NCBI RefSeq assembly: GCF_013113715.1
Contig: NZ_CP053344.1
Coordinates: 1,426,001 to 1,490,000, forward strand
Source of the DNA: Herbiconiux sp. SALV-R1
GTDB taxonomy: Bacteria; Actinomycetota; Actinomycetes; Actinomycetales; Microbacteriaceae
Reading direction: 5' to 3'
Length of the DNA: 64,000 nt
This document shows positions 1 through 64,000 of this stretch, one piece after another (within the stretch, counting starts at the first letter, position 1; the number at the start of each line of letters is the position of its first letter). The notes under the pieces were generated by a model. That model was not told the DNA's origin. It worked only from the letters and a program-made list of their open reading frames with translations, and searched no databases. Both the position numbers and the translations under genes were made by a program.

Positions 1-306
1 AGCGACGTCGACGACCGCGACCTCGACCCGGCCATCGCCCACTCGGCGTACTTCATCGTGGCCGAGGCGCTCAGCAACGCCGTCAAGCACTCCGGGGCGC
101 GGTCGGTGTCGGTCGAGCTGCGCCGCGGGAGCGGCGAGCTGCGGGTGCGGGTGACCGACGACGGCGGTGGAGGCGCCCGCCTCGAGGACGGAACCGGTCT
201 CAAGGGCCTCGCCGACCGGGTCGACGCCCTGGGCGGTTCGTTCGAGCTGATCTCCCCGGAGGGCGGGGGCACTGAGGTGAAGGTGGAGCTGCCATGCGGG
301 TCGTGA
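1..306 (+). CDS. Sensor histidine kinase, C-terminal part (5' end outside window)
   Basis: The frame is open from base 1, so the gene starts upstream of the window; about 101 residues are visible. They form the ATP-binding half of a histidine kinase: an N box (EALSNAVKHS, residues about 22-31 of the visible part), a DDGGGG G1 box and a GTGLKGL G2 box. The short, glycine-rich form ending soon after G2 is typical of NarL-type (HisKA_3) kinases. The downstream response regulator starts inside its last codons (13 nt overlap), so the two are translationally coupled and form a two-component pair. Sensor and phospho-acceptor domains are not visible, so the signal cannot be guessed. Confidence 0.93.
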   Translation, partial: SDVDDRDLDPAIAHSAYFIVAEALSNAVKHSGARSVSVELRRGSGELRVRVTDDGGGGARLEDGTGLKGLADRVDALGGSFELISPEGGGTEVKVELPCGS

Positions 307-959
307 TCGGCGAAGACGAGGTGCTGCTGCGCGAGGGGCTGGTGCACCTGCTGCAGCGCGACGGCATCGACGTGGTGGCCGCCGTAGGCACGGCCGCCGA
401 GCTCGAGGCCGAGGTCGCCCGCGTGCTGCCCGACCTCGTGGTCACCGACATCCGGATGCCGCCGAGCCACACCGACGAGGGCCTGCTCGCGGCCTTGCGC
501 ATCCGTCAGACCCACCCGGGCGTCGCGGTCGTCGTGCTCTCGCAGTACGTGCAGAGGAGGTACGCGACCGAGTTGCTCGAGCACCGCGAGGGCGGCGTCG
601 GCTACCTGCTCAAGCAGCGCATCGCCGACGTGCACACCTTCACCGCCGACCTCCGCCGGGTGCAGCAGGGCGGCACCGCTCTCGACCCCGACGTCGTCGC
701 CGTGCTCGTCTCGCGCGCGAGCCGGGCCGGAGACGACGCGGTCGCCGGTCTCACCCCGCGCCAGCTCGAGGTGCTCGGGCTCATGGCCGAGGGGCGCAGC
801 AACGCGCACATCGCCGCGCGGCTCGGCACCTCCGAGAAGGCGGTGGTGCAGCACACCTCCCGCATCTACGACGCCTTCGGCCTTCCGGTCGCCGCCGACG
901 ACCATCGCCGGGTGCTGGCGGTCATCCGCTACCTCGCCGCGGCGGGCGGGGCGTACTGA
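294..959 (+). CDS. NarL/LuxR-family response regulator
   Basis: A 221-residue response regulator. The receiver domain covers about residues 1-120, with the acidic pocket at E7/D8, the likely phospho-acceptor at D52 (VVTDIRMPP) and the conserved Lys in YLLKQ near residue 106. A LuxR-type helix-turn-helix follows (LTPRQLEVLGLMAEGRSN through TSEKAVVQHTSRIYDAFG). The start ATG lies inside the end of the kinase gene, and the pair is presumably one transcript. The downstream gene is on the other strand, so the target genes are not evident here. Confidence 0.93.
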   Translation: MRVVIGEDEVLLREGLVHLLQRDGIDVVAAVGTAAELEAEVARVLPDLVVTDIRMPPSHTDEGLLAALRIRQTHPGVAVVVLSQYVQRRYATELLEHREGGVGYLLKQRIADVHTFTADLRRVQQGGTALDPDVVAVLVSRASRAGDDAVAGLTPRQLEVLGLMAEGRSNAHIAARLGTSEKAVVQHTSRIYDAFGLPVAADDHRRVLAVIRYLAAAGGAY

Positions 960-975
960 TAGGACCGCTCACCCG

Positions 976-2223
976 TCAGTACAGGCTGCGGATGAGCGCC
1001 TGCGCGATCGTGGCTGCCGGGCCCCTGCCGTCGGCGGCCGGCGCCAGGTTCGCCCACACCACGAGGGTGACGTCGTCGACCGGGTCGTAGGCCATGAACG
1101 AGTTGAACCCGGGGAGTTCGCCGGTGTGCCCGTAGAACGAGCCGACCTTCGCGATGTTCCAGCCGTAGGCGGCCGAAGCCGGGTCGTCGGGGTCGGTGGG
1201 CATCGCGCTGTCGAGCCGCTGCTGCTGCAGCTCGGGGTCGAGCAGCCCGCCGGTCTTGCCGCCGAGCGCCTCCGCCCAGTCGGCGAGGTCGGTGGCGGTC
1301 GAGATGCCGGCGCCGGCGGCCCACGCCCAGGAGGGGTTGTCGAGCGTGCCGTCGCTCGGCGCGAAGCTGCCGTCTTCGGCCCCGGCGAGCAGGTCGGGCG
1401 GGAGCTTCGACGACCCGAGGGTGCCCACGTTCGTCCACCAGTAGTACCCGTCGGAGTAGGGCGCGGGAAGGCTGCTGTCGGCGAGCTCGGGGAACGAGGT
1501 GTCGTCGAGCCCGAGCGGTGTGAACAGGCGGTCTTCGAAGATCTGCCCGAGCGGCTTGCCGTCGAGCTGCTCGGCGATCAGTCCGAGCAGCACGGTGTTG
1601 GTGTTCGAGTAGTGGAAGGCGGTGCCCGGCTCGAAGTCGGGCGGCAGGGCGAGCCCCATGGCCACGAGCTCCTCCGGCTGCCACACGCGCTGCGGGTCGG
1701 CGTCGAGCGCGGCGTTGAGCTCGTAGGTCTCGGTGTAGTTGGCGAGACCGCTGCGCATCATGAGCAGCTCTTCGATGGTGATGTTCTCGCCGTTCGGCAC
1801 GTCGGGCCGGTACATCGACACCGGGTCGTCGAGCGCGATCGTGCCCTCCTGCATCAGTTGCAGGATGACGGTTCCCGTCCAGGTCTTGGTGTTCGAGCCG
1901 ACACGGATGTGGTCGTCGACCGACACCGGGGTCGACCCGCCCGGGCTCGTCACGCCGTAGGTGGCGGTGAACTCGCCGGCGGGGGAGCGCAGCAGCATCA
2001 CGGCGCCGGGCTGGCCGAGTTCAGCCGCCGTCTTCTCGAACAGGGCGGTCAGCGCTTCCTCGTCGATCGGCCCCATGGTCGGCGCGGCCGCCGACGCGTC
2101 GGAGGGGCTGCTCGAGGCGTTCGGGGTCGGCGCCGCCGTCGGCTGAGCCGTGCAGGCCGTCAGGCTGAGTGCGGCGAGCAGTACCGAGCCCGCCGCGATG
2201 GTTCTGGTGAGCGGTGCGCGCAT
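976..2223 (-). CDS. Serine hydrolase lipoprotein (class C beta-lactamase / DD-carboxypeptidase fold)
   Basis: A 415-residue exported lipoprotein. A hydrophobic signal segment ends in the lipobox LTAC (C24), followed by a Ser/Ala/Pro-rich linker to about residue 45. The catalytic domain has the three motifs of penicillin-recognising serine enzymes: SNTK (SxxK), YSN (YxN) and HTG in the KTG position. This family includes DD-carboxypeptidases, esterases and class C beta-lactamases, so the substrate cannot be named, though a cell-wall peptide or beta-lactam-like ester is likely. It is the last of three leftward genes of related fold (5073 to 976); the gap to the PBP4-like gene is 31 nt, so an operon is likely. 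Confidence 0.9.
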   Translation of the reverse strand: MRAPLTRTIAAGSVLLAALSLTACTAQPTAAPTPNASSSPSDASAAAPTMGPIDEEALTALFEKTAAELGQPGAVMLLRSPAGEFTATYGVTSPGGSTPVSVDDHIRVGSNTKTWTGTVILQLMQEGTIALDDPVSMYRPDVPNGENITIEELLMMRSGLANYTETYELNAALDADPQRVWQPEELVAMGLALPPDFEPGTAFHYSNTNTVLLGLIAEQLDGKPLGQIFEDRLFTPLGLDDTSFPELADSSLPAPYSDGYYWWTNVGTLGSSKLPPDLLAGAEDGSFAPSDGTLDNPSWAWAAGAGISTATDLADWAEALGGKTGGLLDPELQQQRLDSAMPTDPDDPASAAYGWNIAKVGSFYGHTGELPGFNSFMAYDPVDDVTLVVWANLAPAADGRGPAATIAQALIRSLY

Positions 2224-2254
2224 CCGTCGTCTCCTGTCCTGGCCGGTACGGCTG

Positions 2255-3862
2255 CTAGTACGCCTGCTGAATGGCCGCGGCGACCGCCCCGACGTCGTCG
2301 TTGGCCTCGAACACGCCGTCGATGCCGTCGTAGAAGCCCTGGTTCACGATGATCGTGAACGCGAGCTCGCGGCCGCTCTCGGCGTCCATCACGCCGCCGA
2401 GCGTCTTGGTGGTCAGCTGCACCCGGCCGTTGAAGGCGTCGCCGCCCGCGAGGGTGCCGGTCTTGGCGAACACCTTGCCGGCCGCGGGGCTGTCGGTCTG
2501 CACGTCGGCGAGCGATCCGTCGACGCCCAGCACGGGCATCACGGCCTTCCAGGCCTCGGCGTCGGGCCGCTCGGCCATGAGGGTCTGGATCTGCACGGCG
2601 TTCGCCGGGGTGATGTAGTTGCCCTCGAGCCCCGAGCCGTCGATGAGCGAGGCGCCGAGGGTGTCGAGACCCTCGTCGGCCCAGATCTGCCCGGCGATCG
2701 CCATGCCGTCGTTGCAGTCGGTCGACCCGGCGTCGGCGGCGAGGCGGCAGATGAGCGTCTGCGCCCCGCGGTTGTAGCTGATCTTCATGACGTAGGTGAC
2801 CTCCTCCGAGAGCGGGAGCGACGTGAGCTCCGCCACCGACGGGAGGGAGGAGACCGTGTCGGAGGCCGGCAGTGCGCCCTCAGGGTTCGTGGCGACGGGG
2901 TCGGCGGTGACGCTCACCCCGGCTCGGCCGAGTGCCTCGATGAACGCGGTGCGGGCGAAGGTGGCGGGGTCGTCGAACTCGAACACCTTGAGCACCGGGT
3001 CGCCCTCGGCGACGGTTCCCGAGACGACGATGGTGTTCGGGTCGTCGGGGGAGGCGGCCGGCGCGGCGATGCGCGCGGGCTCGCCCTCGGCGACGGTCTG
3101 CACCTGGAGGTCGAGCTTCCAGGGCGCCACGGCGGGGGTGAGTGCCGCGGTCGCCGGCTCGCCGACGGCGCCCGGGGTGATGAGGATGTCGAGGAGGTTC
3201 TGGTTCACGACGATCGGGGTCACCGGCTTGCCCGCCAGCTCTCCCTCGAACAGCCTGTCGTCGACCACGACGTCGCCGTTCACCGCGGTGATGCCCGACG
3301 CCCGCACCTGCCGGGCGAGGTTGTCGAGCCCGGCGAGCGGGTCTTCGGTGGTGAGCGTCGCGCCCGGCAGCGGGTTCGCGTCGTTGTGGTCGAGGTTCGT
3401 GAAGTCGACGGTGCCGTCGGCCTTGGTGCGGCCGCCCAGCGTGAGGTCGCCCGCGCCGACCAGCACGAGATCGCCGACGAGGGTGCCGTCGGTGACGGTT
3501 CCCGACTGCTTCACCGGTGTCGTGACGGTGTGGTCGGGCCCCCACTTCACCCACGCCGCGCCCGCGCTGTAGGTCTTCACGAAGGAGCCGGGCTGCGCCA
3601 TCTTGTCCCCGTCGAGGTCGAGGAGCGTCTCACCCGTCTCGAGGTCACTCACCGAGATGAGCCAGCGGCCGTTCGCGTACTGCGGCTGGTTCATCACCTC
3701 GCGTGCCGCATCCGGAAGCCCGGGAAGGGCGTAGCCGCCCGTCGCACCGGGTGTGGGGCTCGGGGCCGGCGCCCCCGTGCAACCTGCCAGCAGCGCGCCC
3801 GTCGCGGCGAGGGCCGCCGCCGTGAGCAGGGCCGCGCGGCCGCGCGCCCTCACCCGGCTCAC
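2255..3862 (-). CDS. dacB: D-alanyl-D-alanine carboxypeptidase/endopeptidase, PBP4 (S13) family, lipoprotein
   Basis: A PBP4-type enzyme of 535 residues. It trims the stem peptides of peptidoglycan outside the membrane. Motifs present: SFVK (SxxK) in QPGSFVKTYS, SYN (SxN) in MKISYNRGAQ, DGSGLE typical of the S13 family, and AKTGTLAG (KTG). A lipobox LAGC after a short hydrophobic segment predicts a lipid anchor, which is less usual for S13 enzymes. The start chosen is the GTG at 3862, which overlaps the upstream stop codon by 4 nt (GTGA) and implies translational coupling; a second in-frame GTG at 3853 is possible. The frame stays open far upstream, but that part is antisense-like sequence over the neighbouring gene. 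Confidence 0.9.
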   Translation of the reverse strand: MSRVRARGRAALLTAAALAATGALLAGCTGAPAPSPTPGATGGYALPGLPDAAREVMNQPQYANGRWLISVSDLETGETLLDLDGDKMAQPGSFVKTYSAGAAWVKWGPDHTVTTPVKQSGTVTDGTLVGDLVLVGAGDLTLGGRTKADGTVDFTNLDHNDANPLPGATLTTEDPLAGLDNLARQVRASGITAVNGDVVVDDRLFEGELAGKPVTPIVVNQNLLDILITPGAVGEPATAALTPAVAPWKLDLQVQTVAEGEPARIAAPAASPDDPNTIVVSGTVAEGDPVLKVFEFDDPATFARTAFIEALGRAGVSVTADPVATNPEGALPASDTVSSLPSVAELTSLPLSEEVTYVMKISYNRGAQTLICRLAADAGSTDCNDGMAIAGQIWADEGLDTLGASLIDGSGLEGNYITPANAVQIQTLMAERPDAEAWKAVMPVLGVDGSLADVQTDSPAAGKVFAKTGTLAGGDAFNGRVQLTTKTLGGVMDAESGRELAFTIIVNQGFYDGIDGVFEANDDVGAVAAAIQQAY

Positions 3863-5073
3863 TGGGCGGCCTCGGTCGTCAGCACCTCGGCCAGCGCCCG
3901 GAAGGCAGCGTCGGCGGGGTGCGCGTCGGGAAGATTCGACTCGTTCATGTAGACCACGATGCTGGCGCCCGACACCGGGTCGTGGAACGTCGCCGCCGTG
4001 AAGCCGACACCCTCGCCGTTGTGGCCGAGCCAGCCGTTCGTCTGACCCATGCCGACGCCGTAGAGGTCGTAAGGAGGCCGCGGTATCTCGTGCCCGATCT
4101 CGCGCAGGGCCTGGGTCTCGGGTTTCAGCAGGGCACCCGAGCCGAGCGTGTCGGCCCAGACCCGGCCGTCGTCGAGGGTGGAGAACAGCGAGCCCGCGGG
4201 CCCGAGGATGGACGGGTTCTCCTGCTGTGGCTCCAGCGCGCCGTCGGCCTCGACGTACCCGGTCGGATGCGGGCCCGTCCAGTCGGCGACGTCGGTGAGG
4301 TACCGGGTGCCGCTCTGCCCCAGGGGGTCGAGGATGCGCTCCTGAAGCGCCTCGGCGTACGGCATGCCGGTGACCTTCTCGACCACGGCGCCCAGCAGGT
4401 TCGTGTTGGCATTGGTGTAGAGGTACTCGGTGCCGGGCTCGAACTGTGCGGGCTGGTCGATGACGAAGGCGTTGAGCTCGTCGAGCGTGTACACCTTGGT
4501 GGGGTCGACACTGAAGTCGTCGAGGAAGGCCTGGCCGACGTAGTCGGCGGCGCCGCTCGACATGTTCGCCAGCTCGAGCAGGGTGATGCGGTCGCCGTTC
4601 GTGATGCCGTCGACGTACCGGTCGATCGTGTCGTCGAGCGACAGCTTCCCCTCGTCGGCGAGCTGCAGGATGAGCGACACCGTGTACGACTTCGTCACGC
4701 TGCGGATGGGCCAGCTCATCTCGGTGGTGACGGGCACGTTCTGCTCCACGTCGGCGAGGCCGACCGCGGTGGTCCACGAGCCCTCGCCCGGCACCCAGAC
4801 GCCGGCGGCGGCACCCGGCACGTCGTACTCGGCCATCACGCCCTCCACGGCCTTCTGCAGGCTGCTCTGCAGCGCCGCCGGCAGCTCACCCTCGGGGGCG
4901 GCCGGGCGGGTGAGCGTCGGCCGGGCCGCCTCGCCGGAATCGCCGACGGCGGTTGGGGACGAGCTCGAGGGGGCGGCGCCGCTGGTGCAGCCCGCGAGCA
5001 GGAACGCCGCCGACGCCACGAGGGCGACGACGACGGATGGTCGTGGTGCGAAGTGCGGCGGGCGGTTCGGCAT
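3859..5073 (-). CDS. Serine hydrolase lipoprotein (beta-lactamase fold)
   Basis: A 404-residue protein, first of the leftward three-gene cluster. The N-terminus has a signal segment and a lipobox LAGC (C29), then a Ser/Thr/Pro-rich linker. Catalytic motifs are SVTK (SxxK, in PIRSVTKSY), YTN (YxN) and HNG in the KTG position (LGHNGEGVGF). The sequence is only distantly like the hydrolase at 976-2223, so this is not a recent duplication. Clustering with a PBP4 homologue suggests a role in peptidoglycan remodelling or defence against beta-lactam-like compounds. That role is inferred from context. Confidence 0.9.
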   Translation of the reverse strand: MPNRPPHFAPRPSVVVALVASAAFLLAGCTSGAAPSSSSPTAVGDSGEAARPTLTRPAAPEGELPAALQSSLQKAVEGVMAEYDVPGAAAGVWVPGEGSWTTAVGLADVEQNVPVTTEMSWPIRSVTKSYTVSLILQLADEGKLSLDDTIDRYVDGITNGDRITLLELANMSSGAADYVGQAFLDDFSVDPTKVYTLDELNAFVIDQPAQFEPGTEYLYTNANTNLLGAVVEKVTGMPYAEALQERILDPLGQSGTRYLTDVADWTGPHPTGYVEADGALEPQQENPSILGPAGSLFSTLDDGRVWADTLGSGALLKPETQALREIGHEIPRPPYDLYGVGMGQTNGWLGHNGEGVGFTAATFHDPVSGASIVVYMNESNLPDAHPADAAFRALAEVLTTEAAQ

Positions 5074-5297
5074 CGTTCCTCATTCCCTGCGACCCTGCGG
5101 ATTCCCTGCGGGCCGTCGTGCGACCGGATCCGGGCACGCCGGAACGCGCCTCGGTCACCAGGGTGACGGAGGGACGCGCGCGGGTGCAATAGACCTGGGT
5201 CCCCACCCGCTTGGGCCCAGCCGTTCGGGCGGCCGCGCGCATCCGCTAGCGTGGGCGGGTCGGCGATCGGCGCCGCGGGTTCGAAGGGGAGCAGGTC
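5074..5297. promoter_or_regulatory. Divergent intergenic region with a small dyad
   Basis: This 224-nt gap separates the lipoprotein cluster (leftward) from the DUF4432 gene (rightward). It contains the perfect dyad GTCACC-AG-GGTGAC at 5154-5167, which could be an operator for the leftward genes. A TAGCGT -10-like box lies at 5247-5252 for the rightward gene, giving a leader of about 40 nt with a purine-rich ribosome site before 5298. No clear -35 box is visible. Confidence 0.35.
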
Positions 5298-6245
5298 ATG
5301 ACCGATGTCCGCCGCGAGACGGAGGCGCGACTCGGTGCCGTGGAGCGCAGCTGGGGCCCGCGTTCGCTGCGGGCCGAGGGTGGGGCGGGCGACGGCCGGC
5401 GCCAGATCGACCTGCGCGGTCTCGGCGAGCTCGCCGTCACGGTCGAGCCCGACCAGTTCCTCGACCTCGGCGAGACCTTCTGGCGCGGGGAGGCGGTGTC
5501 GTTCACACCGCCCTCGACGGGGGCGCGCGCCGAGAGCTGGGGTCGGCGCTGGCTCGGCGGGCTGCTCACGACCTGCGGCCTCACCGCCGTCGGCCGTGCC
5601 GAGCCGGCGGAGGGCGGCATGCACGGCCGCGCCCACCTCGTACCCGCGCTGGTCACGCGATCGGAGGGTCGCTGGAACGGCGACGCGTACGAGCTCGAGG
5701 TGACCGGGCTGATGCGCGAGGGGGCGATCTTCGAGCAGAACCTCGTCGTGACGAGGTCGATCACGGCCCGGCACGGCGAGAGCCGCGTGCGGGTGAGTGA
5801 CGTCGTACGCAACGACGGCTTCGCGGAGGTGCCGCTCAAGCTGCTGTACCACATCAACCTCGGCTGGCCGCTGGTCGACGAGGGCTCGCGCGTGAGCGCC
5901 ACCACCGCCCCCGCTTGGGAGGCCGAGCTCACCGCTCCCGTCCCGCTCGAACCCGAGAAGGTCGACGCCCTCGTCGCCGACGCGGGCGACGACGGCTACG
6001 CCACCGCGACCCTCGATGCGCCGGGCACCCGCGTCACCGTGCGCTATCGCACGGCCGAGCTGCCGTTCCTCACCGTCTGGCGCAGCGCCGCATCCGGAAG
6101 CTACGCCCTCGGCATCGAACCCGGCACCTGCTGGCCGAGCCACGCCGACGGCCCCGGCAGCGGCAAGACGGGGCGGATGCTCGCCCCGGGCGAGGAGATC
6201 ACCACCGATCTCGAGATCGTCTTCGAGGCGCATCCTCCCGCCTGA
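5298..6245 (+). CDS. DUF4432 / aldose-1-epimerase-like protein
   Basis: A 315-residue soluble protein resembling the aldose-1-epimerase-like DUF4432 family, with a galactose mutarotase-like beta-sandwich. Recognisable stretches are GLLTTCGLTAVG, GGMHGRAHLVPA and LLYHINLGWPL; the conserved HGR and YHxNxG residues lie where mutarotases bind sugar. The substrate is unknown. The ATG at 5298 follows a purine-rich GAAGGGGAGC ribosome site. No sugar-transport or sugar-kinase gene is adjacent, so context does not help. Confidence 0.82.
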   Translation: MTDVRRETEARLGAVERSWGPRSLRAEGGAGDGRRQIDLRGLGELAVTVEPDQFLDLGETFWRGEAVSFTPPSTGARAESWGRRWLGGLLTTCGLTAVGRAEPAEGGMHGRAHLVPALVTRSEGRWNGDAYELEVTGLMREGAIFEQNLVVTRSITARHGESRVRVSDVVRNDGFAEVPLKLLYHINLGWPLVDEGSRVSATTAPAWEAELTAPVPLEPEKVDALVADAGDDGYATATLDAPGTRVTVRYRTAELPFLTVWRSAASGSYALGIEPGTCWPSHADGPGSGKTGRMLAPGEEITTDLEIVFEAHPPA

Positions 6246-6286
6246 AACCTCAATCGCTGCTGAGCGAATCGTGGTAGGCAGAGGAG

Positions 6287-7057
6287 ATGACAGCGATCCG
6301 CGGCGGCCGCCTCTCGGCCTGGCACGAGAAGTTCGTGGTCGAGGAGCGCTACGTCGAGGCGAACGACCGGCGCCGGCTGTACGTCACGGCAGCGGTACTC
6401 GTCGTCGTCGGGCTCGCCGCCTTCGTCACCATCCTCGTCGGAGTGCTCACCCACACCGGGTTCGAGCGGTTCGACCAGCCCGTGGAGGCCTGGTTCGAAG
6501 CGCAGGTGCGCCCCGACACCACAGCCGCGATGATCGTGCTCGCGATCGTCTTCGGGCCGGTGGCGCTCCCCATCATCATCGCCGTCGTGCTCGTCATCTG
6601 GATCATCGCCGCGCGCCACCTCTGGCGCCCGCTGCTCCTCGCCGGGGGCATGGTGACCGGTGTCGTCATCGCCCAGGTGCTCGCCCCGATCGTGCAGCAC
6701 CCGCGCCCGCCCATCGGCGACATGCTGTTCGGGCCCGACCACTCCTTCTCCTTCCCGTCGGGGCACGTGCTCGGCACCTCCGACTTCCTGCTCATCACCG
6801 CCTATCTCTTGGCCAGCCGGCTGCAGCGCAGCTGGTTCACCGTCGCCGCCTTCTCGATCGCCATCGTCGGCATCGGCGTGCAGGTCTTCAGCCGGCTCTA
6901 CCTCGGCTACCACTGGATCAGCGACACCACAGCATCCATCGCCATCTCCCTGGTCATCGTCGGCAGCATCATCGCCATCGACACCGCCCGCACGGTGAGG
7001 GTGCCGGGCGAGGCCGTCACCGGCCCCGCCTCGCAGCCGCAACGCGACGGCACCTGA
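6287..7057 (+). CDS. PAP2-family membrane phosphatase
   Basis: A 256-residue integral membrane protein with about five to six hydrophobic segments. It carries the PAP2 signature: HPRPP of the KxxxxxxRP motif, PSGH (in SFPSGHVLG), and SRxxxGxHxxxD (SRLYLGYHWISD). Such enzymes dephosphorylate lipid phosphates, for example undecaprenyl pyrophosphate or phosphatidic acid, at the outer face of the membrane. A TAGGCA box 6 nt before the ATG suggests a nearly leaderless transcript. Confidence 0.9.
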   Translation: MTAIRGGRLSAWHEKFVVEERYVEANDRRRLYVTAAVLVVVGLAAFVTILVGVLTHTGFERFDQPVEAWFEAQVRPDTTAAMIVLAIVFGPVALPIIIAVVLVIWIIAARHLWRPLLLAGGMVTGVVIAQVLAPIVQHPRPPIGDMLFGPDHSFSFPSGHVLGTSDFLLITAYLLASRLQRSWFTVAAFSIAIVGIGVQVFSRLYLGYHWISDTTASIAISLVIVGSIIAIDTARTVRVPGEAVTGPASQPQRDGT

Positions 7058-7104
7058 CCCGTCCCAGCCCGCCCCCTCAACCCGATCGAATCGAGAGGCA
7101 CACC

Positions 7105-7914
7105 ATGTCGACCAGAGCAACCGCAGGCCGCGCCGTGCAGAGCGCAGCGAACAGCAAGGGTCTCGAGATCCTGGCCCGGGTCGGGTTCGGTGCCAGCGCC
7201 CTCGTGCACATCCTGCTCGGCTACCTCGCCATCCGCGTCGCGACGAACGGCGGGGGAGAGAGCGACCAGTCGGGAGCGATGGCCGAGATCACCAAGCTCC
7301 CCGGCGGCACCATCCTCATCTGGGTCGTGACCATCGGGCTGTTCGCGCTGGCGCTGTGGCTCGTCGTCGAAGCCATCACGGGCATCGGCTCCTCCTCCGA
7401 CAAACGGTGGGTGCGCAGCCTCATCCCGGCCGGGAAGGCGGTGGCGTACGCCGCGGTGGGCGTCACCGCGCTCACCTTCGCGATGGGGCAGTCGACCAGC
7501 AACGCCGAGTCGACGCAGCAGACCAGCGCGAGCGTCCTGCAGATGCCGGGCGGCCCGATCCTGCTCGGGGTAGTGGGCGTCGCGGTCATCGGCATCGGCG
7601 GCTACTTCGTGTTCAAGGGCGTGACGAAGAAGTTCGAGGAAGACCTCACCATGCCCTCGGGCACCGTGGGTCGCGTGGTGCGCGTGATGGGTGTGGTCGG
7701 CTACGTGGCGAAGGGCATTGCGGTGGGAGTCATGGGCATCCTGTTCGTGGTCGCCGCGGTGAAGGTCGACCCGGGCAACGCGACCGGTCTCGACGGGGCG
7801 CTCAAGGCGCTCGTGCAGCTGCCGTTCGGTGTCGTCGTGCTGGTGGCGGTGGGTGTCGGGCTCATCGCCTACGGCCTCTACACCATCGTGCGGGCCCGCT
7901 TCGCGCGACTCTGA
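7105..7914 (+). CDS. DUF1206 membrane protein
   Basis: A 269-residue membrane protein made of three similar two-helix units: ARVGFGASALVHILLGYLA, AGKAVAYAAVGVTALTFA and VGYVAKGIAVGVMGILFV. Three copies are typical of the DUF1206 family, whose function is unknown. The start is the ATG at 7105, preceded by GAGAGG; sequence in the same frame upstream is antisense to nothing recognisable and overlaps the PAP2 gene. The gene converges on the photolyase gene with only 7 nt between them and no terminator-like hairpin. Confidence 0.88.
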   Translation: MSTRATAGRAVQSAANSKGLEILARVGFGASALVHILLGYLAIRVATNGGGESDQSGAMAEITKLPGGTILIWVVTIGLFALALWLVVEAITGIGSSSDKRWVRSLIPAGKAVAYAAVGVTALTFAMGQSTSNAESTQQTSASVLQMPGGPILLGVVGVAVIGIGGYFVFKGVTKKFEEDLTMPSGTVGRVVRVMGVVGYVAKGIAVGVMGILFVVAAVKVDPGNATGLDGALKALVQLPFGVVVLVAVGVGLIAYGLYTIVRARFARL

Positions 7915-7921
7915 GTCGACG

Positions 7922-9394
7922 TCACCAGCGCTCGCGGTGCCGCTCCTGGTCGACCACGGCCTCGCGATCGGCGAGTCTGCGGAGGCCGGCGAGCGGCTGC
8001 GCCATGCGATGGTTGCCCCGGATGCGCGGCTCCACCCGGTCGAGGAACGCCCAGTACCCGGCGGTGAAGGGGCAGGCGTTCTCGCCGAGGCGCACCTTGG
8101 GGTTGAACGCGCATCCGGAGCAGTAGTCCGACATGCGGTCGATGTAGGCGCCGCCTGCCGCGTAGGGCTTCGTGGCCACGACGCCCCCGTCGGCGTGCTG
8201 CGACATGCCGATGACGTTCGCGGGCATCACCCAGGGGGTGCCGTCGACGAACATGTCGACGAACCAGTCGTTCAGGGCCACCGGGTCGTAGCCGTGCTGC
8301 AGCGCCCAGTTGCCGAGCACCATGAGGCGCTGGATGTGGTGCGCCCAGCCGTGCCGACGCATGCCGTCGAGTGTCTCGCGCAGGCAGTTCGACTCGACGA
8401 GGGCCGGGTCGAGCTCGCGGAACGCGGGAGGGAGAGGGGTGTGGGCGCCGAGCGCGTTGGTGCCCGTGCGGTAGCCCTCGCCGAGGTGCCAGTAGAGGTG
8501 CCAGACGTAGTCGCGCCACCCGATGATCTGGCGGGTGAAGCCCTCCACGCCCGCGAGCGGGGCGCGGCCGGCGTCGTACTCGGCGACCGCCGCGTCGACG
8601 ACCTCGAGCGGGTCGAGGAGGCCGAGGTTGAGGGGAGCGCTGAGCAGGGAGTGCGCCATCGTCCAGTCGCCTCCGAGCATGGCGTCTTCGAAGGTGCCGA
8701 AGTCGCCGAGGCGCGACTCGAGGAAGTCGGCGAGGGCGTGCTCGGCCTCGGCGCGGGTGGCGGCGAAACGCCGCGGGCCGTCGTCGCCGACGAGGGTCAC
8801 GTGGCCGTCGCGCTGCCAGCGGTCGAGGTCGGCGCGCACCTCGTCGTCGATGTCGTCTTCGCGCGGCCACCAGGGTTCGGGAAGGCCGAGCCGGGCGGCG
8901 CCTCTCGGGGGCGGGTTGCGGTTGTCGGCGTCGTAGTTCCAGCGGCCGCCCTCGGGCTGGTCGCCGCGCATGAGGATGCCGGTGCGCTCGCGCGCCGTGC
9001 GGTAAAAGTCTTCGAGCAGCAGCCGCTTACCGCCGCTCGTCGCCCTCTCGGCCCAGGCGGCGAAGTCGGTCTCGGAGGTGACGAAGCCGCGGCTCGGCAG
9101 CACCTCGATGCCGCGTCGACGCACGAAGCGGCGGGCCGCCCACGAGGTGGGATCGATCACCTCGAGGTCGTCGCGGCCGTCGACCACCTCGGCGTAGCGC
9201 TGCACCTGGTGGAACTCGACCCGGTCGCCGAGCTCGCGCGCACGGTGGCGGAGAGCCGAGAGGATGAGGTGCGCCTTCGCCCGGTGCATCGGCCGGCGCC
9301 CGAACACCGACCGCGCCTCGATGATGAGCATCCGCCCGCCGTCGTCGAACGCCGGGCCCAGCTGCCCGGCGAACAGCCATCTGGTACGGGTCAT
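7922..9394 (-). CDS. FeS-type bacterial cryptochrome/photolyase (PhrB/CryB-like, (6-4) photolyase class)
   Basis: A 490-residue protein of the FeS-BCP photolyase class, which repairs (6-4) pyrimidine photoproducts using FAD and light. Four cysteines for the [4Fe-4S] cluster are at C337 (SNCLRET), C425 and C428 (YCSGCAFNP) and C441 (ENACPF); their spacing (88, 3 and 13) matches that known for PhrB. The motif QRLMVLGNW is part of the family's FAD-binding region. The N-terminal alpha/beta domain begins TRWLFAGQLGP. It overlaps the upstream M23 gene by 4 nt (ATGA), so the two are probably co-translated although their functions look unrelated. Confidence 0.92.
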   Translation of the reverse strand: MTRTRWLFAGQLGPAFDDGGRMLIIEARSVFGRRPMHRAKAHLILSALRHRARELGDRVEFHQVQRYAEVVDGRDDLEVIDPTSWAARRFVRRRGIEVLPSRGFVTSETDFAAWAERATSGGKRLLLEDFYRTARERTGILMRGDQPEGGRWNYDADNRNPPPRGAARLGLPEPWWPREDDIDDEVRADLDRWQRDGHVTLVGDDGPRRFAATRAEAEHALADFLESRLGDFGTFEDAMLGGDWTMAHSLLSAPLNLGLLDPLEVVDAAVAEYDAGRAPLAGVEGFTRQIIGWRDYVWHLYWHLGEGYRTGTNALGAHTPLPPAFRELDPALVESNCLRETLDGMRRHGWAHHIQRLMVLGNWALQHGYDPVALNDWFVDMFVDGTPWVMPANVIGMSQHADGGVVATKPYAAGGAYIDRMSDYCSGCAFNPKVRLGENACPFTAGYWAFLDRVEPRIRGNHRMAQPLAGLRRLADREAVVDQERHRERW

Positions 9395-10233
9395 GGTCGC
9401 TCCTGGAGGTGGTCGCCGTTGGCCGGGATGCCGCCGGGTTCAAAGGTGAACGGCAGCCCGACCGCCGACTGCGGGTCGGCCTCGTCTTGCCGCTGCACGT
9501 GCAGATGCGGTTCGGTCGAGTTGCCGCTGTTGCCGCACTCGGCGAGCTCGTCGCCCGCGTGTACCTCGGCTCCCACCGGCACCCGGATGCTGTGCCTGCG
9601 CAGGTGGGCCAGCACGACATGCGTGCCGTCGGCGAGTCGCAGCACCAGGTGGTTGCCCAGCATGCCGCGGAGGCCACGCGCCTCCCGCACCGCAGACTCG
9701 GCGAAGAACCAGAGTAGGGCGGGCCACGACGACCTGCTGCGGTGGTCGCGGCAGCCGTCGACCGCGCGCACCACGACGGCGTCGGCGGGGGCGAGCACGG
9801 GCTGCCCGAAAGCGGGGAAGCGCGACGGGTCGAGGAAGGAGCCGCCCGCCGACCCGAACTCGGGCTTCTCGACCCCCTCGGGTGTGTACAGCAGGTCGAC
9901 CGCGTAGCTCTGCCCGTAGGCGTGCGTGCCATGGCTCGGCACCCCGCTCGACGGCGAGTTCAGTGCCCGCCACCGGCCCCGCACCGGTGCCGCGAGAGCC
10001 AGGGGTGTGCCGCCGGCAGCGGGTGCCGCGATCGAGAGCAGCACGGTCACCACCGCGAGTCCGACCCCCACCGCCACCAGCACGGCTCCGGCCGACCCGG
10101 TCTCCGGGCCCACCAGCCCTACGAGCACGAGCACCACGCCAACCGCGATGGTGGTGAGGCCCGCGTACTGCACCACGGGCCGTACCCGCGCGATCGCGCG
10201 CGTCGTACCCGACACCGCGCCGCCCTGGGCCAT
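9391..10233 (-). CDS. M23-family metallopeptidase, membrane-anchored
   Basis: A 280-residue protein. Two hydrophobic segments near the N-terminus (about residues 20-70) are followed by an LytM/M23 domain. Zinc ligands fit HGTHAYGQSYAVD (HxnD) and EPHLHVQ (HxH), with GNHLVLRL and HAGDELAECGNSGNS typical of the fold. Such enzymes cut peptidoglycan peptides, or are scaffolds when ligands are lost; here the ligands look intact. The start is the ATG at 10233, preceded by AAGGGGG; a longer frame to 10278 lacks a ribosome site. It is translationally coupled to the downstream photolyase gene. Confidence 0.85.
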   Translation of the reverse strand: MAQGGAVSGTTRAIARVRPVVQYAGLTTIAVGVVLVLVGLVGPETGSAGAVLVAVGVGLAVVTVLLSIAAPAAGGTPLALAAPVRGRWRALNSPSSGVPSHGTHAYGQSYAVDLLYTPEGVEKPEFGSAGGSFLDPSRFPAFGQPVLAPADAVVVRAVDGCRDHRSRSSWPALLWFFAESAVREARGLRGMLGNHLVLRLADGTHVVLAHLRRHSIRVPVGAEVHAGDELAECGNSGNSTEPHLHVQRQDEADPQSAVGLPFTFEPGGIPANGDHLQERP

Positions 10234-10320
10234 CGCCGTACCCCCTTCGCGATCGACGCTACCCAGCCACCGCAGCATCCGCTCGTCATCCGCACCCGTG
10301 TGCCCGGCGAGCGGTGGTCG

Positions 10321-10870
10321 CCACTCGGGCCGGATTGAGCTGCTGGAGGTCGTGCTGAAGCGCCGGTGGCACGGCTGGGAGGCGGGCGGTGGCGTCAGGG
10401 TGCAAAGCCAGTTGGGCGGCTGCGGGGCGGGACACCCGCCTGGGTGTGTCGCGTCCTGTGTCCCGAGGTGGTCTGGTTGCCACTTGGGCCGGGCTGAGCC
10501 GCCGCAGATCGAGCTGAAACGCCGGTGGCACGGCTGGGAGGCGGGCGGTGGCGTCAGGGTGCGAAGTCAGTTGGGCGGCTGCACGGTGGGTCACCGGCCT
10601 GGGTGTGTCTCGTCCTGTGTTCCGTGGTGGTCAGGTGGGTGTCGTGCTGGTCGTGGTAGGTGGGCGGTGGTGGCCACTCGGGCCGGGCGGAGCCGCCGCA
10701 GGTCGAGCTGAAGCGCGGCCGTGCGGTTGGGTGGCGGGCGGTGCGGCTGGGTGGCGGGCGGTGCGGTTGGGGGGCGTCGGTGCGCGAGCTCAGTTCAGGC
10801 GGCTTGATGATGGGTGGTCTACCCGGGTGCGACTCGCTCCGTGTCCCGTGGTGGTCTGATGGCGGGGCCG
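10321..10870. repeat. Three degenerate direct repeats between the M23 and HNH genes
   Basis: The 10279-11012 gap holds no convincing gene. It contains three imperfect copies of a 160-200 nt unit. Each begins with CCACTCGGGCCG-like sequence (10321, 10480, 10674), continues into CAGCTGAAGCG-like and CAGTTGGGCGGC-like blocks (10409, 10568, 10791), and ends with a GTCCTGTGTCCCG-like block (about 10454, 10612, 10840). The third copy's block GTTCAGGCGGCTTGATGATG resembles the 3' end of the neighbouring HNH gene (GTTCAGGCGGCGTGG at 11011), including its stop codon in the right frame. The units look like decayed duplications of the HNH gene's tail. Confidence 0.7.
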
Positions 10871-11012
10871 TGTTGGTCGTGTTCGGTGTGCGCCGTCGTG
10901 GCGACAGTCGCCATCGGGTGCCCGCGGGTTGGCCGCGATGGTGATGGTTGGGGGCGGTGCCGGCTTGGGTCCTGGGCACGCCGTAGGGGCAGACGCCACC
11001 CTTGGGTCGCGT

Positions 11013-12404
11013 TCAGGCGGCGTGGTGTTGTGGGCCGGTGGTGCGTCGGCGGGTGGTGGGTATGGGGGTTTGGGTGATGTCGACCCAGCGGGGCGGCACG
11101 ATGTGCGGGACGCCTTCGCGCATGATCAGTTTCCACGCTGACTTGTGGAGGTGGGAGTGGTGGAAGTGGCAGAGGAGGACGCCGTTGTCGATGTCTGTGC
11201 GGCCTGGTGGGTGGTCGTCTGCGACCCATTCGTCTGCATGGTGGGTTTCGCAGTAGGAGGGTGGGCGGTCGCAGTCTGGCCAGACACACCCGCCGTCCCT
11301 GGCGGCCAGTGCCCGGTTCTGGGCGGGGGTGAAGAGCCGCTTCGTCTTGCCGTGGTGAAGAATCTCGCCGCGGTCGCCGAAGACGGTGGCGGCGAGCGGG
11401 GAGTGGCAACGCAGCTGCGCGACGGTGGAGGCCGGGATGGGTTCGTCGATGCCGTCGATCCAGCCGACACCACGCCCGGTTTGGAGGTCGTCGAGGGTGA
11501 TGTGGACGTTGACGGTGCTGGTGGCGCCGTTGATGCGGGGCATGCCGGGGGAGCCGGCGGCGCGGGCGAGGAGTTCGGTGATGGTGTCAGCGTTCTTCTG
11601 CACCTGCGTACGCGTGTCAGCGGTCGCGAACTGGGCCATCGCCTCATCTTCACCCAGGAACCGCGGGCCGTTTCCGACGCGGGGGCTCTGCATTGCTTGG
11701 ATGCTTGCCAGCCACACGCCGCCCTGCTCGGGGGTGAGGGCAAACTTTCCCCGAATCATGCCGTCGCTGGCTTGGGCGATGGTGAGTGACCGCTGTTGCT
11801 GGTGGAGTTCGTCGCGGGGTTCGGCTCCGTCGGGGTCGAGCAGCTCCCGCAGGTGGATGGCGAGCTTCGCCGTCTGATCAGCCGACAGGCCCCGCGTGAG
11901 GGTCTCGTCGACGAGCGTCTGCTCGGCACTGGCGACAACATCGGGCGCACATCCGCGCACAACAAGGTCGGAGCATTGCCGCACGATGACGGAGGCGGCC
12001 TCGACTCCGAGCCTGCCCTCATCGACCGCCTGGTCGACGGCCGGGAATGGCGCTGGCCCTTCGCTGCCGCCGAGGAGCATGGCCCCGCGCATCCGTCTCC
12101 CGAGTTCAAGCCGCGCCTTGCTCTCCCGCGCTGACACACCCGTGACACTCGTGACGAGCTTGACGGGGCTGGTGAAGTTCTGCGACCGGCTCAACCCCTC
12201 GTCTCCGAGTTCGCTCCGCGACCGCACCGCCACCTCGCCGGCAACCCGAACCTGCCCCGCCGACACAGCCCGCCCCACAGCCTCAACCGCGGCCATCACC
12301 TCGAGGAGATCGTTGTCGGATAGCCCACCCAGCCCTTCACTGATTTCGCCCATCACGGCGCGGAGATCGTCTGTGATCTCGCTGAGCCGGTGGGTGATCT
12401 CCAT
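11013..12404 (-). CDS. DUF222 / HNH endonuclease-domain protein
   Basis: A 463-residue protein of the DUF222-HNH family, abundant in actinobacteria and often in several copies per genome. The helical DUF222 region fills residues 1 to about 330. The C-terminal HNH module has CVWPDCDRPPSYCETHH and LLCHFHHSHLH, with Cys pairs that bind zinc and the catalytic His. The biological role is unknown; mobility or DNA processing is often suggested. The start ATG at 12404 is 6 nt downstream of a TAGAAT box, so the transcript is probably leaderless. Its 3' flank carries decayed copies of its own tail, and a large hairpin lies on its 5' side. Confidence 0.9.
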   Translation of the reverse strand: MEITHRLSEITDDLRAVMGEISEGLGGLSDNDLLEVMAAVEAVGRAVSAGQVRVAGEVAVRSRSELGDEGLSRSQNFTSPVKLVTSVTGVSARESKARLELGRRMRGAMLLGGSEGPAPFPAVDQAVDEGRLGVEAASVIVRQCSDLVVRGCAPDVVASAEQTLVDETLTRGLSADQTAKLAIHLRELLDPDGAEPRDELHQQQRSLTIAQASDGMIRGKFALTPEQGGVWLASIQAMQSPRVGNGPRFLGEDEAMAQFATADTRTQVQKNADTITELLARAAGSPGMPRINGATSTVNVHITLDDLQTGRGVGWIDGIDEPIPASTVAQLRCHSPLAATVFGDRGEILHHGKTKRLFTPAQNRALAARDGGCVWPDCDRPPSYCETHHADEWVADDHPPGRTDIDNGVLLCHFHHSHLHKSAWKLIMREGVPHIVPPRWVDITQTPIPTTRRRTTGPQHHAA

Positions 12405-12409
12405 GCTGA

Positions 12410-12424
12410 GATTCTATCAGAATC
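12410..12424 (-). promoter_or_regulatory. Palindrome overlapping the -10 box of the HNH gene
   Basis: GATTCT-ATC-AGAATC is a perfect 6-bp dyad. On the minus strand it contains TAGAAT (12416-12411), a good actinobacterial -10 box, 6 nt before the ATG at 12404. The dyad therefore sits exactly where a repressor would block the promoter, though it may be chance. Confidence 0.5.
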
Positions 12425-12470
12425 CGCTGATGAAAGCTCGTTTTAGTTTCCAGTTCTCCCACCCTCCGTT

Positions 12471-12527
12471 GGCAAGCGCGAAGCGCGCGGCAGCCCTACG
12501 TAAGCTGCCGCGCGCTCCGCGCTTGCC
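12471..12527. repeat. Long near-perfect hairpin (24-bp arms, 9-nt loop)
   Basis: The left arm at 12471-12494 begins GGCAAGCGCG and the right arm at 12504-12527 ends CGCGCTTGCC. They pair over 24 bp with one mismatch, around the loop CCTACGTAA. It lies in the upstream region shared by the HNH gene (leftward) and dnaE (rightward), where a terminator would not normally be needed. It could be a non-autonomous mobile repeat, a protein-binding site or a barrier between the two promoters. Confidence 0.8.
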
Positions 12528-12645
12528 AACGATGACCGCAGCAGGCGAGGGCGGATCGGGTTGCGATTGCGAAGGGGACCAGGTGATGAGGAAGAGGAAT
12601 GAGGACACGGTTGCGACACGCCGGCGTGGGTGTGCGCCGGGCGTT

Positions 12646-12679
12646 TAGACTTGATCCCCAAGCCGCGACAGCCCGGAGA
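12646..12679 (+). promoter_or_regulatory. Putative dnaE promoter and ribosome site
   Basis: TAGACT at 12646-12651 fits an actinobacterial -10 box. A transcript starting near 12658 would have a leader of about 26 nt with GGAGA at 12675-12679, just before the GTG at 12684. A -35 box at proper spacing is not obvious. Confidence 0.45.
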
Positions 12680-12683
12680 ATCA

Positions 12684-15600
12684 GTGCCCTCGAACGACTC
12701 CTTCGTACACCTGCACGTCCACAGCGAGTACTCCATGCTCGACGGTGCGGCGAGGGTGAAGCCGCTCATCGAGGCGGCCAAGGAGCAGGGGATGCCCGCG
12801 GTCGCTGTCACCGACCACGGCAACGTCTTCGGTGCCTTCGACTTCTGGCGCACGGCGACCGAGGCCGGCATCAAGCCCATCATCGGCACCGAGGCGTACC
12901 TCACGCCAGGAACCCATCGCGGCGACAAGACCCGCGTGCGCTGGGGCAACGGTGGAGGCGACGACGTCTCGGGCGCCGGCGCGTACACGCACATGACGCT
13001 GCTCTCCGAGACCACCGAGGGCATGCACAACCTGTTCCGGCTGAGCTCGAAGGCGAGCATCGAGGGTCAGTACTTCAAGCCCCGTATGGACAGGGAGCTG
13101 CTCAGCCAGTACGGCAAGGGCCTCATCGCCACGACGGGGTGCCCGTCGGGTGAGATCCAGACGCGTCTGCGGCTCGGCCAGTACGACGAGGCGCTCAAGG
13201 CGGCGAGCGACTTCCGCGACATCTTCGGTGCCGAGAACTTCTTCTGCGAGATCATGGACCACGGTCTCGAGATCGAACGCCGCATCATGGGCGACCTCAT
13301 CCGGCTCGCCAAGCAGCTCGACCTCAAGCTCGTCGCAACCAACGACCTGCACTACACGCACGCCCACGACGCCACCAGCCACGCGGCGCTGCTCTGCGTG
13401 CAGTCGGGGTCGACGCTCTCCGACCCCAACCGCTTCAAGTTCGACGCCGACGAGTTCTACCTCAAGAGCGCCCAAGAGATGCGGCAGCTCTTCCGCGACT
13501 ACCCCGACGCCTGCGACAACACGCTGCTCATCGCCGAGCGCTGCAACGTCGAGTTCGACACCAAAGCCAACTACATGCCCCGCTACCCGGTGCCCGAGGG
13601 GGAGACCGAGGCGACCTGGTTCGAGAAGGAGGTCGAGGAGGGGCTGAAGCTCCGCTACCCGAACGGCATCTCGCAGGAGGTGCGCGAGCGCGCCGACTAC
13701 GAGGTGGGCGTCATCAAGAGCATGGGCTTCCCGGGCTACTTCCTCGTCGTCGCCGACTTCATCAACTGGTCGAAGCGCAACGGCATCCGCGTCGGCCCGG
13801 GCCGTGGATCGGGTGCGGGCTCGATGGCGGCGTACGCCATGCGCATCACCGACCTCGACCCGCTGGTGCACGGCCTCATCTTCGAGCGCTTCCTCAACCC
13901 CGACCGCGTCTCCATGCCCGACTTCGACGTCGACTTCGACGACCGTCGCCGCGGCGAGGTCATCAAGTACGTCACCGAGAAGTACGGCGACGAGCGCGTC
14001 GCCCAGATCGTCACCTACGGCACCATCAAGGCCAAGCAGGCGCTGAAAGACTCCGGGCGCGTGCTCGGCTTCCCGTTCAGCATGGGGGAGAAGCTCACCA
14101 AGGCGATGCCGCCGCCCATCATGGGCAAGGACATCCCGCTGTCGGGCATCTTCGACAAGAACCACCCTCGCTACAAAGAGGCCGTCGACATCCGCACGGT
14201 CATCGAGACCGACCCCGAGGCGCGCACGGTGTTCGACACCGCGCTCGGCATCGAGAACCTGAAGCGCCAGTGGGGCGTTCACGCGGCCGGCGTCATCATG
14301 TCGAGCGACCCACTGATCGACATCATCCCGATCATGAAGCGGGAGCAGGACGGCCAGATCGTCACCCAGTTCGACTACCCCGCCGCGGAGTCGCTCGGGC
14401 TCATCAAGATGGACTTCCTGGGGCTTCGAAACCTCACCATCATCGACGACGCGCTCGACAACATCCGTGCCAACCGCGGTGAAGACCTCGTGCTCGAAGA
14501 CCTCGACCTCGACGACGCGCCCTCCTACGAACTGCTCGCCCGCGGCGACACCCTCGGCGTCTTCCAGCTCGACGGCGGCCCCATGCGGGGGCTGTTGCGG
14601 CTGATGAAGCCCGACAACTTCGAAGACATCTCGGCGGTGCTCGCGCTCTACCGGCCTGGCCCCATGGGCGCCGACTCGCACACCAACTACGCGTTGCGCA
14701 AGAACAAGATCCAGCCCATCACGCCCATCCACCCCGAGCTGGCCGAGCCGCTCGAAGACGTTCTGGGCGGCACCTACGGCCTCATCGTGTACCAGGAGCA
14801 GGTGATGTCGATCGCGCAGAAGCTGGCCGGCTTCACCCTCGCCCAGGCCGACCTGCTGCGCCGCGCGATGGGCAAGAAGAAGAAGTCGGAGCTCGACAAG
14901 CAGTACGAGGGCTTCAGCGCCGGCATGCACGCCAACGGCTACTCCGAGGCCGCCGTCAAGACGCTCTGGGACATCCTGCTCCCCTTCTCCGACTACGCCT
15001 TCAACAAGGCGCACTCCGCGGCTTACGGCGTCATCTCCTACTGGACCGCCTACCTCAAGGCGCACTACCCCGCTGAGTACATGGCAGCGCTCCTCACGAG
15101 CGTCGGCGACTCCAAAGACAAGATGGCGATGTACCTCAACGAGTGCCGCCGCATGGGCATCAAGGTGCTGCCCCCCGACGTGAACTCATCGATCGGCTTC
15201 TTCACCGCCGTCGGCCCCGACATCAGGTTCGGGCTGGGGGCTGTGCGCAACGTCGGGATGAACGTGGTCGAGCTCATCCGCGGCGCCCGTGAGGAGAAGG
15301 GCGCCTTCACCTCCTTCGGCGACTTCCTCAAGAAGATCCCGCTCGGCGCCACCAACAAGCGCACCATCGAGTCGCTCATCAAGGCGGGTGCCTTCGACTC
15401 GCTCGGCGCCACCCGCCGTGCCCTCATGGAGGTGCACGAGGCGATGATCGACAACGCCGTCTCGGAGAAGCGCAACGAGGCCAACGGCCAGGTCGGCTTC
15501 GACTTCGACTCGCTGTGGGATGCGCCCGAAGAGGTTCACGACATCCCCGCACGACCCGAGTGGGCCAAGCGCGACAAGCTGGCCTTCGAACGCGACATGC

Positions 15601-16196
15601 TGGGACTGTACGTCTCCGATCATCCGCTCGCCGGTCTCGAGGTGGAGCTCGCGAAGCACGCCTCGACGACGATTCTCGACCTGCTCTCGAGCGAGCACGT
15701 GAACGACGGCGACCAGGTCACCATCGCGGGCCTCATCACCTCGGTGCAGCACCGCACCGCGAAGAACTCGGGCAACCAGTACGGCATGATCACGGTCGAG
15801 GACTTCGCCGGCGAGATCACCGCGATGTTCATGGGCAAGACCTACCAGGAGTTCGGCCCCGCCCTCTCGAACGACTCCATCGTGGTGGTGCGCGGGCGGG
15901 TTTCGCTGCGCGACGACGGCATGAACCTCCACGCCTTCAGCCTGTTCCAGCCCGCCCTCGGCACGGCCGGCTCGTCGGGCCCGCTGCACATCTCCTTGGC
16001 GGAGTTCAAAGCCACCACCGACACCGTGCAGGCGCTCAACGACGTGCTCATCAGGCATTCCGGCGACACCGAGGTGCGGCTGAAGCTCATCAAAAACGAC
16101 AACGTGCGGGTGTTCGAGGTGCCGTACCCGGTGTCGGTCACCGCCGACCTGTTCGGCGAACTGAAGTCGCTGCTCGGCCCGAACTGCCTGGCGTAG
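12684..16196 (+). CDS. dnaE: DNA polymerase III subunit alpha
   Basis: The replicative polymerase catalytic subunit, 1170 residues, a usual DnaE1 length. The N-terminal PHP domain starts FVHLHVHSEYSMLDG. The catalytic acidic motif PDFDVDFDD is near residues 412-420. The helix-hairpin and finger regions follow (GVFQLDGGPMRGLL, LYRPGPM, KKSELDKQYEGF, FNKAHSAAYG), then a C-terminal OB-fold region (VTIAGLITSVQHRT) ending near residue 1100. The GTG at 12684 is chosen because the PHP motif begins a few residues later and GGAGA precedes it; an ATG at 12630 would add 18 residues not expected in the family. Confidence 0.96.
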   Translation: MPSNDSFVHLHVHSEYSMLDGAARVKPLIEAAKEQGMPAVAVTDHGNVFGAFDFWRTATEAGIKPIIGTEAYLTPGTHRGDKTRVRWGNGGGDDVSGAGAYTHMTLLSETTEGMHNLFRLSSKASIEGQYFKPRMDRELLSQYGKGLIATTGCPSGEIQTRLRLGQYDEALKAASDFRDIFGAENFFCEIMDHGLEIERRIMGDLIRLAKQLDLKLVATNDLHYTHAHDATSHAALLCVQSGSTLSDPNRFKFDADEFYLKSAQEMRQLFRDYPDACDNTLLIAERCNVEFDTKANYMPRYPVPEGETEATWFEKEVEEGLKLRYPNGISQEVRERADYEVGVIKSMGFPGYFLVVADFINWSKRNGIRVGPGRGSGAGSMAAYAMRITDLDPLVHGLIFERFLNPDRVSMPDFDVDFDDRRRGEVIKYVTEKYGDERVAQIVTYGTIKAKQALKDSGRVLGFPFSMGEKLTKAMPPPIMGKDIPLSGIFDKNHPRYKEAVDIRTVIETDPEARTVFDTALGIENLKRQWGVHAAGVIMSSDPLIDIIPIMKREQDGQIVTQFDYPAAESLGLIKMDFLGLRNLTIIDDALDNIRANRGEDLVLEDLDLDDAPSYELLARGDTLGVFQLDGGPMRGLLRLMKPDNFEDISAVLALYRPGPMGADSHTNYALRKNKIQPITPIHPELAEPLEDVLGGTYGLIVYQEQVMSIAQKLAGFTLAQADLLRRAMGKKKKSELDKQYEGFSAGMHANGYSEAAVKTLWDILLPFSDYAFNKAHSAAYGVISYWTAYLKAHYPAEYMAALLTSVGDSKDKMAMYLNECRRMGIKVLPPDVNSSIGFFTAVGPDIRFGLGAVRNVGMNVVELIRGAREEKGAFTSFGDFLKKIPLGATNKRTIESLIKAGAFDSLGATRRALMEVHEAMIDNAVSEKRNEANGQVGFDFDSLWDAPEEVHDIPARPEWAKRDKLAFERDMLGLYVSDHPLAGLEVELAKHASTTILDLLSSEHVNDGDQVTIAGLITSVQHRTAKNSGNQYGMITVEDFAGEITAMFMGKTYQEFGPALSNDSIVVVRGRVSLRDDGMNLHAFSLFQPALGTAGSSGPLHISLAEFKATTDTVQALNDVLIRHSGDTEVRLKLIKNDNVRVFEVPYPVSVTADLFGELKSLLGPNCLA

Positions 16197-16213
16197 CCGG
16201 GATCGAGGTCGTC

Positions 16214-16879
16214 GTGCGATCGAGCGATCCGGTGCCCGGCAACCCGTGGCCGCACGAGATGGTGCTCTCCATCGACGACTTCCCGAGCGCCCTCCACGAG
16301 CTGCTGTGGGTGCGAGAGGCATGGGGGCTCGACGTGCACGGCGACGACCTGCCGCCTCTGCTCACCCACGGTCCCGCCCGGCTCGCCCCCGCCGACGCCT
16401 CGGCACCCGCGGCGTGGGCATCGGCCTGGCCGGTGCTCTGGCGCGCAGCCCTCGACCGCATCGCCCACGTCGTCGGCCCCGACCAGGCAGAGCGGATGCG
16501 CGGCGCAGCCCTCGCCGCAGCCGACGAGTCGGTGGGCTTCGACGACGCGCTCGCCCTCATCGACGGGCCGAACTTGCGCGAGAGCTTCGGTGACTCCGCC
16601 TTCACTTCGACAGACGCCGCCTCCTCGTGGGAGGCGTGGCAGCACGCCCACCGTCAGACCGTGAACCTGCGGCGACCGCTCCTCTACGAGGAGACGCCCG
16701 AGTGGGTCGCGCTCCCCGCCCTGGTGCCGGCGTGGAAGGCAGGGCTCGAGAAGATCGTGCTCATCCCGTGCCGCGGCGACTTCACGCGGCGACTCGGCGC
16801 TTCGGCGCTGCTCGTCACGGAGTCGACTCGCCACGATCCGCTGCGCTACGTGCGGGCGCTCCGGTCGTTCGCGGGGTAG
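16214..16879 (+). CDS. Hypothetical protein downstream of dnaE
   Basis: A 221-residue protein I do not recognise. It starts at a GTG 17 nt after dnaE with GGGATCGAGG ahead of it; an ATG at 16259 is an alternative. It has no signal peptide or membrane segment and is rich in Trp (PWPHEMV, LLWVREAWGL, WASAWPVLW). The C-terminal half (ETPEWVALPALVPAWKAGL) looks like a folded soluble domain. Codon use resembles its neighbours. It is likely co-transcribed with dnaE, but nothing in the sequence links it to replication. Confidence 0.65.
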   Translation: MRSSDPVPGNPWPHEMVLSIDDFPSALHELLWVREAWGLDVHGDDLPPLLTHGPARLAPADASAPAAWASAWPVLWRAALDRIAHVVGPDQAERMRGAALAAADESVGFDDALALIDGPNLRESFGDSAFTSTDAASSWEAWQHAHRQTVNLRRPLLYEETPEWVALPALVPAWKAGLEKIVLIPCRGDFTRRLGASALLVTESTRHDPLRYVRALRSFAG

Positions 16880-16883
16880 CCGC

Positions 16884-17261
16884 TCAGCCCGCGCGGAAGG
16901 GGCGCAGCACCTCGGGGGAGACCGGGAACGGGACGGAGTGGTAGACCTGGGTGGCGTTGATGTCGCCCCAGTCCTCCTGTTTCACGCGCACGGTTTGGGG
17001 CGTGACCTCGACGAGACGCACGCGCAGCCAGTGCCCGCTGTCGAGTCTCAGCTCGTAGGGGTCGGCGAGGTACCCGAGGCCCCGCTCGTCGAGCGCGGTC
17101 TCGGCGTCGAACCAGTCGACCGCGTCGGTGACCGGCCGGCCGAGCAGGTCGATGGCGACGAACCCGTCGCCGTCGGGGCGCATCCAGCCGACGAGTTCGC
17201 GGTCGAGGCCACGGCGGTGCTCCATCCAGGTGGAGGCCGGAGCGGGGGGCTGAGCGGTCAT
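16884..17261 (-). CDS. Hypothetical protein
   Basis: A 125-residue soluble protein of unknown function, with a beta-rich C-terminal half (LRLDSGHWLRVRLVEV, QTVRVKQEDWGD). The ATG at 17261 is taken as start; an in-frame GTG at 17267 would add two residues, and neither has a strong ribosome site. It converges on the unknown gene downstream of dnaE with only 4 nt between the stops. Confidence 0.65.
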   Translation of the reverse strand: MTAQPPAPASTWMEHRRGLDRELVGWMRPDGDGFVAIDLLGRPVTDAVDWFDAETALDERGLGYLADPYELRLDSGHWLRVRLVEVTPQTVRVKQEDWGDINATQVYHSVPFPVSPEVLRPFRAG

Positions 17262-17313
17262 GCCCACATCGTAGAGCGCCGTGAGTTCGAAAAATGTTTA
17301 GGCGACTTTATGG

Positions 17314-17326
17314 CTAGACAATCTAG
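17314..17326. promoter_or_regulatory. Small palindrome in an AT-rich promoter region
   Basis: CTAGACAATCTAG is a perfect 5-bp dyad with a 3-nt centre. It lies in an unusually AT-rich patch (17287-17330), 64 nt before the glycosyltransferase start. TAGAGT at 17324-17329 could be the -10 box. The dyad may be an operator; there is no independent support. Confidence 0.35.
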
Positions 17327-17389
17327 AGTCGTGAGTGGGTCTCAACGGAACCCTCCGGAGACGAACCACCCGACAGCAAAGGCGAGCCC

Positions 17390-19573
17390 ATGGGCATCCA
17401 GACCTCCCTCGACGGCGTGCGCGACGCCGACCGCATCGTCGAGGCCATGCGGTTAGCCGACGAGCTCGCCTTCGAGGCCAGCCGGGAGCCCGGCCTCCGC
17501 ACCCTGCGCATCCTCTCCGGCGCCCTCGAGGGCGACGACGACGTCACCGCCATCGCCGCCGTGCACGCCTTCGGTCAGATTCACGACGACGACGCCGATC
17601 GAGTGCTCACCACCTTGCTCTCGAACGAGCGCGCCTTCCTCCGCGAGCACGCGGCCTGGGTGCTCGGCGCCCACCTCCCGCACTTCGACGCCGTCGGCCG
17701 GCTCATCGGCCTCGTGCTCGACGGCGGCTTCGGCGGCATGATCGCGCAGCGCACCCTCGAGCAGTGGGCGCAGACCGCCCCCGAGCACGTGGCCATCGGT
17801 CTCGAGGGCGCCCTCCTCGGCGTCGACGACCCGGATGCGCGCTACCGCCTGATGGAGACCCTCGGCCTGGTACGCGGCGCCGGCCCGTCGCGCCGCCTGC
17901 ACGCCGCGGCGGGCGACGAGGGCGAACACCTCCTCGTGCGCACCGCGGCCGTGGCGGCCCTCGGCCAGCGGCGGGGCGACAGCGCCGCCGCCGAGAAGCT
18001 CGACGAGCTCGCCCGCGGCGACGGCCCGCTGCGTGACATCGCCCGGCTCGGCCTCATCGACCTCGCGGGCGGGAGCGTGCAGCGCAGCGCCGCGGGTGAG
18101 GGCCTCACCGTGGCCCAGCTCTTCCTGCACGCCGACATCGACGCCGGCCTCACGGCTGCCGGCAGCGGCGACAACGGCGGCGTCGCCACCCTGCTCGTGC
18201 GCCTCGGCGACGCGCTGGTGCGCGACGGCGGCCGTGCCGGGGCCGGGGCGGCAGGAGCATCCGCTGATGTGAAGCGTGTCGTCACGCTCTCGCGCGGCTC
18301 GGTGGGCGACGCGATCGACAGCGTCGTCGACGTGGCGGGTCGCTCGACCGGTCACCTCTACGGCCGCATCCCGTCGCTCACCCCTCCCGTGAGCAGCGCG
18401 GCGGCCTGGCCGCAGCGGGTGGCCGCCCGCCGCGGCATCCGTCGGGTGCTTCGTGCCGCCGGCAGCGTCGACGTGCTGCACCTGCGCATGGCGGAGGTCG
18501 GGAGCCTCGCCGCGAGCGACGTGGCCCGCGAGCTCGACATCCCCGTGGTGTTCACGGTGGCGCCCGACCCGCACGCCGTCATCCAGTCGATGGACTCGGC
18601 CGGCACCCTCACCCGGCAGAGCTTCGGCGCGGCCGACGAGCGCGAGCACTTCTGGTTCCGCGCCCGGCTGGTGCAGCGCCTCGCCTCGAACGCCCACCAC
18701 ACCGTGCTCTTCCCGCGCCCGCAGCTGCGGCGCGACATGCGCGCCCTCGTCGGCATCGACATCGACTCGCACCCCGAGCGGCACACGGTGGTTCCCGAGG
18801 GAATCGACCTCGACGTGGTCGACGCCGCCCTCGCCGACGCGACCGCCCACCGCGAGGGTGCCGCGCCCGGCGCCGAACTCGCGGCGCTGCGCACGCTCGT
18901 CGAGGCTCTGCCTGAGCACCGGCGCGGGCTCCCGCTCGTCGTCAGCGTCGGCCGCTTCCACCAGGTGAAGGGCATGGCGGCCATCGTCTCCGCCTGGCAG
19001 AGCAGCAGCGCCGCCGAGCGTGCGAACCTCCTGCTCGTCGGGGGCGACCTGCGGCACCCCTCCGCCGCCGAGCAGCAGCAGCTCGACGCCATCGAGGCGG
19101 TCGTGCCCGCGGGGCTGCGGGCCGAGCGCGGGCTCATCCTCTCGGGTCATCAGCCGAACGACACGGCGGCCCGCTGGATGGCGGCCGCACGCACCGGCCT
19201 CCCGGGCCTCACCGCCCCCGACGGCGTCTACGTCTGCGGCAGCCTGAAGGAGGAATTCGGCATCGCCCTGCTCGAGGCCATGGCCACGGGACTGTTCGTG
19301 GTCGCGCCCGACGGCGGCGGCCCGGCGACCTACGTGGAGCGCGGCCGCACCGGTCTGCTCACTCAGACCTGGGACGGCGCCGCACTCACCGCGGCGATCG
19401 AGTCGGCGATCGACACCGCCGGCGCCCCGGGCGAGGCCCCCGCGCGAGCAGCCCGTTCCCGCGCGGTCGTCGAGGCGAGCTTCACCATCCAGGCCATGGC
19501 ACGCTCCCTGGAGTCGGTCTACGCGGGTGTGCACCGCGAGAGCGCCGCCACCGACCGGGCGGTCACCGCATGA
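17390..19573 (+). CDS. HEAT-like helical domain fused to a GT4-type glycosyltransferase
   Basis: A 727-residue protein in two parts. Residues 1 to about 240 are alpha-helical and HEAT-like (AIAAVHAFGQIHDDDADRV, AFLREHAAWVLGAHLPHF). Residues about 320-715 form a GT-B glycosyltransferase of the GT4 kind: VVPEGIDL, LPLVVSVGRFHQVKG, and the EX7E motif in KEEFGIALLEAMATG near residue 620. Family members move a sugar from a nucleotide sugar to an acceptor; neither donor nor acceptor can be named. The next gene, also a glycosyltransferase, overlaps by 4 nt (ATGA), so the two probably build one product. No transporter or polymerase gene is adjacent. Confidence 0.85.
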   Translation: MGIQTSLDGVRDADRIVEAMRLADELAFEASREPGLRTLRILSGALEGDDDVTAIAAVHAFGQIHDDDADRVLTTLLSNERAFLREHAAWVLGAHLPHFDAVGRLIGLVLDGGFGGMIAQRTLEQWAQTAPEHVAIGLEGALLGVDDPDARYRLMETLGLVRGAGPSRRLHAAAGDEGEHLLVRTAAVAALGQRRGDSAAAEKLDELARGDGPLRDIARLGLIDLAGGSVQRSAAGEGLTVAQLFLHADIDAGLTAAGSGDNGGVATLLVRLGDALVRDGGRAGAGAAGASADVKRVVTLSRGSVGDAIDSVVDVAGRSTGHLYGRIPSLTPPVSSAAAWPQRVAARRGIRRVLRAAGSVDVLHLRMAEVGSLAASDVARELDIPVVFTVAPDPHAVIQSMDSAGTLTRQSFGAADEREHFWFRARLVQRLASNAHHTVLFPRPQLRRDMRALVGIDIDSHPERHTVVPEGIDLDVVDAALADATAHREGAAPGAELAALRTLVEALPEHRRGLPLVVSVGRFHQVKGMAAIVSAWQSSSAAERANLLLVGGDLRHPSAAEQQQLDAIEAVVPAGLRAERGLILSGHQPNDTAARWMAAARTGLPGLTAPDGVYVCGSLKEEFGIALLEAMATGLFVVAPDGGGPATYVERGRTGLLTQTWDGAALTAAIESAIDTAGAPGEAPARAARSRAVVEASFTIQAMARSLESVYAGVHRESAATDRAVTA

Positions 19574-20913
19574 GCGTGCTGGTCATCAGCCCCGACTACG
19601 CGTCGCATCTCCTGCCGCTCGTCACCCTCGCCGGGGCGTGGCTCGAGCGCGGGGAGGAGGTGGTCGTGGCGACGGGCGAGTCGACGGAGGCCATCGTCGC
19701 GAAGGCCGGCGCCCGCCGGGAGCACCTCCAACTCGGGCGCGGCTCCAACCCCGGCGTCATCAGGGCCGAGGAGCAGCCGCGCGACGAGGGTGCCTCGCTG
19801 CGGGGCTTCTTCGAGGCGACCCGCCGCGGCATGATCCCGACCCTCCGCTACCAGGCCGAGCAGCGGCTCACCGACCTCATGTGGCAGCCGGTGCAGAAGG
19901 CGCGGGAGACCGTCGCCGTGGTCGACGCCGTGCAGCCCGACACCATCCTCGTCGACCACCTCGCGTTCAGTGCGCGCCTCGGTCTGCAGGCCGCGCGCAT
20001 CCCGTACACCGACGTGGTGCTCGGCCACCCCTCAGCCCTTCCCGTCGGCGACGAGCTCTACGGACTGCCGAGCGCCTGGCCCGCGTGCTTCACGCCGCCC
20101 GCCGAGGAGGTCGAGCGCCTGCGCGAGCTGTGCCTGCGGGTGAGCGAGTCGTTCACCCGGGAGTGGAACACCGCCCTCGCCGAGCTCGACCCCCTCGCCA
20201 CCCCGTCGCCGTCGGCGTTCTCCGAGACGGGGGAGTCGCTGCTGTTCAACTACCCGGCCGCACTCGCCGACCCGTCGCGGGCCGCCTTCCTGCCGCCTCA
20301 CCGCTACCTCGGCTCGACGCCGCGCGACGACGGCGGCGACGTCGAGGTGGAGCGCTGGATCGCCTCCTCCGACGAGCCGTTCGTCTACGTGAGCTTCGGC
20401 AGCTTCCTCTCGGTGCGCGACGACGTGCTCGCCCGGGTCGCCGACGCCCTCCGCGAGGCCGGGCTGCGCGCCGCGATCGCGACGGGCTCGGGCGACCCGG
20501 CTCGCCTCGGCTCCGTGCCCGACAGCTGGCTCGTGCGCGAGTTCCTGCCGCAGGTCACCCTGCTCAGGTCGGCGGCCGCGGCCGTGACCCACGGCGGCAA
20601 CAACAGCGTCACCGAGGCCGCGACCTTCGGCGTACCCCTCGTCGTGCTCCCGTTCTCCACCGACCAGTTCGCGGGGGCGGCCGCCCTCGAGCGCGCCGGC
20701 GTGGGCGTCGCGCTCGACCCGAACACGGCGACGGTGCCCGAACTCGCGGCGGCGCTCCGCACGATCACGGGCGACGCAGCTGTCGGGGGCGGCGCCAGCG
20801 GTGGCGGCGTCGCCGGCTGGCGCGGCGGGGAACGGATGCGCGCCATCGCGGCCGAGCTCGCCGCCGCCCCCGGCCCCGAACTCGCCTACCGCGTGGGCTC
20901 GCCGATCCCGTAG
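19570..20913 (+). CDS. UGT/MGT-like glycosyltransferase (GT1 family)
   Basis: A 447-residue GT-B fold enzyme. The C-terminal donor-site motif is VTHGGNNSVTEAATFGVPLVVLPFSTDQ, the signature of UDP-glycosyltransferases acting on small lipophilic acceptors; given in parts, VTHGGNNS and PFSTDQ are the key residues. FVYVSFGSFLS marks the domain boundary near residue 275. The N-terminal half, which binds the acceptor, is unlike any I can name. It is translationally coupled to the HEAT-GT4 gene, so a two-step glycosylation is likely. The gene ends at one of the three related palindromes. Confidence 0.87.
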   Translation: MSVLVISPDYASHLLPLVTLAGAWLERGEEVVVATGESTEAIVAKAGARREHLQLGRGSNPGVIRAEEQPRDEGASLRGFFEATRRGMIPTLRYQAEQRLTDLMWQPVQKARETVAVVDAVQPDTILVDHLAFSARLGLQAARIPYTDVVLGHPSALPVGDELYGLPSAWPACFTPPAEEVERLRELCLRVSESFTREWNTALAELDPLATPSPSAFSETGESLLFNYPAALADPSRAAFLPPHRYLGSTPRDDGGDVEVERWIASSDEPFVYVSFGSFLSVRDDVLARVADALREAGLRAAIATGSGDPARLGSVPDSWLVREFLPQVTLLRSAAAAVTHGGNNSVTEAATFGVPLVVLPFSTDQFAGAAALERAGVGVALDPNTATVPELAAALRTITGDAAVGGGASGGGVAGWRGGERMRAIAAELAAAPGPELAYRVGSPIP

Positions 20914-20989
20914 CGTTCGAAAACGCAAACGTCGCGGCATCCGTCCCCGTAGAGGGCTCGGAGGCCGCGACGTGTGCGTTTCTGAACGC
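20913..20989. terminator. Palindromic convergent-gene terminator, copy 1
   Basis: The left arm at 20913-20938 contains GTTCGAAAACGCAAACGTCG and pairs with a right arm at 20964-20989 over about 26 bp with three mismatches. It fills the gap between the stops of a rightward glycosyltransferase and a leftward hydrolase gene. Closely related palindromes occur at 39757 and 60987. The right arm's CGTTT stretch may serve as the T-run in either direction. This copy is the most diverged of the three. Confidence 0.75.
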
Positions 20990-21014
20990 CCCGGAGACGG
21001 GGTCCCGCCCCGTG

Positions 21015-22229
21015 TCAGTTCTGCCCGACGCGCATCCGCTCGTCCATCCAGTCGAACATGCGCTGGGCGGTGAGGGTGCGAGCGAGTGGCTGGCAGTGGC
21101 CCGAGGCGCCCTCCGCCGCCGTGAAGTGCACGAGGGTCGACACGCTCTCGGTCAGCGCAGCGAGCCGCTCTGACTGCCCGGGCCAGAACTGCTCGCCCTC
21201 GGGGTCGGTGATGAGCAGCGGCGTGGTGATGCGGGCGGCGAGGTCGCCGAGTGCGTAGCGGCGCACGGCCTCGATGGTCTCGGCGTAGGCGCCGGGGGCG
21301 GTGCCGTAGGGGCGCGCCCGGAACTGCCAGGTGCGCGCCGTGTCTGGGCTCAGCTTCAGCCCCAACGCCATCTCCTTGTCGAACTTCTCGTTCTCGCCGC
21401 GATCGAGCAGCTTCAGCAGCGACGACGGGAGGTGCGAGGTCCACGAGGTGGAGACGTCGACGACTCCGGGGTCGGTGACGGCGGCGGCGAAGCGGTGCTC
21501 GAAGGCGAGCGCCCGCGCCACCCAGTAGCCGCCCTGGCTGATGCCGTACAGGCCGATGCGGGCCGGGTCGACGCCGGGCTGTGCCGCCACGAAGTCGTAG
21601 ACCGGGGTGAGCACGTTCTCCCAGTCGGGCCGGAACGGCACTCCCCGGTCGAACAGCTGCGTCTGCTGGCCCGGTCCGTCGAAGACGAGCACCGTGTAAC
21701 CCCGGCGGAGCGCCGGCGACACGCAGCTCGCCCAGAGCGAGGCGAGCGAGCCGTCGCTGCCGTTGACCGCCACGACCGTCGCTCCGCCGGCCGCGCCGGG
21801 GCGGAACAGGAAACCGGGCAGTGAGGCATTCTCGTAGGGGATACCGACGCGCTCGACCTGCACCGGCGTGTTGTCGACGAACGACTCCCACGCCCGGCGC
21901 TGCCGCCCGAAGGTGGGCGCGAGCCGGTCGGAGTCGGGCAGTGAGCTCACCGCGTTCACCGCGACGGCGTAGTAGTGCGAGGCCCGGAGGTACGCCTCGG
22001 CGGCGCTCACCCGGTGACCCCCCGCCGCCGCCTGGTCGGCGATCTCGGAGACCCGGTCGCCGAGCGAGGCCCACGCCACATACCAGGCCTCGTGGTCGCC
22101 TTTGCGGATGCCGGCGGTCGCCGCCAGCACTTCGCCCGGCTCCGACGCTCCCTCCACCGCGCCACCCAGCACGGTGCGGATCTCGAAGTCCCAGTCGTCG
22201 TTCGGCGAGAACCGGTCTCGGTCGTTCAT
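21015..22229 (-). CDS. Alpha/beta-hydrolase (FrsA/DUF1100-like, with N-terminal helical cap)
   Basis: A 404-residue enzyme. An N-terminal helical region (about residues 1-125, RVSAAEAYLRASHYYAVAV) precedes the alpha/beta-hydrolase core. The nucleophile elbow is GISQGG, the acid probably the Asp in LLITDPEGE, and the His in EGASGHCQPL. This arrangement resembles FrsA-like hydrolases and C-C-bond hydrolases such as 2,6-dihydroxypseudooxynicotine hydrolase. The substrate is unknown. AGAGGA precedes the ATG. It is divergent from hisD, 83 nt away. Confidence 0.85.
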   Translation of the reverse strand: MNDRDRFSPNDDWDFEIRTVLGGAVEGASEPGEVLAATAGIRKGDHEAWYVAWASLGDRVSEIADQAAAGGHRVSAAEAYLRASHYYAVAVNAVSSLPDSDRLAPTFGRQRRAWESFVDNTPVQVERVGIPYENASLPGFLFRPGAAGGATVVAVNGSDGSLASLWASCVSPALRRGYTVLVFDGPGQQTQLFDRGVPFRPDWENVLTPVYDFVAAQPGVDPARIGLYGISQGGYWVARALAFEHRFAAAVTDPGVVDVSTSWTSHLPSSLLKLLDRGENEKFDKEMALGLKLSPDTARTWQFRARPYGTAPGAYAETIEAVRRYALGDLAARITTPLLITDPEGEQFWPGQSERLAALTESVSTLVHFTAAEGASGHCQPLARTLTAQRMFDWMDERMRVGQN

Positions 22230-22297
22230 GGGTGTTGTCCTCTCGCCTGTGCCTCGATCCAGTGTGCCCGAAGGCTCCCCGCGGCGACAGCGCTCGG

Positions 22298-22303
22298 TAG
22301 GCT
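22298..22303 (+). promoter_or_regulatory. Putative hisD -10 box
   Basis: TAGGCT lies 9 nt before the hisD ATG, so transcription would begin only two or three bases upstream of the start codon. There is no ribosome site in that space. No -35 match is clear. Confidence 0.45.
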
Positions 22304-22312
22304 GGAACCGCC

Positions 22313-23629
22313 ATGATCCAGACCATCGACCTCCGCGGTCAGACCCCCACCCGTGCCGAGCTCGGAGCCCTCGTTCCGCGCGCCGCCACCGACGTCACCG
22401 TCGCGGCCACCGCCGCCGCCGAGCTCGTGGAGGCGGTGCGCACGCGCGGCCTCGACGCCCTGCGCGAGCAGGCCGAGCGCTTCGACCGGGTGGTGCCCGA
22501 GCACGTGCGGGTGCCGCAGGCGGCCATCGACGCCGCCGTCGAGGCCCTCGACCCGGCCGTGCGCTCGGCCCTCGAAGAGACCATCGCACGGGTGCGCCTG
22601 GCCACCGCCGCCCAGATTCCGGATGCTCGGGTCACCACACTCGACGACGGTGCGCTGGTCGAGCAGCGCTGGCACCCGGTGGAGCGTGTCGGGCTCTACG
22701 TTCCCGGCGGCAAGGCGGTCTACCCGTCGAGCGTCGTCATGAACGCGGTGCCCGCCCAGCTCGCGGGTGTGGGCTCCATCGCCCTCGTCTCGCCCCCGCA
22801 GAGCGAGTTCGGCGGCTCGGTGCACCCCACCATCCTCGCCGCCGCGGGCCTCCTCGGCCTCACCGAGGTGTACGCCATGGGCGGCGCCGGGGCCGTGGGT
22901 GCGCTGGCCTACGGGGTTCCCGAGCTCGGGCTCGAGCCCGTGGAGGTCATCACCGGCCCCGGCAACGTGTTCGTCGCCGCGGCGAAGCGCATCGTGCGCG
23001 GGGTCGTCGGCATCGACTCCGAGGCCGGGCCCACCGAGATCCTCGTCATCGCCGACGACAGCGCCGACGCCGGGTTCGTGGCCGCCGACCTGGTGAGCCA
23101 GGCCGAGCACGACGAGCTCGCCGCCGCGGTGCTCGTCACCGACTCGCCCGCCATGGCCGAGCGCGTGACGGCCGTGCTGGCCGAGGCGGCCGCGTCGACG
23201 CGGCACGCCGAGCGGGTGGCGATCGCCCTCGACGGACCGCAGTCGGCGATCGTGCTCGTCGACTCGCTCGAGGCCGCGGCCGCCGTGAGCAACGTGTACG
23301 GCCCCGAGCACCTCGAACTGCAGACCGCCGACACCGAGGCGACGCTCGCGCTCATCCACAACGCCGGCGCCGTCTTCGTGGGCGGGTACTCGCCGGTGAG
23401 CCTCGGCGACTACCTGGCCGGGTCGAACCACGTGCTGCCCACCGGCGGCCAGTCGCGCTTCTCCTCGGGCCTCGGTGCCTACACCTTCCTGCGTCCGCAG
23501 CAGATCATCCGCTACGACGAGGGCGCCCTGCGCGCCGTCGCCGACCGCATCGTCGCCCTCGCCGACGCCGAGAACCTCCCCGCCCACGGCGAGGCCGTCA
23601 CCGCCCGTTTCCGCCCGCTCGACAGCTGA
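22313..23629 (+). CDS. hisD: Histidinol dehydrogenase
   Basis: A 438-residue enzyme, the family's normal length. It oxidises L-histidinol to L-histidine in two NAD-dependent steps at the end of histidine synthesis. Family blocks are all present: VGLYVPGGKAVYPSSVVMN, ITGPGNVFVAAAKR, DSEAGPTEILVIAD, SQAEHDE (zinc and catalytic His/Glu), and VYGPEHLEL. It is first of a likely operon with a DUF1801 gene, nrdR and pyrD (gaps of 8, 12 and 7 nt). Other histidine genes are not in the window. Confidence 0.97.
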   Translation: MIQTIDLRGQTPTRAELGALVPRAATDVTVAATAAAELVEAVRTRGLDALREQAERFDRVVPEHVRVPQAAIDAAVEALDPAVRSALEETIARVRLATAAQIPDARVTTLDDGALVEQRWHPVERVGLYVPGGKAVYPSSVVMNAVPAQLAGVGSIALVSPPQSEFGGSVHPTILAAAGLLGLTEVYAMGGAGAVGALAYGVPELGLEPVEVITGPGNVFVAAAKRIVRGVVGIDSEAGPTEILVIADDSADAGFVAADLVSQAEHDELAAAVLVTDSPAMAERVTAVLAEAAASTRHAERVAIALDGPQSAIVLVDSLEAAAAVSNVYGPEHLELQTADTEATLALIHNAGAVFVGGYSPVSLGDYLAGSNHVLPTGGQSRFSSGLGAYTFLRPQQIIRYDEGALRAVADRIVALADAENLPAHGEAVTARFRPLDS

Positions 23630-23637
23630 CGCAGCGC

Positions 23638-24036
23638 ATGGCCGGGCTCAAGACGACCCCCTCCGACGCCGACGTCACCGCCTTCCTCGACGCGGTGCCC
23701 GACGCGCGTCGGCGCGCGGAGGGGCACGAGCTCCGCGCGCTCATCGAGAGCACCACCGGGCTCACCGCGCGGCTGTGGGGGCCGTCGATCGTGGGCTTTG
23801 GCGACGGCAGCTACACCACCACGAGCGGCACCCACCCCTGGTTCCTCGTGGGCTTCTCGCCGCGCAAGGCGGCGCTCACCCTCTACGGCGTGCACTCCGA
23901 CGACGAGGGGCCCGACCCGCGCCTGGGATCGCTCGGCCCGCACTCCACGGGCAAGGGCTGTCTCTACCTCAAGCGCCTCGACGCCGTCGACCGCGAGGTG
24001 CTCGCCGAGCTCATCCGGGAGGCCGCGGCAGGGTAG
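23638..24036 (+). CDS. DUF1801 protein
   Basis: A 132-residue soluble protein of the DUF1801 (YdhG-like) family. Diagnostic blocks are LWGPSIVGFGDGSYT, FLVGFSPRKAALTLY and KGCLYLKRLDAVD. The function is unknown; the fold resembles frataxin-like domains. It starts 8 nt after hisD with no strong ribosome site, so translational coupling is possible. A second DUF1801-family gene lies at 45827. Confidence 0.85.
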   Translation: MAGLKTTPSDADVTAFLDAVPDARRRAEGHELRALIESTTGLTARLWGPSIVGFGDGSYTTTSGTHPWFLVGFSPRKAALTLYGVHSDDEGPDPRLGSLGPHSTGKGCLYLKRLDAVDREVLAELIREAAAG

Positions 24037-24048
24037 CCTGGAGGGGCC

Positions 24049-24564
24049 ATGTTCTGCCCTTACTGCCGCTACCCCGACTCCCGCGTCGTCGACTCGCGCA
24101 CCACCGACGACGGCCTGGCCATCCGTCGCCGCCGCCAGTGCCCCGACTGCGGCCGGCGGTTCAGCACCACCGAGACCGCGTCGCTCAGCGTCATCAAGCG
24201 CTCCGGTGTGGTCGAGCTGTTCAGTCGCGAGAAGATCGTCAGCGGTGTGCGCAAGGCCTGCCAGGGCCGGCCCGTCACCGACAGCGACCTCGCGGTGCTC
24301 GCCCAGCGGGTCGAGGAGACGGTGCGCCTGTCGGGCGCCGCGCAGATCGAGGCGAACGACATCGGCCTCGCCATCCTGCAGCCGCTCCGCGAGCTCGACG
24401 AGGTCGCCTACCTGCGCTTCGCGAGCGTCTACCAGGGCTTCGACTCGCTCGACGACTTCGAGGCGGCGATCACGCTGCTGAGGGTCGAGCACGAGCAGGG
24501 CAGGTCGGGCGGGGAAGCTTCGGAACGAGCATCCGCTTCGCCGACCGGTTCCACGACAGAGTAG
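24049..24564 (+). CDS. nrdR: Transcriptional repressor NrdR
   Basis: A 171-residue regulator that represses ribonucleotide reductase genes when dATP is high. The N-terminal zinc ribbon has Cys pairs at CPYC (C3, C6) and CPDC (about C31, C34), and the ATP-cone follows ([16 protein letters not shown], to about residue 140). The C-terminal 25 residues are a disordered, Gly/Ser-rich tail. GGAGGGG precedes the ATG. It sits between DUF1801 and pyrD, in a nucleotide-synthesis context. No nrd gene is in the window. Confidence 0.96.
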
Positions 24565-24571
24565 GGCAGGC

Positions 24572-25612
24572 GTGTACGACTTCCTCTTCCGGCACTTTCT
24601 CACGCGGATGGACCCGGAAGACGCGCACCATCTCGCCTTCACGGTGATCAAGGCGATTCCCGCGCTCCGGCTCGACGGTCTCGTCTCGCGCTTCACGAAG
24701 GCGCCCGTCGACCTCTCGGTCACGACCCTCGGCCGCACCTTCCCGACCCCGTTCGGCCTCGCCGCGGGCTTCGACAAAGACGCCGCCGGCATCCGCGGCT
24801 TCGGCGCACTCGGCTTCGGACACGTTGAGGTGGGCACCATCACGGCGAGGGCGCAGCCCGGCAACCCGCGACCGCGGCTGTTCCGGCTGGTCGCCGATCG
24901 CGCCGTCATCAACCGGATGGGGTTCAACAACGGGGGAGCCGCCGCCGCCTCGTTGCGCCTGGCGAAGGTGCGTTCGCTGCGCCACGCACGGCCGGTGATC
25001 GGGGTGAACATCGGCAAGAGCCGCGTGGTCGAGGTCGACGACGCCATCGACGACTACCTGCAGAGCGCCAGGGCTCTCGCCCCCATGGCCGACTACCTCG
25101 TGGTGAACGTGAGCTCGCCGAACACTCCCGGCCTCCGCGGCCTGCAGGAGCTCGACAAGCTCGCGCCCCTGCTGTCGGCAGTCAAGGCCGAGGCGGGCAG
25201 CACGCCGCTGCTGGTGAAGATCGCCCCCGACCTCACCGACGACGAGGTCGTGAAGATCTCGGAGCTCGCGGTGTCACTCGGGCTGGACGGCATCATCGCC
25301 ACCAACACCACCATCTCCCGCGAGGGGCTGCGGAGCCCGGCCGAGACGGTCGAGGCGGCGGGCGCCGGTGGGCTGTCGGGGGAGCCGCTCAAGGCGCGGT
25401 CGCTCGCGGTGCTGAAGCTCATCCGCTCCGTGGTGCCCGAGGAGCTCTGTGTCATCTCGGTGGGCGGGGTCGACACCGCCTACGACGTCGACCAGCGGTT
25501 GCTCGCCGGTGCGACGCTGGTGCAGGGGTACACGGCGTTCCTGTACCGGGGGCCGTTCTGGGCGCGGTCGATCAACATCGGGCTGGCGAGGCTGCGCAAG
25601 ACGCGCGCCTGA
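24572..25612 (+). CDS. pyrD: Quinone-dependent dihydroorotate dehydrogenase
   Basis: A 346-residue class 2 enzyme that oxidises dihydroorotate to orotate in pyrimidine synthesis, passing electrons to quinone at the membrane. The N-terminal helix pair (YDFLFRHFLTRMDPEDAHH) is the class 2 membrane-association element. FMN-site blocks are GLAAGFDKDA, NRMGFNNGG, VNVSSPNTPGLR (catalytic Ser) and IATNTT. The GTG at 24572 is the start, 7 nt after nrdR. Its dependence on the quinone pool ties it loosely to the respiratory genes downstream. Confidence 0.96.
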   Translation: MYDFLFRHFLTRMDPEDAHHLAFTVIKAIPALRLDGLVSRFTKAPVDLSVTTLGRTFPTPFGLAAGFDKDAAGIRGFGALGFGHVEVGTITARAQPGNPRPRLFRLVADRAVINRMGFNNGGAAAASLRLAKVRSLRHARPVIGVNIGKSRVVEVDDAIDDYLQSARALAPMADYLVVNVSSPNTPGLRGLQELDKLAPLLSAVKAEAGSTPLLVKIAPDLTDDEVVKISELAVSLGLDGIIATNTTISREGLRSPAETVEAAGAGGLSGEPLKARSLAVLKLIRSVVPEELCVISVGGVDTAYDVDQRLLAGATLVQGYTAFLYRGPFWARSINIGLARLRKTRA

Positions 25613-25636
25613 GGCGGGCCCGCGCGAGCGCTACCT

Positions 25637-26209
25637 CTACTGCGGGTACTGGCCGCGCTTCACCTGCGGCTTCGGCAGGCGGAGGCGCCGGAACTGCAGC
25701 GCCCGCATGGTGGCGTACCACCGCAGACCCCGTTCGAGCTTGTCGGCGCCGAACTTCTCGCGGAGCTTGCGCATGAGCCGCCAGCCGAGGAAGACACAGT
25801 CGGCGATGACGAGCACTACGAAGGCGTAGAGGCCGAGCATCACGCCCGCCTGCACCTCGGGAGCCGGAACGAGCGTCAGCAGGATGACCACGAACATGGC
25901 GGGGATGAGGAACTCCCCGAGGTTGAACCGCGCGTCGACGTAGTCGCGGATGTACCGGCGCTGTACCCCCTTGTCGCGCATCGGGAGGTACTTCTCCTCG
26001 CCGTTGGCCATGCCCACCCGGGCACGGTCGCGCTGCACCTGCATCTTCGCGCGCGCCTCCTTCGATGCGAGCTTGCGGTCGGTGGGGACGAGCGGGCGCT
26101 GGTTGGCGGCCTCACGCTCCTTGCGCGTGGGGGTGGCGTGCCCCTTGCCGACCACAGGCTCCTCGGGAGTCTCGATCACGGGTTCGGGGGTGCTGGATTT
26201 CTTGGCCAC
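25637..26209 (-). CDS. DUF3043 membrane protein
   Basis: A 190-residue protein of the actinobacterial DUF3043 family. The N-terminal 80 residues are charged and probably cytoplasmic (TPTRKEREAANQRPLVPTDR is a hallmark), followed by two membrane helices (LIPAMFVVILLTLVP and GLYAFVVLVIADCVFLGW) and a basic tail. The function is unknown. The start is the GTG at 26209 (VAKKSS), with GAGGA just upstream. It is divergent from the M20 dipeptidase gene. Confidence 0.88.
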   Translation of the reverse strand: MAKKSSTPEPVIETPEEPVVGKGHATPTRKEREAANQRPLVPTDRKLASKEARAKMQVQRDRARVGMANGEEKYLPMRDKGVQRRYIRDYVDARFNLGEFLIPAMFVVILLTLVPAPEVQAGVMLGLYAFVVLVIADCVFLGWRLMRKLREKFGADKLERGLRWYATMRALQFRRLRLPKPQVKRGQYPQ

Positions 26210-26232
26210 GGTGTCCTCGTTCGTCGTTCTCT

Positions 26233-26238
26233 TAAGAT
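26233..26238 (+). promoter_or_regulatory. -10 box of a leaderless promoter for the M20 dipeptidase
   Basis: TAAGAT is followed by exactly 7 nt and then the ATG at 26246. No ribosome site fits in the space, so the mRNA probably begins at the A of the start codon. Confidence 0.6.
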
Positions 26239-26245
26239 TACCTGC

Positions 26246-27667
26246 ATGACTGGTCCCACCGATTCCCCGTTCTCCCAGGAAACAGCGCCGAGCCCCCGCG
26301 ACGCGGCGGTGCTCGCGGCGGTCGAGGCTGCCCTGCCGTCGTCGATCGCCGAGCTGGCGGGTCTCGTGCGCATCCCTTCGGTGTCGTGGTCGGCCTTCGA
26401 CCCCGCGCACGTGGCGGCCAGCGCCGACGCCGTGGCGACCCTGTTCCGCGAGACCGGGCTGTTCGAGAGCGTCGACGTGCGCCGCTCGACCACCGCGACG
26501 GGTGAAGAGGGGCAGCCCGCCGTTCTCGCCACGCGCCCGGCCAAGAACGGCCGCCCCACCGTGCTGCTCTACGCCCACCACGACGTGCAGCCGCCCGGCG
26601 CGGAGGCCGACTGGGAGTCGCCGGCCTTCGAGCCGACCGTGCGCGGCGACCGCCTCTACGGGCGCGGTGCCGCCGATGACAAGGCGGGGGTGCTCTCCCA
26701 CCTCGCCGCGGTGCGCGCCCTGGCCGAGGTGGCCGGCCCCGACTTCGACCTCGGCATCGCCGTGTTCATCGAGGGGGAGGAGGAGTTCGGCTCCCGCTCC
26801 TTCCAGAACTTCCTGCGCGAGAACCGCGACCGCCTCGCCGCCGACGTCATCGTCGTCGCCGACTCCGACAACTGGGACGAGAACACTCCGTCGCTCACGG
26901 TGAGCCTGCGCGGCAACGTCACCTTCCGCCTCACCGTGACGACGCTCGAGCACGCCTCGCACTCGGGCATGTTCGGCGGGGCCGCGCCCGACGCCATGAT
27001 GGCCGCGCTGCGGCTCGCCGCGAGCTTCCACGACGACGCCGGATCCGTCGCCGTCGCCGGGCTCGTCACGCGCGACGCCGAGACCCCCGAGTACACCGAG
27101 GAGACGCTGCGCGCCGAGGCGGGCCTGCTCGAGGGCGTCACCCCGGTCGGAACCGGCAGCATCCTCTCCCGGCTCTGGAACCAGCCCTCGCTCACCGTCA
27201 CGGGCATCGACGCGCCGTCGGTGGCGAACGCGTCGAACACGCTCATCCCCTCGGTCGCGCTCAGGGTGAGCGTGCGCATCGCACCGGGGCAGGATGCTCG
27301 CGAGGCCCTCGACGCCGTCACCCGGCACATCCGGTCGCACACCCCGTTCGGCGCCCACGTCGAGATCGACGAGGTCGACACCGGCAGCCCGTTCCTCGTC
27401 GACACCTCGGGGTGGGCCGTCGCCGAGGCCGAGCGCGCCATGGCCGACGCCTGGGGACGGCCCGCGGTGCTGGCCGGCATCGGCGGCTCGATCCCGTTCA
27501 TCCCGCAGCTGGTCGCCGAGTTCCCCGAGGCGCAGATCCTCGTCACCGGGGTCGAAGACCCGCACACCCGGGCGCACAGCCCGAACGAGTCGCTGCACCT
27601 CGGGGTGTTCAAGCGGGCCATCGGCGCCCAGGCACTCCTGCTGGCGCGCCTGAACGACCGGGAATGA
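26246..27667 (+). CDS. M20-family metallopeptidase (dipeptidase)
   Basis: A 473-residue zinc dipeptidase of the M20/M25/M40 family. Metal-site motifs are YAHHDVQPPG (His), GRGAADDKAG (bridging Asp) and EGEEEFGS (catalytic Glu and metal Glu). A dimerisation domain is inserted from about residue 220 to 350, and a late His sits in DPHTRAHSPNE. It is cytoplasmic and probably cleaves short peptides. The ATG at 26246 is chosen because a -10 box lies directly upstream; the longer frame would start in the divergent gene. Confidence 0.9.
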   Translation: MTGPTDSPFSQETAPSPRDAAVLAAVEAALPSSIAELAGLVRIPSVSWSAFDPAHVAASADAVATLFRETGLFESVDVRRSTTATGEEGQPAVLATRPAKNGRPTVLLYAHHDVQPPGAEADWESPAFEPTVRGDRLYGRGAADDKAGVLSHLAAVRALAEVAGPDFDLGIAVFIEGEEEFGSRSFQNFLRENRDRLAADVIVVADSDNWDENTPSLTVSLRGNVTFRLTVTTLEHASHSGMFGGAAPDAMMAALRLAASFHDDAGSVAVAGLVTRDAETPEYTEETLRAEAGLLEGVTPVGTGSILSRLWNQPSLTVTGIDAPSVANASNTLIPSVALRVSVRIAPGQDAREALDAVTRHIRSHTPFGAHVEIDEVDTGSPFLVDTSGWAVAEAERAMADAWGRPAVLAGIGGSIPFIPQLVAEFPEAQILVTGVEDPHTRAHSPNESLHLGVFKRAIGAQALLLARLNDRE

Positions 27668-27732
27668 ATCAGCGGGCTTCCCGGTTGCCGGAGTTAGACT
27701 TCCCGCATACGTCCGATCGAAATGGAGTGCTG

Positions 27733-28122
27733 ATGAGCGACACCATCACCGCTGAGTCCGTCACGGCGGCAGGCCCGGCCCCCGCCGAGGCGCCCGCGCA
27801 CAAGGTGGGCATCACCCCTGCGGCGGGCCAGAAGGTCAAGACGCTGCTCGAGCAGGAGGGCCGCGACGACCTGCGCCTGCGCGTGGCCGTGCAGCCCGGC
27901 GGCTGCTCCGGTCTCATCTACCAGCTGTACTTCGACGAGCGCATGCTCGACGGCGACGGCGTGGTCGACTTCGACGGCGTCGAGGTCATCGTCGACAAGA
28001 TGAGCACCCCCTACCTCGAGGGCGCCACCATCGACTTCGAAGACACCATCCAGAAGCAGGGCTTCACCATCGACAACCCGAACGCGTCGGGCAGCTGCGC
28101 CTGCGGCGACTCGTTCCACTGA
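27733..28122 (+). CDS. erpA: Iron-sulfur cluster insertion protein (A-type carrier, ErpA/SufA family)
   Basis: A 129-residue A-type carrier that passes Fe-S clusters to target proteins. The three conserved Cys are in GGCSGLIY and in SCACGDSF at the C-terminus. The N-terminal 25 residues are an Ala/Pro-rich extension before the fold (VGITPAAGQKVKTLL). TAGACT near 27694 may be its -10 box, and ATGGAG precedes the ATG. A strong terminator follows at 28166. Placement just before ctaC is suggestive, because the Rieske protein of the same respiratory block needs a [2Fe-2S] cluster. Confidence 0.92.
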   Translation: MSDTITAESVTAAGPAPAEAPAHKVGITPAAGQKVKTLLEQEGRDDLRLRVAVQPGGCSGLIYQLYFDERMLDGDGVVDFDGVEVIVDKMSTPYLEGATIDFEDTIQKQGFTIDNPNASGSCACGDSFH

Positions 28123-28165
28123 CCGTCGGCGCGGCGCAGACAGGCGTCGCGACACGCCGCTCAGG

Positions 28166-28197
28166 AAAAGGGCCGTTCCCTCCGGGACGGCCCTTTT
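28166..28197 (+). terminator. Intrinsic terminator after erpA
   Basis: An arm of AAAAGGGCCGT plus TCCC pairs with GGGACGGCCCTTTT around a 3-nt loop, with one bulge, and the right arm ends in a TTTT run. It separates erpA from ctaC, so the oxidase genes need their own promoter. Confidence 0.85.
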
Positions 28198-28310
28198 CGC
28201 GTCTCTAACACACGCTGCCGGGGCGCGGCTGTGGCATCCACGGGGAAATCGACACAGTAGGCTAGGAGAAGGTCAAATACACTGAGGTGTAGCTTCCCGA
28301 AAGGTTCCTG
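28198..28310 (+). promoter_or_regulatory. ctaC promoter region
   Basis: Two -10-like boxes are visible, TAGGCT near 28258 and TACACT near 28276. A GAAAGG ribosome site lies 6 nt before the GTG at 28311. The region is more AT-rich than its surroundings. No operator was recognised. Confidence 0.4.
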
Positions 28311-29183
28311 GTGCGCTCTAGACGACGTCTCCGCTGGGCCGCGATCCCCATCGCGGCGTTAATGTCCGTTGTTCTCGCAGGATGCACTCAGGAGCAGCTG
28401 CAGGGCTGGCTCCCCACCGAGCCGGGAACGACGAACAACGTCGACCGCGTCATCGGCCTCTGGGTCACCTCGTGGATCGTCCTGCTCATCGTCGGCATCG
28501 TCACCTGGGCGCTCATCATCTGGGCGATCGTGGTCTACCGCCGTCGCAAGGGCCAGACCGGCCTGCCCGCCCAGCTGCGCTACAACATGCCGATCGAGAT
28601 CTTCTACACGATCGTGCCGCTCATCCTGGTTCTCGGCTTCTTCGCCTTCACCGCGCGCGACCAGGCAGCGATCGAGGAGCCCTACGCCAACCCCGACGTG
28701 AAGATCCAGGTCTTCGGCAAGCAATGGGCGTGGGACTTCAACTACGTCGACGACGACGTCTACTACGCCGGTGTGCAGGGCCAGGAGAACCCCGACGACG
28801 ACAACGGCAACCTGGTGGAGTCCGAGCTGCCGGTGCTCTACCTGCCCGTCGGCAAGACCGTCGAGATCCAGCTCGAGTCGCGCGACGTCATCCACTCCTT
28901 CTGGGTCATCGACTTCTTGTACAAGAAGGACATGCTGCCCGGCAAGACCAACTACATGTACGTCACCCCCGAGCGTGAGGGCACCTTCACCGGCAAGTGC
29001 GCCGAGCTCTGCGGTGAGTACCACTCGATGATGCTCTTCAACGTGAAGGTCGTCTCCCAGCAGGAGTACGACGACTACATCGCATCGCTGCGCGCCGCCG
29101 GCAACGAAGGCCAGCTCGGGCACGAGTACGACCGCAACCAGAACCTCCCGGGCATCGGCACGCCCGCGCACGAGGAAGAGTAG
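28311..29183 (+). CDS. ctaC: Cytochrome c oxidase subunit II (aa3 type)
   Basis: A 290-residue membrane lipoprotein with a lipobox LAGC near residue 25. Two transmembrane helices follow ([10 protein letters not shown]-like region at about 45-70 and [16 protein letters not shown]), then the extracytoplasmic cupredoxin domain. CuA ligands are in [12 protein letters not shown], with the upstream His in VIHSFWV; the acidic [10 protein letters not shown] patch is the electron entry region. It accepts electrons from the cytochrome c domain of QcrC in the actinobacterial bcc-aa3 supercomplex. The GTG start is followed by an Arg-rich n-region. It begins the ctaC-ctaD-ctaF operon. Confidence 0.96.
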
Positions 29184-29193
29184 GAACGCGACC

Positions 29194-30936
29194 ATGACCG
29201 CAACAGTCGACGTGGCGCCCGCGGGCGGCGCCCCGGCACCGCTCCCGACCCCCTCGAAGACGGTGGGCCGCAAGGGCAACATCCTGGTGAAGTGGATCAC
29301 CTCCACCGACCACAAGACCATCGGGTACATGTACCTGATCGCCTCGTTCATCTTCTTCTGCCTCGGCGGCGTGATGGCCCTCGTCATCCGCGCCCAGCTG
29401 TTCGAGCCCGGCCTCGAGCTCCTGCAGACGAAAGACCAGTACAACCAGCTGTTCACGATGCACGGCACGATCATGCTGCTCATGTTCGCGACGCCGCTGT
29501 TCGCGGGCTTCGCCAACGTGCTCATGCCGCTCCAGATCGGTGCGCCCGACGTGGCGTTCCCGCGTCTGAACGCCTTTGCGTTCTGGCTGTTCACCTTCGG
29601 CTCGCTGATCGCGGTCTCCGGCTTCCTCACCCCGCAGGGTGCAGCATCCTTCGGCTGGTTCGCCTACGCGCCGCTGTCGTCGACCACGTTCACGCCGGGT
29701 GACGGCGGAAACCTCTGGGTGTTCGGCCTCGGGCTCTCGGGCTTCGGCACCATCCTCGGTGCGGTGAACTTCATCACCACGATCATCACGCTGCGTGCCC
29801 CCGGCATGACCATGTTCCGCATGCCGATCTTCACCTGGAACATCCTGGTGACGTCGATCCTCGTGTTGATGGCCTTCCCGGTGCTCGCCGCCGCGCTGTT
29901 CGCCCTCGGCGCCGACCGCGTCTTCGGGGCGCACATCTACGACGCGGCCAACGGCGGTGTGCTGCTCTGGCAGCACCTGTTCTGGTTCTTCGGGCACCCG
30001 GAGGTGTACATCATCGCGCTACCGTTCTTCGGTATCGTCTCCGAGGTGTTCCCGGTGTTCAGCCGCAAGCCGATCTTCGGGTACAAGACCCTCATCTACG
30101 CGACGATCTCCATCGCCGCCCTGTCGGTCACCGTGTGGGCGCACCACATGTACGTCACCGGCTCGGTGCTGCTGCCGTTCTTCGCGCTCATGACGATGCT
30201 CATCGCGGTGCCGACGGGCGTGAAGATCTTCAACTGGGTCGGCACCATGTGGCGGGGCTCGGTGACGTTCGAGACGCCCATGATCTGGGCGATCGGCTTC
30301 TTGATCACCTTCACCTTCGGTGGTCTCACGGGTGTCATCCTGGCGTCGCCGCCGCTCGACTTCCACGTCTCTGACACCTACTTCGTGGTGGCGCACTTCC
30401 ACTACGTCGTGTTCGGAACCGTCGTGTTCGCCATGTTCTCCGGCTTCTACTTCTGGTGGCCGAAGTGGACGGGCAAGATGCTCAACGAGCGCCTCGGCTA
30501 CTGGCACTTCTGGCTGCTGTTCATCGGCTTCCACACGACGTTCCTCATCCAGCACTGGCTGGGCGTCATCGGCATGCCTCGCCGGTACGCGACCTACCAG
30601 CCGGAGCCCGGCTTCGAGTGGATGAACCAGCTCTCCACGATCGGTGCGTTCATCCTCGCCGCGTCGCTCATCCCGTTCTTCCTGAACGTGTACGTCACGG
30701 CCCGCAAGGCGCCGAAGGTGACGGTGAACGACCCGTGGGGCTACGGCCGCTCGCTCGAGTGGGCGACCTCGTGCCCGCCGCCGCGTCACAACTTCACGTC
30801 GATTCCGCGCATCCGTTCGGAGTCTCCGGCGTTCGACCTCAACCACCCCGAGGCCGGCATCCCCGTGGGCATCGGCCCCGCGAAGGATGCTCCGGATGCT
30901 CCCACCTACGACGTCGCCGAAGGACAGGTGAAGTAA
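29194..30936 (+). CDS. ctaD: Cytochrome c oxidase subunit I (aa3 type)
   Basis: A 580-residue protein with 12 predicted membrane helices, the catalytic subunit binding haem a and the haem a3-CuB centre. Key stretches are [11 protein letters not shown] (haem a His), [15 protein letters not shown] (CuB His and the crosslinked Tyr), WAHHMYVTG (CuB His pair), and [16 protein letters not shown] (haem a and a3 His). It reduces O2 to water and pumps protons. It lies 10 nt after ctaC and 4 nt before ctaF. Confidence 0.97.
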
Positions 30937-30940
30937 GGCC

Positions 30941-31360
30941 ATGAGGGTCAACACCAATCTCTTCTGGATCCTCGCGGTCTTCATGGTCCTGGCCGCCACG
31001 GCCTACACCGTGTGGTCGGTCATCTGGTACGAGGGTGAGGTCGAGTGGGTCGGCACCGTCGCGATCAGCCTCACGGCGATCCTGTCGGGCTTCCTCGCCT
31101 TCTACCTCGGCAAGGTGCACAAGGCGCAGGGCGGCGAGCTGCCCGAAGACCGCCTCGACTCCAACATCGACGACGGCGACCCCGAGATGGGCTTCTACAG
31201 CCCGTGGAGCTGGTGGCCGATCGTGCTGGCGGGTGGTGGGGCGCTCCTCGTGCTCGGCCTCGCCGTCGGCTTCTGGATCTGCTTCATCGCCGCCGCGGTC
31301 ACCCTCGTCGCGATCGTCGGCTGGGTCTACGAGTACTACCGCGGCAACTTCGCCCGCTGA
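30941..31360 (+). CDS. ctaF: Cytochrome c oxidase subunit IV, actinobacterial type
   Basis: A 139-residue membrane protein of the actinobacterial CtaF family. Four hydrophobic helices are seen: about residues 5-27, 34-57, 85-105 and 105-125. The motif DDGDPEMGFYSPWSWWPI between helices 2 and 3 is typical. It stabilises the aa3 complex and has no cofactor. It ends the ctaCDF operon and is followed by a strong hairpin. Confidence 0.94.
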   Translation: MRVNTNLFWILAVFMVLAATAYTVWSVIWYEGEVEWVGTVAISLTAILSGFLAFYLGKVHKAQGGELPEDRLDSNIDDGDPEMGFYSPWSWWPIVLAGGGALLVLGLAVGFWICFIAAAVTLVAIVGWVYEYYRGNFAR

Positions 31361-31409
31361 GCCTCGCCGGCCTGCGCGGCACGCGCTGCGCGCGACGCGC
31401 GGCACGCGT

Positions 31410-31449
31410 GCAGAAGGCCCGCACCCCTTCGGGGATGCGGGCCTTCTGC
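31410..31449. terminator. Bidirectional hairpin between ctaF and a CWB2 gene
   Basis: A 14-bp perfect stem (GCAGAAGGCCCGCA with its complement) continues into a CCCC/GGGG step around a TTC loop. It lies between convergent genes and could stop transcription from either side. There is no clear T-run. Confidence 0.75.
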
Positions 31450-31476
31450 GTTGGTGCGCGCTGGAGGCGCGCTGGC

Positions 31477-32811
31477 TCAGCTGCAGATCGTCAGTTCTTC
31501 GACGGATCGCGGGAGCGAGAGCGGACCACCGAGCAGTGTGATCTCGCTCGGCGCCAAGGCGCCGAGGTGCAGTGCCACCTCGCGATCGAGGCAGTCTCGC
31601 ACCAGGAAGAGCGGAGCACGACGCGCTCCCGCGAGCACGCCACCGGTCAGCGCGTCGGGGAAGTTCGCTCCCGAGGCCAGGAAGACCTGACTCTGCGGGG
31701 TCGTGCGGGGGAACGTCCGCTGGTTGATGCGACGTGACACGGCGTAGCGATCGACCCCACCGGTGCGCTGGGCGACGGCGACACGATGGCTGAGGTCTTC
31801 GTGGAGGTCGTCGCTGATGCTCGCCGGGCCTCCGACGAGGCGGAGCTCCGTTACTCCCAGTGCCTGGAAGAGTTCGAGGTCTTCGGGGTCGGTGCGGCTC
31901 GCGGTGCCGTCGACCAGCAGCACCCCCGTCCCCTGGACCGCTGCCGGGACCGAGGCGGAGAGAGCGTCGGGGAACGCTGAGCCGCTGGCCAGGTAGAGGC
32001 GCGGTGACGTGGACGGGGGCAGCCCGACCGTGTTGTCACGAAGCAGCGCACGTGAGACGTCGAACCGGTCGGCGCCGGTGATGCGGCGCACGCTCGGACG
32101 CCACGGGAGTGCAGCGAGCTGTGCCGCGACCGCCGGTCGGACCGAGTTCTCGCCGCCCACGATCACGATCGTGCTGGGGCGCTGGACGCCGAGCTGGTCG
32201 AGTACAGCAGTGGGCACGGAGGTGCTCGTGGTGAGGAGGAGCGGCGCCTTCCTCACCGCGGCGACGGCAGTCGTGCTGAGGGCGTCGGCGAAGCCCTCAC
32301 CGCTCGCGATGTAGGCCAGGGGAGTCGTGGCAGGCGCCACCGCTCGTGCGACCCGCGCTGAGCTCTCATACCGGTCGGCACCGGCGAGCCGCGTCACCGT
32401 GGGACGGGGCACGACGTCTACGAGGCATCGCGCCTCCTGAGCGTGGTCGGCATCGGTTGGGCGATCGAGTGAGATCGAGAAGTCGAACGCGCCCGCGTCT
32501 GTCGGCACTCCGATGAACTCGAGTCCTCGCTCAGTACGACTGACCGCCACTCCGGGAGGCAGAGCCCCGGCGGTGATCAGCGCCTCGACGCCGTCGGAGG
32601 GGATCGCCTCCACCGGCTGGGCCACCGGCAGACCGACCGTCGCGAGCCGGTACGGGCACACCGGCTCCCCACCACCCTCGTCCTCAGCGTTCGGAGCGCC
32701 CGTCCAGCCTGAGACCAGCACGGCAAGGAGCGATGCACCCACCCCGGCGGCCAGGGCCTGAGCGCCTCGTCGGCGTGCCGACCCCAGCCATCCTTTCGGA
32801 GAGACGTTCAC
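31477..32811 (-). CDS. Secreted protein with three cell-wall-binding type 2 (CWB2) repeats
   Basis: A 444-residue secreted protein. After a signal region (SLLAVLVSGWTGA), about residues 45-125 look like a small Ig-like (He_PIG) domain, then three CWB2 repeats run to the end. Each repeat has the pattern (A/V)DRY-S...A...ASG-FPDAL...A...(L/V)GG-SI, as in LAGADRYESSARVA and YLASGSAFPDALSA. In clostridia such repeats bind secondary cell-wall polymers; in actinobacteria the role is not established. The start is a GTG at 32811, just after the neighbour's stop; an ATG at 32847 would overlap that gene by 35 nt. The gene is the second of a leftward pair with 32813-34129. Confidence 0.85.
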   Translation of the reverse strand: MNVSPKGWLGSARRRGAQALAAGVGASLLAVLVSGWTGAPNAEDEGGGEPVCPYRLATVGLPVAQPVEAIPSDGVEALITAGALPPGVAVSRTERGLEFIGVPTDAGAFDFSISLDRPTDADHAQEARCLVDVVPRPTVTRLAGADRYESSARVARAVAPATTPLAYIASGEGFADALSTTAVAAVRKAPLLLTTSTSVPTAVLDQLGVQRPSTIVIVGGENSVRPAVAAQLAALPWRPSVRRITGADRFDVSRALLRDNTVGLPPSTSPRLYLASGSAFPDALSASVPAAVQGTGVLLVDGTASRTDPEDLELFQALGVTELRLVGGPASISDDLHEDLSHRVAVAQRTGGVDRYAVSRRINQRTFPRTTPQSQVFLASGANFPDALTGGVLAGARRAPLFLVRDCLDREVALHLGALAPSEITLLGGPLSLPRSVEELTICS

Positions 32812-32812
32812 C

Positions 32813-34129
32813 TCAGCTGCAGAGGGGCAGTGTGCCGAGCGTTGCATCGAGGGTGTTGGGGCCGCCGAGCAGCACGAGGTGGTGGGGCTTGAGGCGGGTG
32901 ATCTCAGTGGCGACCTCGGCCGTCATGCAGCTCTTGCTCACCAGCAGGATGGGCGCGTGCTTCGCCCCGGCCAGTGCACCGCCGGCGAGGGCGTCGGGGA
33001 AGTTCGCGCCGGTCGCGAGGTAGACCGTGTCGCTGGGAGCCACCGGGGCGGGGAAGTACTTCGCCACGGTATGCGCCGAGACGGCGTACCGGTCGACCCC
33101 GTCGATGCGTGCGGCGGCGCCGACCGTCGCGGCGAGGTCGTTCTTGAGTCCTGCGGAGAGGGTGTCTTCTCCGCCGAACACCGTGGCCGACTTCACGCCG
33201 CGAGCGATGAGCAGTGCTTTCTCATCGGCGGACAGTGCAGATGCGGTTCCGTTGACGAGCAGCACCGGCGCCGAAAGCGTCGCCGCGGCGGGACTCGCGC
33301 TGAGAGCGTCAGGGAACTTCGTGCCGGTCGCGACGAACAGTTCACTCGATGCTTTCGCCCCGAACTTCGCGTCGTCGATGAGCATCCGTGACGTCTCATA
33401 CCGATCGACACCCCCGATGCGGGTGATGGTCGAACCGCCCGAGGTAGCCCTCAGTTGAGCCACGACGCTCTCACTGATGGTGTTGTCGCTGCCGACCACC
33501 ACGACGTGGGAAGGGGAGCGGCGCATGATGTACTCCTCCGTGCTCGACGGGAGAGTGTCACGCGTGGTGAGGAGTACTGAACCACCGTGCTGGGAGGCCA
33601 GGGCGGAGGCGCTCAGGGCGTCGGCGAAGTTCTCTCCGCTCGCGAGGTAGATGACCGGGTCGGCGCCCGGCGCCAGGTTCGCGTAGGCGATGTCGACCGC
33701 CTCCGCATAGCGGTCCACCGCACCGATGCGCTCGATGTTCGAACCCGCGGGCACGACGTCGAGGAAGCAGGTCTTCTGCTTCGTCTGCGCGTACTGGTCG
33801 AGCAGCGAGATGATGAAGGTCGAGCTTCCGAGTCTCGTCGGCGTTCCCGTGATCTTCGGCGAGAGACCCGTGCGCTCGACCAGAGCGAGACCTGCGGGCA
33901 GAGCGCCCGTGATCGACACGGTGTAGCTTCCACCGTCTTCGTCATACACACCCGAAGACGGAACGAAAGGTACGCCGATCTGCGCGATGTTCGGAGGACA
34001 GAAGATCGGCGTATCGATCGGCATGGGCGCGGCCTGCGCACCGGGGGCGATGAAGAGGGTCGAGGCGGCGAGCACCACGCCGGCGGCCGCAGCACAGACG
34101 GATCGCCGACGAACGGACAGCGGGAGCAT
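32813..34129 (-). CDS. Secreted protein with three CWB2 repeats
   Basis: A 438-residue protein closely paralleling the gene at 31477-32811 in layout. A signal peptide ends at APGAQA-AP (about residue 35), an Ig-like segment follows (VYDEDGGSYTVSITGALP), and then three CWB2 repeats begin at IERIGAVDRYAEAVDIA. The C-terminal HHLVLLGGPNTLDA resembles the last repeat of its neighbour. The start ATG at 34129 has a purine-rich site upstream; a longer frame reaches 34234 but has no signal-peptide logic. A perfect dyad at 34141-34165 lies 12 nt before the start. The two genes look like an old tandem duplication. Confidence 0.88.
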   Translation of the reverse strand: MLPLSVRRRSVCAAAAGVVLAASTLFIAPGAQAAPMPIDTPIFCPPNIAQIGVPFVPSSGVYDEDGGSYTVSITGALPAGLALVERTGLSPKITGTPTRLGSSTFIISLLDQYAQTKQKTCFLDVVPAGSNIERIGAVDRYAEAVDIAYANLAPGADPVIYLASGENFADALSASALASQHGGSVLLTTRDTLPSSTEEYIMRRSPSHVVVVGSDNTISESVVAQLRATSGGSTITRIGGVDRYETSRMLIDDAKFGAKASSELFVATGTKFPDALSASPAAATLSAPVLLVNGTASALSADEKALLIARGVKSATVFGGEDTLSAGLKNDLAATVGAAARIDGVDRYAVSAHTVAKYFPAPVAPSDTVYLATGANFPDALAGGALAGAKHAPILLVSKSCMTAEVATEITRLKPHHLVLLGGPNTLDATLGTLPLCS

Positions 34130-34140
34130 GAGGGTCTCTT

Positions 34141-34165
34141 TCGATAGACGGGATGGGTCTATCGA
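34141..34165 (-). promoter_or_regulatory. Perfect 9-bp dyad upstream of a CWB2 gene
   Basis: TCGATAGAC (34141-34149) and GTCTATCGA (34157-34165) form a perfect inverted repeat with a 7-nt centre, 12 nt before the ATG at 34129. It could be a repressor site or a leader hairpin controlling translation. No similar site was found before the other two CWB2 genes. Confidence 0.55.
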
Positions 34166-34219
34166 GCCTCGCGCGCATCCGGGTCGAGGGGTTATGAGCA
34201 GTTGGTACCTAATGAACGA

Positions 34220-34256
34220 CTGAGGGCCCCGCACATCGGATGTGCGGGGCCCTCAG
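34220..34256 (-). terminator. Terminator of the ctaE-qcrCAB operon
   Basis: A 17-bp perfect stem around a 3-nt loop lies 18 nt past the qcrB stop. The arms read GAGGGCCCCGCACAT and its complement at the core. There is no T-run on the minus strand, which is common for high-GC actinobacterial terminators. Confidence 0.8.
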
Positions 34257-34273
34257 GGTGGGGGAGGGGCGGG

Positions 34274-35977
34274 CTACTTGAGGCCGGGGCCCTTCTCCAG
34301 GGAGTGGTCGGTGCCGTCGCCGTGGGCGCCGAGGGCGGGGGTGCCGTGGTGGCCGTGGCCGGCCTGGAGCTCCGCCTGCGAGACGGGGGCGATGCGGTCT
34401 TCGAAGAACCAGCGGGAGAAGGCGGCGCGCAGACGCATGCTTCCCGTGATCTTGCCCTTGGCGTTCGGCCGCAGCATGATCGGCTCGTACGACTCGAAGT
34501 CGACGAGCTTCCAGCGGTCGTGCTCGTCCATCTGCTCGTGCACCTCGATGTACTCGCCACCGGGGAGGCGCACGATGCGGCCCGACTCGTAGCCGTGCAG
34601 CACGATCTCGCGGTCTTTCTTCATGAGGCCGAGGCAGACCCGCTTCGTGATGAAGTACGCCAGGAACGGCCCGATGACGACCCAGGCCTGCACCACGTGG
34701 ATGACGCCCTCGATCGACAGCTGGAAGTGCGTGGCCACCAGGTCGGAGGAGGCCGCCGCCCACAGGCCGGCGTAGAACGTGACACCGGCGGCACCGATGG
34801 CGGTGCGGGTCGGGGCGTTGCGCGGACGGTCGAGGATGTGGTGCTCGCGCTTGTCGCCCGTCACCCAGCCCTCGACGAAGGGGTAGATGGCCACCAGGGC
34901 GAGCAGCACCAGCAGTGCCAGCACGGGCACGATGATGTTGAACGACCAGGTGTGACCGAGCCACACGAACTCCCAGCCCGGCGGGATGAGACGCAGGGCG
35001 CCGTCGGCGAAGCCGATGTACCAGTCGGGCTGCGTACCCGCCGACACCGGTGACGGGTCGTAGGGGCCGTAGTTCCAGATGGGGTTGATGGTGAAGAACG
35101 ACGCGATGAGCGCGATGACACCGAACACAAGGAAGAAGAAGCCGCCGGCCTTCGCGGCGTACACCGGGAGGATCGGGTAGCCGATGACGTTCTTCTCGGT
35201 GCGGCCGGGCCCGGCGAACTGGGTGTGCTTGTGCACGACCACGAACACCAGGTGGAGCGCCAGGAAGAGCACCAGGATCGCCGGCAGCAACAGGATGTGC
35301 AGCGTGTAGAAGCGCCCCACGATGTCGGTGCCGGGGAACTCGCCGCCGAACAGCAGGAACGACGTCCAGGTGCCGATGAACGGGATGCCCTTGATGAGGC
35401 CGTCGATGATGCGGAGGCCGTTGCCCGAGAGCAGGTCGTCGGGGAGCGAGTAGCCGGTGAAGCCCTCGGCCATGGCCAGCACGAACAGCGTGAAGCCGAT
35501 CACCCAGTTGAGCTCACGCGGCTTGCGGAACGCGCCCGTGAAGAACACGCGCAGCATGTGCAGACCGATCGCCGCGATGAACAGCAGCGCCGCCCAGTGG
35601 TGGATCTGGCGCACCAGCAGTCCGCCGCGCACGTCGAAGGAGATGTGCAGCGCCGACTCCATCGCCGACGACATCTCGACGCCCTTGAGCGGCACCCAGG
35701 CGCCGTCGTAGTGCGTCTCGACCATCGAGGCCTGGAAGAAGAAGGTGAGGAAGGTGCCCGAGAGGATGATGACGACGAAGCTGTACAGCGCCACCTCACC
35801 GAGCATGAACGACCAGTGGTCGGGGAAGATCTTGCGACCGAACTCCTTCACCACACCCGAGATGCTGGTGCGCTCGTCGAGGTAGTTCGCCGCGGCGGCG
35901 GTGAAGCCACCGCCCTTGGGAGCCGGCTTGGAGGCGGGGGCAGCCCCCGCATCCGCGCGTTCGATGGTGTTGGTCAT
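34274..35977 (-). CDS. qcrB: Cytochrome bc1 complex cytochrome b subunit
   Basis: A 567-residue membrane protein, long as usual for actinobacterial QcrB, with a C-terminal cytoplasmic extension of about 130 residues rich in His. Eight or nine membrane helices hold the two b haems; His ligands are in the helix II region (VRQIHHWAALLFIAAIGLHMLRVF) and helix IV (HILLLPAILVLFLALHL). The PEWY-like quinol-site motif reads PDWY (TQPDWYIGF). It oxidises menaquinol in the bcc-aa3 supercomplex and is a known drug target in mycobacteria. It overlaps qcrA by 4 nt. Confidence 0.96.
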   Translation of the reverse strand: MTNTIERADAGAAPASKPAPKGGGFTAAAANYLDERTSISGVVKEFGRKIFPDHWSFMLGEVALYSFVVIILSGTFLTFFFQASMVETHYDGAWVPLKGVEMSSAMESALHISFDVRGGLLVRQIHHWAALLFIAAIGLHMLRVFFTGAFRKPRELNWVIGFTLFVLAMAEGFTGYSLPDDLLSGNGLRIIDGLIKGIPFIGTWTSFLLFGGEFPGTDIVGRFYTLHILLLPAILVLFLALHLVFVVVHKHTQFAGPGRTEKNVIGYPILPVYAAKAGGFFFLVFGVIALIASFFTINPIWNYGPYDPSPVSAGTQPDWYIGFADGALRLIPPGWEFVWLGHTWSFNIIVPVLALLVLLALVAIYPFVEGWVTGDKREHHILDRPRNAPTRTAIGAAGVTFYAGLWAAASSDLVATHFQLSIEGVIHVVQAWVVIGPFLAYFITKRVCLGLMKKDREIVLHGYESGRIVRLPGGEYIEVHEQMDEHDRWKLVDFESYEPIMLRPNAKGKITGSMRLRAAFSRWFFEDRIAPVSQAELQAGHGHHGTPALGAHGDGTDHSLEKGPGLK

Positions 35978-37041
35978 GGACGCTCCCAGAAACTAGGGCC
36001 GACGGGCTCGTGGAAGTCGCTCGACGCGACCAGGTAGCCCTCGGAGTCGACCTCGATGGGCAGCTGCGGCAGCGGACGCTTCGCCGGGCCGAAGATGACT
36101 TCGCACTCGTTGACCACGTCGAAGGTCGACTGGTGGCAGGGGCAGAGCAGGTGGTGGGTCTGCTGCTCGTACAGCGCGACCGGGCAGCCGACGTGCGTGC
36201 AGATCTTGGAGTACGCGACGATGCCGTCGTACGACCAGCTCTCACGGCCGGGGCTGATGTTGAGGTCGTCGGGGTTCAGGCGCATGAGCAGCACGGCCGC
36301 CTTCGCCTTCTGCTCGAGCAGGTCGTGACGCTCGTTGAGCCCCTCGGGGATGATGTGGAACACCGAGCCGATGGTGACGTCGGAGGCCTTCACCGGGATG
36401 CCGCTCGGGTCGAGCGTGAGGCGCGATCCCTTCTTCCACATGGTGTGGCTGAGGAGCTCGACCGGGTCTTGGTCTTGCGGGCCCCAGCCGCGGAAGAGCA
36501 CGAGGCCCGGCAGCGGGAAGGCGATGAGCGCTCCGATGAGGGAGTTGCGGATGAGCGTGCGGCGCCCGAAACCAGACTCCTGGTCGGCTTGGTGGAAGAT
36601 CTCCACCGCGCGGGCACGCGTCTCGGGGGAACCCTGAACCGGGTGGCGCTCGTCGATGCCCTCCTTGTCGTACATGAGGGCCTTGCCCCAGTGCACGGCG
36701 GCGAGGCCGATGCCGAACAGTGCCAGCGCGCAGCCGATGCCGATGAACATGTTGTTCAGGCGGATGGCGTGGATGGCGCCGTCTTCGATCGGGAAGGCCA
36801 TGTAGGCGGCGACGGCGAAGATCGAGCCCGCGATCGACAGGTAGAACAGCGTGTAGACGGTGCGCTGTGCCTTCTTGCCCTCTTTGGGGTCGCTGTCGGT
36901 GACGCGGTGACGGTGGGGCGGCTCGCCCGGGTTCACGACGTCGGAAGCAATGACCGTGGTGCCGGTCGATGTGCCTCGACTCGTCTCGACGGCCGACGAA
37001 TCGGAGGCGGCTGTGGAGCCGCTCACCTCGTCATGTGCCAT
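35974..37041 (-). CDS. qcrA: Cytochrome bc1 complex Rieske iron-sulfur subunit
   Basis: A 355-residue protein with three predicted membrane helices, the actinobacterial arrangement (canonical Rieske proteins have one). The Rieske domain near residues 250-345 has CTHVGCPVALY and LLCPCHQSTFD, giving the two Cys and two His cluster ligands plus a disulfide pair. It passes electrons from menaquinol to QcrC. It is coupled to qcrB by a 4-nt overlap. Confidence 0.96.
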   Translation of the reverse strand: MAHDEVSGSTAASDSSAVETSRGTSTGTTVIASDVVNPGEPPHRHRVTDSDPKEGKKAQRTVYTLFYLSIAGSIFAVAAYMAFPIEDGAIHAIRLNNMFIGIGCALALFGIGLAAVHWGKALMYDKEGIDERHPVQGSPETRARAVEIFHQADQESGFGRRTLIRNSLIGALIAFPLPGLVLFRGWGPQDQDPVELLSHTMWKKGSRLTLDPSGIPVKASDVTIGSVFHIIPEGLNERHDLLEQKAKAAVLLMRLNPDDLNISPGRESWSYDGIVAYSKICTHVGCPVALYEQQTHHLLCPCHQSTFDVVNECEVIFGPAKRPLPQLPIEVDSEGYLVASSDFHEPVGPSFWERP

Positions 37042-37098
37042 TGTTGTCCCTTTCGAGCTTGCTGGTGTGCTGTGCCTGTGATCACGCAGATCGTGGGG

Positions 37099-37896
37099 CT
37101 AGTTCGACTTGGCCGTGAGCCAGACCATCAGGCCGATGATCGCGCCGAGACCGAAGATCCAGATGAACAGACCCTCCGCGACCGGACCGAGCGACCCGAG
37201 CTCGTCGCCACCGGGCGACGGGTTGGCCTCGAGGTACTTCAGGTACGTGATGATGTCGCGCTTGTCTTCGGGGGTGAGGTTGTCGTCGTTGAAGACGGGC
37301 ATGTTCTGCGGGCCGGTGAGCATGGCCTCGTAGATGTGCGTGGCGAGCACTCCGGTGAGCTCGGGGGCGAACTTGCCCTCGGTGAGCGCACCGCCCGCGC
37401 CGTGCACGTTGTGGCACATGGCGCAGTTGATGCGGAACAGCTCGCCGCCGTTCGCCGCGTCGCCGTCGGCCTGCAGCAGGCTCTCGTCGGGGATGGCGGG
37501 GCCGGGGGAGATGGAGGCGACGTAGGCCGCGAGGGCCGCGGTCTGCTCGTCGGTGAACTGCGGCGGCTTCTGCAGCGCCTGCGGGCCCTGCATGGCCATC
37601 GGCATACGGCCGGTGCCGACCTGGAAGTTGACGGATGCGGCGCCCACGCCGATGAGGCTCGGCCCGTCGGGCGTTCCCTCGAGGCTCATGCCGTGGCAGG
37701 TGGCGCAGTTGGCAGCGAAGAGCTTCTCGCCCTCGTCGATGGTCGACTGGCTGGAGGCGCTGGAGGTGTCGGCCTGGGCACTCGTGGTGCTGGAGAAGAC
37801 CGCGTACCCTCCGCCCGTGAACACCAGGCCGATAGCAATCAGCACGACAGTTGCCAGGGGATGGCGTCTGTTGGCTTTCCTGCTCTTGCGGGCCAT
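37099..37896 (-). CDS. qcrC: Cytochrome bc1 complex dihaem cytochrome c subunit
   Basis: A 265-residue membrane protein with an N-terminal anchor helix (TVVLIAIGLVFTGGGYAVF), two extracytoplasmic cytochrome c domains with haem motifs CATCH and CAMCH, and a C-terminal helix (FIWIFGLGAIIGLMVWL). The two haems replace a soluble cytochrome c and hand electrons directly to CtaC. Second of four genes in ctaE-qcrCAB. Confidence 0.96.
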   Translation of the reverse strand: MARKSRKANRRHPLATVVLIAIGLVFTGGGYAVFSSTTSAQADTSSASSQSTIDEGEKLFAANCATCHGMSLEGTPDGPSLIGVGAASVNFQVGTGRMPMAMQGPQALQKPPQFTDEQTAALAAYVASISPGPAIPDESLLQADGDAANGGELFRINCAMCHNVHGAGGALTEGKFAPELTGVLATHIYEAMLTGPQNMPVFNDDNLTPEDKRDIITYLKYLEANPSPGGDELGSLGPVAEGLFIWIFGLGAIIGLMVWLTAKSN

Positions 37897-37948
37897 GCTC
37901 TCTACTCTCTGTTTCGGGTGACTGTCGGTCGGGCGGGGTCGGGTGCCG

Positions 37949-38578
37949 CTACTTCAGCACGTAGATGACGAGGAACAGACCGATCCAGACCACGTCGACG
38001 AAGTGCCAGTAGTACGAGACGACGATGATGCTCGTCGCCTCCTTGTGCCCGAAGTTCTTCACCGCGTACACACGGCCGATCATGAGCAGCATCGCGATGA
38101 GGCCGCCGGTGACGTGCAGGGCGTGGAAGCCGGTGGTGAGGTAGAAGGCCGAGCCGTAGGCGTTGCCGTCGAAGGTGATGCCCTCGGTGACGAGCGTCGC
38201 GTACTCGAGGACCTGACCGCTGACGAAGATGGCGCCGAAGGCGTAGGCGAGGAACATCCATTCCACGACTCCCCAGTCGCGGGGCTTCCAGCTGGTGCGG
38301 CGCGGCTGCCCGCGCTCGGCGGCCCAGACGGCGAACTGGCACCAGAACGAGGAGATGACGAGGATGATCGTGTTGACCAGCGCGAACGGCACGTTGAGGA
38401 TGTTGGCCTGGTCGGCCCATGCCTCGGGGTTGGTCGACCTCAGGGTGAAGTAGATGGCGAACAGGCCGGCGAAGAACATGACCTCGCTGCCGAGCCACAC
38501 GATGGTTCCCACCGCCACGATGTTGGGGCGCTGGACCATGGGGGCACTCTGAGAATGGGTCAATGAGCTGCTCGTCAC
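37949..38578 (-). CDS. ctaE: Cytochrome c oxidase subunit III
   Basis: A 209-residue membrane protein with five helices, the actinobacterial CtaE form. Conserved blocks are GTIVWLGSEVMFFAGLFAIYF, FYLTTGFHALHVTGGL and SYYWHFVDVVWIGLF; the first contains the buried Glu. The GTG at 38578 is chosen as start because CATAAT lies 7 nt upstream, making a leaderless transcript; the ATG at 38587 would be inside that -10 box. It leads the leftward ctaE-qcrCAB operon. Confidence 0.94.
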   Translation of the reverse strand: MTSSSLTHSQSAPMVQRPNIVAVGTIVWLGSEVMFFAGLFAIYFTLRSTNPEAWADQANILNVPFALVNTIILVISSFWCQFAVWAAERGQPRRTSWKPRDWGVVEWMFLAYAFGAIFVSGQVLEYATLVTEGITFDGNAYGSAFYLTTGFHALHVTGGLIAMLLMIGRVYAVKNFGHKEATSIIVVSYYWHFVDVVWIGLFLVIYVLK

Positions 38579-38585
38579 AGAGACC

Positions 38586-38591
38586 ATTATG
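38586..38591 (-). promoter_or_regulatory. -10 box of the ctaE-qcrCAB promoter
   Basis: CATAAT on the minus strand, then 7 nt, then the GTG at 38578. This is a near-consensus -10 box and implies a leaderless mRNA for the respiratory operon. It decides the ctaE start. Confidence 0.6.
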
Positions 38592-38668
38592 TCCGAATTC
38601 ACAGCTCGTTTTTGCATTTGGCCGTCCTGCCGCGGCATCACCGGCGTGTCTGTATACATCGGGGCCCA

Positions 38669-38674
38669 TAAGAT
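38669..38674 (+). promoter_or_regulatory. -10 box of a leaderless trpD promoter
   Basis: TAAGAT is followed by 7 nt and then the ATG at 38682, the same geometry as at 26233. It lies about 80 bp from the divergent ctaE -10 box. Confidence 0.6.
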
Positions 38675-38681
38675 CGCAGGT

Positions 38682-39734
38682 ATGGCTGACACGCTCTCCT
38701 GGCCCGCACTGATCGCCCAGCTGCTCTCGGGCACCGATCTGTCGATCTCGGAGGCGACCTGGGCGATGGACCGGGTGATGGAGGGTGAGGTCACCGAGGC
38801 GCAGCTCGCCGGCTTCCTGGTGGCACTGAATGCCAAAGGTGAGACCGTCGACGAGATCGTGGGCTTCCGCGACGCCATCCTCGACCACGCGCTGCCGCTG
38901 GCCGTCGACCCGTTCGCGCTCGACATCGTGGGCACGGGCGGAGACCGTTTCGGCACGGTGAACGTGTCGACGATGGCTTCGATCGTCGCCGCGGCGAGCG
39001 GGGTTCCGGTGATCAAGCACGGCAACAAGGCGGCGAGCTCGCTGTCGGGCTCGTCAGACGTGCTGCGCGCGCTCGGCGTCGACCTCGAGCTCGAACCCGA
39101 GCGCGTCGCCGCGGTGCTCGGCGAGGCGGGGATCTCGTTCGCCTTCGCCTCCAAGTTCCACCCCGGGTTCAAGAACGCCGGCGCGGTGCGGGCTCAGTTG
39201 GGGGTGCCGACGGTGTTCAACTACCTCGGTCCGCTGTGCAACCCGGCGCGTGCGGAGGCGTCGGCGGTGGGGGTCGCGCACCTCGACCGGGTTCCGCTCA
39301 TCGTGGGGGTGTTCCAGACCCGCGGCGCGACCGCGCTCGTGTTCCGCGGCGACGACGGGCTCGACGAGCTCACCACCACCGGCCACAGCCACATCTGGGA
39401 GGTCTCCCGCGGATCGGTGAAGGAGCACGACCTCAACCCGCGCGACCTCGGCATCCCGATCGCAAAGATCGAGCAGCTGAAGGGCGGCGACGCCGAGTTC
39501 AACGCCGACGTCGTGCGCCGCGTGATGGCCGGCGAACAGGGGCCCGTGCGCGACATGGTGGTGCTGAACGCGGCGGCAGGGCTCGCCGCCTACCGCCTCG
39601 CGCTCGACCCCACCCAGGTCGACCGCCCGCTGCTCGAGCGCCTCGAGGAGCAGATGACCGTCGCCCGCACCACCCTCGACACCGGCGCCGCCTCCCGCAA
39701 ACTCGACCAGTGGGTCGCCGCCACCAGAAGCTGA
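38682..39734 (+). CDS. trpD: Anthranilate phosphoribosyltransferase
   Basis: A 350-residue enzyme that joins anthranilate to phosphoribosyl pyrophosphate in tryptophan synthesis. Signature motifs are IVGTGGDRFGTVNVST (PRPP/Mg site), KHGNKAASS and NYLGPLCNPA. It is separate from the other trp genes, divergent from ctaE. The same neighbourhood is known in mycobacteria, where trpD adjoins ctaE-qcrCAB. The ATG at 38682 is preferred over longer frames because of the -10 box 7 nt upstream. Confidence 0.95.
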   Translation: MADTLSWPALIAQLLSGTDLSISEATWAMDRVMEGEVTEAQLAGFLVALNAKGETVDEIVGFRDAILDHALPLAVDPFALDIVGTGGDRFGTVNVSTMASIVAAASGVPVIKHGNKAASSLSGSSDVLRALGVDLELEPERVAAVLGEAGISFAFASKFHPGFKNAGAVRAQLGVPTVFNYLGPLCNPARAEASAVGVAHLDRVPLIVGVFQTRGATALVFRGDDGLDELTTTGHSHIWEVSRGSVKEHDLNPRDLGIPIAKIEQLKGGDAEFNADVVRRVMAGEQGPVRDMVVLNAAAGLAAYRLALDPTQVDRPLLERLEEQMTVARTTLDTGAASRKLDQWVAATRS

Positions 39735-39756
39735 ACCCGCACCGCCGCGGCAGGCT

Positions 39757-39829
39757 GTTCGAAAACGCAAACGTCGCGCCGACCTGCGCCCGGGAGGGCG
39801 CGGTCGGCGCGACGTTTGCGTTTTCGAAC
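39757..39829. terminator. Palindromic convergent-gene terminator, copy 2
   Basis: Two 28-nt arms, 39757-39784 and 39802-39829, are perfect reverse complements. An inner GCGCCC/GGGCGC stem (39786-39791 with 39796-39801) closes a 4-nt loop, giving a 34-bp hairpin. The outer arms begin GTTCGAAAACGCAAACGTCG, almost identical to copies at 20913 and 60987. It lies between the stops of trpD and glpK. Confidence 0.88.
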
Positions 39830-39838
39830 GCGCCGGGG

Positions 39839-41353
39839 TCAGACGACGTCGTCGTCGACCCAGTCGAGGGTCTTCGTGACGGCCTTCTTCCAGTTGCGGA
39901 GCTGACGCTCGCGCTCGGCCTCGTCCATCTGGGGGGTCCAGCGGGAGTCCTCCTGCCAGTTCGAGCGCAGCTCGTCGAGGTTCGCCCAGTAGCCGACCGC
40001 GAGACCGGCGGCGTACGCGGCGCCGAGCGCCGTGGTCTCCGCGACGACGGGGCGCACGACGGGCACGCCGAGGATGTCGGCCTGGAACTGCATGAGCAGG
40101 TTGTTGGCGATCATGCCGCCGTCGACCTTCAGCTCCTCCAGCGGCACGCCCGAGTCGGCGTTGACGGCGTCGAGCACCTCGCGGGTCTGGAACGCGGTCG
40201 CCTCCAGGGCCGCCCGGGCGATGTGCGCCTTGTTCACATACCGGGTGAGGCCCACGAGGGCGCCACGCGCATCCGGTCGCCAGTAGGGGGCGAAGAGTCC
40301 GGAGAACGCGGGGACGAAGTACGCGCCGCCGTTGTCCTCGACCGAGGCCGCGAGGGTCTCGACCTCGGGGGCGGAGGAGATGATGCCGAGGTTGTCGCGC
40401 AGCCACTGGATGAGAGACCCGGTCACCGCGATCGACCCTTCCAGCGCGTAGTGGGCCGGCTCGTCGCCCAGCTTGTACCCGAGGGTGGTGAGCAGGCCGT
40501 TCTTCGAGTGCACGATCTCGGTGTCGGTGTTGAAGATGAGGAAGTTGCCGGTGCCGTAGGTGTTCTTCGCCTCGCCGGGCCCGAACGCCGCCTGGCCGAA
40601 GGTGGCCGCCTGCTGGTCGCCCAGGATGCCCGCGACGGGCACCTCGCGCAGCAGCGACGAGCTGTGCACCGTGCCATACACCTCGGAGCTCGACTTGATC
40701 TCGGGGAGCATCGACCGCGGCACCCCGAACGCCTCGAGGATGTCGTCGCGCCACTCGAGCGTCTCGAGGTCCATGAACAGGGTGCGGGAGGCGTTCGTCA
40801 CGTCGGTCGCGTGCACGCCGCCGTCGACCCCGCCCGTGAGGTTCCACAGCACCCAGCTGTCGGTCGTGCCGAACAACAGGTCGCCGGCCTCGGCGGCCTC
40901 GCGGGCACCGTCGACGTTCTCGAGGATCCAGACGATCTTCGTTCCCGAGAAGTAGGTGGCCAGCGGCAGGCCCACGATCGGCTTGAAGCGCTCGACCCCG
41001 CCGTCTTCGGCGAGGCGGTCGACGATGGGCTGGGTGCGGGTGTCCTGCCAGACGATCGCGTTGTAGACGGGCTCGCCGGTGTTCTTGTTCCACACCACGG
41101 CGGTCTCGCGCTGGTTCGTGATGCCCACGGCCTTCACGTTGTGGCGGGTGATGTTGGCCTTCGACAGCGCCTGGCCGATGACCTCGCGGGTGTTGTCCCA
41201 GATCTCCTTCGGGTCGTGCTCGACCCAGCCGGCCTTGGGGAAGATCTGCTCGTGCTCCTTCTGACCGGTCGAGACGATCGAGCCCGAGTGGTCGAAGACG
41301 ATCGCGCGGGTGCTCGTGGTTCCCTGATCGATGGCGATGATGTAGTCCGTCAT
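39839..41353 (-). CDS. glpK: Glycerol kinase
   Basis: A 504-residue FGGY-family kinase that phosphorylates glycerol to glycerol-3-phosphate. Blocks seen: [43 protein letters not shown], and the C-terminal FGGY signature region ([20 protein letters not shown]). Length matches the family. It lies 110 nt after glpF on the same strand with a hairpin between, so it may be expressed at a different level. Confidence 0.96.
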
Positions 41354-41422
41354 GACGACTCCTTCGTGGTGTGAGGACTTCTGCTACGGATGCTTCTCAG
41401 AGCGGATGCTTCGGAGAAGAGA

Positions 41423-41458
41423 AGCGGGCCGGCCCACGTCACTGTGGACCGGCCCGCT
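41423..41458 (-). terminator. Hairpin between glpF and glpK
   Basis: AGCGGGCCGGCCCAC pairs with GTGGACCGGCCCGCT with one mismatch around a 6-nt loop, 5 nt past the glpF stop. It probably reduces read-through from glpF into glpK. There is no T-run. Confidence 0.65.
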
Positions 41459-41463
41459 GGGGA

Positions 41464-42234
41464 TCAGGTGAGGATGGGCAGGAGCGGGATGGCGAGGAGA
41501 CCGGCGAGCACACCGCCGATGATCGGCCCGACGACCGGCACCCACGAGTACGACCAGTCGGAGGAGCCCTTGCCCTTGATGGGCAGGAGCGCGTGCGCGA
41601 TGCGCGGGCCGAGGTCACGCGCCGGGTTGATCGCGTAGCCCGTGGGGCCACCGAGCGAGGCGCCGATACCGATCACGAGCAGCGCCACGGGAAGGGCGCC
41701 GAGGGCCGCGAGGCCGCCCTCGCCCTGGCGGCCGCCGCCGAAGCCGATCACGACGAACACCAGCACGAAGGTGCCGATGATCTCGGTGACCAGGTTCCAG
41801 CCGTAGGAGCGGATGGCGGGGCCGGTGGAGAACACGCCGAGCTTGTTGCCGGCCTCGGGCTCCTCGTCGAAGTGCTGCTTGTAGGCCAGCCACACCAGCA
41901 CGGCACCGATGATCGCACCGATCATCTGCGCACCGATGTAGGCGATGACCGAGAGGAAGTTGACCGGCACCAGCGTGGCCGCCGAGCCGAACTCGGTGGC
42001 GCCGTTCGCCACGAGGCCGAGGGTCACCGCGGGGTTGAGGTGGGCGCCTGAGGCGTAGGCCACGATCACACCGGCGAAGACCGCGAGGCCCCAGCCGATG
42101 TTGACGAGGAGGAAGCCTCCGTTGAAGCCCTTGGTGCGCACGAGGGCGACGTTCGCGACGACGCCGCAGCCGAGGAGGACCAGCAGGGCTGTGCCCACCA
42201 GCTCCGATATGAAATCGATTCCGAGATTGTCCAC
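41464..42234 (-). CDS. glpF: Glycerol uptake facilitator (MIP/aquaglyceroporin)
   Basis: A 256-residue channel of six membrane helices. Both NPA boxes are present: GAHLNPAVT and [13 protein letters not shown]. The Asp after the second NPAR is typical of glycerol facilitators rather than water-only channels. The start is the GTG at 42234 with GGAAGG 7 nt upstream. It supplies glycerol to GlpK, and indirectly to the divergent dha genes. Confidence 0.93.
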
Positions 42235-42397
42235 GATGACCTTCCTTCGCACTGTTCGGCCACCCGCTGTGGCCTCCGTGGTGAACGGCTTGAGGCAACG
42301 ATATCCCCAGCGACCTTTCAGGTATAGATTTGTGATGGATGGCCGGGGCACCGGATCCCGTGACGGGCGACGAACGCCCGATCGAAGGGAATGTTCA
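42235..42397. promoter_or_regulatory. Divergent glpF / dhaK control region
   Basis: This 163-nt region must hold promoters for both directions. TATAGA at 42323-42328 is a good -10 box for dhaK (leader about 63 nt) and the same AT-rich patch could serve glpF. A GGGCG/CGCCC stem lies at about 42365-42379, upstream of the GAAGGGAA ribosome site. A regulator gene of the GlpR or IclR kind is not present nearby. Confidence 0.4.
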
Positions 42398-43399
<1,002 letters not shown>

Positions 43400-43409
43400 A
43401 AGGAGAAGC

Positions 43410-44090
43410 ATGGGCCTCGGCATCACCTGGACGACCGACTGGATCCGGCGCACCGCTGACGCGGTGTCGGAGCATCGGGTGGAACTGGTCACCCTCGATC
43501 GGGCGATCGGCGACGGAGACCACGGCGAGAACCTCGACCGCGGCTTCACCGCCGTGATCGCGAAGCTCGACGAGCTGCCCGCCGACGCCGTTCCGGGCGA
43601 TGCCCTGAAGCTCGTCGCCACCACGCTCATCTCGACGGTGGGCGGCGCCTCCGGCCCGCTGCTCGGCACCGCCTACCTCAAGGGCGCAGGCGCCGTGGGC
43701 AAGGAGGCCGAGCTCGACGGCGCGGCACTCGTGGCGCTGCTCACCGCCGCACGCGACGGCATCGTGCTGCGCGGCAAGGCGGAGCCCGGCGACAAGACGA
43801 TGATCGACGCCTGGACGCCCGCAGTCGACGCCGCCACCGAGGCGGCCGCCGCGGGGCGCTCGGAAGCCGAGATCCTCGACGCGGCGGCGACCGCGGCGGA
43901 GGCGGGCGCGCTCGCCACCGAACCGCTGGTGGCGCGCAAGGGGCGCGCCAGCTACCTGGGCGAGCGGGCGATCGGCCACCGCGACCCGGGCGCGCAGTCG
44001 TCGTCGCTCATCCTCCGCGCGGCAGCCGACGCCGCAGCAGATGCCGCGGGCACCGCGGGTGCCGCGGGCGCTGTCGGCGGTGACGCCTGA
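43410..44090 (+). CDS. dhaL: PTS-dependent dihydroxyacetone kinase, ADP-binding DhaL subunit
   Basis: A 226-residue subunit holding ADP, which is rephosphorylated by DhaM and then phosphorylates dihydroxyacetone on DhaK. The Mg/ADP Asp cluster is IGDGDHGENLDRGF. GGASGPLLG and the C-terminal SYLGERAIGHRDPGAQSS complete the fold. A 20-residue Ala/Gly tail ends the protein. AAGGAG precedes the ATG. The stop overlaps the dhaM start. Confidence 0.94.
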   Translation: MGLGITWTTDWIRRTADAVSEHRVELVTLDRAIGDGDHGENLDRGFTAVIAKLDELPADAVPGDALKLVATTLISTVGGASGPLLGTAYLKGAGAVGKEAELDGAALVALLTAARDGIVLRGKAEPGDKTMIDAWTPAVDAATEAAAAGRSEAEILDAAATAAEAGALATEPLVARKGRASYLGERAIGHRDPGAQSSSLILRAAADAAADAAGTAGAAGAVGGDA

Positions 44091-44848
44091 TGGCCGGCAC
44101 CCCCGGCAAGGTGGGCGTGGTCTACGTCTCGCACAGCGTCAAGATCGCCGAGGGCCTCGTCGAGCTGGCGGGCCAGATGGCCGGCAGTGCCACGCTGGTC
44201 GCGGCCGGTGGCACCGACGAGGGCGGCATCGGCACGAGCTTCGACAAGGTGAGCTCGGCGATCGGCGCCGCCGACTCCGGGCACGGGGTCGCCGTGTTCT
44301 GCGACCTCGGCTCGGCCATCCTCACCGCGGAGACCGCGCTCGACTTCCTCGACGACGAGGTGCGCGATCGGGTGCGCATCGTCTCGGCCCCGCTCGTCGA
44401 GGGCGGCGTCGCCGCCGCCGTCGCTGCCGAGTCGGGTGACGACCTCGCCGCCGTGGTGGCGGCGGGTGAGTCCGCAGCGGAGGCCTCCGGTGAGGCGAAG
44501 GCGGAGGCCCTGGGGTCGGCTGCCGGCGACGTCGCAGCGGTGCCCGCCTTCGAAGCCGGGTCTGTCGCGGAGACCGCGCCCCCCGCATCCGGAACTCCCT
44601 CCCGCACGGTCACCATCGTGAACCGCGATGGGCTGCACGCGCGGCCGGCCGCCGAGTTCGTGAAGCTGGCGAGCAGCTTCGACACCAAGGTCACCGTGAA
44701 CGGGCGCGACGCGAAGAGCCTGCTCGGCATCATGTCGCTCGGCCTCACGAAGGGCACGACTGTCGAGATCGCGAGCGACGACCCCGCGGGCACCGACGCC
44801 GTGAACGCCCTCGCCGACCTCGTGGAGGGCGGCTTCGGCGAGGCCTAG
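44090..44848 (+). CDS. dhaM: DhaM phosphotransfer protein fused to an HPr domain
   Basis: A 252-residue protein in two domains. Residues 1-130 are an EIIA-Man-like DhaM domain with the phospho-His in VYVSHS (H15) and GGTDEGGIGTS. A 40-residue Ala/Glu-rich linker leads to an HPr domain (about 165-252) with the phospho-His H183 in DGLHARPAA and the Ser in KSLLGIMSLG. E. coli DhaM also has an N-terminal EI-like domain after HPr; here that part is missing, so phosphate must come from a separate enzyme I. It links sugar-PTS status to dihydroxyacetone use. Confidence 0.93.
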   Translation: MAGTPGKVGVVYVSHSVKIAEGLVELAGQMAGSATLVAAGGTDEGGIGTSFDKVSSAIGAADSGHGVAVFCDLGSAILTAETALDFLDDEVRDRVRIVSAPLVEGGVAAAVAAESGDDLAAVVAAGESAAEASGEAKAEALGSAAGDVAAVPAFEAGSVAETAPPASGTPSRTVTIVNRDGLHARPAAEFVKLASSFDTKVTVNGRDAKSLLGIMSLGLTKGTTVEIASDDPAGTDAVNALADLVEGGFGEA

Positions 44849-44854
44849 CGTGCC

Positions 44855-45295
44855 CTAGGAGTCGATGCGGGTGAGCACGAAGACCGGGATCTCGCGCTGC
44901 GTCTTCAGCTGGTAGTCGGCGTAGGGCGGGTAGGCGGCGACCGCGCGCTCCCACCAGAGGGCCTTCTCGTCGCCGAACACCTCGCGGGCGCTGTAGTCGT
45001 GCTTCTCGGTGCGGTCCTGCAGCTCGACGTGCGGGTGCGCGACGATGTTGAAGTACCAGACCGGATGCTTCGGTGCACCGCCGAGGGAGGCCACCACGGC
45101 GTACTCGCCCTCGTGCTCCACGCGCATGAGCGGCGTCTTGCGCAGCTTGCCCGACTTCGCGCCGATGGTGGAGAGGATGACGACGCCCATGCCGTTGAGG
45201 GTGGTGCCCTCGGTGCCGCCCGAGGCCTCGTAGACGTCGAGCTGCTGGCGGGCCCAGTCGCTGGTGCCGGGTTCGTAGTCTGCGGAGAGGGGCAT
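44855..45295 (-). CDS. Deazaflavin-dependent nitroreductase-family protein (Ddn-like)
   Basis: A 146-residue split-barrel protein of the F420-dependent Ddn family. Typical blocks are [43 protein letters not shown] and [16 protein letters not shown]. Such proteins use reduced deazaflavin F420 to reduce quinones or other compounds. The ATG at 45295 is chosen because the family begins about 20 residues before the first block. Its stop is 7 nt from that of dhaM. F420-synthesis genes are not in the window. Confidence 0.88.
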
Positions 45296-45447
45296 GAGAC
45301 GGGCAACCGGCGGGCTCGCCGGTCTATTCCTCGGGTCGCTGCCGGGCGTCGCTCGCTGATGGTCGGCGTCGCTCGGTGAGCGCGATCCGTGCGAAAATCT
45401 CTGGGCGGGATTTCTCGCGCACGGCAGATCGGGAGGCTCGGAAGACG

Positions 45448-45822
45448 ATGGCAGGCGGTACGGCAACGAAGTGCCCGGTGTGCGGGAAATCGATCGCGGT
45501 GGGCCTGGTGTCGCAGACGATGGTGCAGCACGCCGACAAGAACGGGCAGCGTTGCGCCGGCACCGGCCAGCCGCCCGTGGTGAAGGAGCCGCGCGCCGCC
45601 TCGGGCTCGTCGAGCCCGCGCGCACCACGCGCGTCGGCGGCGAAGAAGCCCGCCACCAGCCCGGCCACAAAGGGCGGCATGACGGTGCGCACGGTGGCCG
45701 TCGACCCCGAGGTGCTGCGCGAGCGCCAGGAGCGCGCCGAGCGGCTGCGCCAGGAGCGCGCCGAGGCCGCCAGGGCCCGCAACGACATCGGTCTGTCGTA
45801 CTTCGACGAGCCCGGTTCCTGA
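45448..45822 (+). CDS. Small zinc-ribbon-like protein of unknown function
   Basis: A 124-residue protein. The N-terminal 35 residues have CPVCGK and a later Cys in GQRCAG with a His between, a possible zinc site. The middle is Ala/Ser/Pro-rich and probably disordered; the C-terminal third is highly charged and helical ([16 protein letters not shown]). Start is the ATG at 45448 with GGGAGG 11 nt upstream. I do not recognise the family. It is 4 nt before the DUF1801 gene, forming a tight rightward trio. Confidence 0.7.
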
Positions 45823-45826
45823 GCTC

Positions 45827-46183
45827 GTGGGCCCGCAGCAGTTCGACTCCGTCGACGCCTACGTCGCCTCGTTCGCGACCGACGTGCGCGAGGTGCTCGA
45901 GTCGATGCGCTGCACCGTGCTCGGCGCCGCCCCCGAGGCCGCGGAGTCGATCAGCTACCACATGCCCACGTACTCGCTCGGCGACCGGCCTCTGGTGTTC
46001 TTCGCCGGCTGGAAGACCCACGTCGCCCTCTACGCCGTGCCGCACTTCGACGACGAGGCGCTCGAGACCGAGGTCGCCCCGTTCCGCGCCGCCAAAGACA
46101 CGGTGAAGTTCCCGGTGCGGAAGCCGGTTCCCTACGAGCTCGTCGGCCGCATCGTCTCCGAGCTCGTGCACGTCAGGGCCTAA
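45827..46183 (+). CDS. DUF1801 protein
   Basis: A 118-residue DUF1801 (YdhG/frataxin-like) protein. Diagnostic blocks are [29 protein letters not shown] and [15 protein letters not shown]. The function is unknown. It begins at a GTG 4 nt after the zinc-ribbon gene and ends 1 nt before the Dam-like gene, so the three are almost certainly one transcript. It is the second family member in the window. Confidence 0.87.
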
Positions 46184-46184
46184 G

Positions 46185-47003
46185 GTGCCGACGACGTCGG
46201 CCGGCGGTCGACGGGCGGTGGCCGCGCCCTATCTGGTGAGTGCGCGTAGCAGGCACCTCGCCGAGCTCGCCCTCGAGTGCCTGCCCGAGCGCGTCGACGG
46301 CTATCTCGAGCCGTTCCTCGATTCCGGGTCGGTGGCCCTTGCCGTGCTGCGCGAGCATCCGGATGCCGCGGTGACCCTTTGCTCACCGCACGCCGACCTC
46401 GTGCTGGCCTGGGAGGCGGCGCGCGACGAGCCCGAAGCACTCATCTCCGCCCTCGCCTTCCACGCCGAGCGTCACAGCGAGCCCTACTTCCGTGCGGAGC
46501 TCGACAGCGACCCGAGCGACCCGGTGCAGCGGGCGGCGCGCTTCGCCTACCTGCGCGGCACGGCCGACCTCGACGGGGGTGGGCGGATGCGCTCCGACTT
46601 CGCCGGCGCCCGACCGGCCCGCGAGCGGCTGGCTCTCGACCCCGCCGGCATCCGTTCCCTCTCGGTGCTGCTGCGGCGCAGCGACGTCACCATCGAGGTG
46701 CGCCGGCCGTTCGAGACGTTGCAGCTCGTGCGCGACGACGACCTCGTGCTGTTCGACCCTCCGTTCGGGGCGGCGGAGGCCTCGGTGCGGGAGGTGCGGA
46801 GCCTGCTGAACGGGGCGGTCGCCCGGGGCGCCCTGGTGCTCGCGCCCACGCCCGGCTGGGAGGGCGAGGTGCCGGTCGACCCGGAGCTCTACCGCGGCTG
46901 GGCGGGCATGGCCCCCGCGAACGACCGTGCCGACGACGAGCGGCTCTGGGCCGGCGGGACGCTGCAGCGGAGGCTGCGGGCGCAGCGCGCGGAAGGCCGG
47001 TGA
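46185..47003 (+). CDS. Degenerate D12-class (Dam-like) DNA methyltransferase homologue
   Basis: A 272-residue protein aligning in layout with D12-class adenine methylases. Residues 40-50 ([13 protein letters not shown]) correspond to the EPFxGxG AdoMet loop but have DSGS in place of GGG/GAG. FRAEL...[12 protein letters not shown] (about 102-122) matches the helical target-recognition start, and LVLFDPPFG (188-195) has DPPF where active enzymes have DPPY. The N-terminal WxGGK motif reads YLVSAR. The fold is clear; activity is doubtful or specialised. The start is a GTG at 46185, 1 nt after the DUF1801 stop. No restriction gene is nearby. Confidence 0.72.
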
Positions 47004-47043
47004 CCCGCCGCGGAGAAGACATCCGAAAAAAGATGTCGAGCGA

Positions 47044-47069
47044 TGTCGATCGACGGTCTCGTCGTTCGA
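47044..47069 (+). promoter_or_regulatory. Putative ECF42-type promoter
   Basis: TGTCGA at 47044-47049 is followed by 17 nt and CGA at 47067-47069, matching the motif reported for ECF42 sigma factors (TGTCGA at -35, CGA or CGT at -10). A second TGTCGA lies at 47034-47039. It stands before the YCII gene and its partner ECF42 gene, so autoregulation is likely. Confidence 0.65.
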
Positions 47070-47120
47070 CGCGATAGTAGAAGGGCCACGACAGGCACCT
47101 CACGACGCAAGGAGAACACC

Positions 47121-47567
47121 GTGAAGTACATGCTCATCATGCGCACCACCGCCGAGGCGCTCGACGCGTCGAAAGACCTCGACTTCGAGCAGATCATCAA
47201 CGCGATGGGGGCCTACAACGAGTCGATGATCGAGGCCGGTGTGCTCATCGGCGGAGACGGCCTCACCGACGCGGCCGAGGGGTTCGTCGTCGACTTCAGC
47301 ACCGAGACCCCGGTCGTCACCGACGGCCCCTACGGCGAGGTGCACGAACTGTTCAACGGCTTCTGGCTGCTGCAGGTGTCGTCGCGCGACGAGGCGAGGG
47401 AGTGGGCGCTGCGCGCGCCCCTCGGCCCCGGCAGCAAGTTGGAGGTGCGCCGGGTCTCCGACGAGAGCGACTTCGAGGAGTTCTCCGACAACGAGTACAT
47501 CCAGAAGGAGAAGGAGTGGCGGGCCGCCGAGGGCGCGGCGGGTTCGGCGGGCGCGGAAGGCGTCTGA
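47121..47567 (+). CDS. YCII/DGPF-domain protein
   Basis: A 148-residue protein of the YCII family with the DGPF-like block VTDGPYGEVHELFNGFWLLQV. The N-terminus is VKYMLIMRTT. Members of this type are encoded beside ECF42 sigma factors in many actinobacteria; their biochemical role is not firmly known. The GTG start follows AAGGAG. It is 4 nt before the sigma-factor gene. Confidence 0.9.
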   Translation: MKYMLIMRTTAEALDASKDLDFEQIINAMGAYNESMIEAGVLIGGDGLTDAAEGFVVDFSTETPVVTDGPYGEVHELFNGFWLLQVSSRDEAREWALRAPLGPGSKLEVRRVSDESDFEEFSDNEYIQKEKEWRAAEGAAGSAGAEGV

Positions 47568-47571
47568 ACCG

Positions 47572-48828
47572 ATGAGCGCCGACCTCGACGAGGTGCGCCG
47601 CCGCCTCGAGGCGGTCTGGCGCATCGAGAGCGCCCGCATCGTCGCCAGCCTGGCCAAGGCGACGGGTGACCTCGGCACCGCAGAAGACCTCGCGCAGGAG
47701 GCGGTGGCCGAGGCGCTCGTGGCCTGGCAGACCTCGGGGGTGCCGCAGAACCCGGGCGCCTGGCTGACCGCGGTGGCCAAGCGTCGCGCCATCGACGCCT
47801 GGCGCCGGCGGTCGCGGCTCGACGAGCGGCACCGCGTGCTCGCGCACGAGCTCGACGAGGCGGCCGACCCCGGCTGGGAGCCGATCGACGACGACGTGCT
47901 GCGGCTGGTGTTCACCGCCTGCCACCCCGTGCTCGCCCGCGAGGCGCAGGTGGCGCTCACCCTCCGGGTGGTGGCCGGGCTCACCAGCGAGGAGATCGCG
48001 CGCCTGTTCCTGGTGCCGGTGGCGACCGTGCAGCAGCGCATCGTGCGGGCGAAGAAGACCCTCGCCGCGGCCAAGGTGCCGTGCGAGACCCCCGAGCCCG
48101 CCGCCTGGAAGGAACGGCTCTCGGCGGTGCTCGGCGTGGTCTACCTCGTCTTCACCGAGGGCTACGCCGCGACGAGCGGGGAGCGCTGGATGCGGCCCGA
48201 ACTCGCGAACGAGGCGCTCCGCCTCGGCAGGATGCTGCAGAGCCTCATGCCGCGAGAAGCCGAGGCCCACGCCCTGGTCGCCCTGATGGAGCTGCAGGCC
48301 TCCCGCTTCGCGGCGCGCACCGGCCCGCAGGGCGCGCCCGTGCTGCTCGCCGACCAAGACCGCACCCGTTGGGACCGCGCGCAGATCGCGCGCGGGGTTG
48401 CCGCGCTCGCCCGGGCGGATGCGCTCGGCCGCGGTCGCGGCAGTTACGCCCTGCAGGCGGCCATCGCGGAACGGCACGCCACGGCGCCGAGCGTCGAGGC
48501 CACCGACTGGGAGGCGATCGTGGTGCTGTACGAGGCGCTCGGGCGGCTCGCGCCCAACCCGGTGGTCGAGCTGAACCGCGCGGTGGCGGTGGCGCAGGCG
48601 GTGGGGCCCGCATCCGCTCTCGTCATCGTCGACCGGCTCGAGCAGGAGGGGGCGCTGCGCGGAAGCCACCTCATCCCGAGCGTGCGCGGCGAGCTGCTCG
48701 CGCGGCTCGGGCGCGACCGGGAGGCGCGCGCCGAGCTCACCACCGCCGCCGCGCTCACCGCGAACGAGCGCGAGCGGGAGGTGCTGCTGGCCAAGGCGGC
48801 AGCGCTCGGGGAGCAGCCGCTGGGCTAG
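47572..48828 (+). CDS. ECF42-group RNA polymerase sigma factor
   Basis: A 418-residue sigma factor, about twice the length of ordinary ECF factors. Region 2 (residues about 8-75, AEDLAQEAVAEALVAWQ) and region 4 (about 105-165, GLTSEEIARLFLVPVATVQQRIVRAKK) are followed by a 240-residue TPR-like C-terminal domain (VVLYEALGRLAPNPVVELNRAVAVAQA). The extension and the YCII partner define the ECF42 group, which has no anti-sigma factor gene; the C-terminal domain is thought to regulate activity. No anti-sigma gene is seen here either. Confidence 0.92.
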   Translation: MSADLDEVRRRLEAVWRIESARIVASLAKATGDLGTAEDLAQEAVAEALVAWQTSGVPQNPGAWLTAVAKRRAIDAWRRRSRLDERHRVLAHELDEAADPGWEPIDDDVLRLVFTACHPVLAREAQVALTLRVVAGLTSEEIARLFLVPVATVQQRIVRAKKTLAAAKVPCETPEPAAWKERLSAVLGVVYLVFTEGYAATSGERWMRPELANEALRLGRMLQSLMPREAEAHALVALMELQASRFAARTGPQGAPVLLADQDRTRWDRAQIARGVAALARADALGRGRGSYALQAAIAERHATAPSVEATDWEAIVVLYEALGRLAPNPVVELNRAVAVAQAVGPASALVIVDRLEQEGALRGSHLIPSVRGELLARLGRDREARAELTTAAALTANEREREVLLAKAAALGEQPLG

Positions 48829-48857
48829 GGTTCTCTCGTGCGAGAAAGGTCGAGTCG

Positions 48858-49508
48858 ATGGTGAGAAAGACCGAGTGGCAGCGCGCCGACGCCCGTTCCC
48901 GCCTCGCCGCCGCCGGGCGCATCGCCCTCGCGGCCGGAGGCGCCGTGACCCCGCAGCTCATCGCCGACGTCTGCGAGCAGGCCGGCATCCACCCCGAGTC
49001 GTTCCGCGCCCTCTTCGCGACCGACGACGAGTTCCTCGACGCCGTGCAGGAGCGGCTCGCCGAGGAGTGCGCCGAACGCCTGCGGGCGGGGCTCGGCGGG
49101 CTCGCGGGTCTCGACGACGAGGAGCTTCTCGGCCGGGCGGCCGTGGCGCTCGCGCAGGCGCGGCCGATCGACCGGGGTGCGGTGATCATCCGCGCCGAGC
49201 GCAGGCTGCGGGCACTGCGCTCGGCGAACGCGGCCGAATCGCTGCTCGCCGCCGAGCGGCGGCACCTGGAGACCCTGTCGGCGGTGGTGATCGAGCTGAT
49301 CGACGAACTCGACCGCGACCCGAGCTGGCCGCCCGCGCTCGCGGCCCGGCTCATCCTCGAGAGCTACGAGAGCTCATTCGAGGGGTGGGTGTTCGCCGGG
49401 CACGACGAGAGCGACTTCGACACCTCCTCGTACGTCACCCGCACCCTGCCCACCCTGCTCGCCCGCATGACGAGCCCGCGCGGCGGGCGCGCCGTCGCCG
49501 TCGCCTGA
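48858..49508 (+). CDS. TetR-like transcriptional regulator
   Basis: A 216-residue protein whose first 50 residues form a TetR-type helix-turn-helix (ADARSRLAAAGRIALAAGG, IADVCEQAGIHPESFRALFA). The C-terminal ligand domain is helical and not recognisable. TAGGGT at 48826, inside the sigma gene's stop, may be its own -10 box, and GAAAGG precedes the ATG. It is 3 nt before the GNAT gene and may control it. Confidence 0.8.
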   Translation: MVRKTEWQRADARSRLAAAGRIALAAGGAVTPQLIADVCEQAGIHPESFRALFATDDEFLDAVQERLAEECAERLRAGLGGLAGLDDEELLGRAAVALAQARPIDRGAVIIRAERRLRALRSANAAESLLAAERRHLETLSAVVIELIDELDRDPSWPPALAARLILESYESSFEGWVFAGHDESDFDTSSYVTRTLPTLLARMTSPRGGRAVAVA

Positions 49509-49511
49509 GCG

Positions 49512-50117
49512 GTGGTGGGTGCCGTCGTGGGGCGCGACCGGATCGAGGTGCGACCGGCGACGGTGTTCGCCGACGTGGCGACGATGGTGGGGCCCAAGCG
49601 CCCCGATGCGAACGTGTGCTGGTGCCTCAGCTACCGCATCCCGTCGAAGGAGAACCTCGCGCTGAGCGGGCCCGCCCGGGGCGAGCGGGTGCGTGAGCTG
49701 CTGCAGCTCGAACCGCCGCCCGGGGTGCTCGCCTACGACGCCGACGGTGAGGTGGTCGGCTGGGCTGCCGTGCACCCGCGGGCCGACACGACTTTCGCGC
49801 GCAACCGGCGCATCCCGCACGTCGATGACGAGGCGGTGTGGTCGGTGTGGTGCATCAGGGTGCGGCCCGGCCACCGCGGGCAGGGCACCTCGCACCGGCT
49901 GCTGGCGGGCGCCGTGGAGTTCGCGCGCGCGAACGGCGCCCCGGCGATCGAGGGGTACCCCGTCGACAACGCGGGCGCGAAGGTCGATCTCACGATGGCG
50001 TACGTGGGAACGAGGAGCCTGTTCGAGAAGGCAGGGTTCGAGAAGGCCGCCGACACCACCTCGGTGCTCAATGGCTTTCCGCGGGTGGTCATGCGGTTGA
50101 GACTCGATCGCGCGTGA
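49512..50117 (+). CDS. GNAT-family acetyltransferase
   Basis: A 201-residue protein with the GNAT acetyl-CoA motif VRPGHRGQGTSHRLL (Q/RxxGxG/A) and a downstream LFEKAGFEKA block. An N-terminal VCWCLSYRIPSKEN is unlike common members. The substrate is unknown. It starts at a GTG 3 nt after the TetR-like gene, and its stop is 3 nt from the convergent NYN gene. Confidence 0.85.
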   Translation: MVGAVVGRDRIEVRPATVFADVATMVGPKRPDANVCWCLSYRIPSKENLALSGPARGERVRELLQLEPPPGVLAYDADGEVVGWAAVHPRADTTFARNRRIPHVDDEAVWSVWCIRVRPGHRGQGTSHRLLAGAVEFARANGAPAIEGYPVDNAGAKVDLTMAYVGTRSLFEKAGFEKAADTTSVLNGFPRVVMRLRLDRA

Positions 50118-50120
50118 CGC

Positions 50121-51242
50121 TCAGCGTCGGCGGCGGGCGCTCGGCGGGGGCGTCTGGCGCAACCGGATGAGGCGCTGGGAACCGTCTTCACCGAGCTCGG
50201 CCACCTCGTCGCGCGAGGCGAGGAAGTCACCGAAGGAACGGAAGCCGAGCGGCTTCTCGCTGAACGACGGATCCATGCGGCGCATCTGGTTCTTCACGTT
50301 GCCGGTGTTCAGCCACTCGTCGTCGTCGCCCTTGGCGTGCCCCACCTGCAGGGCGCGCACGAGCAGTTCGGTGGCGGTCTGCTGAGGGTCGACCTGCTCG
50401 GCGGGCTCCGGCTCGTCGTAGCCCGCGTCGTCGAGGTGCGAGAAGGTCGGGGTGGTCGCCGCGCGGCGGCCGCGGGTGGCGGGCTTCTTCTCGGGTGCGG
50501 CGGTGTCGCCGTCGGCGCCTCCCGCTGCCCGCGCCTGCGACGCGGCGCCGTCGGCCTCGGTTCCGCCGGCCCCGGCTGCGGCTCCGGCTCCCGCGTCGGT
50601 CTTGCGCCCACCCGCCCGGCCGCCTCCGGTCGCGCCGCCCGCTCGCGCGACGGAACCCGCCGCATCCTTCACCCCGGGCAGGGAGTCGTAGTGCTCGAAC
50701 TCATCGCAGGCGGCGGCTAGCGACGTGCTCGACGAGCCGGCGACCCCGATGCCCACCACGTAGCGGCCGAGCCGCTTCGACTTCTGCGCGAGCGCGATGT
50801 AGTCGGAATCGCCGGCGACGATGATGACGTGGGTGAGGTCGGGAAGGCGGAACAGGTCTTCGACCACGTCGACGGCGAGACGGATGTCTGCCCCGTTCTT
50901 CGTGCCTCGGGTGGTCGTGGTGAACAGCTGAGTGAGGTCGACGGCCCGCGACATCAGCTGCCGCTGGTAGCTGGCGTTGACGGGCACAGACCAGTCGGCG
51001 TAGGCCCGGTTCACCACGATGGTGCCGAACGAGGCGGCGAAGTCGACGACGGCGTCGAAGTCGACGGTCGCCGCGGCGAGGCGGGCGGCGATCTCGGGGT
51101 CGGCGCCCTGGCGGGTGCGGTCGAAGTCGCGGATGCCGTCGCGCTGGAACGCCTGCCGGCCGTGCAGCTGCTGGTAGCGCGAGATGACGATGTTGTCGAA
51201 GTCGATGTAGAGGCCGACCCTGGAGTCGCTCGGTTCGGTCAT
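50121..51242 (-). CDS. NYN-domain (PIN-like) protein with C-terminal OST-HTH/LOTUS domain
   Basis: A 373-residue protein of three parts. The N-terminal NYN/LabA-type nuclease domain (residues 1-190) has VGLYIDFDNI, GADIRLAVDVVEDL and IVAGDSDYIAL, giving the acidic metal-binding residues. A linker of about 90 residues is very rich in Ala/Gly. The C-terminal OST-HTH (about 290-365) reads LNTGNVKNQMRRMDPSFSEKPLGFRSFGDFL. This architecture suggests an RNA-binding ribonuclease; its targets are unknown. It is monocistronic. Confidence 0.9.
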   Translation of the reverse strand: MTEPSDSRVGLYIDFDNIVISRYQQLHGRQAFQRDGIRDFDRTRQGADPEIAARLAAATVDFDAVVDFAASFGTIVVNRAYADWSVPVNASYQRQLMSRAVDLTQLFTTTTRGTKNGADIRLAVDVVEDLFRLPDLTHVIIVAGDSDYIALAQKSKRLGRYVVGIGVAGSSSTSLAAACDEFEHYDSLPGVKDAAGSVARAGGATGGGRAGGRKTDAGAGAAAGAGGTEADGAASQARAAGGADGDTAAPEKKPATRGRRAATTPTFSHLDDAGYDEPEPAEQVDPQQTATELLVRALQVGHAKGDDDEWLNTGNVKNQMRRMDPSFSEKPLGFRSFGDFLASRDEVAELGEDGSQRLIRLRQTPPPSARRRR

Positions 51243-51304
51243 GGTGTGCTGCTCCGTTCGGCGGGCCGCCGCGACGGTCCTTCATGCTGCGAGCCGTCAG
51301 GATA

Positions 51305-52333
51305 TCAGCCGGATGCGGGGGTCACCCGGGTGCTGCCCTCGCCGCCCCGGCCCTCGCGCGTCGGCAGGAGCGCGGGCACCAGCCGCACGAAGACGACCAT
51401 GCCCACGAGCTCGACCAGCGTCTGCGTCACGACGGCGAGCGGGGCGAGGCCGAGCTCCGCGGGGAGGGCCAGTGCGAGCGGCAGCACCACCAGCGAGTTG
51501 CGGGTGGCCCCGCTGAACACGACTGCGCGCCGGCCCGGCTGGTCGAGCCCGGCCCCGCGTGAGACCAGCAGCCCGACGCCGAGCATCAGCACGAGGAAGG
51601 CGGCGTAGAGCGGAACGAGTCGCACGAGGGCGGCGGCGTTCCGCCCCACCTCGGCGAGCTGCGAGGCGACGACCACGGCGAGCACGAGCGCCATGAGCGG
51701 CACCATGGCCGCGGCGGCGCCACCCTCGATCGCCGCCCCCGCTCGCGCGACCCGCGGCGCGGAGCGTCTCCTCGTCGCGGCCTGCACGAGTGCCGCCGCG
51801 GCGAGCGGGGCGGCGACCAGCACCAGGAACGCCTCGACGAAGGGTCCGTGCTCGATGACGCCCACCGCCTCGGGCCCCGCGAACAGGAGGAGGTACAGCG
51901 GCAGGAGCACGATCTGCAGCAGCATGAGCAGGGGAGTGGCGGCGAGCAGGCGCGCTCTCGCGCCGCCCGCGAGCCCGGTGAAGACGATGACGTAGTCGAC
52001 GCAGGGCGTGAGCAGCACCAGCAGGAGGCCGATGAGCAGCCCGGAGTCGTCGGCGACCGCACGCGACAGCGGCACGACCACGAGCGGCACGGCGACGAAG
52101 TTCACGGCGACGACCGTCAGCAGGAACCGCACGTCGCGCACCGCTCGCCCGAGCTCGCCCAGCGGCACCGCGAGGAAGGTCGCGAACAGGAGGAGGGCGA
52201 GCAGCGGCGTGATCGCGGCACCGAGCGGAACCGACGCCCCGGGCGCGAGCAGCCCGGCGACCGCGCCTGCGGCCAGGGCGGCGAGGTAGATCGGCACCTG
52301 CCGGGCGTCCCACCACCGCACCACTGTCGCCAT
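51305..52333 (-). CDS. ACR3/bile-acid-symporter-family transporter (arsenic-resistance-like)
   Basis: A 342-residue membrane protein with about ten helices, related to ACR3 and bile-acid:Na+ symporters. The motif LTPCVDYVIVFTGLAGG includes the Cys that in ACR3 proteins is needed for arsenite export. No ars operon is adjacent; an arsenate-reductase-like gene lies 11 kb away at the window end. TAGCGT lies 6 nt before the ATG, so the transcript is probably leaderless. Confidence 0.82.
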   Translation of the reverse strand: MATVVRWWDARQVPIYLAALAAGAVAGLLAPGASVPLGAAITPLLALLLFATFLAVPLGELGRAVRDVRFLLTVVAVNFVAVPLVVVPLSRAVADDSGLLIGLLLVLLTPCVDYVIVFTGLAGGARARLLAATPLLMLLQIVLLPLYLLLFAGPEAVGVIEHGPFVEAFLVLVAAPLAAAALVQAATRRRSAPRVARAGAAIEGGAAAAMVPLMALVLAVVVASQLAEVGRNAAALVRLVPLYAAFLVLMLGVGLLVSRGAGLDQPGRRAVVFSGATRNSLVVLPLALALPAELGLAPLAVVTQTLVELVGMVVFVRLVPALLPTREGRGGEGSTRVTPASG

Positions 52334-52430
52334 CCCACCACGCTAGCGGTCGTCGGCGCCACCCCTGTGCCCGGGGCGGTCGCCCGGGAGTACGGTCGCA
52401 AGAGCACGACGGGAAGGACGGTCGGGAACC

Positions 52431-52973
52431 ATGGGCGACGGGCGCGAGGAACAGGATGCGGTGCCGGGCGACGGCAGGGACGAGACGCCCAACGAGCGCT
52501 ACGACCGCAACTGGTCGGAGCTGCTGCAGGAGTTCCGGGTGCTCCAGACGGGCACCCAGATCCTCGCTGGCTTCCTGCTCACCCTTCCCTTCCAGCAGCG
52601 CTTCACGGAGCTCACCGCCTTCGACCGCGGGCTCTACCTCACCCTCGTCGTCATGGCCACCTGTCTCACGCTGCTGGCCCTGGCGCCCGTCGTGCTGCAC
52701 CGGCTCCTGTTCCGGCGCAAGGCGAAGAAGCAGCTGGTGCAGGCGTCGAACGTCATCCTGCTCGCCTGTCTCGCCGTCGCCTCGCTGCTGTTCATCGGCA
52801 TCGTGTTGTTCGTGTTCGACTTCGTGGCCTCGCCCGACGTCGCCGTCTGGGCCGCGGTCGGCGTGCTCGCCTTTATCGTGGTGATCTGGGTCGCCGCGCC
52901 TCTCCTGCTCCGTGCCGTGCGACGAGCCGCCTCCCTCGACGACAGCGAACCTCCCGCGCAGGGCGGCGGGTGA
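52431..52973 (+). CDS. DUF6328 membrane protein
   Basis: A 180-residue protein with a 30-residue charged N-terminus, then four membrane helices. The block LLQEFRVLQTGTQILAGFLLTLPFQQRF is the family hallmark (RVLQTGTQ and LPFQQRF being the key parts). The function is unknown; the family is sometimes annotated as a sodium:proton antiporter without proof. TACGGT near 52393 may be its -10 box. Confidence 0.87.
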   Translation: MGDGREEQDAVPGDGRDETPNERYDRNWSELLQEFRVLQTGTQILAGFLLTLPFQQRFTELTAFDRGLYLTLVVMATCLTLLALAPVVLHRLLFRRKAKKQLVQASNVILLACLAVASLLFIGIVLFVFDFVASPDVAVWAAVGVLAFIVVIWVAAPLLLRAVRRAASLDDSEPPAQGGG

Positions 52974-53039
52974 GGCGGCGGGTGAGTGCTGCCGGAATCG
53001 GGGTCGGGACAGGCGATCCGGCGCTAGATTCTCCCGGAC

Positions 53040-54626
53040 ATGACTGGATCGGCTGGGGGCGGCGGCGCGGGGGCGCAGACCGAGCTCGACGACCTCGTCG
53101 ACCGCTCCGCCTGGGACGAGGTGGTCGCCGCGCTCGACGAGCGCTGGGCCGAGCTGCTCTCCGACGACCCGAATGCGGTCAAGCGTGCCGTGAGCGCCCT
53201 GCCCGCACCCGTTCTCGAGGCGCACCCGCGCTGGGCGCTCGCGGCGAACTACGTGAGCCGGTACGTCTCGAACGGGCAGACGCCCACCACCATCTTCCGC
53301 GGCACCTCGCCGACCCCCGAGCCGCAGAGCCTCCTCGACGTGCTCGCGCAGCTCACCAGCAAGGTCGCCGAGCGGCGGGCGCGCGGTCGCTACACGGAGG
53401 CGACGGCGGCCGCCGCCGAGGCTCGCCTGCTGGTCGACGAGGCCGACGACGACACCCGCGCCACCCTGCAGCAGGCGCTGCCCGAGATCGTCTTCCAGTG
53501 GGCGATGGCCTGGGAGTACGACGGTGACACCGATCGGGCCACCCGCGAGTACACCGAGAGCTACGACGCCGCCGTGGCCGTCGAGCACACCATCGCGATC
53601 GCGTCGACCGCCGGGGCACTGGCCTGGATCCACGCTCTCGCGGGCCGCAACATCCAGGCCAGGAACTGGCTCGACCGCCTTCCCGACGTCGGCTCGGAGT
53701 GGTGGGAGAACCGCGCATCCGTCACCGCCCGCTTCGCACGCGTGCACCTGCTGCTCGACGAGCTGAGGCTCGACGACGCCAGGCGGGAGCTCGCCGCCGT
53801 CGACCTCACGGGCGTGCCGGAGCGGTGGCCGGCGCAGAAATACCTGGCGGCGCTCGTCGAAGACGACCCGGCGCGCTGCCTCGTGCTGCTCACGCAGATC
53901 GACTCCTCGGCCGCCACGCTGCCCCACCAGGCGACGACGACGGGAGCGTGGGCACCGCTCGTGGCGATAGCGCGGTCGGTGCTGCTCGGCCGGCTCGACA
54001 ACTGGGCCGCCTCGCGGGAGGCGCTCGAGTCGCTCGACATCGACGGTCGCGGCGCCGACGACTTCGGAGCCCGCCAGATCCGGCTGTGGCGGGCGGCGGC
54101 GCTGCTGGTCGCGGGTGACGCGGCTCAGGCGAGACGGCGGGCCACGGCGCTCGTCGGCATCTCCACGACCTCGCCCCGGCTGCTCATCGGCGCGCTCGGC
54201 GTGGCGGCCGTGGCGGCGCACCGTCTGGGCGACCCGGAATCGGCGGCCAAGCAGCTGCGCATGGCGATCAAGCTCGCCAACCAGCACCGTCTGTACCTGT
54301 CGCTCACGGTTGTTCCGATCGACGACCTGACCGAGCTGCTCGAGCAGACCGATGCCCGCCTGCCCGAGACCGTCTTCTCAGCCCTGAGCGCCGACGTCGC
54401 GGGCCCGGGGGCCGATCCGTTCCTCGAACTCACGCCACGCGAACTGGCGGTGGTGCGCAGCGTCATCGGCTCGGCATCGCTCGACGACGCCGCCGCCGAG
54501 CTGTTCGTGTCGCGCAACACGGTCAAGACGCAGCTGCGCAACGCCTACCGCAAGCTCGGCGTGACGTCGAAAGCCGCCCTCGAGGAGCTCGCCGTGCGAC
54601 ACGGCTACACCCCCGAGGGCGACTGA
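53040..54626 (+). CDS. LuxR-type transcriptional regulator with long helical N-terminal region
   Basis: A 528-residue regulator. Residues 1 to about 455 are helical and TPR-like, without an ATPase P-loop (so not a LAL-type NTPase regulator). The C-terminal 65 residues are a LuxR helix-turn-helix (LTPRELAVVRSVIGSASLDDAAAELFVSRNTVKTQLRNAYRKLG, of which SRNTVKTQLRNAYRKLG is the recognition part). TAGATT 9 nt before the ATG suggests an almost leaderless mRNA. It converges on the SRPBCC gene with 1 nt between the stops. Confidence 0.85.
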   Translation: MTGSAGGGGAGAQTELDDLVDRSAWDEVVAALDERWAELLSDDPNAVKRAVSALPAPVLEAHPRWALAANYVSRYVSNGQTPTTIFRGTSPTPEPQSLLDVLAQLTSKVAERRARGRYTEATAAAAEARLLVDEADDDTRATLQQALPEIVFQWAMAWEYDGDTDRATREYTESYDAAVAVEHTIAIASTAGALAWIHALAGRNIQARNWLDRLPDVGSEWWENRASVTARFARVHLLLDELRLDDARRELAAVDLTGVPERWPAQKYLAALVEDDPARCLVLLTQIDSSAATLPHQATTTGAWAPLVAIARSVLLGRLDNWAASREALESLDIDGRGADDFGARQIRLWRAAALLVAGDAAQARRRATALVGISTTSPRLLIGALGVAAVAAHRLGDPESAAKQLRMAIKLANQHRLYLSLTVVPIDDLTELLEQTDARLPETVFSALSADVAGPGADPFLELTPRELAVVRSVIGSASLDDAAAELFVSRNTVKTQLRNAYRKLGVTSKAALEELAVRHGYTPEGD

Positions 54627-54627
54627 C

Positions 54628-55083
54628 TCAGGCCTCGACGTCGCCGCGCCACGCACCCGTCGCGTCGCCGCGGCTCTCGATGAACTCCTTGAAGTTCCTG
54701 AGGTCCTTCTTCACGGCGTGCGTGCCGGCACCGAGCAGCGAGCCCGCCTTCTCGAGGAAGCCCTCCGGCTCCCAGTCGAGCTGAACGGTCACCCGCGAGG
54801 TGGTGTCGTCGAGCTTGTGGAAGGTGACCACGCCCGCGTGCTCGGTGTCGCCGCCGCGGCTGGTCCAGGCGACGCGCTCGTCGGGGTGCTGCTCGGTGAT
54901 CTCGGCGTCGAACTCGCGCTCCACACCGCCGACCTTGACCTTCCAGTGCGTGTGCGTGTCGTCCTGCTGGGTGATCGACTCCACCTCGTCGAGGAACTTC
55001 GGGAAGCTCTCGAACTGGGTCCACTGGTCGTACGCCACCGTCACGGGAACGGCGACGTCGATGCTCTCGATGATCTGGGCCAT
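54628..55083 (-). CDS. SRPBCC-family protein (polyketide cyclase/CoxG-like)
   Basis: A 151-residue START-like domain protein. Typical blocks are IIESIDVAVPVTVAYDQWTQFESFPKFL (with VAYDQWTQFESFPKF as the hallmark), VGGVEREFDAEITEQHPDERVAW and LDWEPEGFLEKAGSLLG. Such proteins bind hydrophobic ligands in a deep cavity; the ligand is unknown. The start is the ATG at 55083 with GAGGA upstream; an earlier ATG at 55131 adds a tail atypical for the family. Confidence 0.88.
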   Translation of the reverse strand: MAQIIESIDVAVPVTVAYDQWTQFESFPKFLDEVESITQQDDTHTHWKVKVGGVEREFDAEITEQHPDERVAWTSRGGDTEHAGVVTFHKLDDTTSRVTVQLDWEPEGFLEKAGSLLGAGTHAVKKDLRNFKEFIESRGDATGAWRGDVEA

Positions 55084-55189
55084 CTGCTTGATCCTCACTG
55101 TCGATCTGATCTCTTCGTGCTCTCGAGCCAACGCGGCACCCGGATGCCCTCCAAGGCCTTGACATCGAACTCACAGCACCCGAAGGGCC

Positions 55190-55220
55190 TTGACCTGGAG
55201 TGCGCTCCAGCTTGCACGAT
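55190..55220 (+). promoter_or_regulatory. MerR-type promoter with 19-bp spacer and central dyad
   Basis: The -35 box TTGACC (55190-55195) and -10 box CACGAT (55215-55220) are 19 bp apart, the unusual spacing used by MerR regulators. The dyad CTGGAG-TGCG-CTCCAG (55195-55210) lies between them. The start codon of the MerR-AKR gene is 6 nt past the -10 box, so the protein probably controls its own leaderless mRNA. A weaker TTGACA is at 55159. Confidence 0.75.
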
Positions 55221-55226
55221 GGGGGC

Positions 55227-56606
55227 ATGACGATCATCCCGCTGCCCACCTTCGACATCGACGTGCCCGCATCCGGCCTCTCCATCGGCGAGGTCGCCCG
55301 CCTCACCGGCCTCAGCATCGACACCCTCCGCTATTACGAGCGCGAGGGCCTGCTGCTCGACCCCGCGCCGCGCGACCCCGGCGGCCGGCGGCGGTACGGC
55401 GCCTCCGACCTCGACTGGATCGCCGGGCTCATCATGCTGCGGGAGACCGGCATGGGGATCGCCGAGGTGCGGCGCATGGCCGAACTCAGCCGGAGCTCCG
55501 GCACGGAGCCGGCGCGACTGGTGGTTCTCGAGCGCCATCGCGAGGAGGTTCTCGCCGCCCTCGAGCGCACCCGCGCGCATCTCGCCGCGCTCGACTCCAA
55601 GATCGCCGCCTACCGCCTCGCCGACTTCCCCCGCACCGCGCTCGGCGACGGCCTTCGGGTCTCGGCCATCGGGCTCGGAGCGATGGGCATGAGCGCGTTC
55701 TACGGGGCGAGCGACGAGCAGGAGTCGACCGCGACCCTGCGGCGCGCCGTCGATCTCGGCGTGACCTTCCTCGACACCGCGGAGGCGTACGGGCCGTTCG
55801 AGAACGAGAAGCTCATCGCGAGAGCCCTCGGTGACCGCCGCGACGAGGTGGTGCTCGCCACGAAGGCGTCGAGCGAGACCGACGACGACGGCACCGTGCA
55901 CGGCCGCAACGGCACCCCGGCCTACATCAAGCGGGCCGCCGAGCGGTCGCTGCGGCACCTCGGCACCGACGTGATCGACCTCTACTACCTGCACCGGGTC
56001 GACCCTAAGGTGCCCATCGAGGAGAGCGTCGGGGCGATGTCGGAGCTCGTCGCCGAGGGCAAGGTGCGGCACATCGGCCTGTCGGAGGCGTCGGAGGCGA
56101 CCATCAGGCGGGCGCACGCCGTGCATCCGCTCGCCGCCGTGCAGTCGGAGTTCTCGCTGTTCTCGCGCGACGTGCTGCACAACGGCGAGAAGGCCGTGAT
56201 GGACGAGCTGGGCATCGGGCTGGTGGCCTTCTCGCCGCTCGGGCGCGGGCTGCTCACGGGGAGCATCCGCTCGGCGTCAGACCTCGATGCGACGGATGCG
56301 CGGTTCGGCCTCCCGAGGTTCCAGGGCGAGGCGATCGCGGCGAACGCGGCGCTCGCCGACCGGGTCGCGGCCGTGGCGGCGGAGCGCGGCGCGACCGCGG
56401 CGCAGGTCGCCCTGGCGTGGGTGAGGGCCCACGGGGCGGTGCCGATCCCCGGCACCCGTCGCCGGGCGCGGCTCGAGGAGAACGCGGCGGCTGCGGCACT
56501 CGAGCTCACCGAGGCGGAGCTGGAGCGGCTCGCCGAGGCGCTGCCCGAGTCGGAGATCGTGGGCACGCGGGACGCCGGGCCGGTGGTGCCGGGCACCGAC
56601 CGCTGA
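55227..56606 (+). CDS. MerR regulator fused to an aldo/keto reductase
   Basis: A 459-residue fusion. Residues 15 to about 85 form a MerR DNA-binding head (SIGEVARLTGLSIDTLRYYE), and a coiled dimerisation helix runs to about 130. The rest is a complete aldo/keto reductase: DTAEAYGPFENEKL (Asp, Tyr), LATKASS (Lys) and LYYLHRVD (His) supply the catalytic tetrad, and GTRRRARLEENAAA the NADPH phosphate site. In separate proteins MerR-type factors often control such reductases; here sensor and enzyme are one chain. The start at 55227 is fixed by the promoter. Confidence 0.9.
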   Translation: MTIIPLPTFDIDVPASGLSIGEVARLTGLSIDTLRYYEREGLLLDPAPRDPGGRRRYGASDLDWIAGLIMLRETGMGIAEVRRMAELSRSSGTEPARLVVLERHREEVLAALERTRAHLAALDSKIAAYRLADFPRTALGDGLRVSAIGLGAMGMSAFYGASDEQESTATLRRAVDLGVTFLDTAEAYGPFENEKLIARALGDRRDEVVLATKASSETDDDGTVHGRNGTPAYIKRAAERSLRHLGTDVIDLYYLHRVDPKVPIEESVGAMSELVAEGKVRHIGLSEASEATIRRAHAVHPLAAVQSEFSLFSRDVLHNGEKAVMDELGIGLVAFSPLGRGLLTGSIRSASDLDATDARFGLPRFQGEAIAANAALADRVAAVAAERGATAAQVALAWVRAHGAVPIPGTRRRARLEENAAAAALELTEAELERLAEALPESEIVGTRDAGPVVPGTDR

Positions 56607-56735
56607 GCGGGGGAGCGGCGGTGGCCGGCGCGGCGGGCGACCGACCGCGGCACCCGGCCAGGGTTGGAGCCCGCGGCCCAAGCCCCGTGCCCGCGGTCGG
56701 TGGACCGAGCCCGCGGCCCGCGGCCCGCGCGGTTC
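56607..56735. repeat. Inverted and direct repeats between convergent genes
   Basis: CCGACCGCGG (56641-56650) and CCGCGGTCGG (56691-56700) form a perfect 10-bp inverted repeat 40 nt apart. GAGCCCGCGGCCC occurs at 56667 and 56707, also 40 nt apart. The region could fold into a terminator for either gene. It contains no gene. Confidence 0.55.
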
Positions 56736-57683
56736 TCAGGTGCGGTCGACGACGTTCTCGAGGGGGCCGCCGGCTCGGAGGGCCTCGAGGTTGCGGGCGA
56801 TCAGGGCGGCGGCGCCACGGGGGCGGTTGCCCGCCGCGTGCGGGGTGAGCAGGAGGTTCGGCGTCGACCACAGGGGCGAGTCGGCGGGCAGCGGCTCCTG
56901 CTGCATCACGTCGAGGGCGGCGGCGCGCAGACGGCCCGAGGTGAGGGCGTCGACGAGGGCCTGCTCGTCGACGGTGGCCCCACGGCCGACGTTCACGAAC
57001 ACGGCGCCGGGCTTCATCGCGTCGAGGAGCGGCGCGCCGAAGGCCTTCTCGGTCTGAGGCGTCGCCGGCAGCAGCGAGATGAGCACGTCGACGCCGGCGA
57101 GGTGGGCGTGGAGCCCCGCGTCGTCGACCACCTCGTAGCCGAAACGGGTTCCCGCGCTCGACGCGACGCCGGTGACCTGCGCGCCCAGCAGCTCGAACAT
57201 CGGGGCCAGCGTGCGGGCGATGGAGCCGAAGCCCCAGATGCAGACGTGGGCGCCGGCCAGCGTGTAGAGGTGCTCGGTCGCGGGGTCGCGCTGAGCCTCG
57301 AGGAACTCCTCGTCCCAGACAGCGTCGCGCTGCGCATCCCGCATCAGGTCGAGGCGTCGCACCAGAGCGAGCACCAGCGCGAGGGTGTGCTCGGCGACCG
57401 TCTCGTCGTGCAGGGAGCGGCCCGAGGTGACCACGACGTCGGGGGAGAAGCCGGCGGCGAGCACCGCATCCGGGCCCGCGGCCAACGTCTGCACGAGCTT
57501 CAGGTCGCCGAGGTGACGGGCGGCGTCGGCGAGGTTATCGGCCGTGTTGCGCCAGGCCACCAGCACCTCGGCGTCGCGGTGCTCGGCAGGGATGGCGACC
57601 GAGGGGTCGTAGACGACCGCGGTGTCGGACTCCCCGATCTTGAGGGCGCTGAGGTCGGTGGTGTCGGGGAGGAGGATCTTCAT
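56736..57683 (-). CDS. D-isomer-specific 2-hydroxyacid dehydrogenase
   Basis: A 315-residue NAD-dependent dehydrogenase. The Rossmann motif is CIWGFGSIARTLAPMFELLGA; catalytic residues fit Arg in VFVNVGRGATVDE, Glu in DVMQQEPLP and His in LTPHAAGNRP. Substrate specificity cannot be deduced. The ATG at 57683 is preceded by GGAGGATC. It is divergent from the SDR gene. Confidence 0.9.
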   Translation of the reverse strand: MKILLPDTTDLSALKIGESDTAVVYDPSVAIPAEHRDAEVLVAWRNTADNLADAARHLGDLKLVQTLAAGPDAVLAAGFSPDVVVTSGRSLHDETVAEHTLALVLALVRRLDLMRDAQRDAVWDEEFLEAQRDPATEHLYTLAGAHVCIWGFGSIARTLAPMFELLGAQVTGVASSAGTRFGYEVVDDAGLHAHLAGVDVLISLLPATPQTEKAFGAPLLDAMKPGAVFVNVGRGATVDEQALVDALTSGRLRAAALDVMQQEPLPADSPLWSTPNLLLTPHAAGNRPRGAAALIARNLEALRAGGPLENVVDRT

Positions 57684-57805
57684 GCCTCCATTCTGGCCGC
57701 CCGGCGCGGTCGACGCCCGGCGGCGGTGCCGGAGGGCTGTCAACCCCCGTGCCGACGGGCGGTGCGTCCGTAGGGTGCGAAGAGACACCCCGATGGAGGA
57801 CAGAC

Positions 57806-58642
57806 ATGCCAGAAGCAGAGCAGCAGACCCCGCCCGGTTCCGAGCAGGAGCTCGAGCAGAAGCCCGACCACGGGGAGGACAGCTACGTCGGCAGCGGCAG
57901 ACTCGCCGGCAAGGTCGCACTCATCACGGGCGGCGACAGCGGCATCGGCAAGGCGGTCGCGATCGCCTACGCGCGCGAAGGAGCCGACGTGGCCATCTCC
58001 TACCTCTCCGAGCACGAGGATGCGGCCGAGACCTGCGCACTCGTGGAGGCGGCGGGCCGGAAGGTCCTGAGCATCCCCGGTGACATAGCCGACCCGGCGC
58101 ACTGCCGGTCGATCGTCGAGCAGACGGTGGCGGAGTTCGGGCGCATCGACGTGCTCGTCAACAACGCGGCGTTCCAGATGGATCGGCCGACGATCGAAGA
58201 CATCCCCGACGAGGAATGGGACTACACGTGGGCGGTGAACGTGAGCGCCTACTTCCATCTGGTGAAGGCGGCGCTGCCGCACATCCCGGCGGGCGGATCG
58301 ATCATCGGCTCGACCTCGGTGCAGTCGGACAAGCCGTCGCCGAACCTGCTCCCGTACGCCGCGACCAAGGCGGCGGTGGCGAGCATCAGCGCGTCGCTCG
58401 CGCAGATGCTGGCGGAGCGGGGCATCCGGGCGAACAGCGTGGCGCCGGGGCCGATCTGGACGCCGCTCATCCCGGCGACCATGGAGCCCGACAAGGTCGA
58501 GAGCTTCGGCTCGCAGTCGCCGCTCGGCCGCCCGGGCCAGCCCGCCGAGCTCGCGCCCGTCTACGTCATGCTCGCCTCCGACGAGGCCAGCTACGTCTCG
58601 GGCGCCCGCATCGCCGTCACCGGCGGCACGCCCATCCTCTGA
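57806..58642 (+). CDS. Short-chain dehydrogenase/reductase (YhdG/GsiB-type, stress-related subfamily)
   Basis: A 278-residue SDR with a 45-residue acidic N-terminal extension (EQQTPPGSEQELEQKPDHGED), typical of the stress-linked YhdF/YghA type. The cofactor motif is TGGDSGIGKA, the active site SSTSV...YAATKAA (Ser, Tyr, Lys), and NNAAFQM the NNAG equivalent. Substrate unknown. The ATG at 57806 follows GGAGGACAG. TAGGGT near 57770 may be its -10 box. Confidence 0.9.
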   Translation: MPEAEQQTPPGSEQELEQKPDHGEDSYVGSGRLAGKVALITGGDSGIGKAVAIAYAREGADVAISYLSEHEDAAETCALVEAAGRKVLSIPGDIADPAHCRSIVEQTVAEFGRIDVLVNNAAFQMDRPTIEDIPDEEWDYTWAVNVSAYFHLVKAALPHIPAGGSIIGSTSVQSDKPSPNLLPYAATKAAVASISASLAQMLAERGIRANSVAPGPIWTPLIPATMEPDKVESFGSQSPLGRPGQPAELAPVYVMLASDEASYVSGARIAVTGGTPIL

Positions 58643-58652
58643 GCCGGGCAGG

Positions 58653-58679
58653 GGCCGGGCGCTGCGCACGCCCGGCCCG
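58653..58679. terminator. Hairpin between SDR and APC permease genes
   Basis: GGGCCGGGCG pairs perfectly with CGCCCGGCCC around a 7-nt loop, between convergent genes. It fits a factor-independent or bidirectional terminator, without a T-run. Confidence 0.65.
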
Positions 58680-58703
58680 CTTGGCCCGCCCGTGGCGCGG
58701 CTG

Positions 58704-60050
58704 CTAACGCGTCGACGAACCCCGGGTGGGCGCATCCGTCTTCGACGAGGTGGCGCGGCGCACGAGGTAGAGCACCACGCCCAGCACGACGAAGGCGCCG
58801 CCGAACGCCCAGACGAGCGGCTCCTGCTGGGTGAGCAGCAGGATGCACGAGAGTACGCCGAGCACGGGAACCCAGGTCCACACCCTGAAGTGCTCGTGCT
58901 CGACCCGCTGCCTGCGCAGCACGAGCACCGCCACGTTCGTGCTGATGAACACGAACAGCAGCAGCAGCACGACCGCCGAGGCGAGGGTCTCGAGATCGCC
59001 GACGAGCGTGAGCAGCATCGCGATGACGGTGGTGGCGACGATGGCCACCCACGGTGTGCGCCGCTTCGGCAGCACCCTCGACAGCACCGGCGGCAGCAGT
59101 CCCTGCTCCGCCATGCCGTAGGTCACGCGGCTCGTCATGATCATGGTGAGCAGCGCGCCGTTCGCCACCGCCACGAGCGCGATGAGGCTGAACAGCCAGT
59201 CGGGCACCGGGAATCCGGTGGCCGCGACCACCGCGAGCAACGGCCCCGAGGACTCGGTGAGGTCCTCGGCGGGCAGGGCGATGGCGGATGCGAGACCCAC
59301 CAGCACATACACCGCACCCGCCGTGACGAGCGCCCCCAGCAGGGCGCGCGGGTACACCCGCGAGGGGTCGCGCACCTCCTCGGCGACGTTGGCCGAGGTC
59401 TCGAAGCCCACGAAGGAGTAGTAGGCGATGATCGCTCCGCCGAGCACCGCCAGGGCGGGGGACGAATCGGCGGGGAACTCGGTCACCCGTGAGACGTCGC
59501 CCCCGCCGCCGCCCAGCATGGCCGCCACGGCGACGACGACGATCACGAGGCCGGAGACCTCGATGACGGTCATCACCACGTTGCTCTTGACCGACTCGCT
59601 GATGCCGCGGGCGTTGAGCGCGGCGACCAGCACGAGGAAGACCATGGCCGCCGGGATCGGCGGAACCGGCAGGAAGGTCTGCAGGTACTCCCCGGTGAAG
59701 GCCAGGGCGAGCCCTGCGGCGCTCACCACCCCGGCGGCGAGCATGCAGAAGCCGACGAGGAACGAGATGATCGGCGGCTTGAAGGCCCGCTGCGCGAACA
59801 CGGCCGCTCCGCCCGCCTTGGGGTACTTCGTGACGAGCTCGGCGTACGACCCGGCGGTGAGGAGCGCCAGGAGCAGGGCCAGCAGCAGCGGAGCCCACAG
59901 CGCCCCGCCGACCTCTCCGGCCAGCACCCCCATCAGCGCGTAGATGCCGGCGCCGAGCACGTCGCCGAGGATGAACAGGAACAGGAGCGGACCGGTGATG
60001 CGACGCTTGAGCTTCGTCTCGCCGGCCCGCGCATCCGTCTGGGATGTCAC
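58704..60050 (-). CDS. APC-family amino acid permease
   Basis: A 448-residue transporter with 12 membrane helices. The first helix has LGDVLGAGIYALMG, matching the substrate-site GxGIY/F motif of the family; IIAYYSFVGFETSANVAEEVRDPSR is the typical helix 6 region (FVGFE as key). Substrate is probably an amino acid or polyamine, but none can be named. The GTG at 60050 has GGAGG upstream, and the longer frame to 60371 is not supported. Confidence 0.9.
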   Translation of the reverse strand: MTSQTDARAGETKLKRRITGPLLFLFILGDVLGAGIYALMGVLAGEVGGALWAPLLLALLLALLTAGSYAELVTKYPKAGGAAVFAQRAFKPPIISFLVGFCMLAAGVVSAAGLALAFTGEYLQTFLPVPPIPAAMVFLVLVAALNARGISESVKSNVVMTVIEVSGLVIVVVAVAAMLGGGGGDVSRVTEFPADSSPALAVLGGAIIAYYSFVGFETSANVAEEVRDPSRVYPRALLGALVTAGAVYVLVGLASAIALPAEDLTESSGPLLAVVAATGFPVPDWLFSLIALVAVANGALLTMIMTSRVTYGMAEQGLLPPVLSRVLPKRRTPWVAIVATTVIAMLLTLVGDLETLASAVVLLLLFVFISTNVAVLVLRRQRVEHEHFRVWTWVPVLGVLSCILLLTQQEPLVWAFGGAFVVLGVVLYLVRRATSSKTDAPTRGSSTR

Positions 60051-60221
60051 GATGAGCCTCCGTTGTGCGCGACCCGCGTTCGGGCCGCGTCGCTCGCGAC
60101 CGTAGGCGCGCACCCGCCCGCCGCCGAGGGGCTGGACAACCGGCGCGCGCGGCCGTACGCGCGCGCGGACACTCTCGACGCACCCGGGCGTCGACGGGGC
60201 CATCATGGCGGGCGACTCTTG

Positions 60222-60245
60222 ATAGGCAAGTCGATACTTGCCTAT
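60222..60245 (+). promoter_or_regulatory. ArsR-type operator over the arsR-VOC promoter
   Basis: ATAGGCAAGT-CGAT-ACTTGCCTAT is a perfect 10-bp inverted repeat. It overlaps the -10 box TATAGT (60243-60248), and TTGATA (60219-60224) is a matching -35 box 18 nt upstream. The GTG at 60255 is 6 nt after the -10, so the mRNA is leaderless and the operator covers the whole promoter. Confidence 0.8.
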
Positions 60246-60254
60246 AGTGGGCTC

Positions 60255-60545
60255 GTGGCCGACGTGTTCAAGGCTCTCGCCGACGAAACTCGGCGCGCGC
60301 TGCTCGACGAACTGCTGCTCCACGACGAGCAGACGCTGTTCGAGCTGTGCTCCCGGCTGGCCATGAGCCACGGCATCTCACCCAGCCGCCAGGCCGTCTC
60401 GCAGCACCTCGAGGTGCTCGAGTCCGCGGGGCTGGTGCACCGGGAGCGCCGGGGCAAGTACACCTTCCACACCATCGACACCGCACCGCTCGCGCAGATC
60501 GCCGAGCGCTGGCCGGTGCGAGAGAGCAGAGAGAAGCAGTCATGA
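60255..60545 (+). CDS. ArsR-family transcriptional repressor
   Basis: A 96-residue winged-helix regulator. ADVFKALADETRRALLDELL and SRQAVSQHLEVLESAGLVHRERRGK are the hallmark blocks. It has a single Cys (FELCSRLA), so metal sensing by a Cys cluster is doubtful; the signal may be organic. It probably binds the perfect dyad at 60222-60245 and represses itself and the downstream VOC gene, which it overlaps by 4 nt (ATGA). Confidence 0.92.
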   Translation: MADVFKALADETRRALLDELLLHDEQTLFELCSRLAMSHGISPSRQAVSQHLEVLESAGLVHRERRGKYTFHTIDTAPLAQIAERWPVRESREKQS

Positions 60546-60931
60546 AACTCCAGACCGTGAGCGTCTTCGTCGACGACCAGCAGCGCGCCGTCGAGTTCTA
60601 CACCGAGCGTCTCGGCTTCGCGGTGGCGGCCGACGTGCCCCTGGGGGAGCACCGCTGGCTCACCGTCGTCGACCCCGAGCTGCCGGGCGGCACCCAGCTC
60701 TCGCTCGAGCCGAAGGGGCACCCCGCGGTCGGCCCGTTCACCGAGGCGCTGGCGGCCGACGGCATCCCCTTCCTGCAGCTCGGCGTCGACGACGTGCAGG
60801 CCGAGTACGAGCGCCTGGTGGGCCTCGGAGTCACCTTCACCCAGCCGCCCACGGCCATGGGCCCGGTCATCGTCGCGGTGCTCGACGACGGCTGCGGCAA
60901 CCTGCTCCAGCTCGCCCAGTTCGTGAGTTGA
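60542..60931 (+). CDS. VOC/glyoxalase-family protein
   Basis: A 129-residue vicinal-oxygen-chelate fold protein: VFVDDQQRAVEFYTERLGF and LDDGCGNLLQLAQF are the two halves' ends. Metal ligands of true glyoxalase I are not all apparent, so it may be a resistance or binding protein. It is co-expressed with the ArsR-type repressor. It is followed by the third palindromic terminator. Confidence 0.88.
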   Translation: MKLQTVSVFVDDQQRAVEFYTERLGFAVAADVPLGEHRWLTVVDPELPGGTQLSLEPKGHPAVGPFTEALAADGIPFLQLGVDDVQAEYERLVGLGVTFTQPPTAMGPVIVAVLDDGCGNLLQLAQFVS

Positions 60932-60986
60932 GCGGGCGGTAGCCGCCGTAGGCGCGCGAGCCGAGGGGCACCGCGCGGGCGGCTCG

Positions 60987-61059
60987 GTTCGAAAACGCAA
61001 ACGTCGCGCCGACCGCGCCCGTCCAGGCGGAGGTCGGCGCGACGTTTGCGTTTTCGAAC
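60987..61059. terminator. Palindromic convergent-gene terminator, copy 3
   Basis: Two 28-nt arms (60987-61014 and 61032-61059) are perfect reverse complements around a 17-nt loop. The arm sequence is identical to that of copy 2 at 39757, and only the loop differs. It lies between the stops of the VOC gene and the third CWB2 gene. Confidence 0.88.
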
Positions 61060-61090
61060 AGCCCGCTGCTGGCGGCGCCGGTGCCGGTGC

Positions 61091-63043
61091 TCAGGGGCAG
61101 CGGTGGAGCGTCTCCACGGCCGGGGAGAGGCTCGCCGGTCCGCCGAGCAGCGTGACCTTCGTGACGCCCCACCCGTGCAGCGCGTCGATCGTCGTCGACG
61201 GAACGCAGTCGCCGGGCACGACGAGGAGCGGCGCCGACTTCGTCGCCGCGAGCACACCCCCCGCGAGGGCGTCGGGGAAGTTCACGCCCGTGGCGAGGAA
61301 CGCCTCGCTCGCGGAGTCGAACGCCGCGAGGTTGACCGTGGCCGAGGCGGCGTAGCGGTCGGCGCCGCCGAGGCGGCTCACCTTCGACGCGCCGTACTCG
61401 GCCTTCAGCTGCGACTCGATCGCCGCCGAGACCGAGTTCGGCCCCCCGGTGATAGCGACCCGGGTGACCCCGAGCCGATCGAGCAGCGCCAGCGTCTCGG
61501 CGTCGACGGCGGATGCGGTGCCCGGGATGAGCAGCACCGGTGCGCCCTCGCTCGCCGCGGCACTCGTCGCGCTGAGCGCGTCGGGGAAGGTCGCGCCCGT
61601 GGCAATGAACGCGGTGCTCGCGGAGTCGAAGGCGGTCTCGACGATCGCTCGCGAGGAGGCGTAGCGGTCGGCTCCGCTTCGTCGCTCCACGCTCGGCGCG
61701 AGCGTGCGAAGCTGCTTCAGGACGCTCTCCGAGACCGAGTTCGGGCCACCCACCACGACGATGCGCTCGGGCGACAGCTCGGTGATCGCCTGCTTCACCG
61801 CAGCCGGGAGCTCGTTCGGTGCGGTGAGCAGCAGCGGACCGCCGGCTTCGGCAGCCGCCGCGCCGGCCCCGAGAGCATCCGGATAGCTCGCCCCGGTGGC
61901 GACGTAGACGACGTCGGCGGTGCCGGGGAAGGCGGCGCGGGCGATGTCGACGGCGCTCGAGTAGCGGTCGGGCGCGGCGATGCGCTCGGATTCGCCGACG
62001 ATGAGCTCGGTCGTGAGCAGCAGGTAGCCGACGCTCGACGCGCCGGCCCACACCCGGGAGCTGCCGAGCGCGGCGTCGGCCGGAACGGCGACCCGGCCCG
62101 ACACGGTGCCACCCGCATCGGCGGTGAGGGTGCCGAGTGCGCGAGCCGGAGCCGACGCCGAGTGCAGGGCCACGGTGACCGTCTCACCCGCCTCGAAGCC
62201 TGACGCCGAGACGGCGAGCGAGCCTCCCGGCACCGCGAGACCGTCGGTGTCGAGCTCGAGCGCTGCGATGCCGTTGATCGGCTCGCCCTCGCCCGAGACG
62301 AGCAGGTAGCCGCTCTCCGCCCCGGCGGCGACGAGGTCGACCACGTCGGTGGTCGCCCAGCCGTCGGGGAGCGCGACCTCGGCGGTGATGGCGCCCTCGC
62401 CGTCGGCGGTGACGGCCACCGGTGCCGCAGCCACGGCGGAGACGTCGCCGTCGCCGCGATAACGGGTCGCATTCACGAGGCTCACCGTGACCGTCTCACC
62501 CGGTGCGAATCCGAGCGCGTTCACCACCACCTCGCTGCCGAGGGCGGCACTGCCCGGGGTGTACCAGGTCCACGCGGTGGGGCTGTGGTAGATCGTCGGG
62601 GGTGGGGTCGGGCTCACCGTGAGGGGGAGGGCGACCGTGGTCTCCCCGCAGTCGACGGTGAGAGTGCCGCTGACCGGGCCGTCCTGACCGATCGGCAGCG
62701 GGTTCTGGTCGCGGTCGACGAAGGCGTAGTCGTGATACACCCAGTACCCCTCACCGAAACCGCTCCGCTCGAGCGGGGTGGTTCCGGTCTCGCTCACGAA
62801 GGCGGCATCGCCCGGCGTCGGGCACGTGCCGTCGCCCACGAAGGCCAGCGGCACCCGGCCGCCCGGCTCCACCCACGGCGACGAGAGGTACACCCCCGAC
62901 GGCACCGGCGCCGTGACCGCTGCCGCAGCCGGAAGCGCCGTCACGAGACCGCCGCCGACGAGGAGCGCGGTGACCGCTGTCGACGCGAGCACCCTCCCGA
63001 TCGAACGGATGCTCGGTGAGGGGGCTCGAACGGCGCCGTTCAC
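61091..63043 (-). CDS. Secreted protein with three C-terminal CWB2 repeats
   Basis: A 650-residue secreted protein. A signal peptide ends near LPAAAA. The first 350 residues have two Ig-like stretches (GSEVVVNALGFAPGETVTVSL and GGSLAVSASGFEAGETVTVAL resemble each other, sharing GFxxGETVTV), then three CWB2 repeats (IAAPDRYSSAVDIARAAF, RRSGADRYASSRAIVETAF, RLGGADRYAASATVNLAAF in outline). It probably binds the cell envelope. The GTG at 63043 is chosen because AAGGAG lies 5 nt upstream; the GTG at 63049 overlaps that site. Confidence 0.87.
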   Translation of the reverse strand: MNGAVRAPSPSIRSIGRVLASTAVTALLVGGGLVTALPAAAAVTAPVPSGVYLSSPWVEPGGRVPLAFVGDGTCPTPGDAAFVSETGTTPLERSGFGEGYWVYHDYAFVDRDQNPLPIGQDGPVSGTLTVDCGETTVALPLTVSPTPPPTIYHSPTAWTWYTPGSAALGSEVVVNALGFAPGETVTVSLVNATRYRGDGDVSAVAAAPVAVTADGEGAITAEVALPDGWATTDVVDLVAAGAESGYLLVSGEGEPINGIAALELDTDGLAVPGGSLAVSASGFEAGETVTVALHSASAPARALGTLTADAGGTVSGRVAVPADAALGSSRVWAGASSVGYLLLTTELIVGESERIAAPDRYSSAVDIARAAFPGTADVVYVATGASYPDALGAGAAAAEAGGPLLLTAPNELPAAVKQAITELSPERIVVVGGPNSVSESVLKQLRTLAPSVERRSGADRYASSRAIVETAFDSASTAFIATGATFPDALSATSAAASEGAPVLLIPGTASAVDAETLALLDRLGVTRVAITGGPNSVSAAIESQLKAEYGASKVSRLGGADRYAASATVNLAAFDSASEAFLATGVNFPDALAGGVLAATKSAPLLVVPGDCVPSTTIDALHGWGVTKVTLLGGPASLSPAVETLHRCP

Positions 63044-63291
63044 GGTCACTCCTTGTGTGCTGCGGGTCGGCGTGCCCGACCGGCGGCGCCCGATCCGAGT
63101 ATTCCAACGACCCGGCCCCGCCCTCTGCCCCCTGTTGAGGGGTGCTGCGGTGAGCGGAGCCGACCGCGCCCGGCGGCGCCCCGCGGTGCCGAGCAGCGCT
63201 CCGCTGGGCGAAACCCCGTGGTCGCGGTCTCGAGCCTCGGGAAGCGGGGGTGGAGCCGCTAGATTGAGCGCGGCGGAGGAAGGGAGGCGGC

Positions 63292-63675
63292 ATGACCGGC
63301 ATGTTCAGGTGGGTCTACGAAGTCTCGGGCCCGATCGACGGCGCACAGCAGGCGGTCGACGAGGTGCTGACGAGCGAGCAGTACGTGGTCGAGAAGCGCT
63401 CGGCCGGCGAGTGGCACGCCACCCTCGGCACCGAACCGAGCTTCCTGCAGAAGATGTTCACGAACGCCGACGAGCCGGTCATCCTGACCGTGACGTTCAC
63501 CCAGACCGGCGGCGGCGTCGAGGTCGAGCTCAAGCGCCCGACGCTCTACGGCGTGAGCGGCACGGGCCATGGCGAGGTCGCACTCGCCCACCTCGACAAG
63601 AAGTACCGGGCCACCGCTCGAGCCGTTCACGAGCGCCTCGACGGCGCCGGCATCCTGCTCAGCTCGCGCGAATAG
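63292..63675 (+). CDS. Hypothetical protein
   Basis: A 127-residue protein I do not recognise. It has alternating beta-strand pattern (VILTVTFTQTGGGVEVEL) and a C-terminal helix (AHLDKKYRATARAVHERL), no signal peptide and no membrane segment. A good ribosome site (GGAAGGGAGG) precedes the ATG at 63292, and TAGATT near 63259 may be its -10 box. It converges on the arsenate-reductase-like gene. Confidence 0.7.
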   Translation: MTGMFRWVYEVSGPIDGAQQAVDEVLTSEQYVVEKRSAGEWHATLGTEPSFLQKMFTNADEPVILTVTFTQTGGGVEVELKRPTLYGVSGTGHGEVALAHLDKKYRATARAVHERLDGAGILLSSRE

Positions 63676-63681
63676 CGTCGC

Positions 63682-64000
63682 TCAGCCGGTCGGGACGGCG
63701 CCGCGCTCCGACAGGGGGCGGATGCGTGCCGACAGACCGCGCACGCGGCGGGCGATCGTCGCGAAGGCGCTGTCGAACGCCTCCGGGGTGCCGGCGGTGG
63801 CGGGGTCGGGGATCGACCAGTGCAGGTCGTCGCGACCCACCAGCTGCTCGTGGGCGCTGTCGCACACGGTCACCACGAAGTCGTGGGGGTCGAGCACCTC
63901 GTCGACGTGCTGCGGCCGCTTGCCCTCGTCGATGCGCACACCGTGACGCGCGGCGACGGCCACCGCCCCCGGGTTCACCGAGTCGCTAGGAAGAACTCCC
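63682..64000 (-). CDS. Low-molecular-weight phosphatase / arsenate-reductase-like protein (5' end outside window)
   Basis: The frame is open to base 64000, so the N-terminus with the CX5R loop is not visible; about 105 residues remain. They match the C-terminal part of the low-molecular-weight phosphatase and ArsC family: VNPGAVAVAARHGVRID, DEVLDPHDFVVTVCDSAHEQ, and the general-acid Asp in WSIPDPATAGT. In actinobacteria this branch is often an arsenate reductase. An ACR3-like transporter is 11 kb away but not in the same operon. Confidence 0.85.
   Translation of the reverse strand, partial: GVLPSDSVNPGAVAVAARHGVRIDEGKRPQHVDEVLDPHDFVVTVCDSAHEQLVGRDDLHWSIPDPATAGTPEAFDSAFATIARRVRGLSARIRPLSERGAVPTG

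What the first reader, a model, noticed from the sequence alone, without database searches (positions are those of the whole stretch)
20913..61059. A family of conserved long palindromes, each placed between convergent genes
Three palindromes (20913-20989, 39757-39829, 60987-61059) share the arm sequence GTTCGAAAACGCAAACGTCG; copies 2 and 3 have identical 28-bp perfect arms with different loops, and copy 1 has three mismatches. Each lies exactly between two convergent stop codons and nowhere else in the window. Identical arms with diverged loops suggest selection or copying of the arm sequence. They may be a dispersed bidirectional terminator family, or a mobile palindromic repeat tolerated only at convergent ends.
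Basis: partly seen in the sequence, partly recalled or inferred. Interest (0 to 1): 0.75.

Follow-up and report, generated by a model that had tools for sequence, protein, structure and literature searches.

The report
Palindromes paired with a nuclease gene
Three look-alike DNA hairpins in this window belong to a scattered bacterial repeat family that sits just behind genes and whose sequence changes from species to species in step with a DNA-cutting enzyme encoded between two copies of the same hairpin, which looks like a new kind of selfish repeat with its own partner enzyme.

Summary
The three palindromes belong to a family of 73-bp palindromes (about 30 copies in this Herbiconiux-like genome; matches in 14 of 16 genus genomes). 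"Only between convergent genes" is true in the window, not genome-wide: of 72 copies in three genomes 33 are convergent, 32 tandem (30 nearer the upstream stop), 2 divergent. They are 3'-end elements; bidirectional termination fits but is unmeasured. The new result is a partner. End sequences come in species-specific types, and one site in two sister species carries different types with flanks alignable up to the element. At the suf locus two elements flank a gene for a DUF559 (Vsr/homing-endonuclease-like) protein. Its tree groups by element type, the adjacent sufC-sufT tree does not, and arms of dispersed copies correlate with nuclease identity (Mantel p about 0.01), not with sufC-sufT. Of 29 such Herbiconiux nuclease genes 26 have a palindrome beside them (0 of 89 control gene ends); in other Microbacteriaceae 16 of 28 (7 of 106). 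It works like REPIN/RAYT, but RAYT is absent from element-bearing genomes and the enzyme is unrelated. Mobilisation is inferred, not shown; G006 is an exception.

The parts
20915..20987 (.). 73-bp palindromic element, copy 1 (imperfect: GTTCGAAA arm / GTTCAGAA arm); type A
39757..39829 (.). 73-bp palindromic element, copy 2 (28-bp perfect arms); identical 73/73 to the copy at G000:C1:2260600, both beside glycerol kinase (glpK) paralogues
60987..61059 (.). 73-bp palindromic element, copy 3 (28-bp perfect arms, different centre); absent at the orthologous convergent junction of sister genome G014
19570..20913 (+). flanking gene, UDP-glycosyltransferase-like; stop 1 bp before copy 1
21015..22229 (-). 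flanking gene, prolyl-oligopeptidase (S9)/hydrolase-like
38589..39734 (+). flanking gene, glycosyl transferase family 3 domain protein (start uncertain; my caller starts it at 38766)
39839..41353 (-). flanking gene, glycerol kinase GlpK
60542..60931 (+). flanking gene, glyoxalase/VOC family
61091..62992 (-). flanking gene, cell-wall-binding repeat 2 protein

Best explanation
The three palindromes are members of a dispersed, non-autonomous repeat family of Herbiconiux. Shown: a 73-bp unit with conserved ends, base-paired stem and variable centre; about 30 copies in this genome, sitting mostly just behind stop codons; species-specific end types; a partner gene (DUF559 nuclease domain, weakly AbiEi-like N-terminus) between two copies at the suf locus, whose phylogeny follows the element type and not the neighbouring genes. 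Inferred: the protein recognises its own element type and, by nicking or cutting, causes new copies to be made and old copies or other hairpins to be replaced, as RAYT is thought to do for REPINs or a homing endonuclease for its site. Also inferred: copies persist at gene 3' ends because there a symmetric hairpin is harmless or useful as a bidirectional terminator or mRNA 3'-end stabiliser.
For: 73-bp unit at 29 of 32 model matches in G000, unrelated 15-bp flanks. Ends GTTC and CGCA kept in 8 to 10 of the 10 copies most diverged in the middle. 86.9% of cells paired, 148 double-change cells against 75 in shuffles. 60 of 72 copies within 60 bp of a stop; divergent junctions avoided. Same site, different type: sisters G002 and G003 with flanks 93% and 88% identical up to 0-6 bp from the element; suf locus in 11 genomes, four type groups. 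Nuclease tree of 11 suf-locus proteins: 4 type labels in 3 changes (the minimum), 0 of 200 shuffles; sufC-sufT tree needs 5 (55 of 200 shuffles as low), type A one clade in 0% of 200 bootstraps. Mantel on dispersed copies, suf copies removed, 10 genomes: nuclease r 0.44 p 0.010; sufC-T r -0.20 p 0.84. Palindrome beside 26 of 29 Herbiconiux nuclease genes (34 of 57 ends) against 0 of 89 control ends; 16 of 28 in other genera (20 of 56 ends) against 7 of 106; arms on the two sides of one gene resemble each other, 0.64 against 0.46, 0 of 1000 shuffles. DUF559 over cut-off in 9 of 9; PDB 3r3p 'Mobile intron protein' E 3e-6. G001 has no such nuclease and 0 R1 and 1 weak R2 element matches.
Against: No movement was observed and no clean empty site found; where G014 lacks copy 3 the surrounding intergenic bases differ too. 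No target-site duplication (0 of 71 for k 4 to 9). G006 has a lineage-I nuclease, but neither of its two nuclease-flanking palindromes resembles its 5 dispersed copies; the one dispersed copy read in G015 and one of two in G010 also lack a matching nuclease flank. Types were named by eye and genomes are not pure: G002 11 of 17 D2 and 4 A-like, G005 7 of 9 B, G012 4 of 8 D; D and D2 share the outermost bases, and merged they are not shown to be one nuclease clade. In the Mantel test G004, G009 and G013 have one dispersed copy each and G008 is left out; the N-terminal third correlates less (r 0.33) than the middle (0.56) and the nuclease part (0.52), which does not favour an N-terminal reader. 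G000 orthologues in G014 (0.80-0.96) are closer than the average paralogue in 19 of 19, though closer than every paralogue in only 4. Termination not measured; the simple terminator scan did not report the three elements, and type E lacks a T-rich arm. Structure model unusable.
Confidence: 0.58

Rival explanations
1. The palindromes are ordinary bidirectional intrinsic terminators (or 3'-end stabilisers) kept by selection, and the family likeness comes from occasional gene duplication and conversion; the nuclease is a bystander.
For: Position behind stops; GC-rich core flanked by AAAACGCAAA / TTTGCGTTTT; at the junction of a fatty-acid-CoA-ligase-like gene and def, G000 and G014 carry the 73-mer while other species carry other hairpins or none; the only identical pair of copies in G000 lies beside two glpK paralogues; folding z -7 to -10 on both strands.
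Against: Does not explain the constant 73 bp, conserved outer ends in copies with a decayed middle, same-site type differences, or the match of end type to nuclease clade. Type E lacks a T-rich arm.
Confidence: 0.2
2. The nuclease gene is a homing gene that uses palindromes as its landing site: the palindromes are targets, spread by other means, and the nuclease evolves to follow them.
For: Nuclease domain resembles a mobile-intron protein and weakly the homing endonuclease model PDLC03678 in 3 of 3 proteins; the gene lies between two elements, as if inserted at one.
Against: The suf-locus gene sits at the same place in 11 genomes, so it is not itself moving often; it does not explain concerted change of the ends of other copies.
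Confidence: 0.2
3. MITE- or REPIN-like element moved by a conventional transposase (RAYT/Y1 or a DDE insertion sequence) now lost or elsewhere.
For: Inverted conserved ends at fixed spacing, dispersal, 3'-end location as in REPs.
Against: Y1 transposase in 1 of 16 genomes, G001, one of the two with no R1 match; no TSD; 41 of 43 arm matches in G000 belong to 73-bp units and none was seen around a long element, though not all DNA between copies was annotated.
Confidence: 0.05

Closest known systems
REPIN / RAYT systems (REP doublets and REP-associated tyrosine transposase)
   Same: Inverted conserved ends at fixed distance forming one hairpin; intergenic; several types, each near its own enzyme gene; REPs also lie close to gene 3' ends (passages seen of PMC3116915 and PMC3733652).
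   Different: RAYT/Y1 not found in the 14 genomes with R1 elements, no GTAG end, about 30 copies, enzyme is a DUF559 (Vsr/homing-endonuclease-like) protein.
CGTC-tagged REPs
   Same: Dispersed palindromes with no dedicated transposase known (passages of PMC3733652).
   Different: Described there as REPs of 20-40 bp tagged by CGTC at one end; here the unit is 73 bp and CGTC lies inside the stem of some types only.
DNA uptake sequence dialects of Neisseriaceae used as terminators
   Same: Lineage-specific dialects, inverted pairs linked to terminators, tail-to-tail enrichment, a reader protein (passages of PMC3630211 and PMC1852404).
   Different: Thousands of short copies there; here about 30 full palindromes, and 41 of 43 arm matches belong to them.
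Vsr-related homing endonucleases (PDB 3r3p; identity as I-Bth0305I recalled, paper not held)
   Same: Nuclease domain matches by profile.
   Different: Here with a weakly AbiEi-like N-terminus and flanked by palindromes, not inside an intron.
ERIC and other intergenic palindromes (recalled)
   Same: Long imperfect palindromes of unknown mobiliser in intergenic DNA.
   Different: No sequence test made.

Membership tests
REPIN/RAYT | RAYT (Y1 HUH) transposase in the genome | tested here: not met
   PF01797 in 1 of 16 genomes (G001), which has 0 R1 element matches
REPIN/RAYT | inverted conserved ends at fixed distance, forming a hairpin | tested here: met
REPIN/RAYT | GTAG tetranucleotide at one foot | tested here: not met
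   ends are GTTC/GAAC
REPIN/RAYT | repeats flank the gene of the cognate enzyme | tested here: met
   met by an unrelated enzyme:
REPIN/RAYT | excision or transposition intermediates | not testable with these tools
   needs deep population sequencing
CGTC-tagged REP | 20-40 bp palindrome with CGTC at one end | tested here: not met
   73 bp, GTTC ends; definition from passages
MITE | terminal inverted repeats | tested here: met
MITE | target-site duplication | tested here: not met
   0 of 71 copies for k of 4 to 9
MITE | parent insertion sequence with the same ends | tested here: inconclusive
   none seen in G000, but not all intervening DNA was annotated and other genomes were not searched for it
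bidirectional intrinsic terminator | stable GC-rich hairpin on both strands at convergent or tandem 3' ends | tested here: met
bidirectional intrinsic terminator | T-rich tail after the core stem | tested here: inconclusive
   type A TTTGCGNTTTC lies inside the paired arm; scan did not report it; type E has none
bidirectional intrinsic terminator | transcripts end there | not testable with these tools
   no RNA data
DNA uptake sequence | hundreds to thousands of short single copies | tested here: not met
   43 arm matches in the genome, control 0
Rfam RNA family | match above gathering score | tested here: not met
   0 matches in the window
DUF559 nuclease (partner gene) | PF04480 above curated cut-off | tested here: met
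   9 of 9 proteins; PF18741 (MTES_1575) below its cut-off in 9 of 9
AbiEi-like N-terminus (partner gene) | PF13338 above curated cut-off | tested here: inconclusive
   above in 1 of 9, below in 5, not listed in 3, among them the G000 protein, which matches a PADLOC AbiEi model at E 6e-4

The most novel reading that the evidence does not exclude
A new class of selfish repeat: short palindromes copied and exchanged in trans by a cognate DUF559 (Vsr/homing-endonuclease-like) nuclease encoded between copies of its own palindrome, found across the Microbacteriaceae, with several nuclease lineages per genome each keeping its own palindrome family, and with the palindromes co-opted as bidirectional 3'-end hairpins.
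Probability: 0.42. Interest if true: 0.92.

Novelty: new variant of a known kind. Interest (0 to 1): 0.8.

Why it matters
REPINs are a well-studied bacterial repeat population with a cognate enzyme, a Y1 tyrosine (HUH) transposase. A second, unrelated enzyme family with its own palindromes would show that 'repeat plus reader' systems arose more than once. It would also give a function to a common protein of unknown role (the profile matches in 105 of 150 Microbacteriaceae genomes), suggest how terminator hairpins can be swapped wholesale between species, and offer an actinobacterial model for homing-like spread of non-coding DNA.

Tried and rejected
Rfam search of the window: nothing. Y1/RAYT transposase: not found in element-bearing genomes. 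Target-site duplication: none; the flanks extend the palindrome slightly more than shuffled flanks (mean 1.13 against 0.72 bp, 0.15% of shuffles). Plasmid and phage collections: no match to copy 1; two viral contigs have a lone arm match without the palindrome. Outside Herbiconiux: R1 at E<=1e-5 found 2 of 150 genomes, both Herbiconiux (stricter filters). The core pattern in 299 genomes hit 5 Herbiconiux and 13 other genomes; the latter have one or two hits each, of which the printed ones show no paired interior by eye, and the reversed control hit 10 genomes. Simple terminator scan: did not report the elements. Terminus bias: weak (KS p 0.04 for 22 strong copies, 0.07 for 28). Structure prediction of the G008 nuclease: mean pLDDT 38.6, not used, no fold search made. 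Viral relatives of the nuclease: none. Paper searches: DUF559 with palindrome/repeat/endonuclease, 15 of 9,063 listed and none of those on this subject; 0 papers hold both DUF559 and 'inverted repeat'; Herbiconiux with palindrome 1 review, not on this. Only the held open-access library was searched.

Rows dropped: one search left out five of the 77 rows (window 12468, L083:3001, L073:10583, L075:3001, L089:3001) as not of the 73-bp GTTC family. Alignments A1 and A3 hold one of the two identical copies; A3 also leaves out the 72-bp L106. The 72 copies are not independent: 19 G000 copies have an orthologue in G014. The 29 nuclease loci are 29 of the 50 matches counted (30 fetched; L332, a partial match, left out); the 28 of other genera are best-scoring matches. 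Control ends are single gene ends, the 26 of 29 and 16 of 28 count genes. A looser control gave 9 of 57 window genes, family copies included. Copies outside G000 were not collected exhaustively.
Full report
1. Observation. The three palindromes exist. The repeated unit is 73 bp: 20915-20987, 39757-39829, 60987-61059. Arm matches in the window are 6, against 0 in 100 shuffles. All three lie between convergent stop codons, in 3 of 14 convergent junctions called by my own gene finder; 8 of the 14 are shorter than 25 bp and have no room for an element.

2. The family in this genome. The window lies at 1,426,001-1,490,000 of a 4.40-Mb contig. The arm pattern gives 43 matches genome-wide, control 0; 36 of them form 18 pairs at exactly 52 bp, 5 more belong to units whose other arm has more than 3 mismatches, 2 are unrelated. 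A covariance model (R1, from 19 copies) finds 62 strand matches at 32 places, 29 of them 73 bp long. Twenty copies cut as 73-bp windows show 24 to 32 of 36 palindromic pairs and unrelated 15-bp flanks. One pair of copies is identical, 39757 and 2,260,600; both lie beside glycerol kinase paralogues, so that identity may come from a gene duplication. R1 matches in 14 of 16 genus genomes and in no other genus among 150 family genomes.

3. Anatomy. On 70 copies of G000, G003 and G014 aligned without gaps, 86.9% of stem cells pair, and 148 cells show a change on both sides against 75 in shuffles. Compensatory change in a palindrome can also come from templated mutation (recalled), so this alone does not prove selection. 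GTTC and CGCA at the ends are conserved at 95% or more. In the 10 copies with the most diverged middle they are still kept in 8 to 10 of 10 at each base on each side. Some G003 copies were found through one arm only, so that arm is ascertained. Positions 30-31 against 43-44 pair less often than independence would give (0.33 and 0.31 against 0.48), a conserved internal loop near the tip. No direct repeat of 4 to 9 bp flanks any of 71 copies.

4. Where copies sit. Of 72 copies in three genomes, 33 are convergent, 32 tandem, 2 divergent (one orthologous locus), 4 inside called ORFs, 1 undetermined; 30 of 32 tandem copies are nearer the upstream stop (median 12 bp), and 60 of 72 lie within 60 bp of a stop. 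Against junctions of at least 75 bp in the fetched loci (copy-bearing ones included), divergent junctions are avoided (Fisher p 5e-5) and convergent ones preferred (p 6e-4). Orthologues make these counts partly dependent. Twenty further copies of G002, G005, G007 and G012 are 13 convergent, 5 tandem, 1 divergent, 1 inside. REPs have the same pattern (most conv-REPs under 20 bp from both ORF ends; passages of PMC3733652).

5. Function at the 3' end. Both strands fold strongly. The core is flanked by A-rich and T-rich arms, as in bidirectional terminators (TransTermHP passages, PMC1852404). At the junction of a fatty-acid-CoA-ligase-like gene and peptide deformylase (named; the ligase is below the cut-off of its best model), G000 and G014 carry the 73-mer, while other species carry other hairpins or none. 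This fits terminator exchange. The simple scan did not report the elements, and type E of G009/G013 has no T-rich arm. Termination is therefore plausible, not shown.

6. Types. A broader model (R2) matches in the 11 genus genomes other than G000, G003, G004, G008 and G014 (G001 once, weakly). End sequences differ by species: A (G000, G003, G004, G008, G014) GTTC(GA/AG)AANCGCAAACG; B (G005) GTTCAGAAATGCAGAAAT; C (G006) GTTC....ACGCAAGAATCG; D (G011, G012) GCGGAC..C.CCAAACG; D2 (G002, G007) GGA(C/G)TTCTCCAAACG; E (G009, G013). The names are mine, given by eye; D and D2 share their outermost bases. Genomes are mostly but not wholly of one type among the copies read: G007 6 of 6, G011 7 of 7, G006 5 of 5, G005 7 of 9, G002 11 of 17 (4 A-like), G012 4 of 8.

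7. Same place, different type. G002 and G003 are sisters by aspS (100/100) and by sufC-sufT (100/99). At one convergent junction their flanks are 93% and 88% identical up to 0-6 bp from the element, yet G002 has a 70-bp D2 element and G003 a 73-bp A element. Behind sufT (SufT/PaaD-like, below the cut-offs; sufC above its cut-off) 11 genomes carry an element, of four type groups; the suf locus of the other five was not looked at. Of 30 copies that have an orthologue of another type, 24 are closer on average to copies in their own genome than to the best such orthologue (conditional on a type difference). Within type A, 19 G000 copies have a G014 orthologue; it is closer than the average paralogue in all 19 and closer than every paralogue in 4.

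8. The partner gene. At the suf locus elements lie on both sides of a gene of about 295 codons in 11 of 11 genomes (10 by R2, G007's second by palindrome). The protein matches DUF559 (PF04480) above cut-off in 9 of 9 tested; AbiEi_4 is above cut-off in 1, below in 5, not listed in 3. By profile it matches PDB 3r3p 'Mobile intron protein' (E 3e-6) and 3hrl (E 1e-4). E190, D217, E227, D229 and H234 are invariant in 22 sequences; that they form the nuclease core is my reading. In the tree of the 11 proteins A is one clade (100/99), D 94/95, D2 100/100, E 100/100: 3 changes, the minimum, reached by 0 of 200 label shuffles. The sufC-sufT genes next to it need 5 changes (55 of 200 shuffles as low), and type A is one clade in 0% of 200 bootstraps. 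To avoid circularity I removed all suf-locus elements: arm similarity of dispersed copies between 10 genomes correlates with nuclease identity (Mantel r 0.44, p 0.010; given sufC-T r 0.45, p 0.010) and not with sufC-T identity (r -0.20, p 0.84). The N-terminal third correlates less (0.33) than the middle (0.56) and the nuclease part (0.52). The nuclease of G003 is 0.81 identical to that of G014 and 0.56 to that of its sister G002, with arms 0.83 and 0.55.

9. Generality. Fifteen of 16 Herbiconiux genomes have relatives of this nuclease; G001 has none. Of 29 nuclease loci examined, 26 have a palindrome of at least 45 bp within 250 bp on one or both sides (34 of 57 ends), against 0 of 89 control gene ends in the same loci. 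The three without are L312, L319 (contig edge) and L323. The nuclease tree has three main groups, and the second and third have their own palindromes. By eye, in G005 the flank of L321 matches that genome's type B dispersed copies, and in G000 the flank of L330 (GTATGAG...CTCATAC) matches a second, 65-bp family found at two other places. In Microbacteriaceae the profile matches in 105 of 150 genomes, 63 of 85 genera. Of 28 fetched loci of other genera 16 have such a palindrome (20 of 56 ends), against 7 of 106 control ends. In 18 loci with a palindrome on both sides (looser score), the two resemble each other more than those of different loci (0.64 against 0.46, 0 of 1000 shuffles). Whether those genera hold dispersed copies was not tested.

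10. Reading. The elements work like REPINs with a RAYT, but the enzyme class, the ends and the size differ, so they are not members. The step from co-variation to mobilisation is inference; a nuclease that follows its target rather than moving it is the main alternative. Exceptions: G006 (its two nuclease flanks do not resemble its 5 type C copies), the one copy read in G015, and one of two in G010. No paper in the held library has both DUF559 and 'inverted repeat'; this says nothing about papers not held.

Noticed in passing
window 12467-12531: Another near-perfect 28-bp-arm palindrome (GTTGGCAAGCGCGAAGCGCG...), between divergent genes by my caller; scores 53 bits with R1 because it pairs well, but its arms are unrelated. 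Family or operator unknown.
   Followed up: partly
window 31410-31449: Hairpin GCAGAAGGCCCGC..GCGGGCCTTCTGC in another convergent junction; looks like a plain terminator.
   Followed up: no
L083:3001-3065, L073:10583-10647, L330 3' side (G000): Second palindrome family of 65 bp (GAACGGTATGAGAATCG ends) in the same genome, resembling by eye the palindrome beside a second DUF559 nuclease.
   Followed up: partly
L304 about 2430-2460 and suf loci of other species: Between element and nuclease start lie two TTGTCCACA-like sequences (resemble DnaA boxes, motif recalled), partly conserved across species; possible replication-linked control.
   Followed up: no
3' end of aspS in several Herbiconiux genomes: A hairpin with a core like GAGGACCGACGCC..TATAGGGCGTCGGTCCTC lies behind aspS in 9 of the 15 genomes shown, with species-specific outer arms; it resembles palindromes beside second-group nucleases.
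   Followed up: partly
G000 contig C1: Strong copies lean to the half of the chromosome far from dnaA (16 of 22; KS p 0.04, weak).
   Followed up: partly
L104:2001-2073 (G003), L088:7457-7529 (G000): Copies inside called ORFs: at the N-terminus of an scpB-like gene (name by eye) and within a ROK-family gene; possibly taken into coding sequence or a wrong start.
   Followed up: no
L071:3001-3250 (G000), L122:2001-2196 (G014): Tandem pairs of elements at one convergent junction, in both sister genomes.
   Followed up: no
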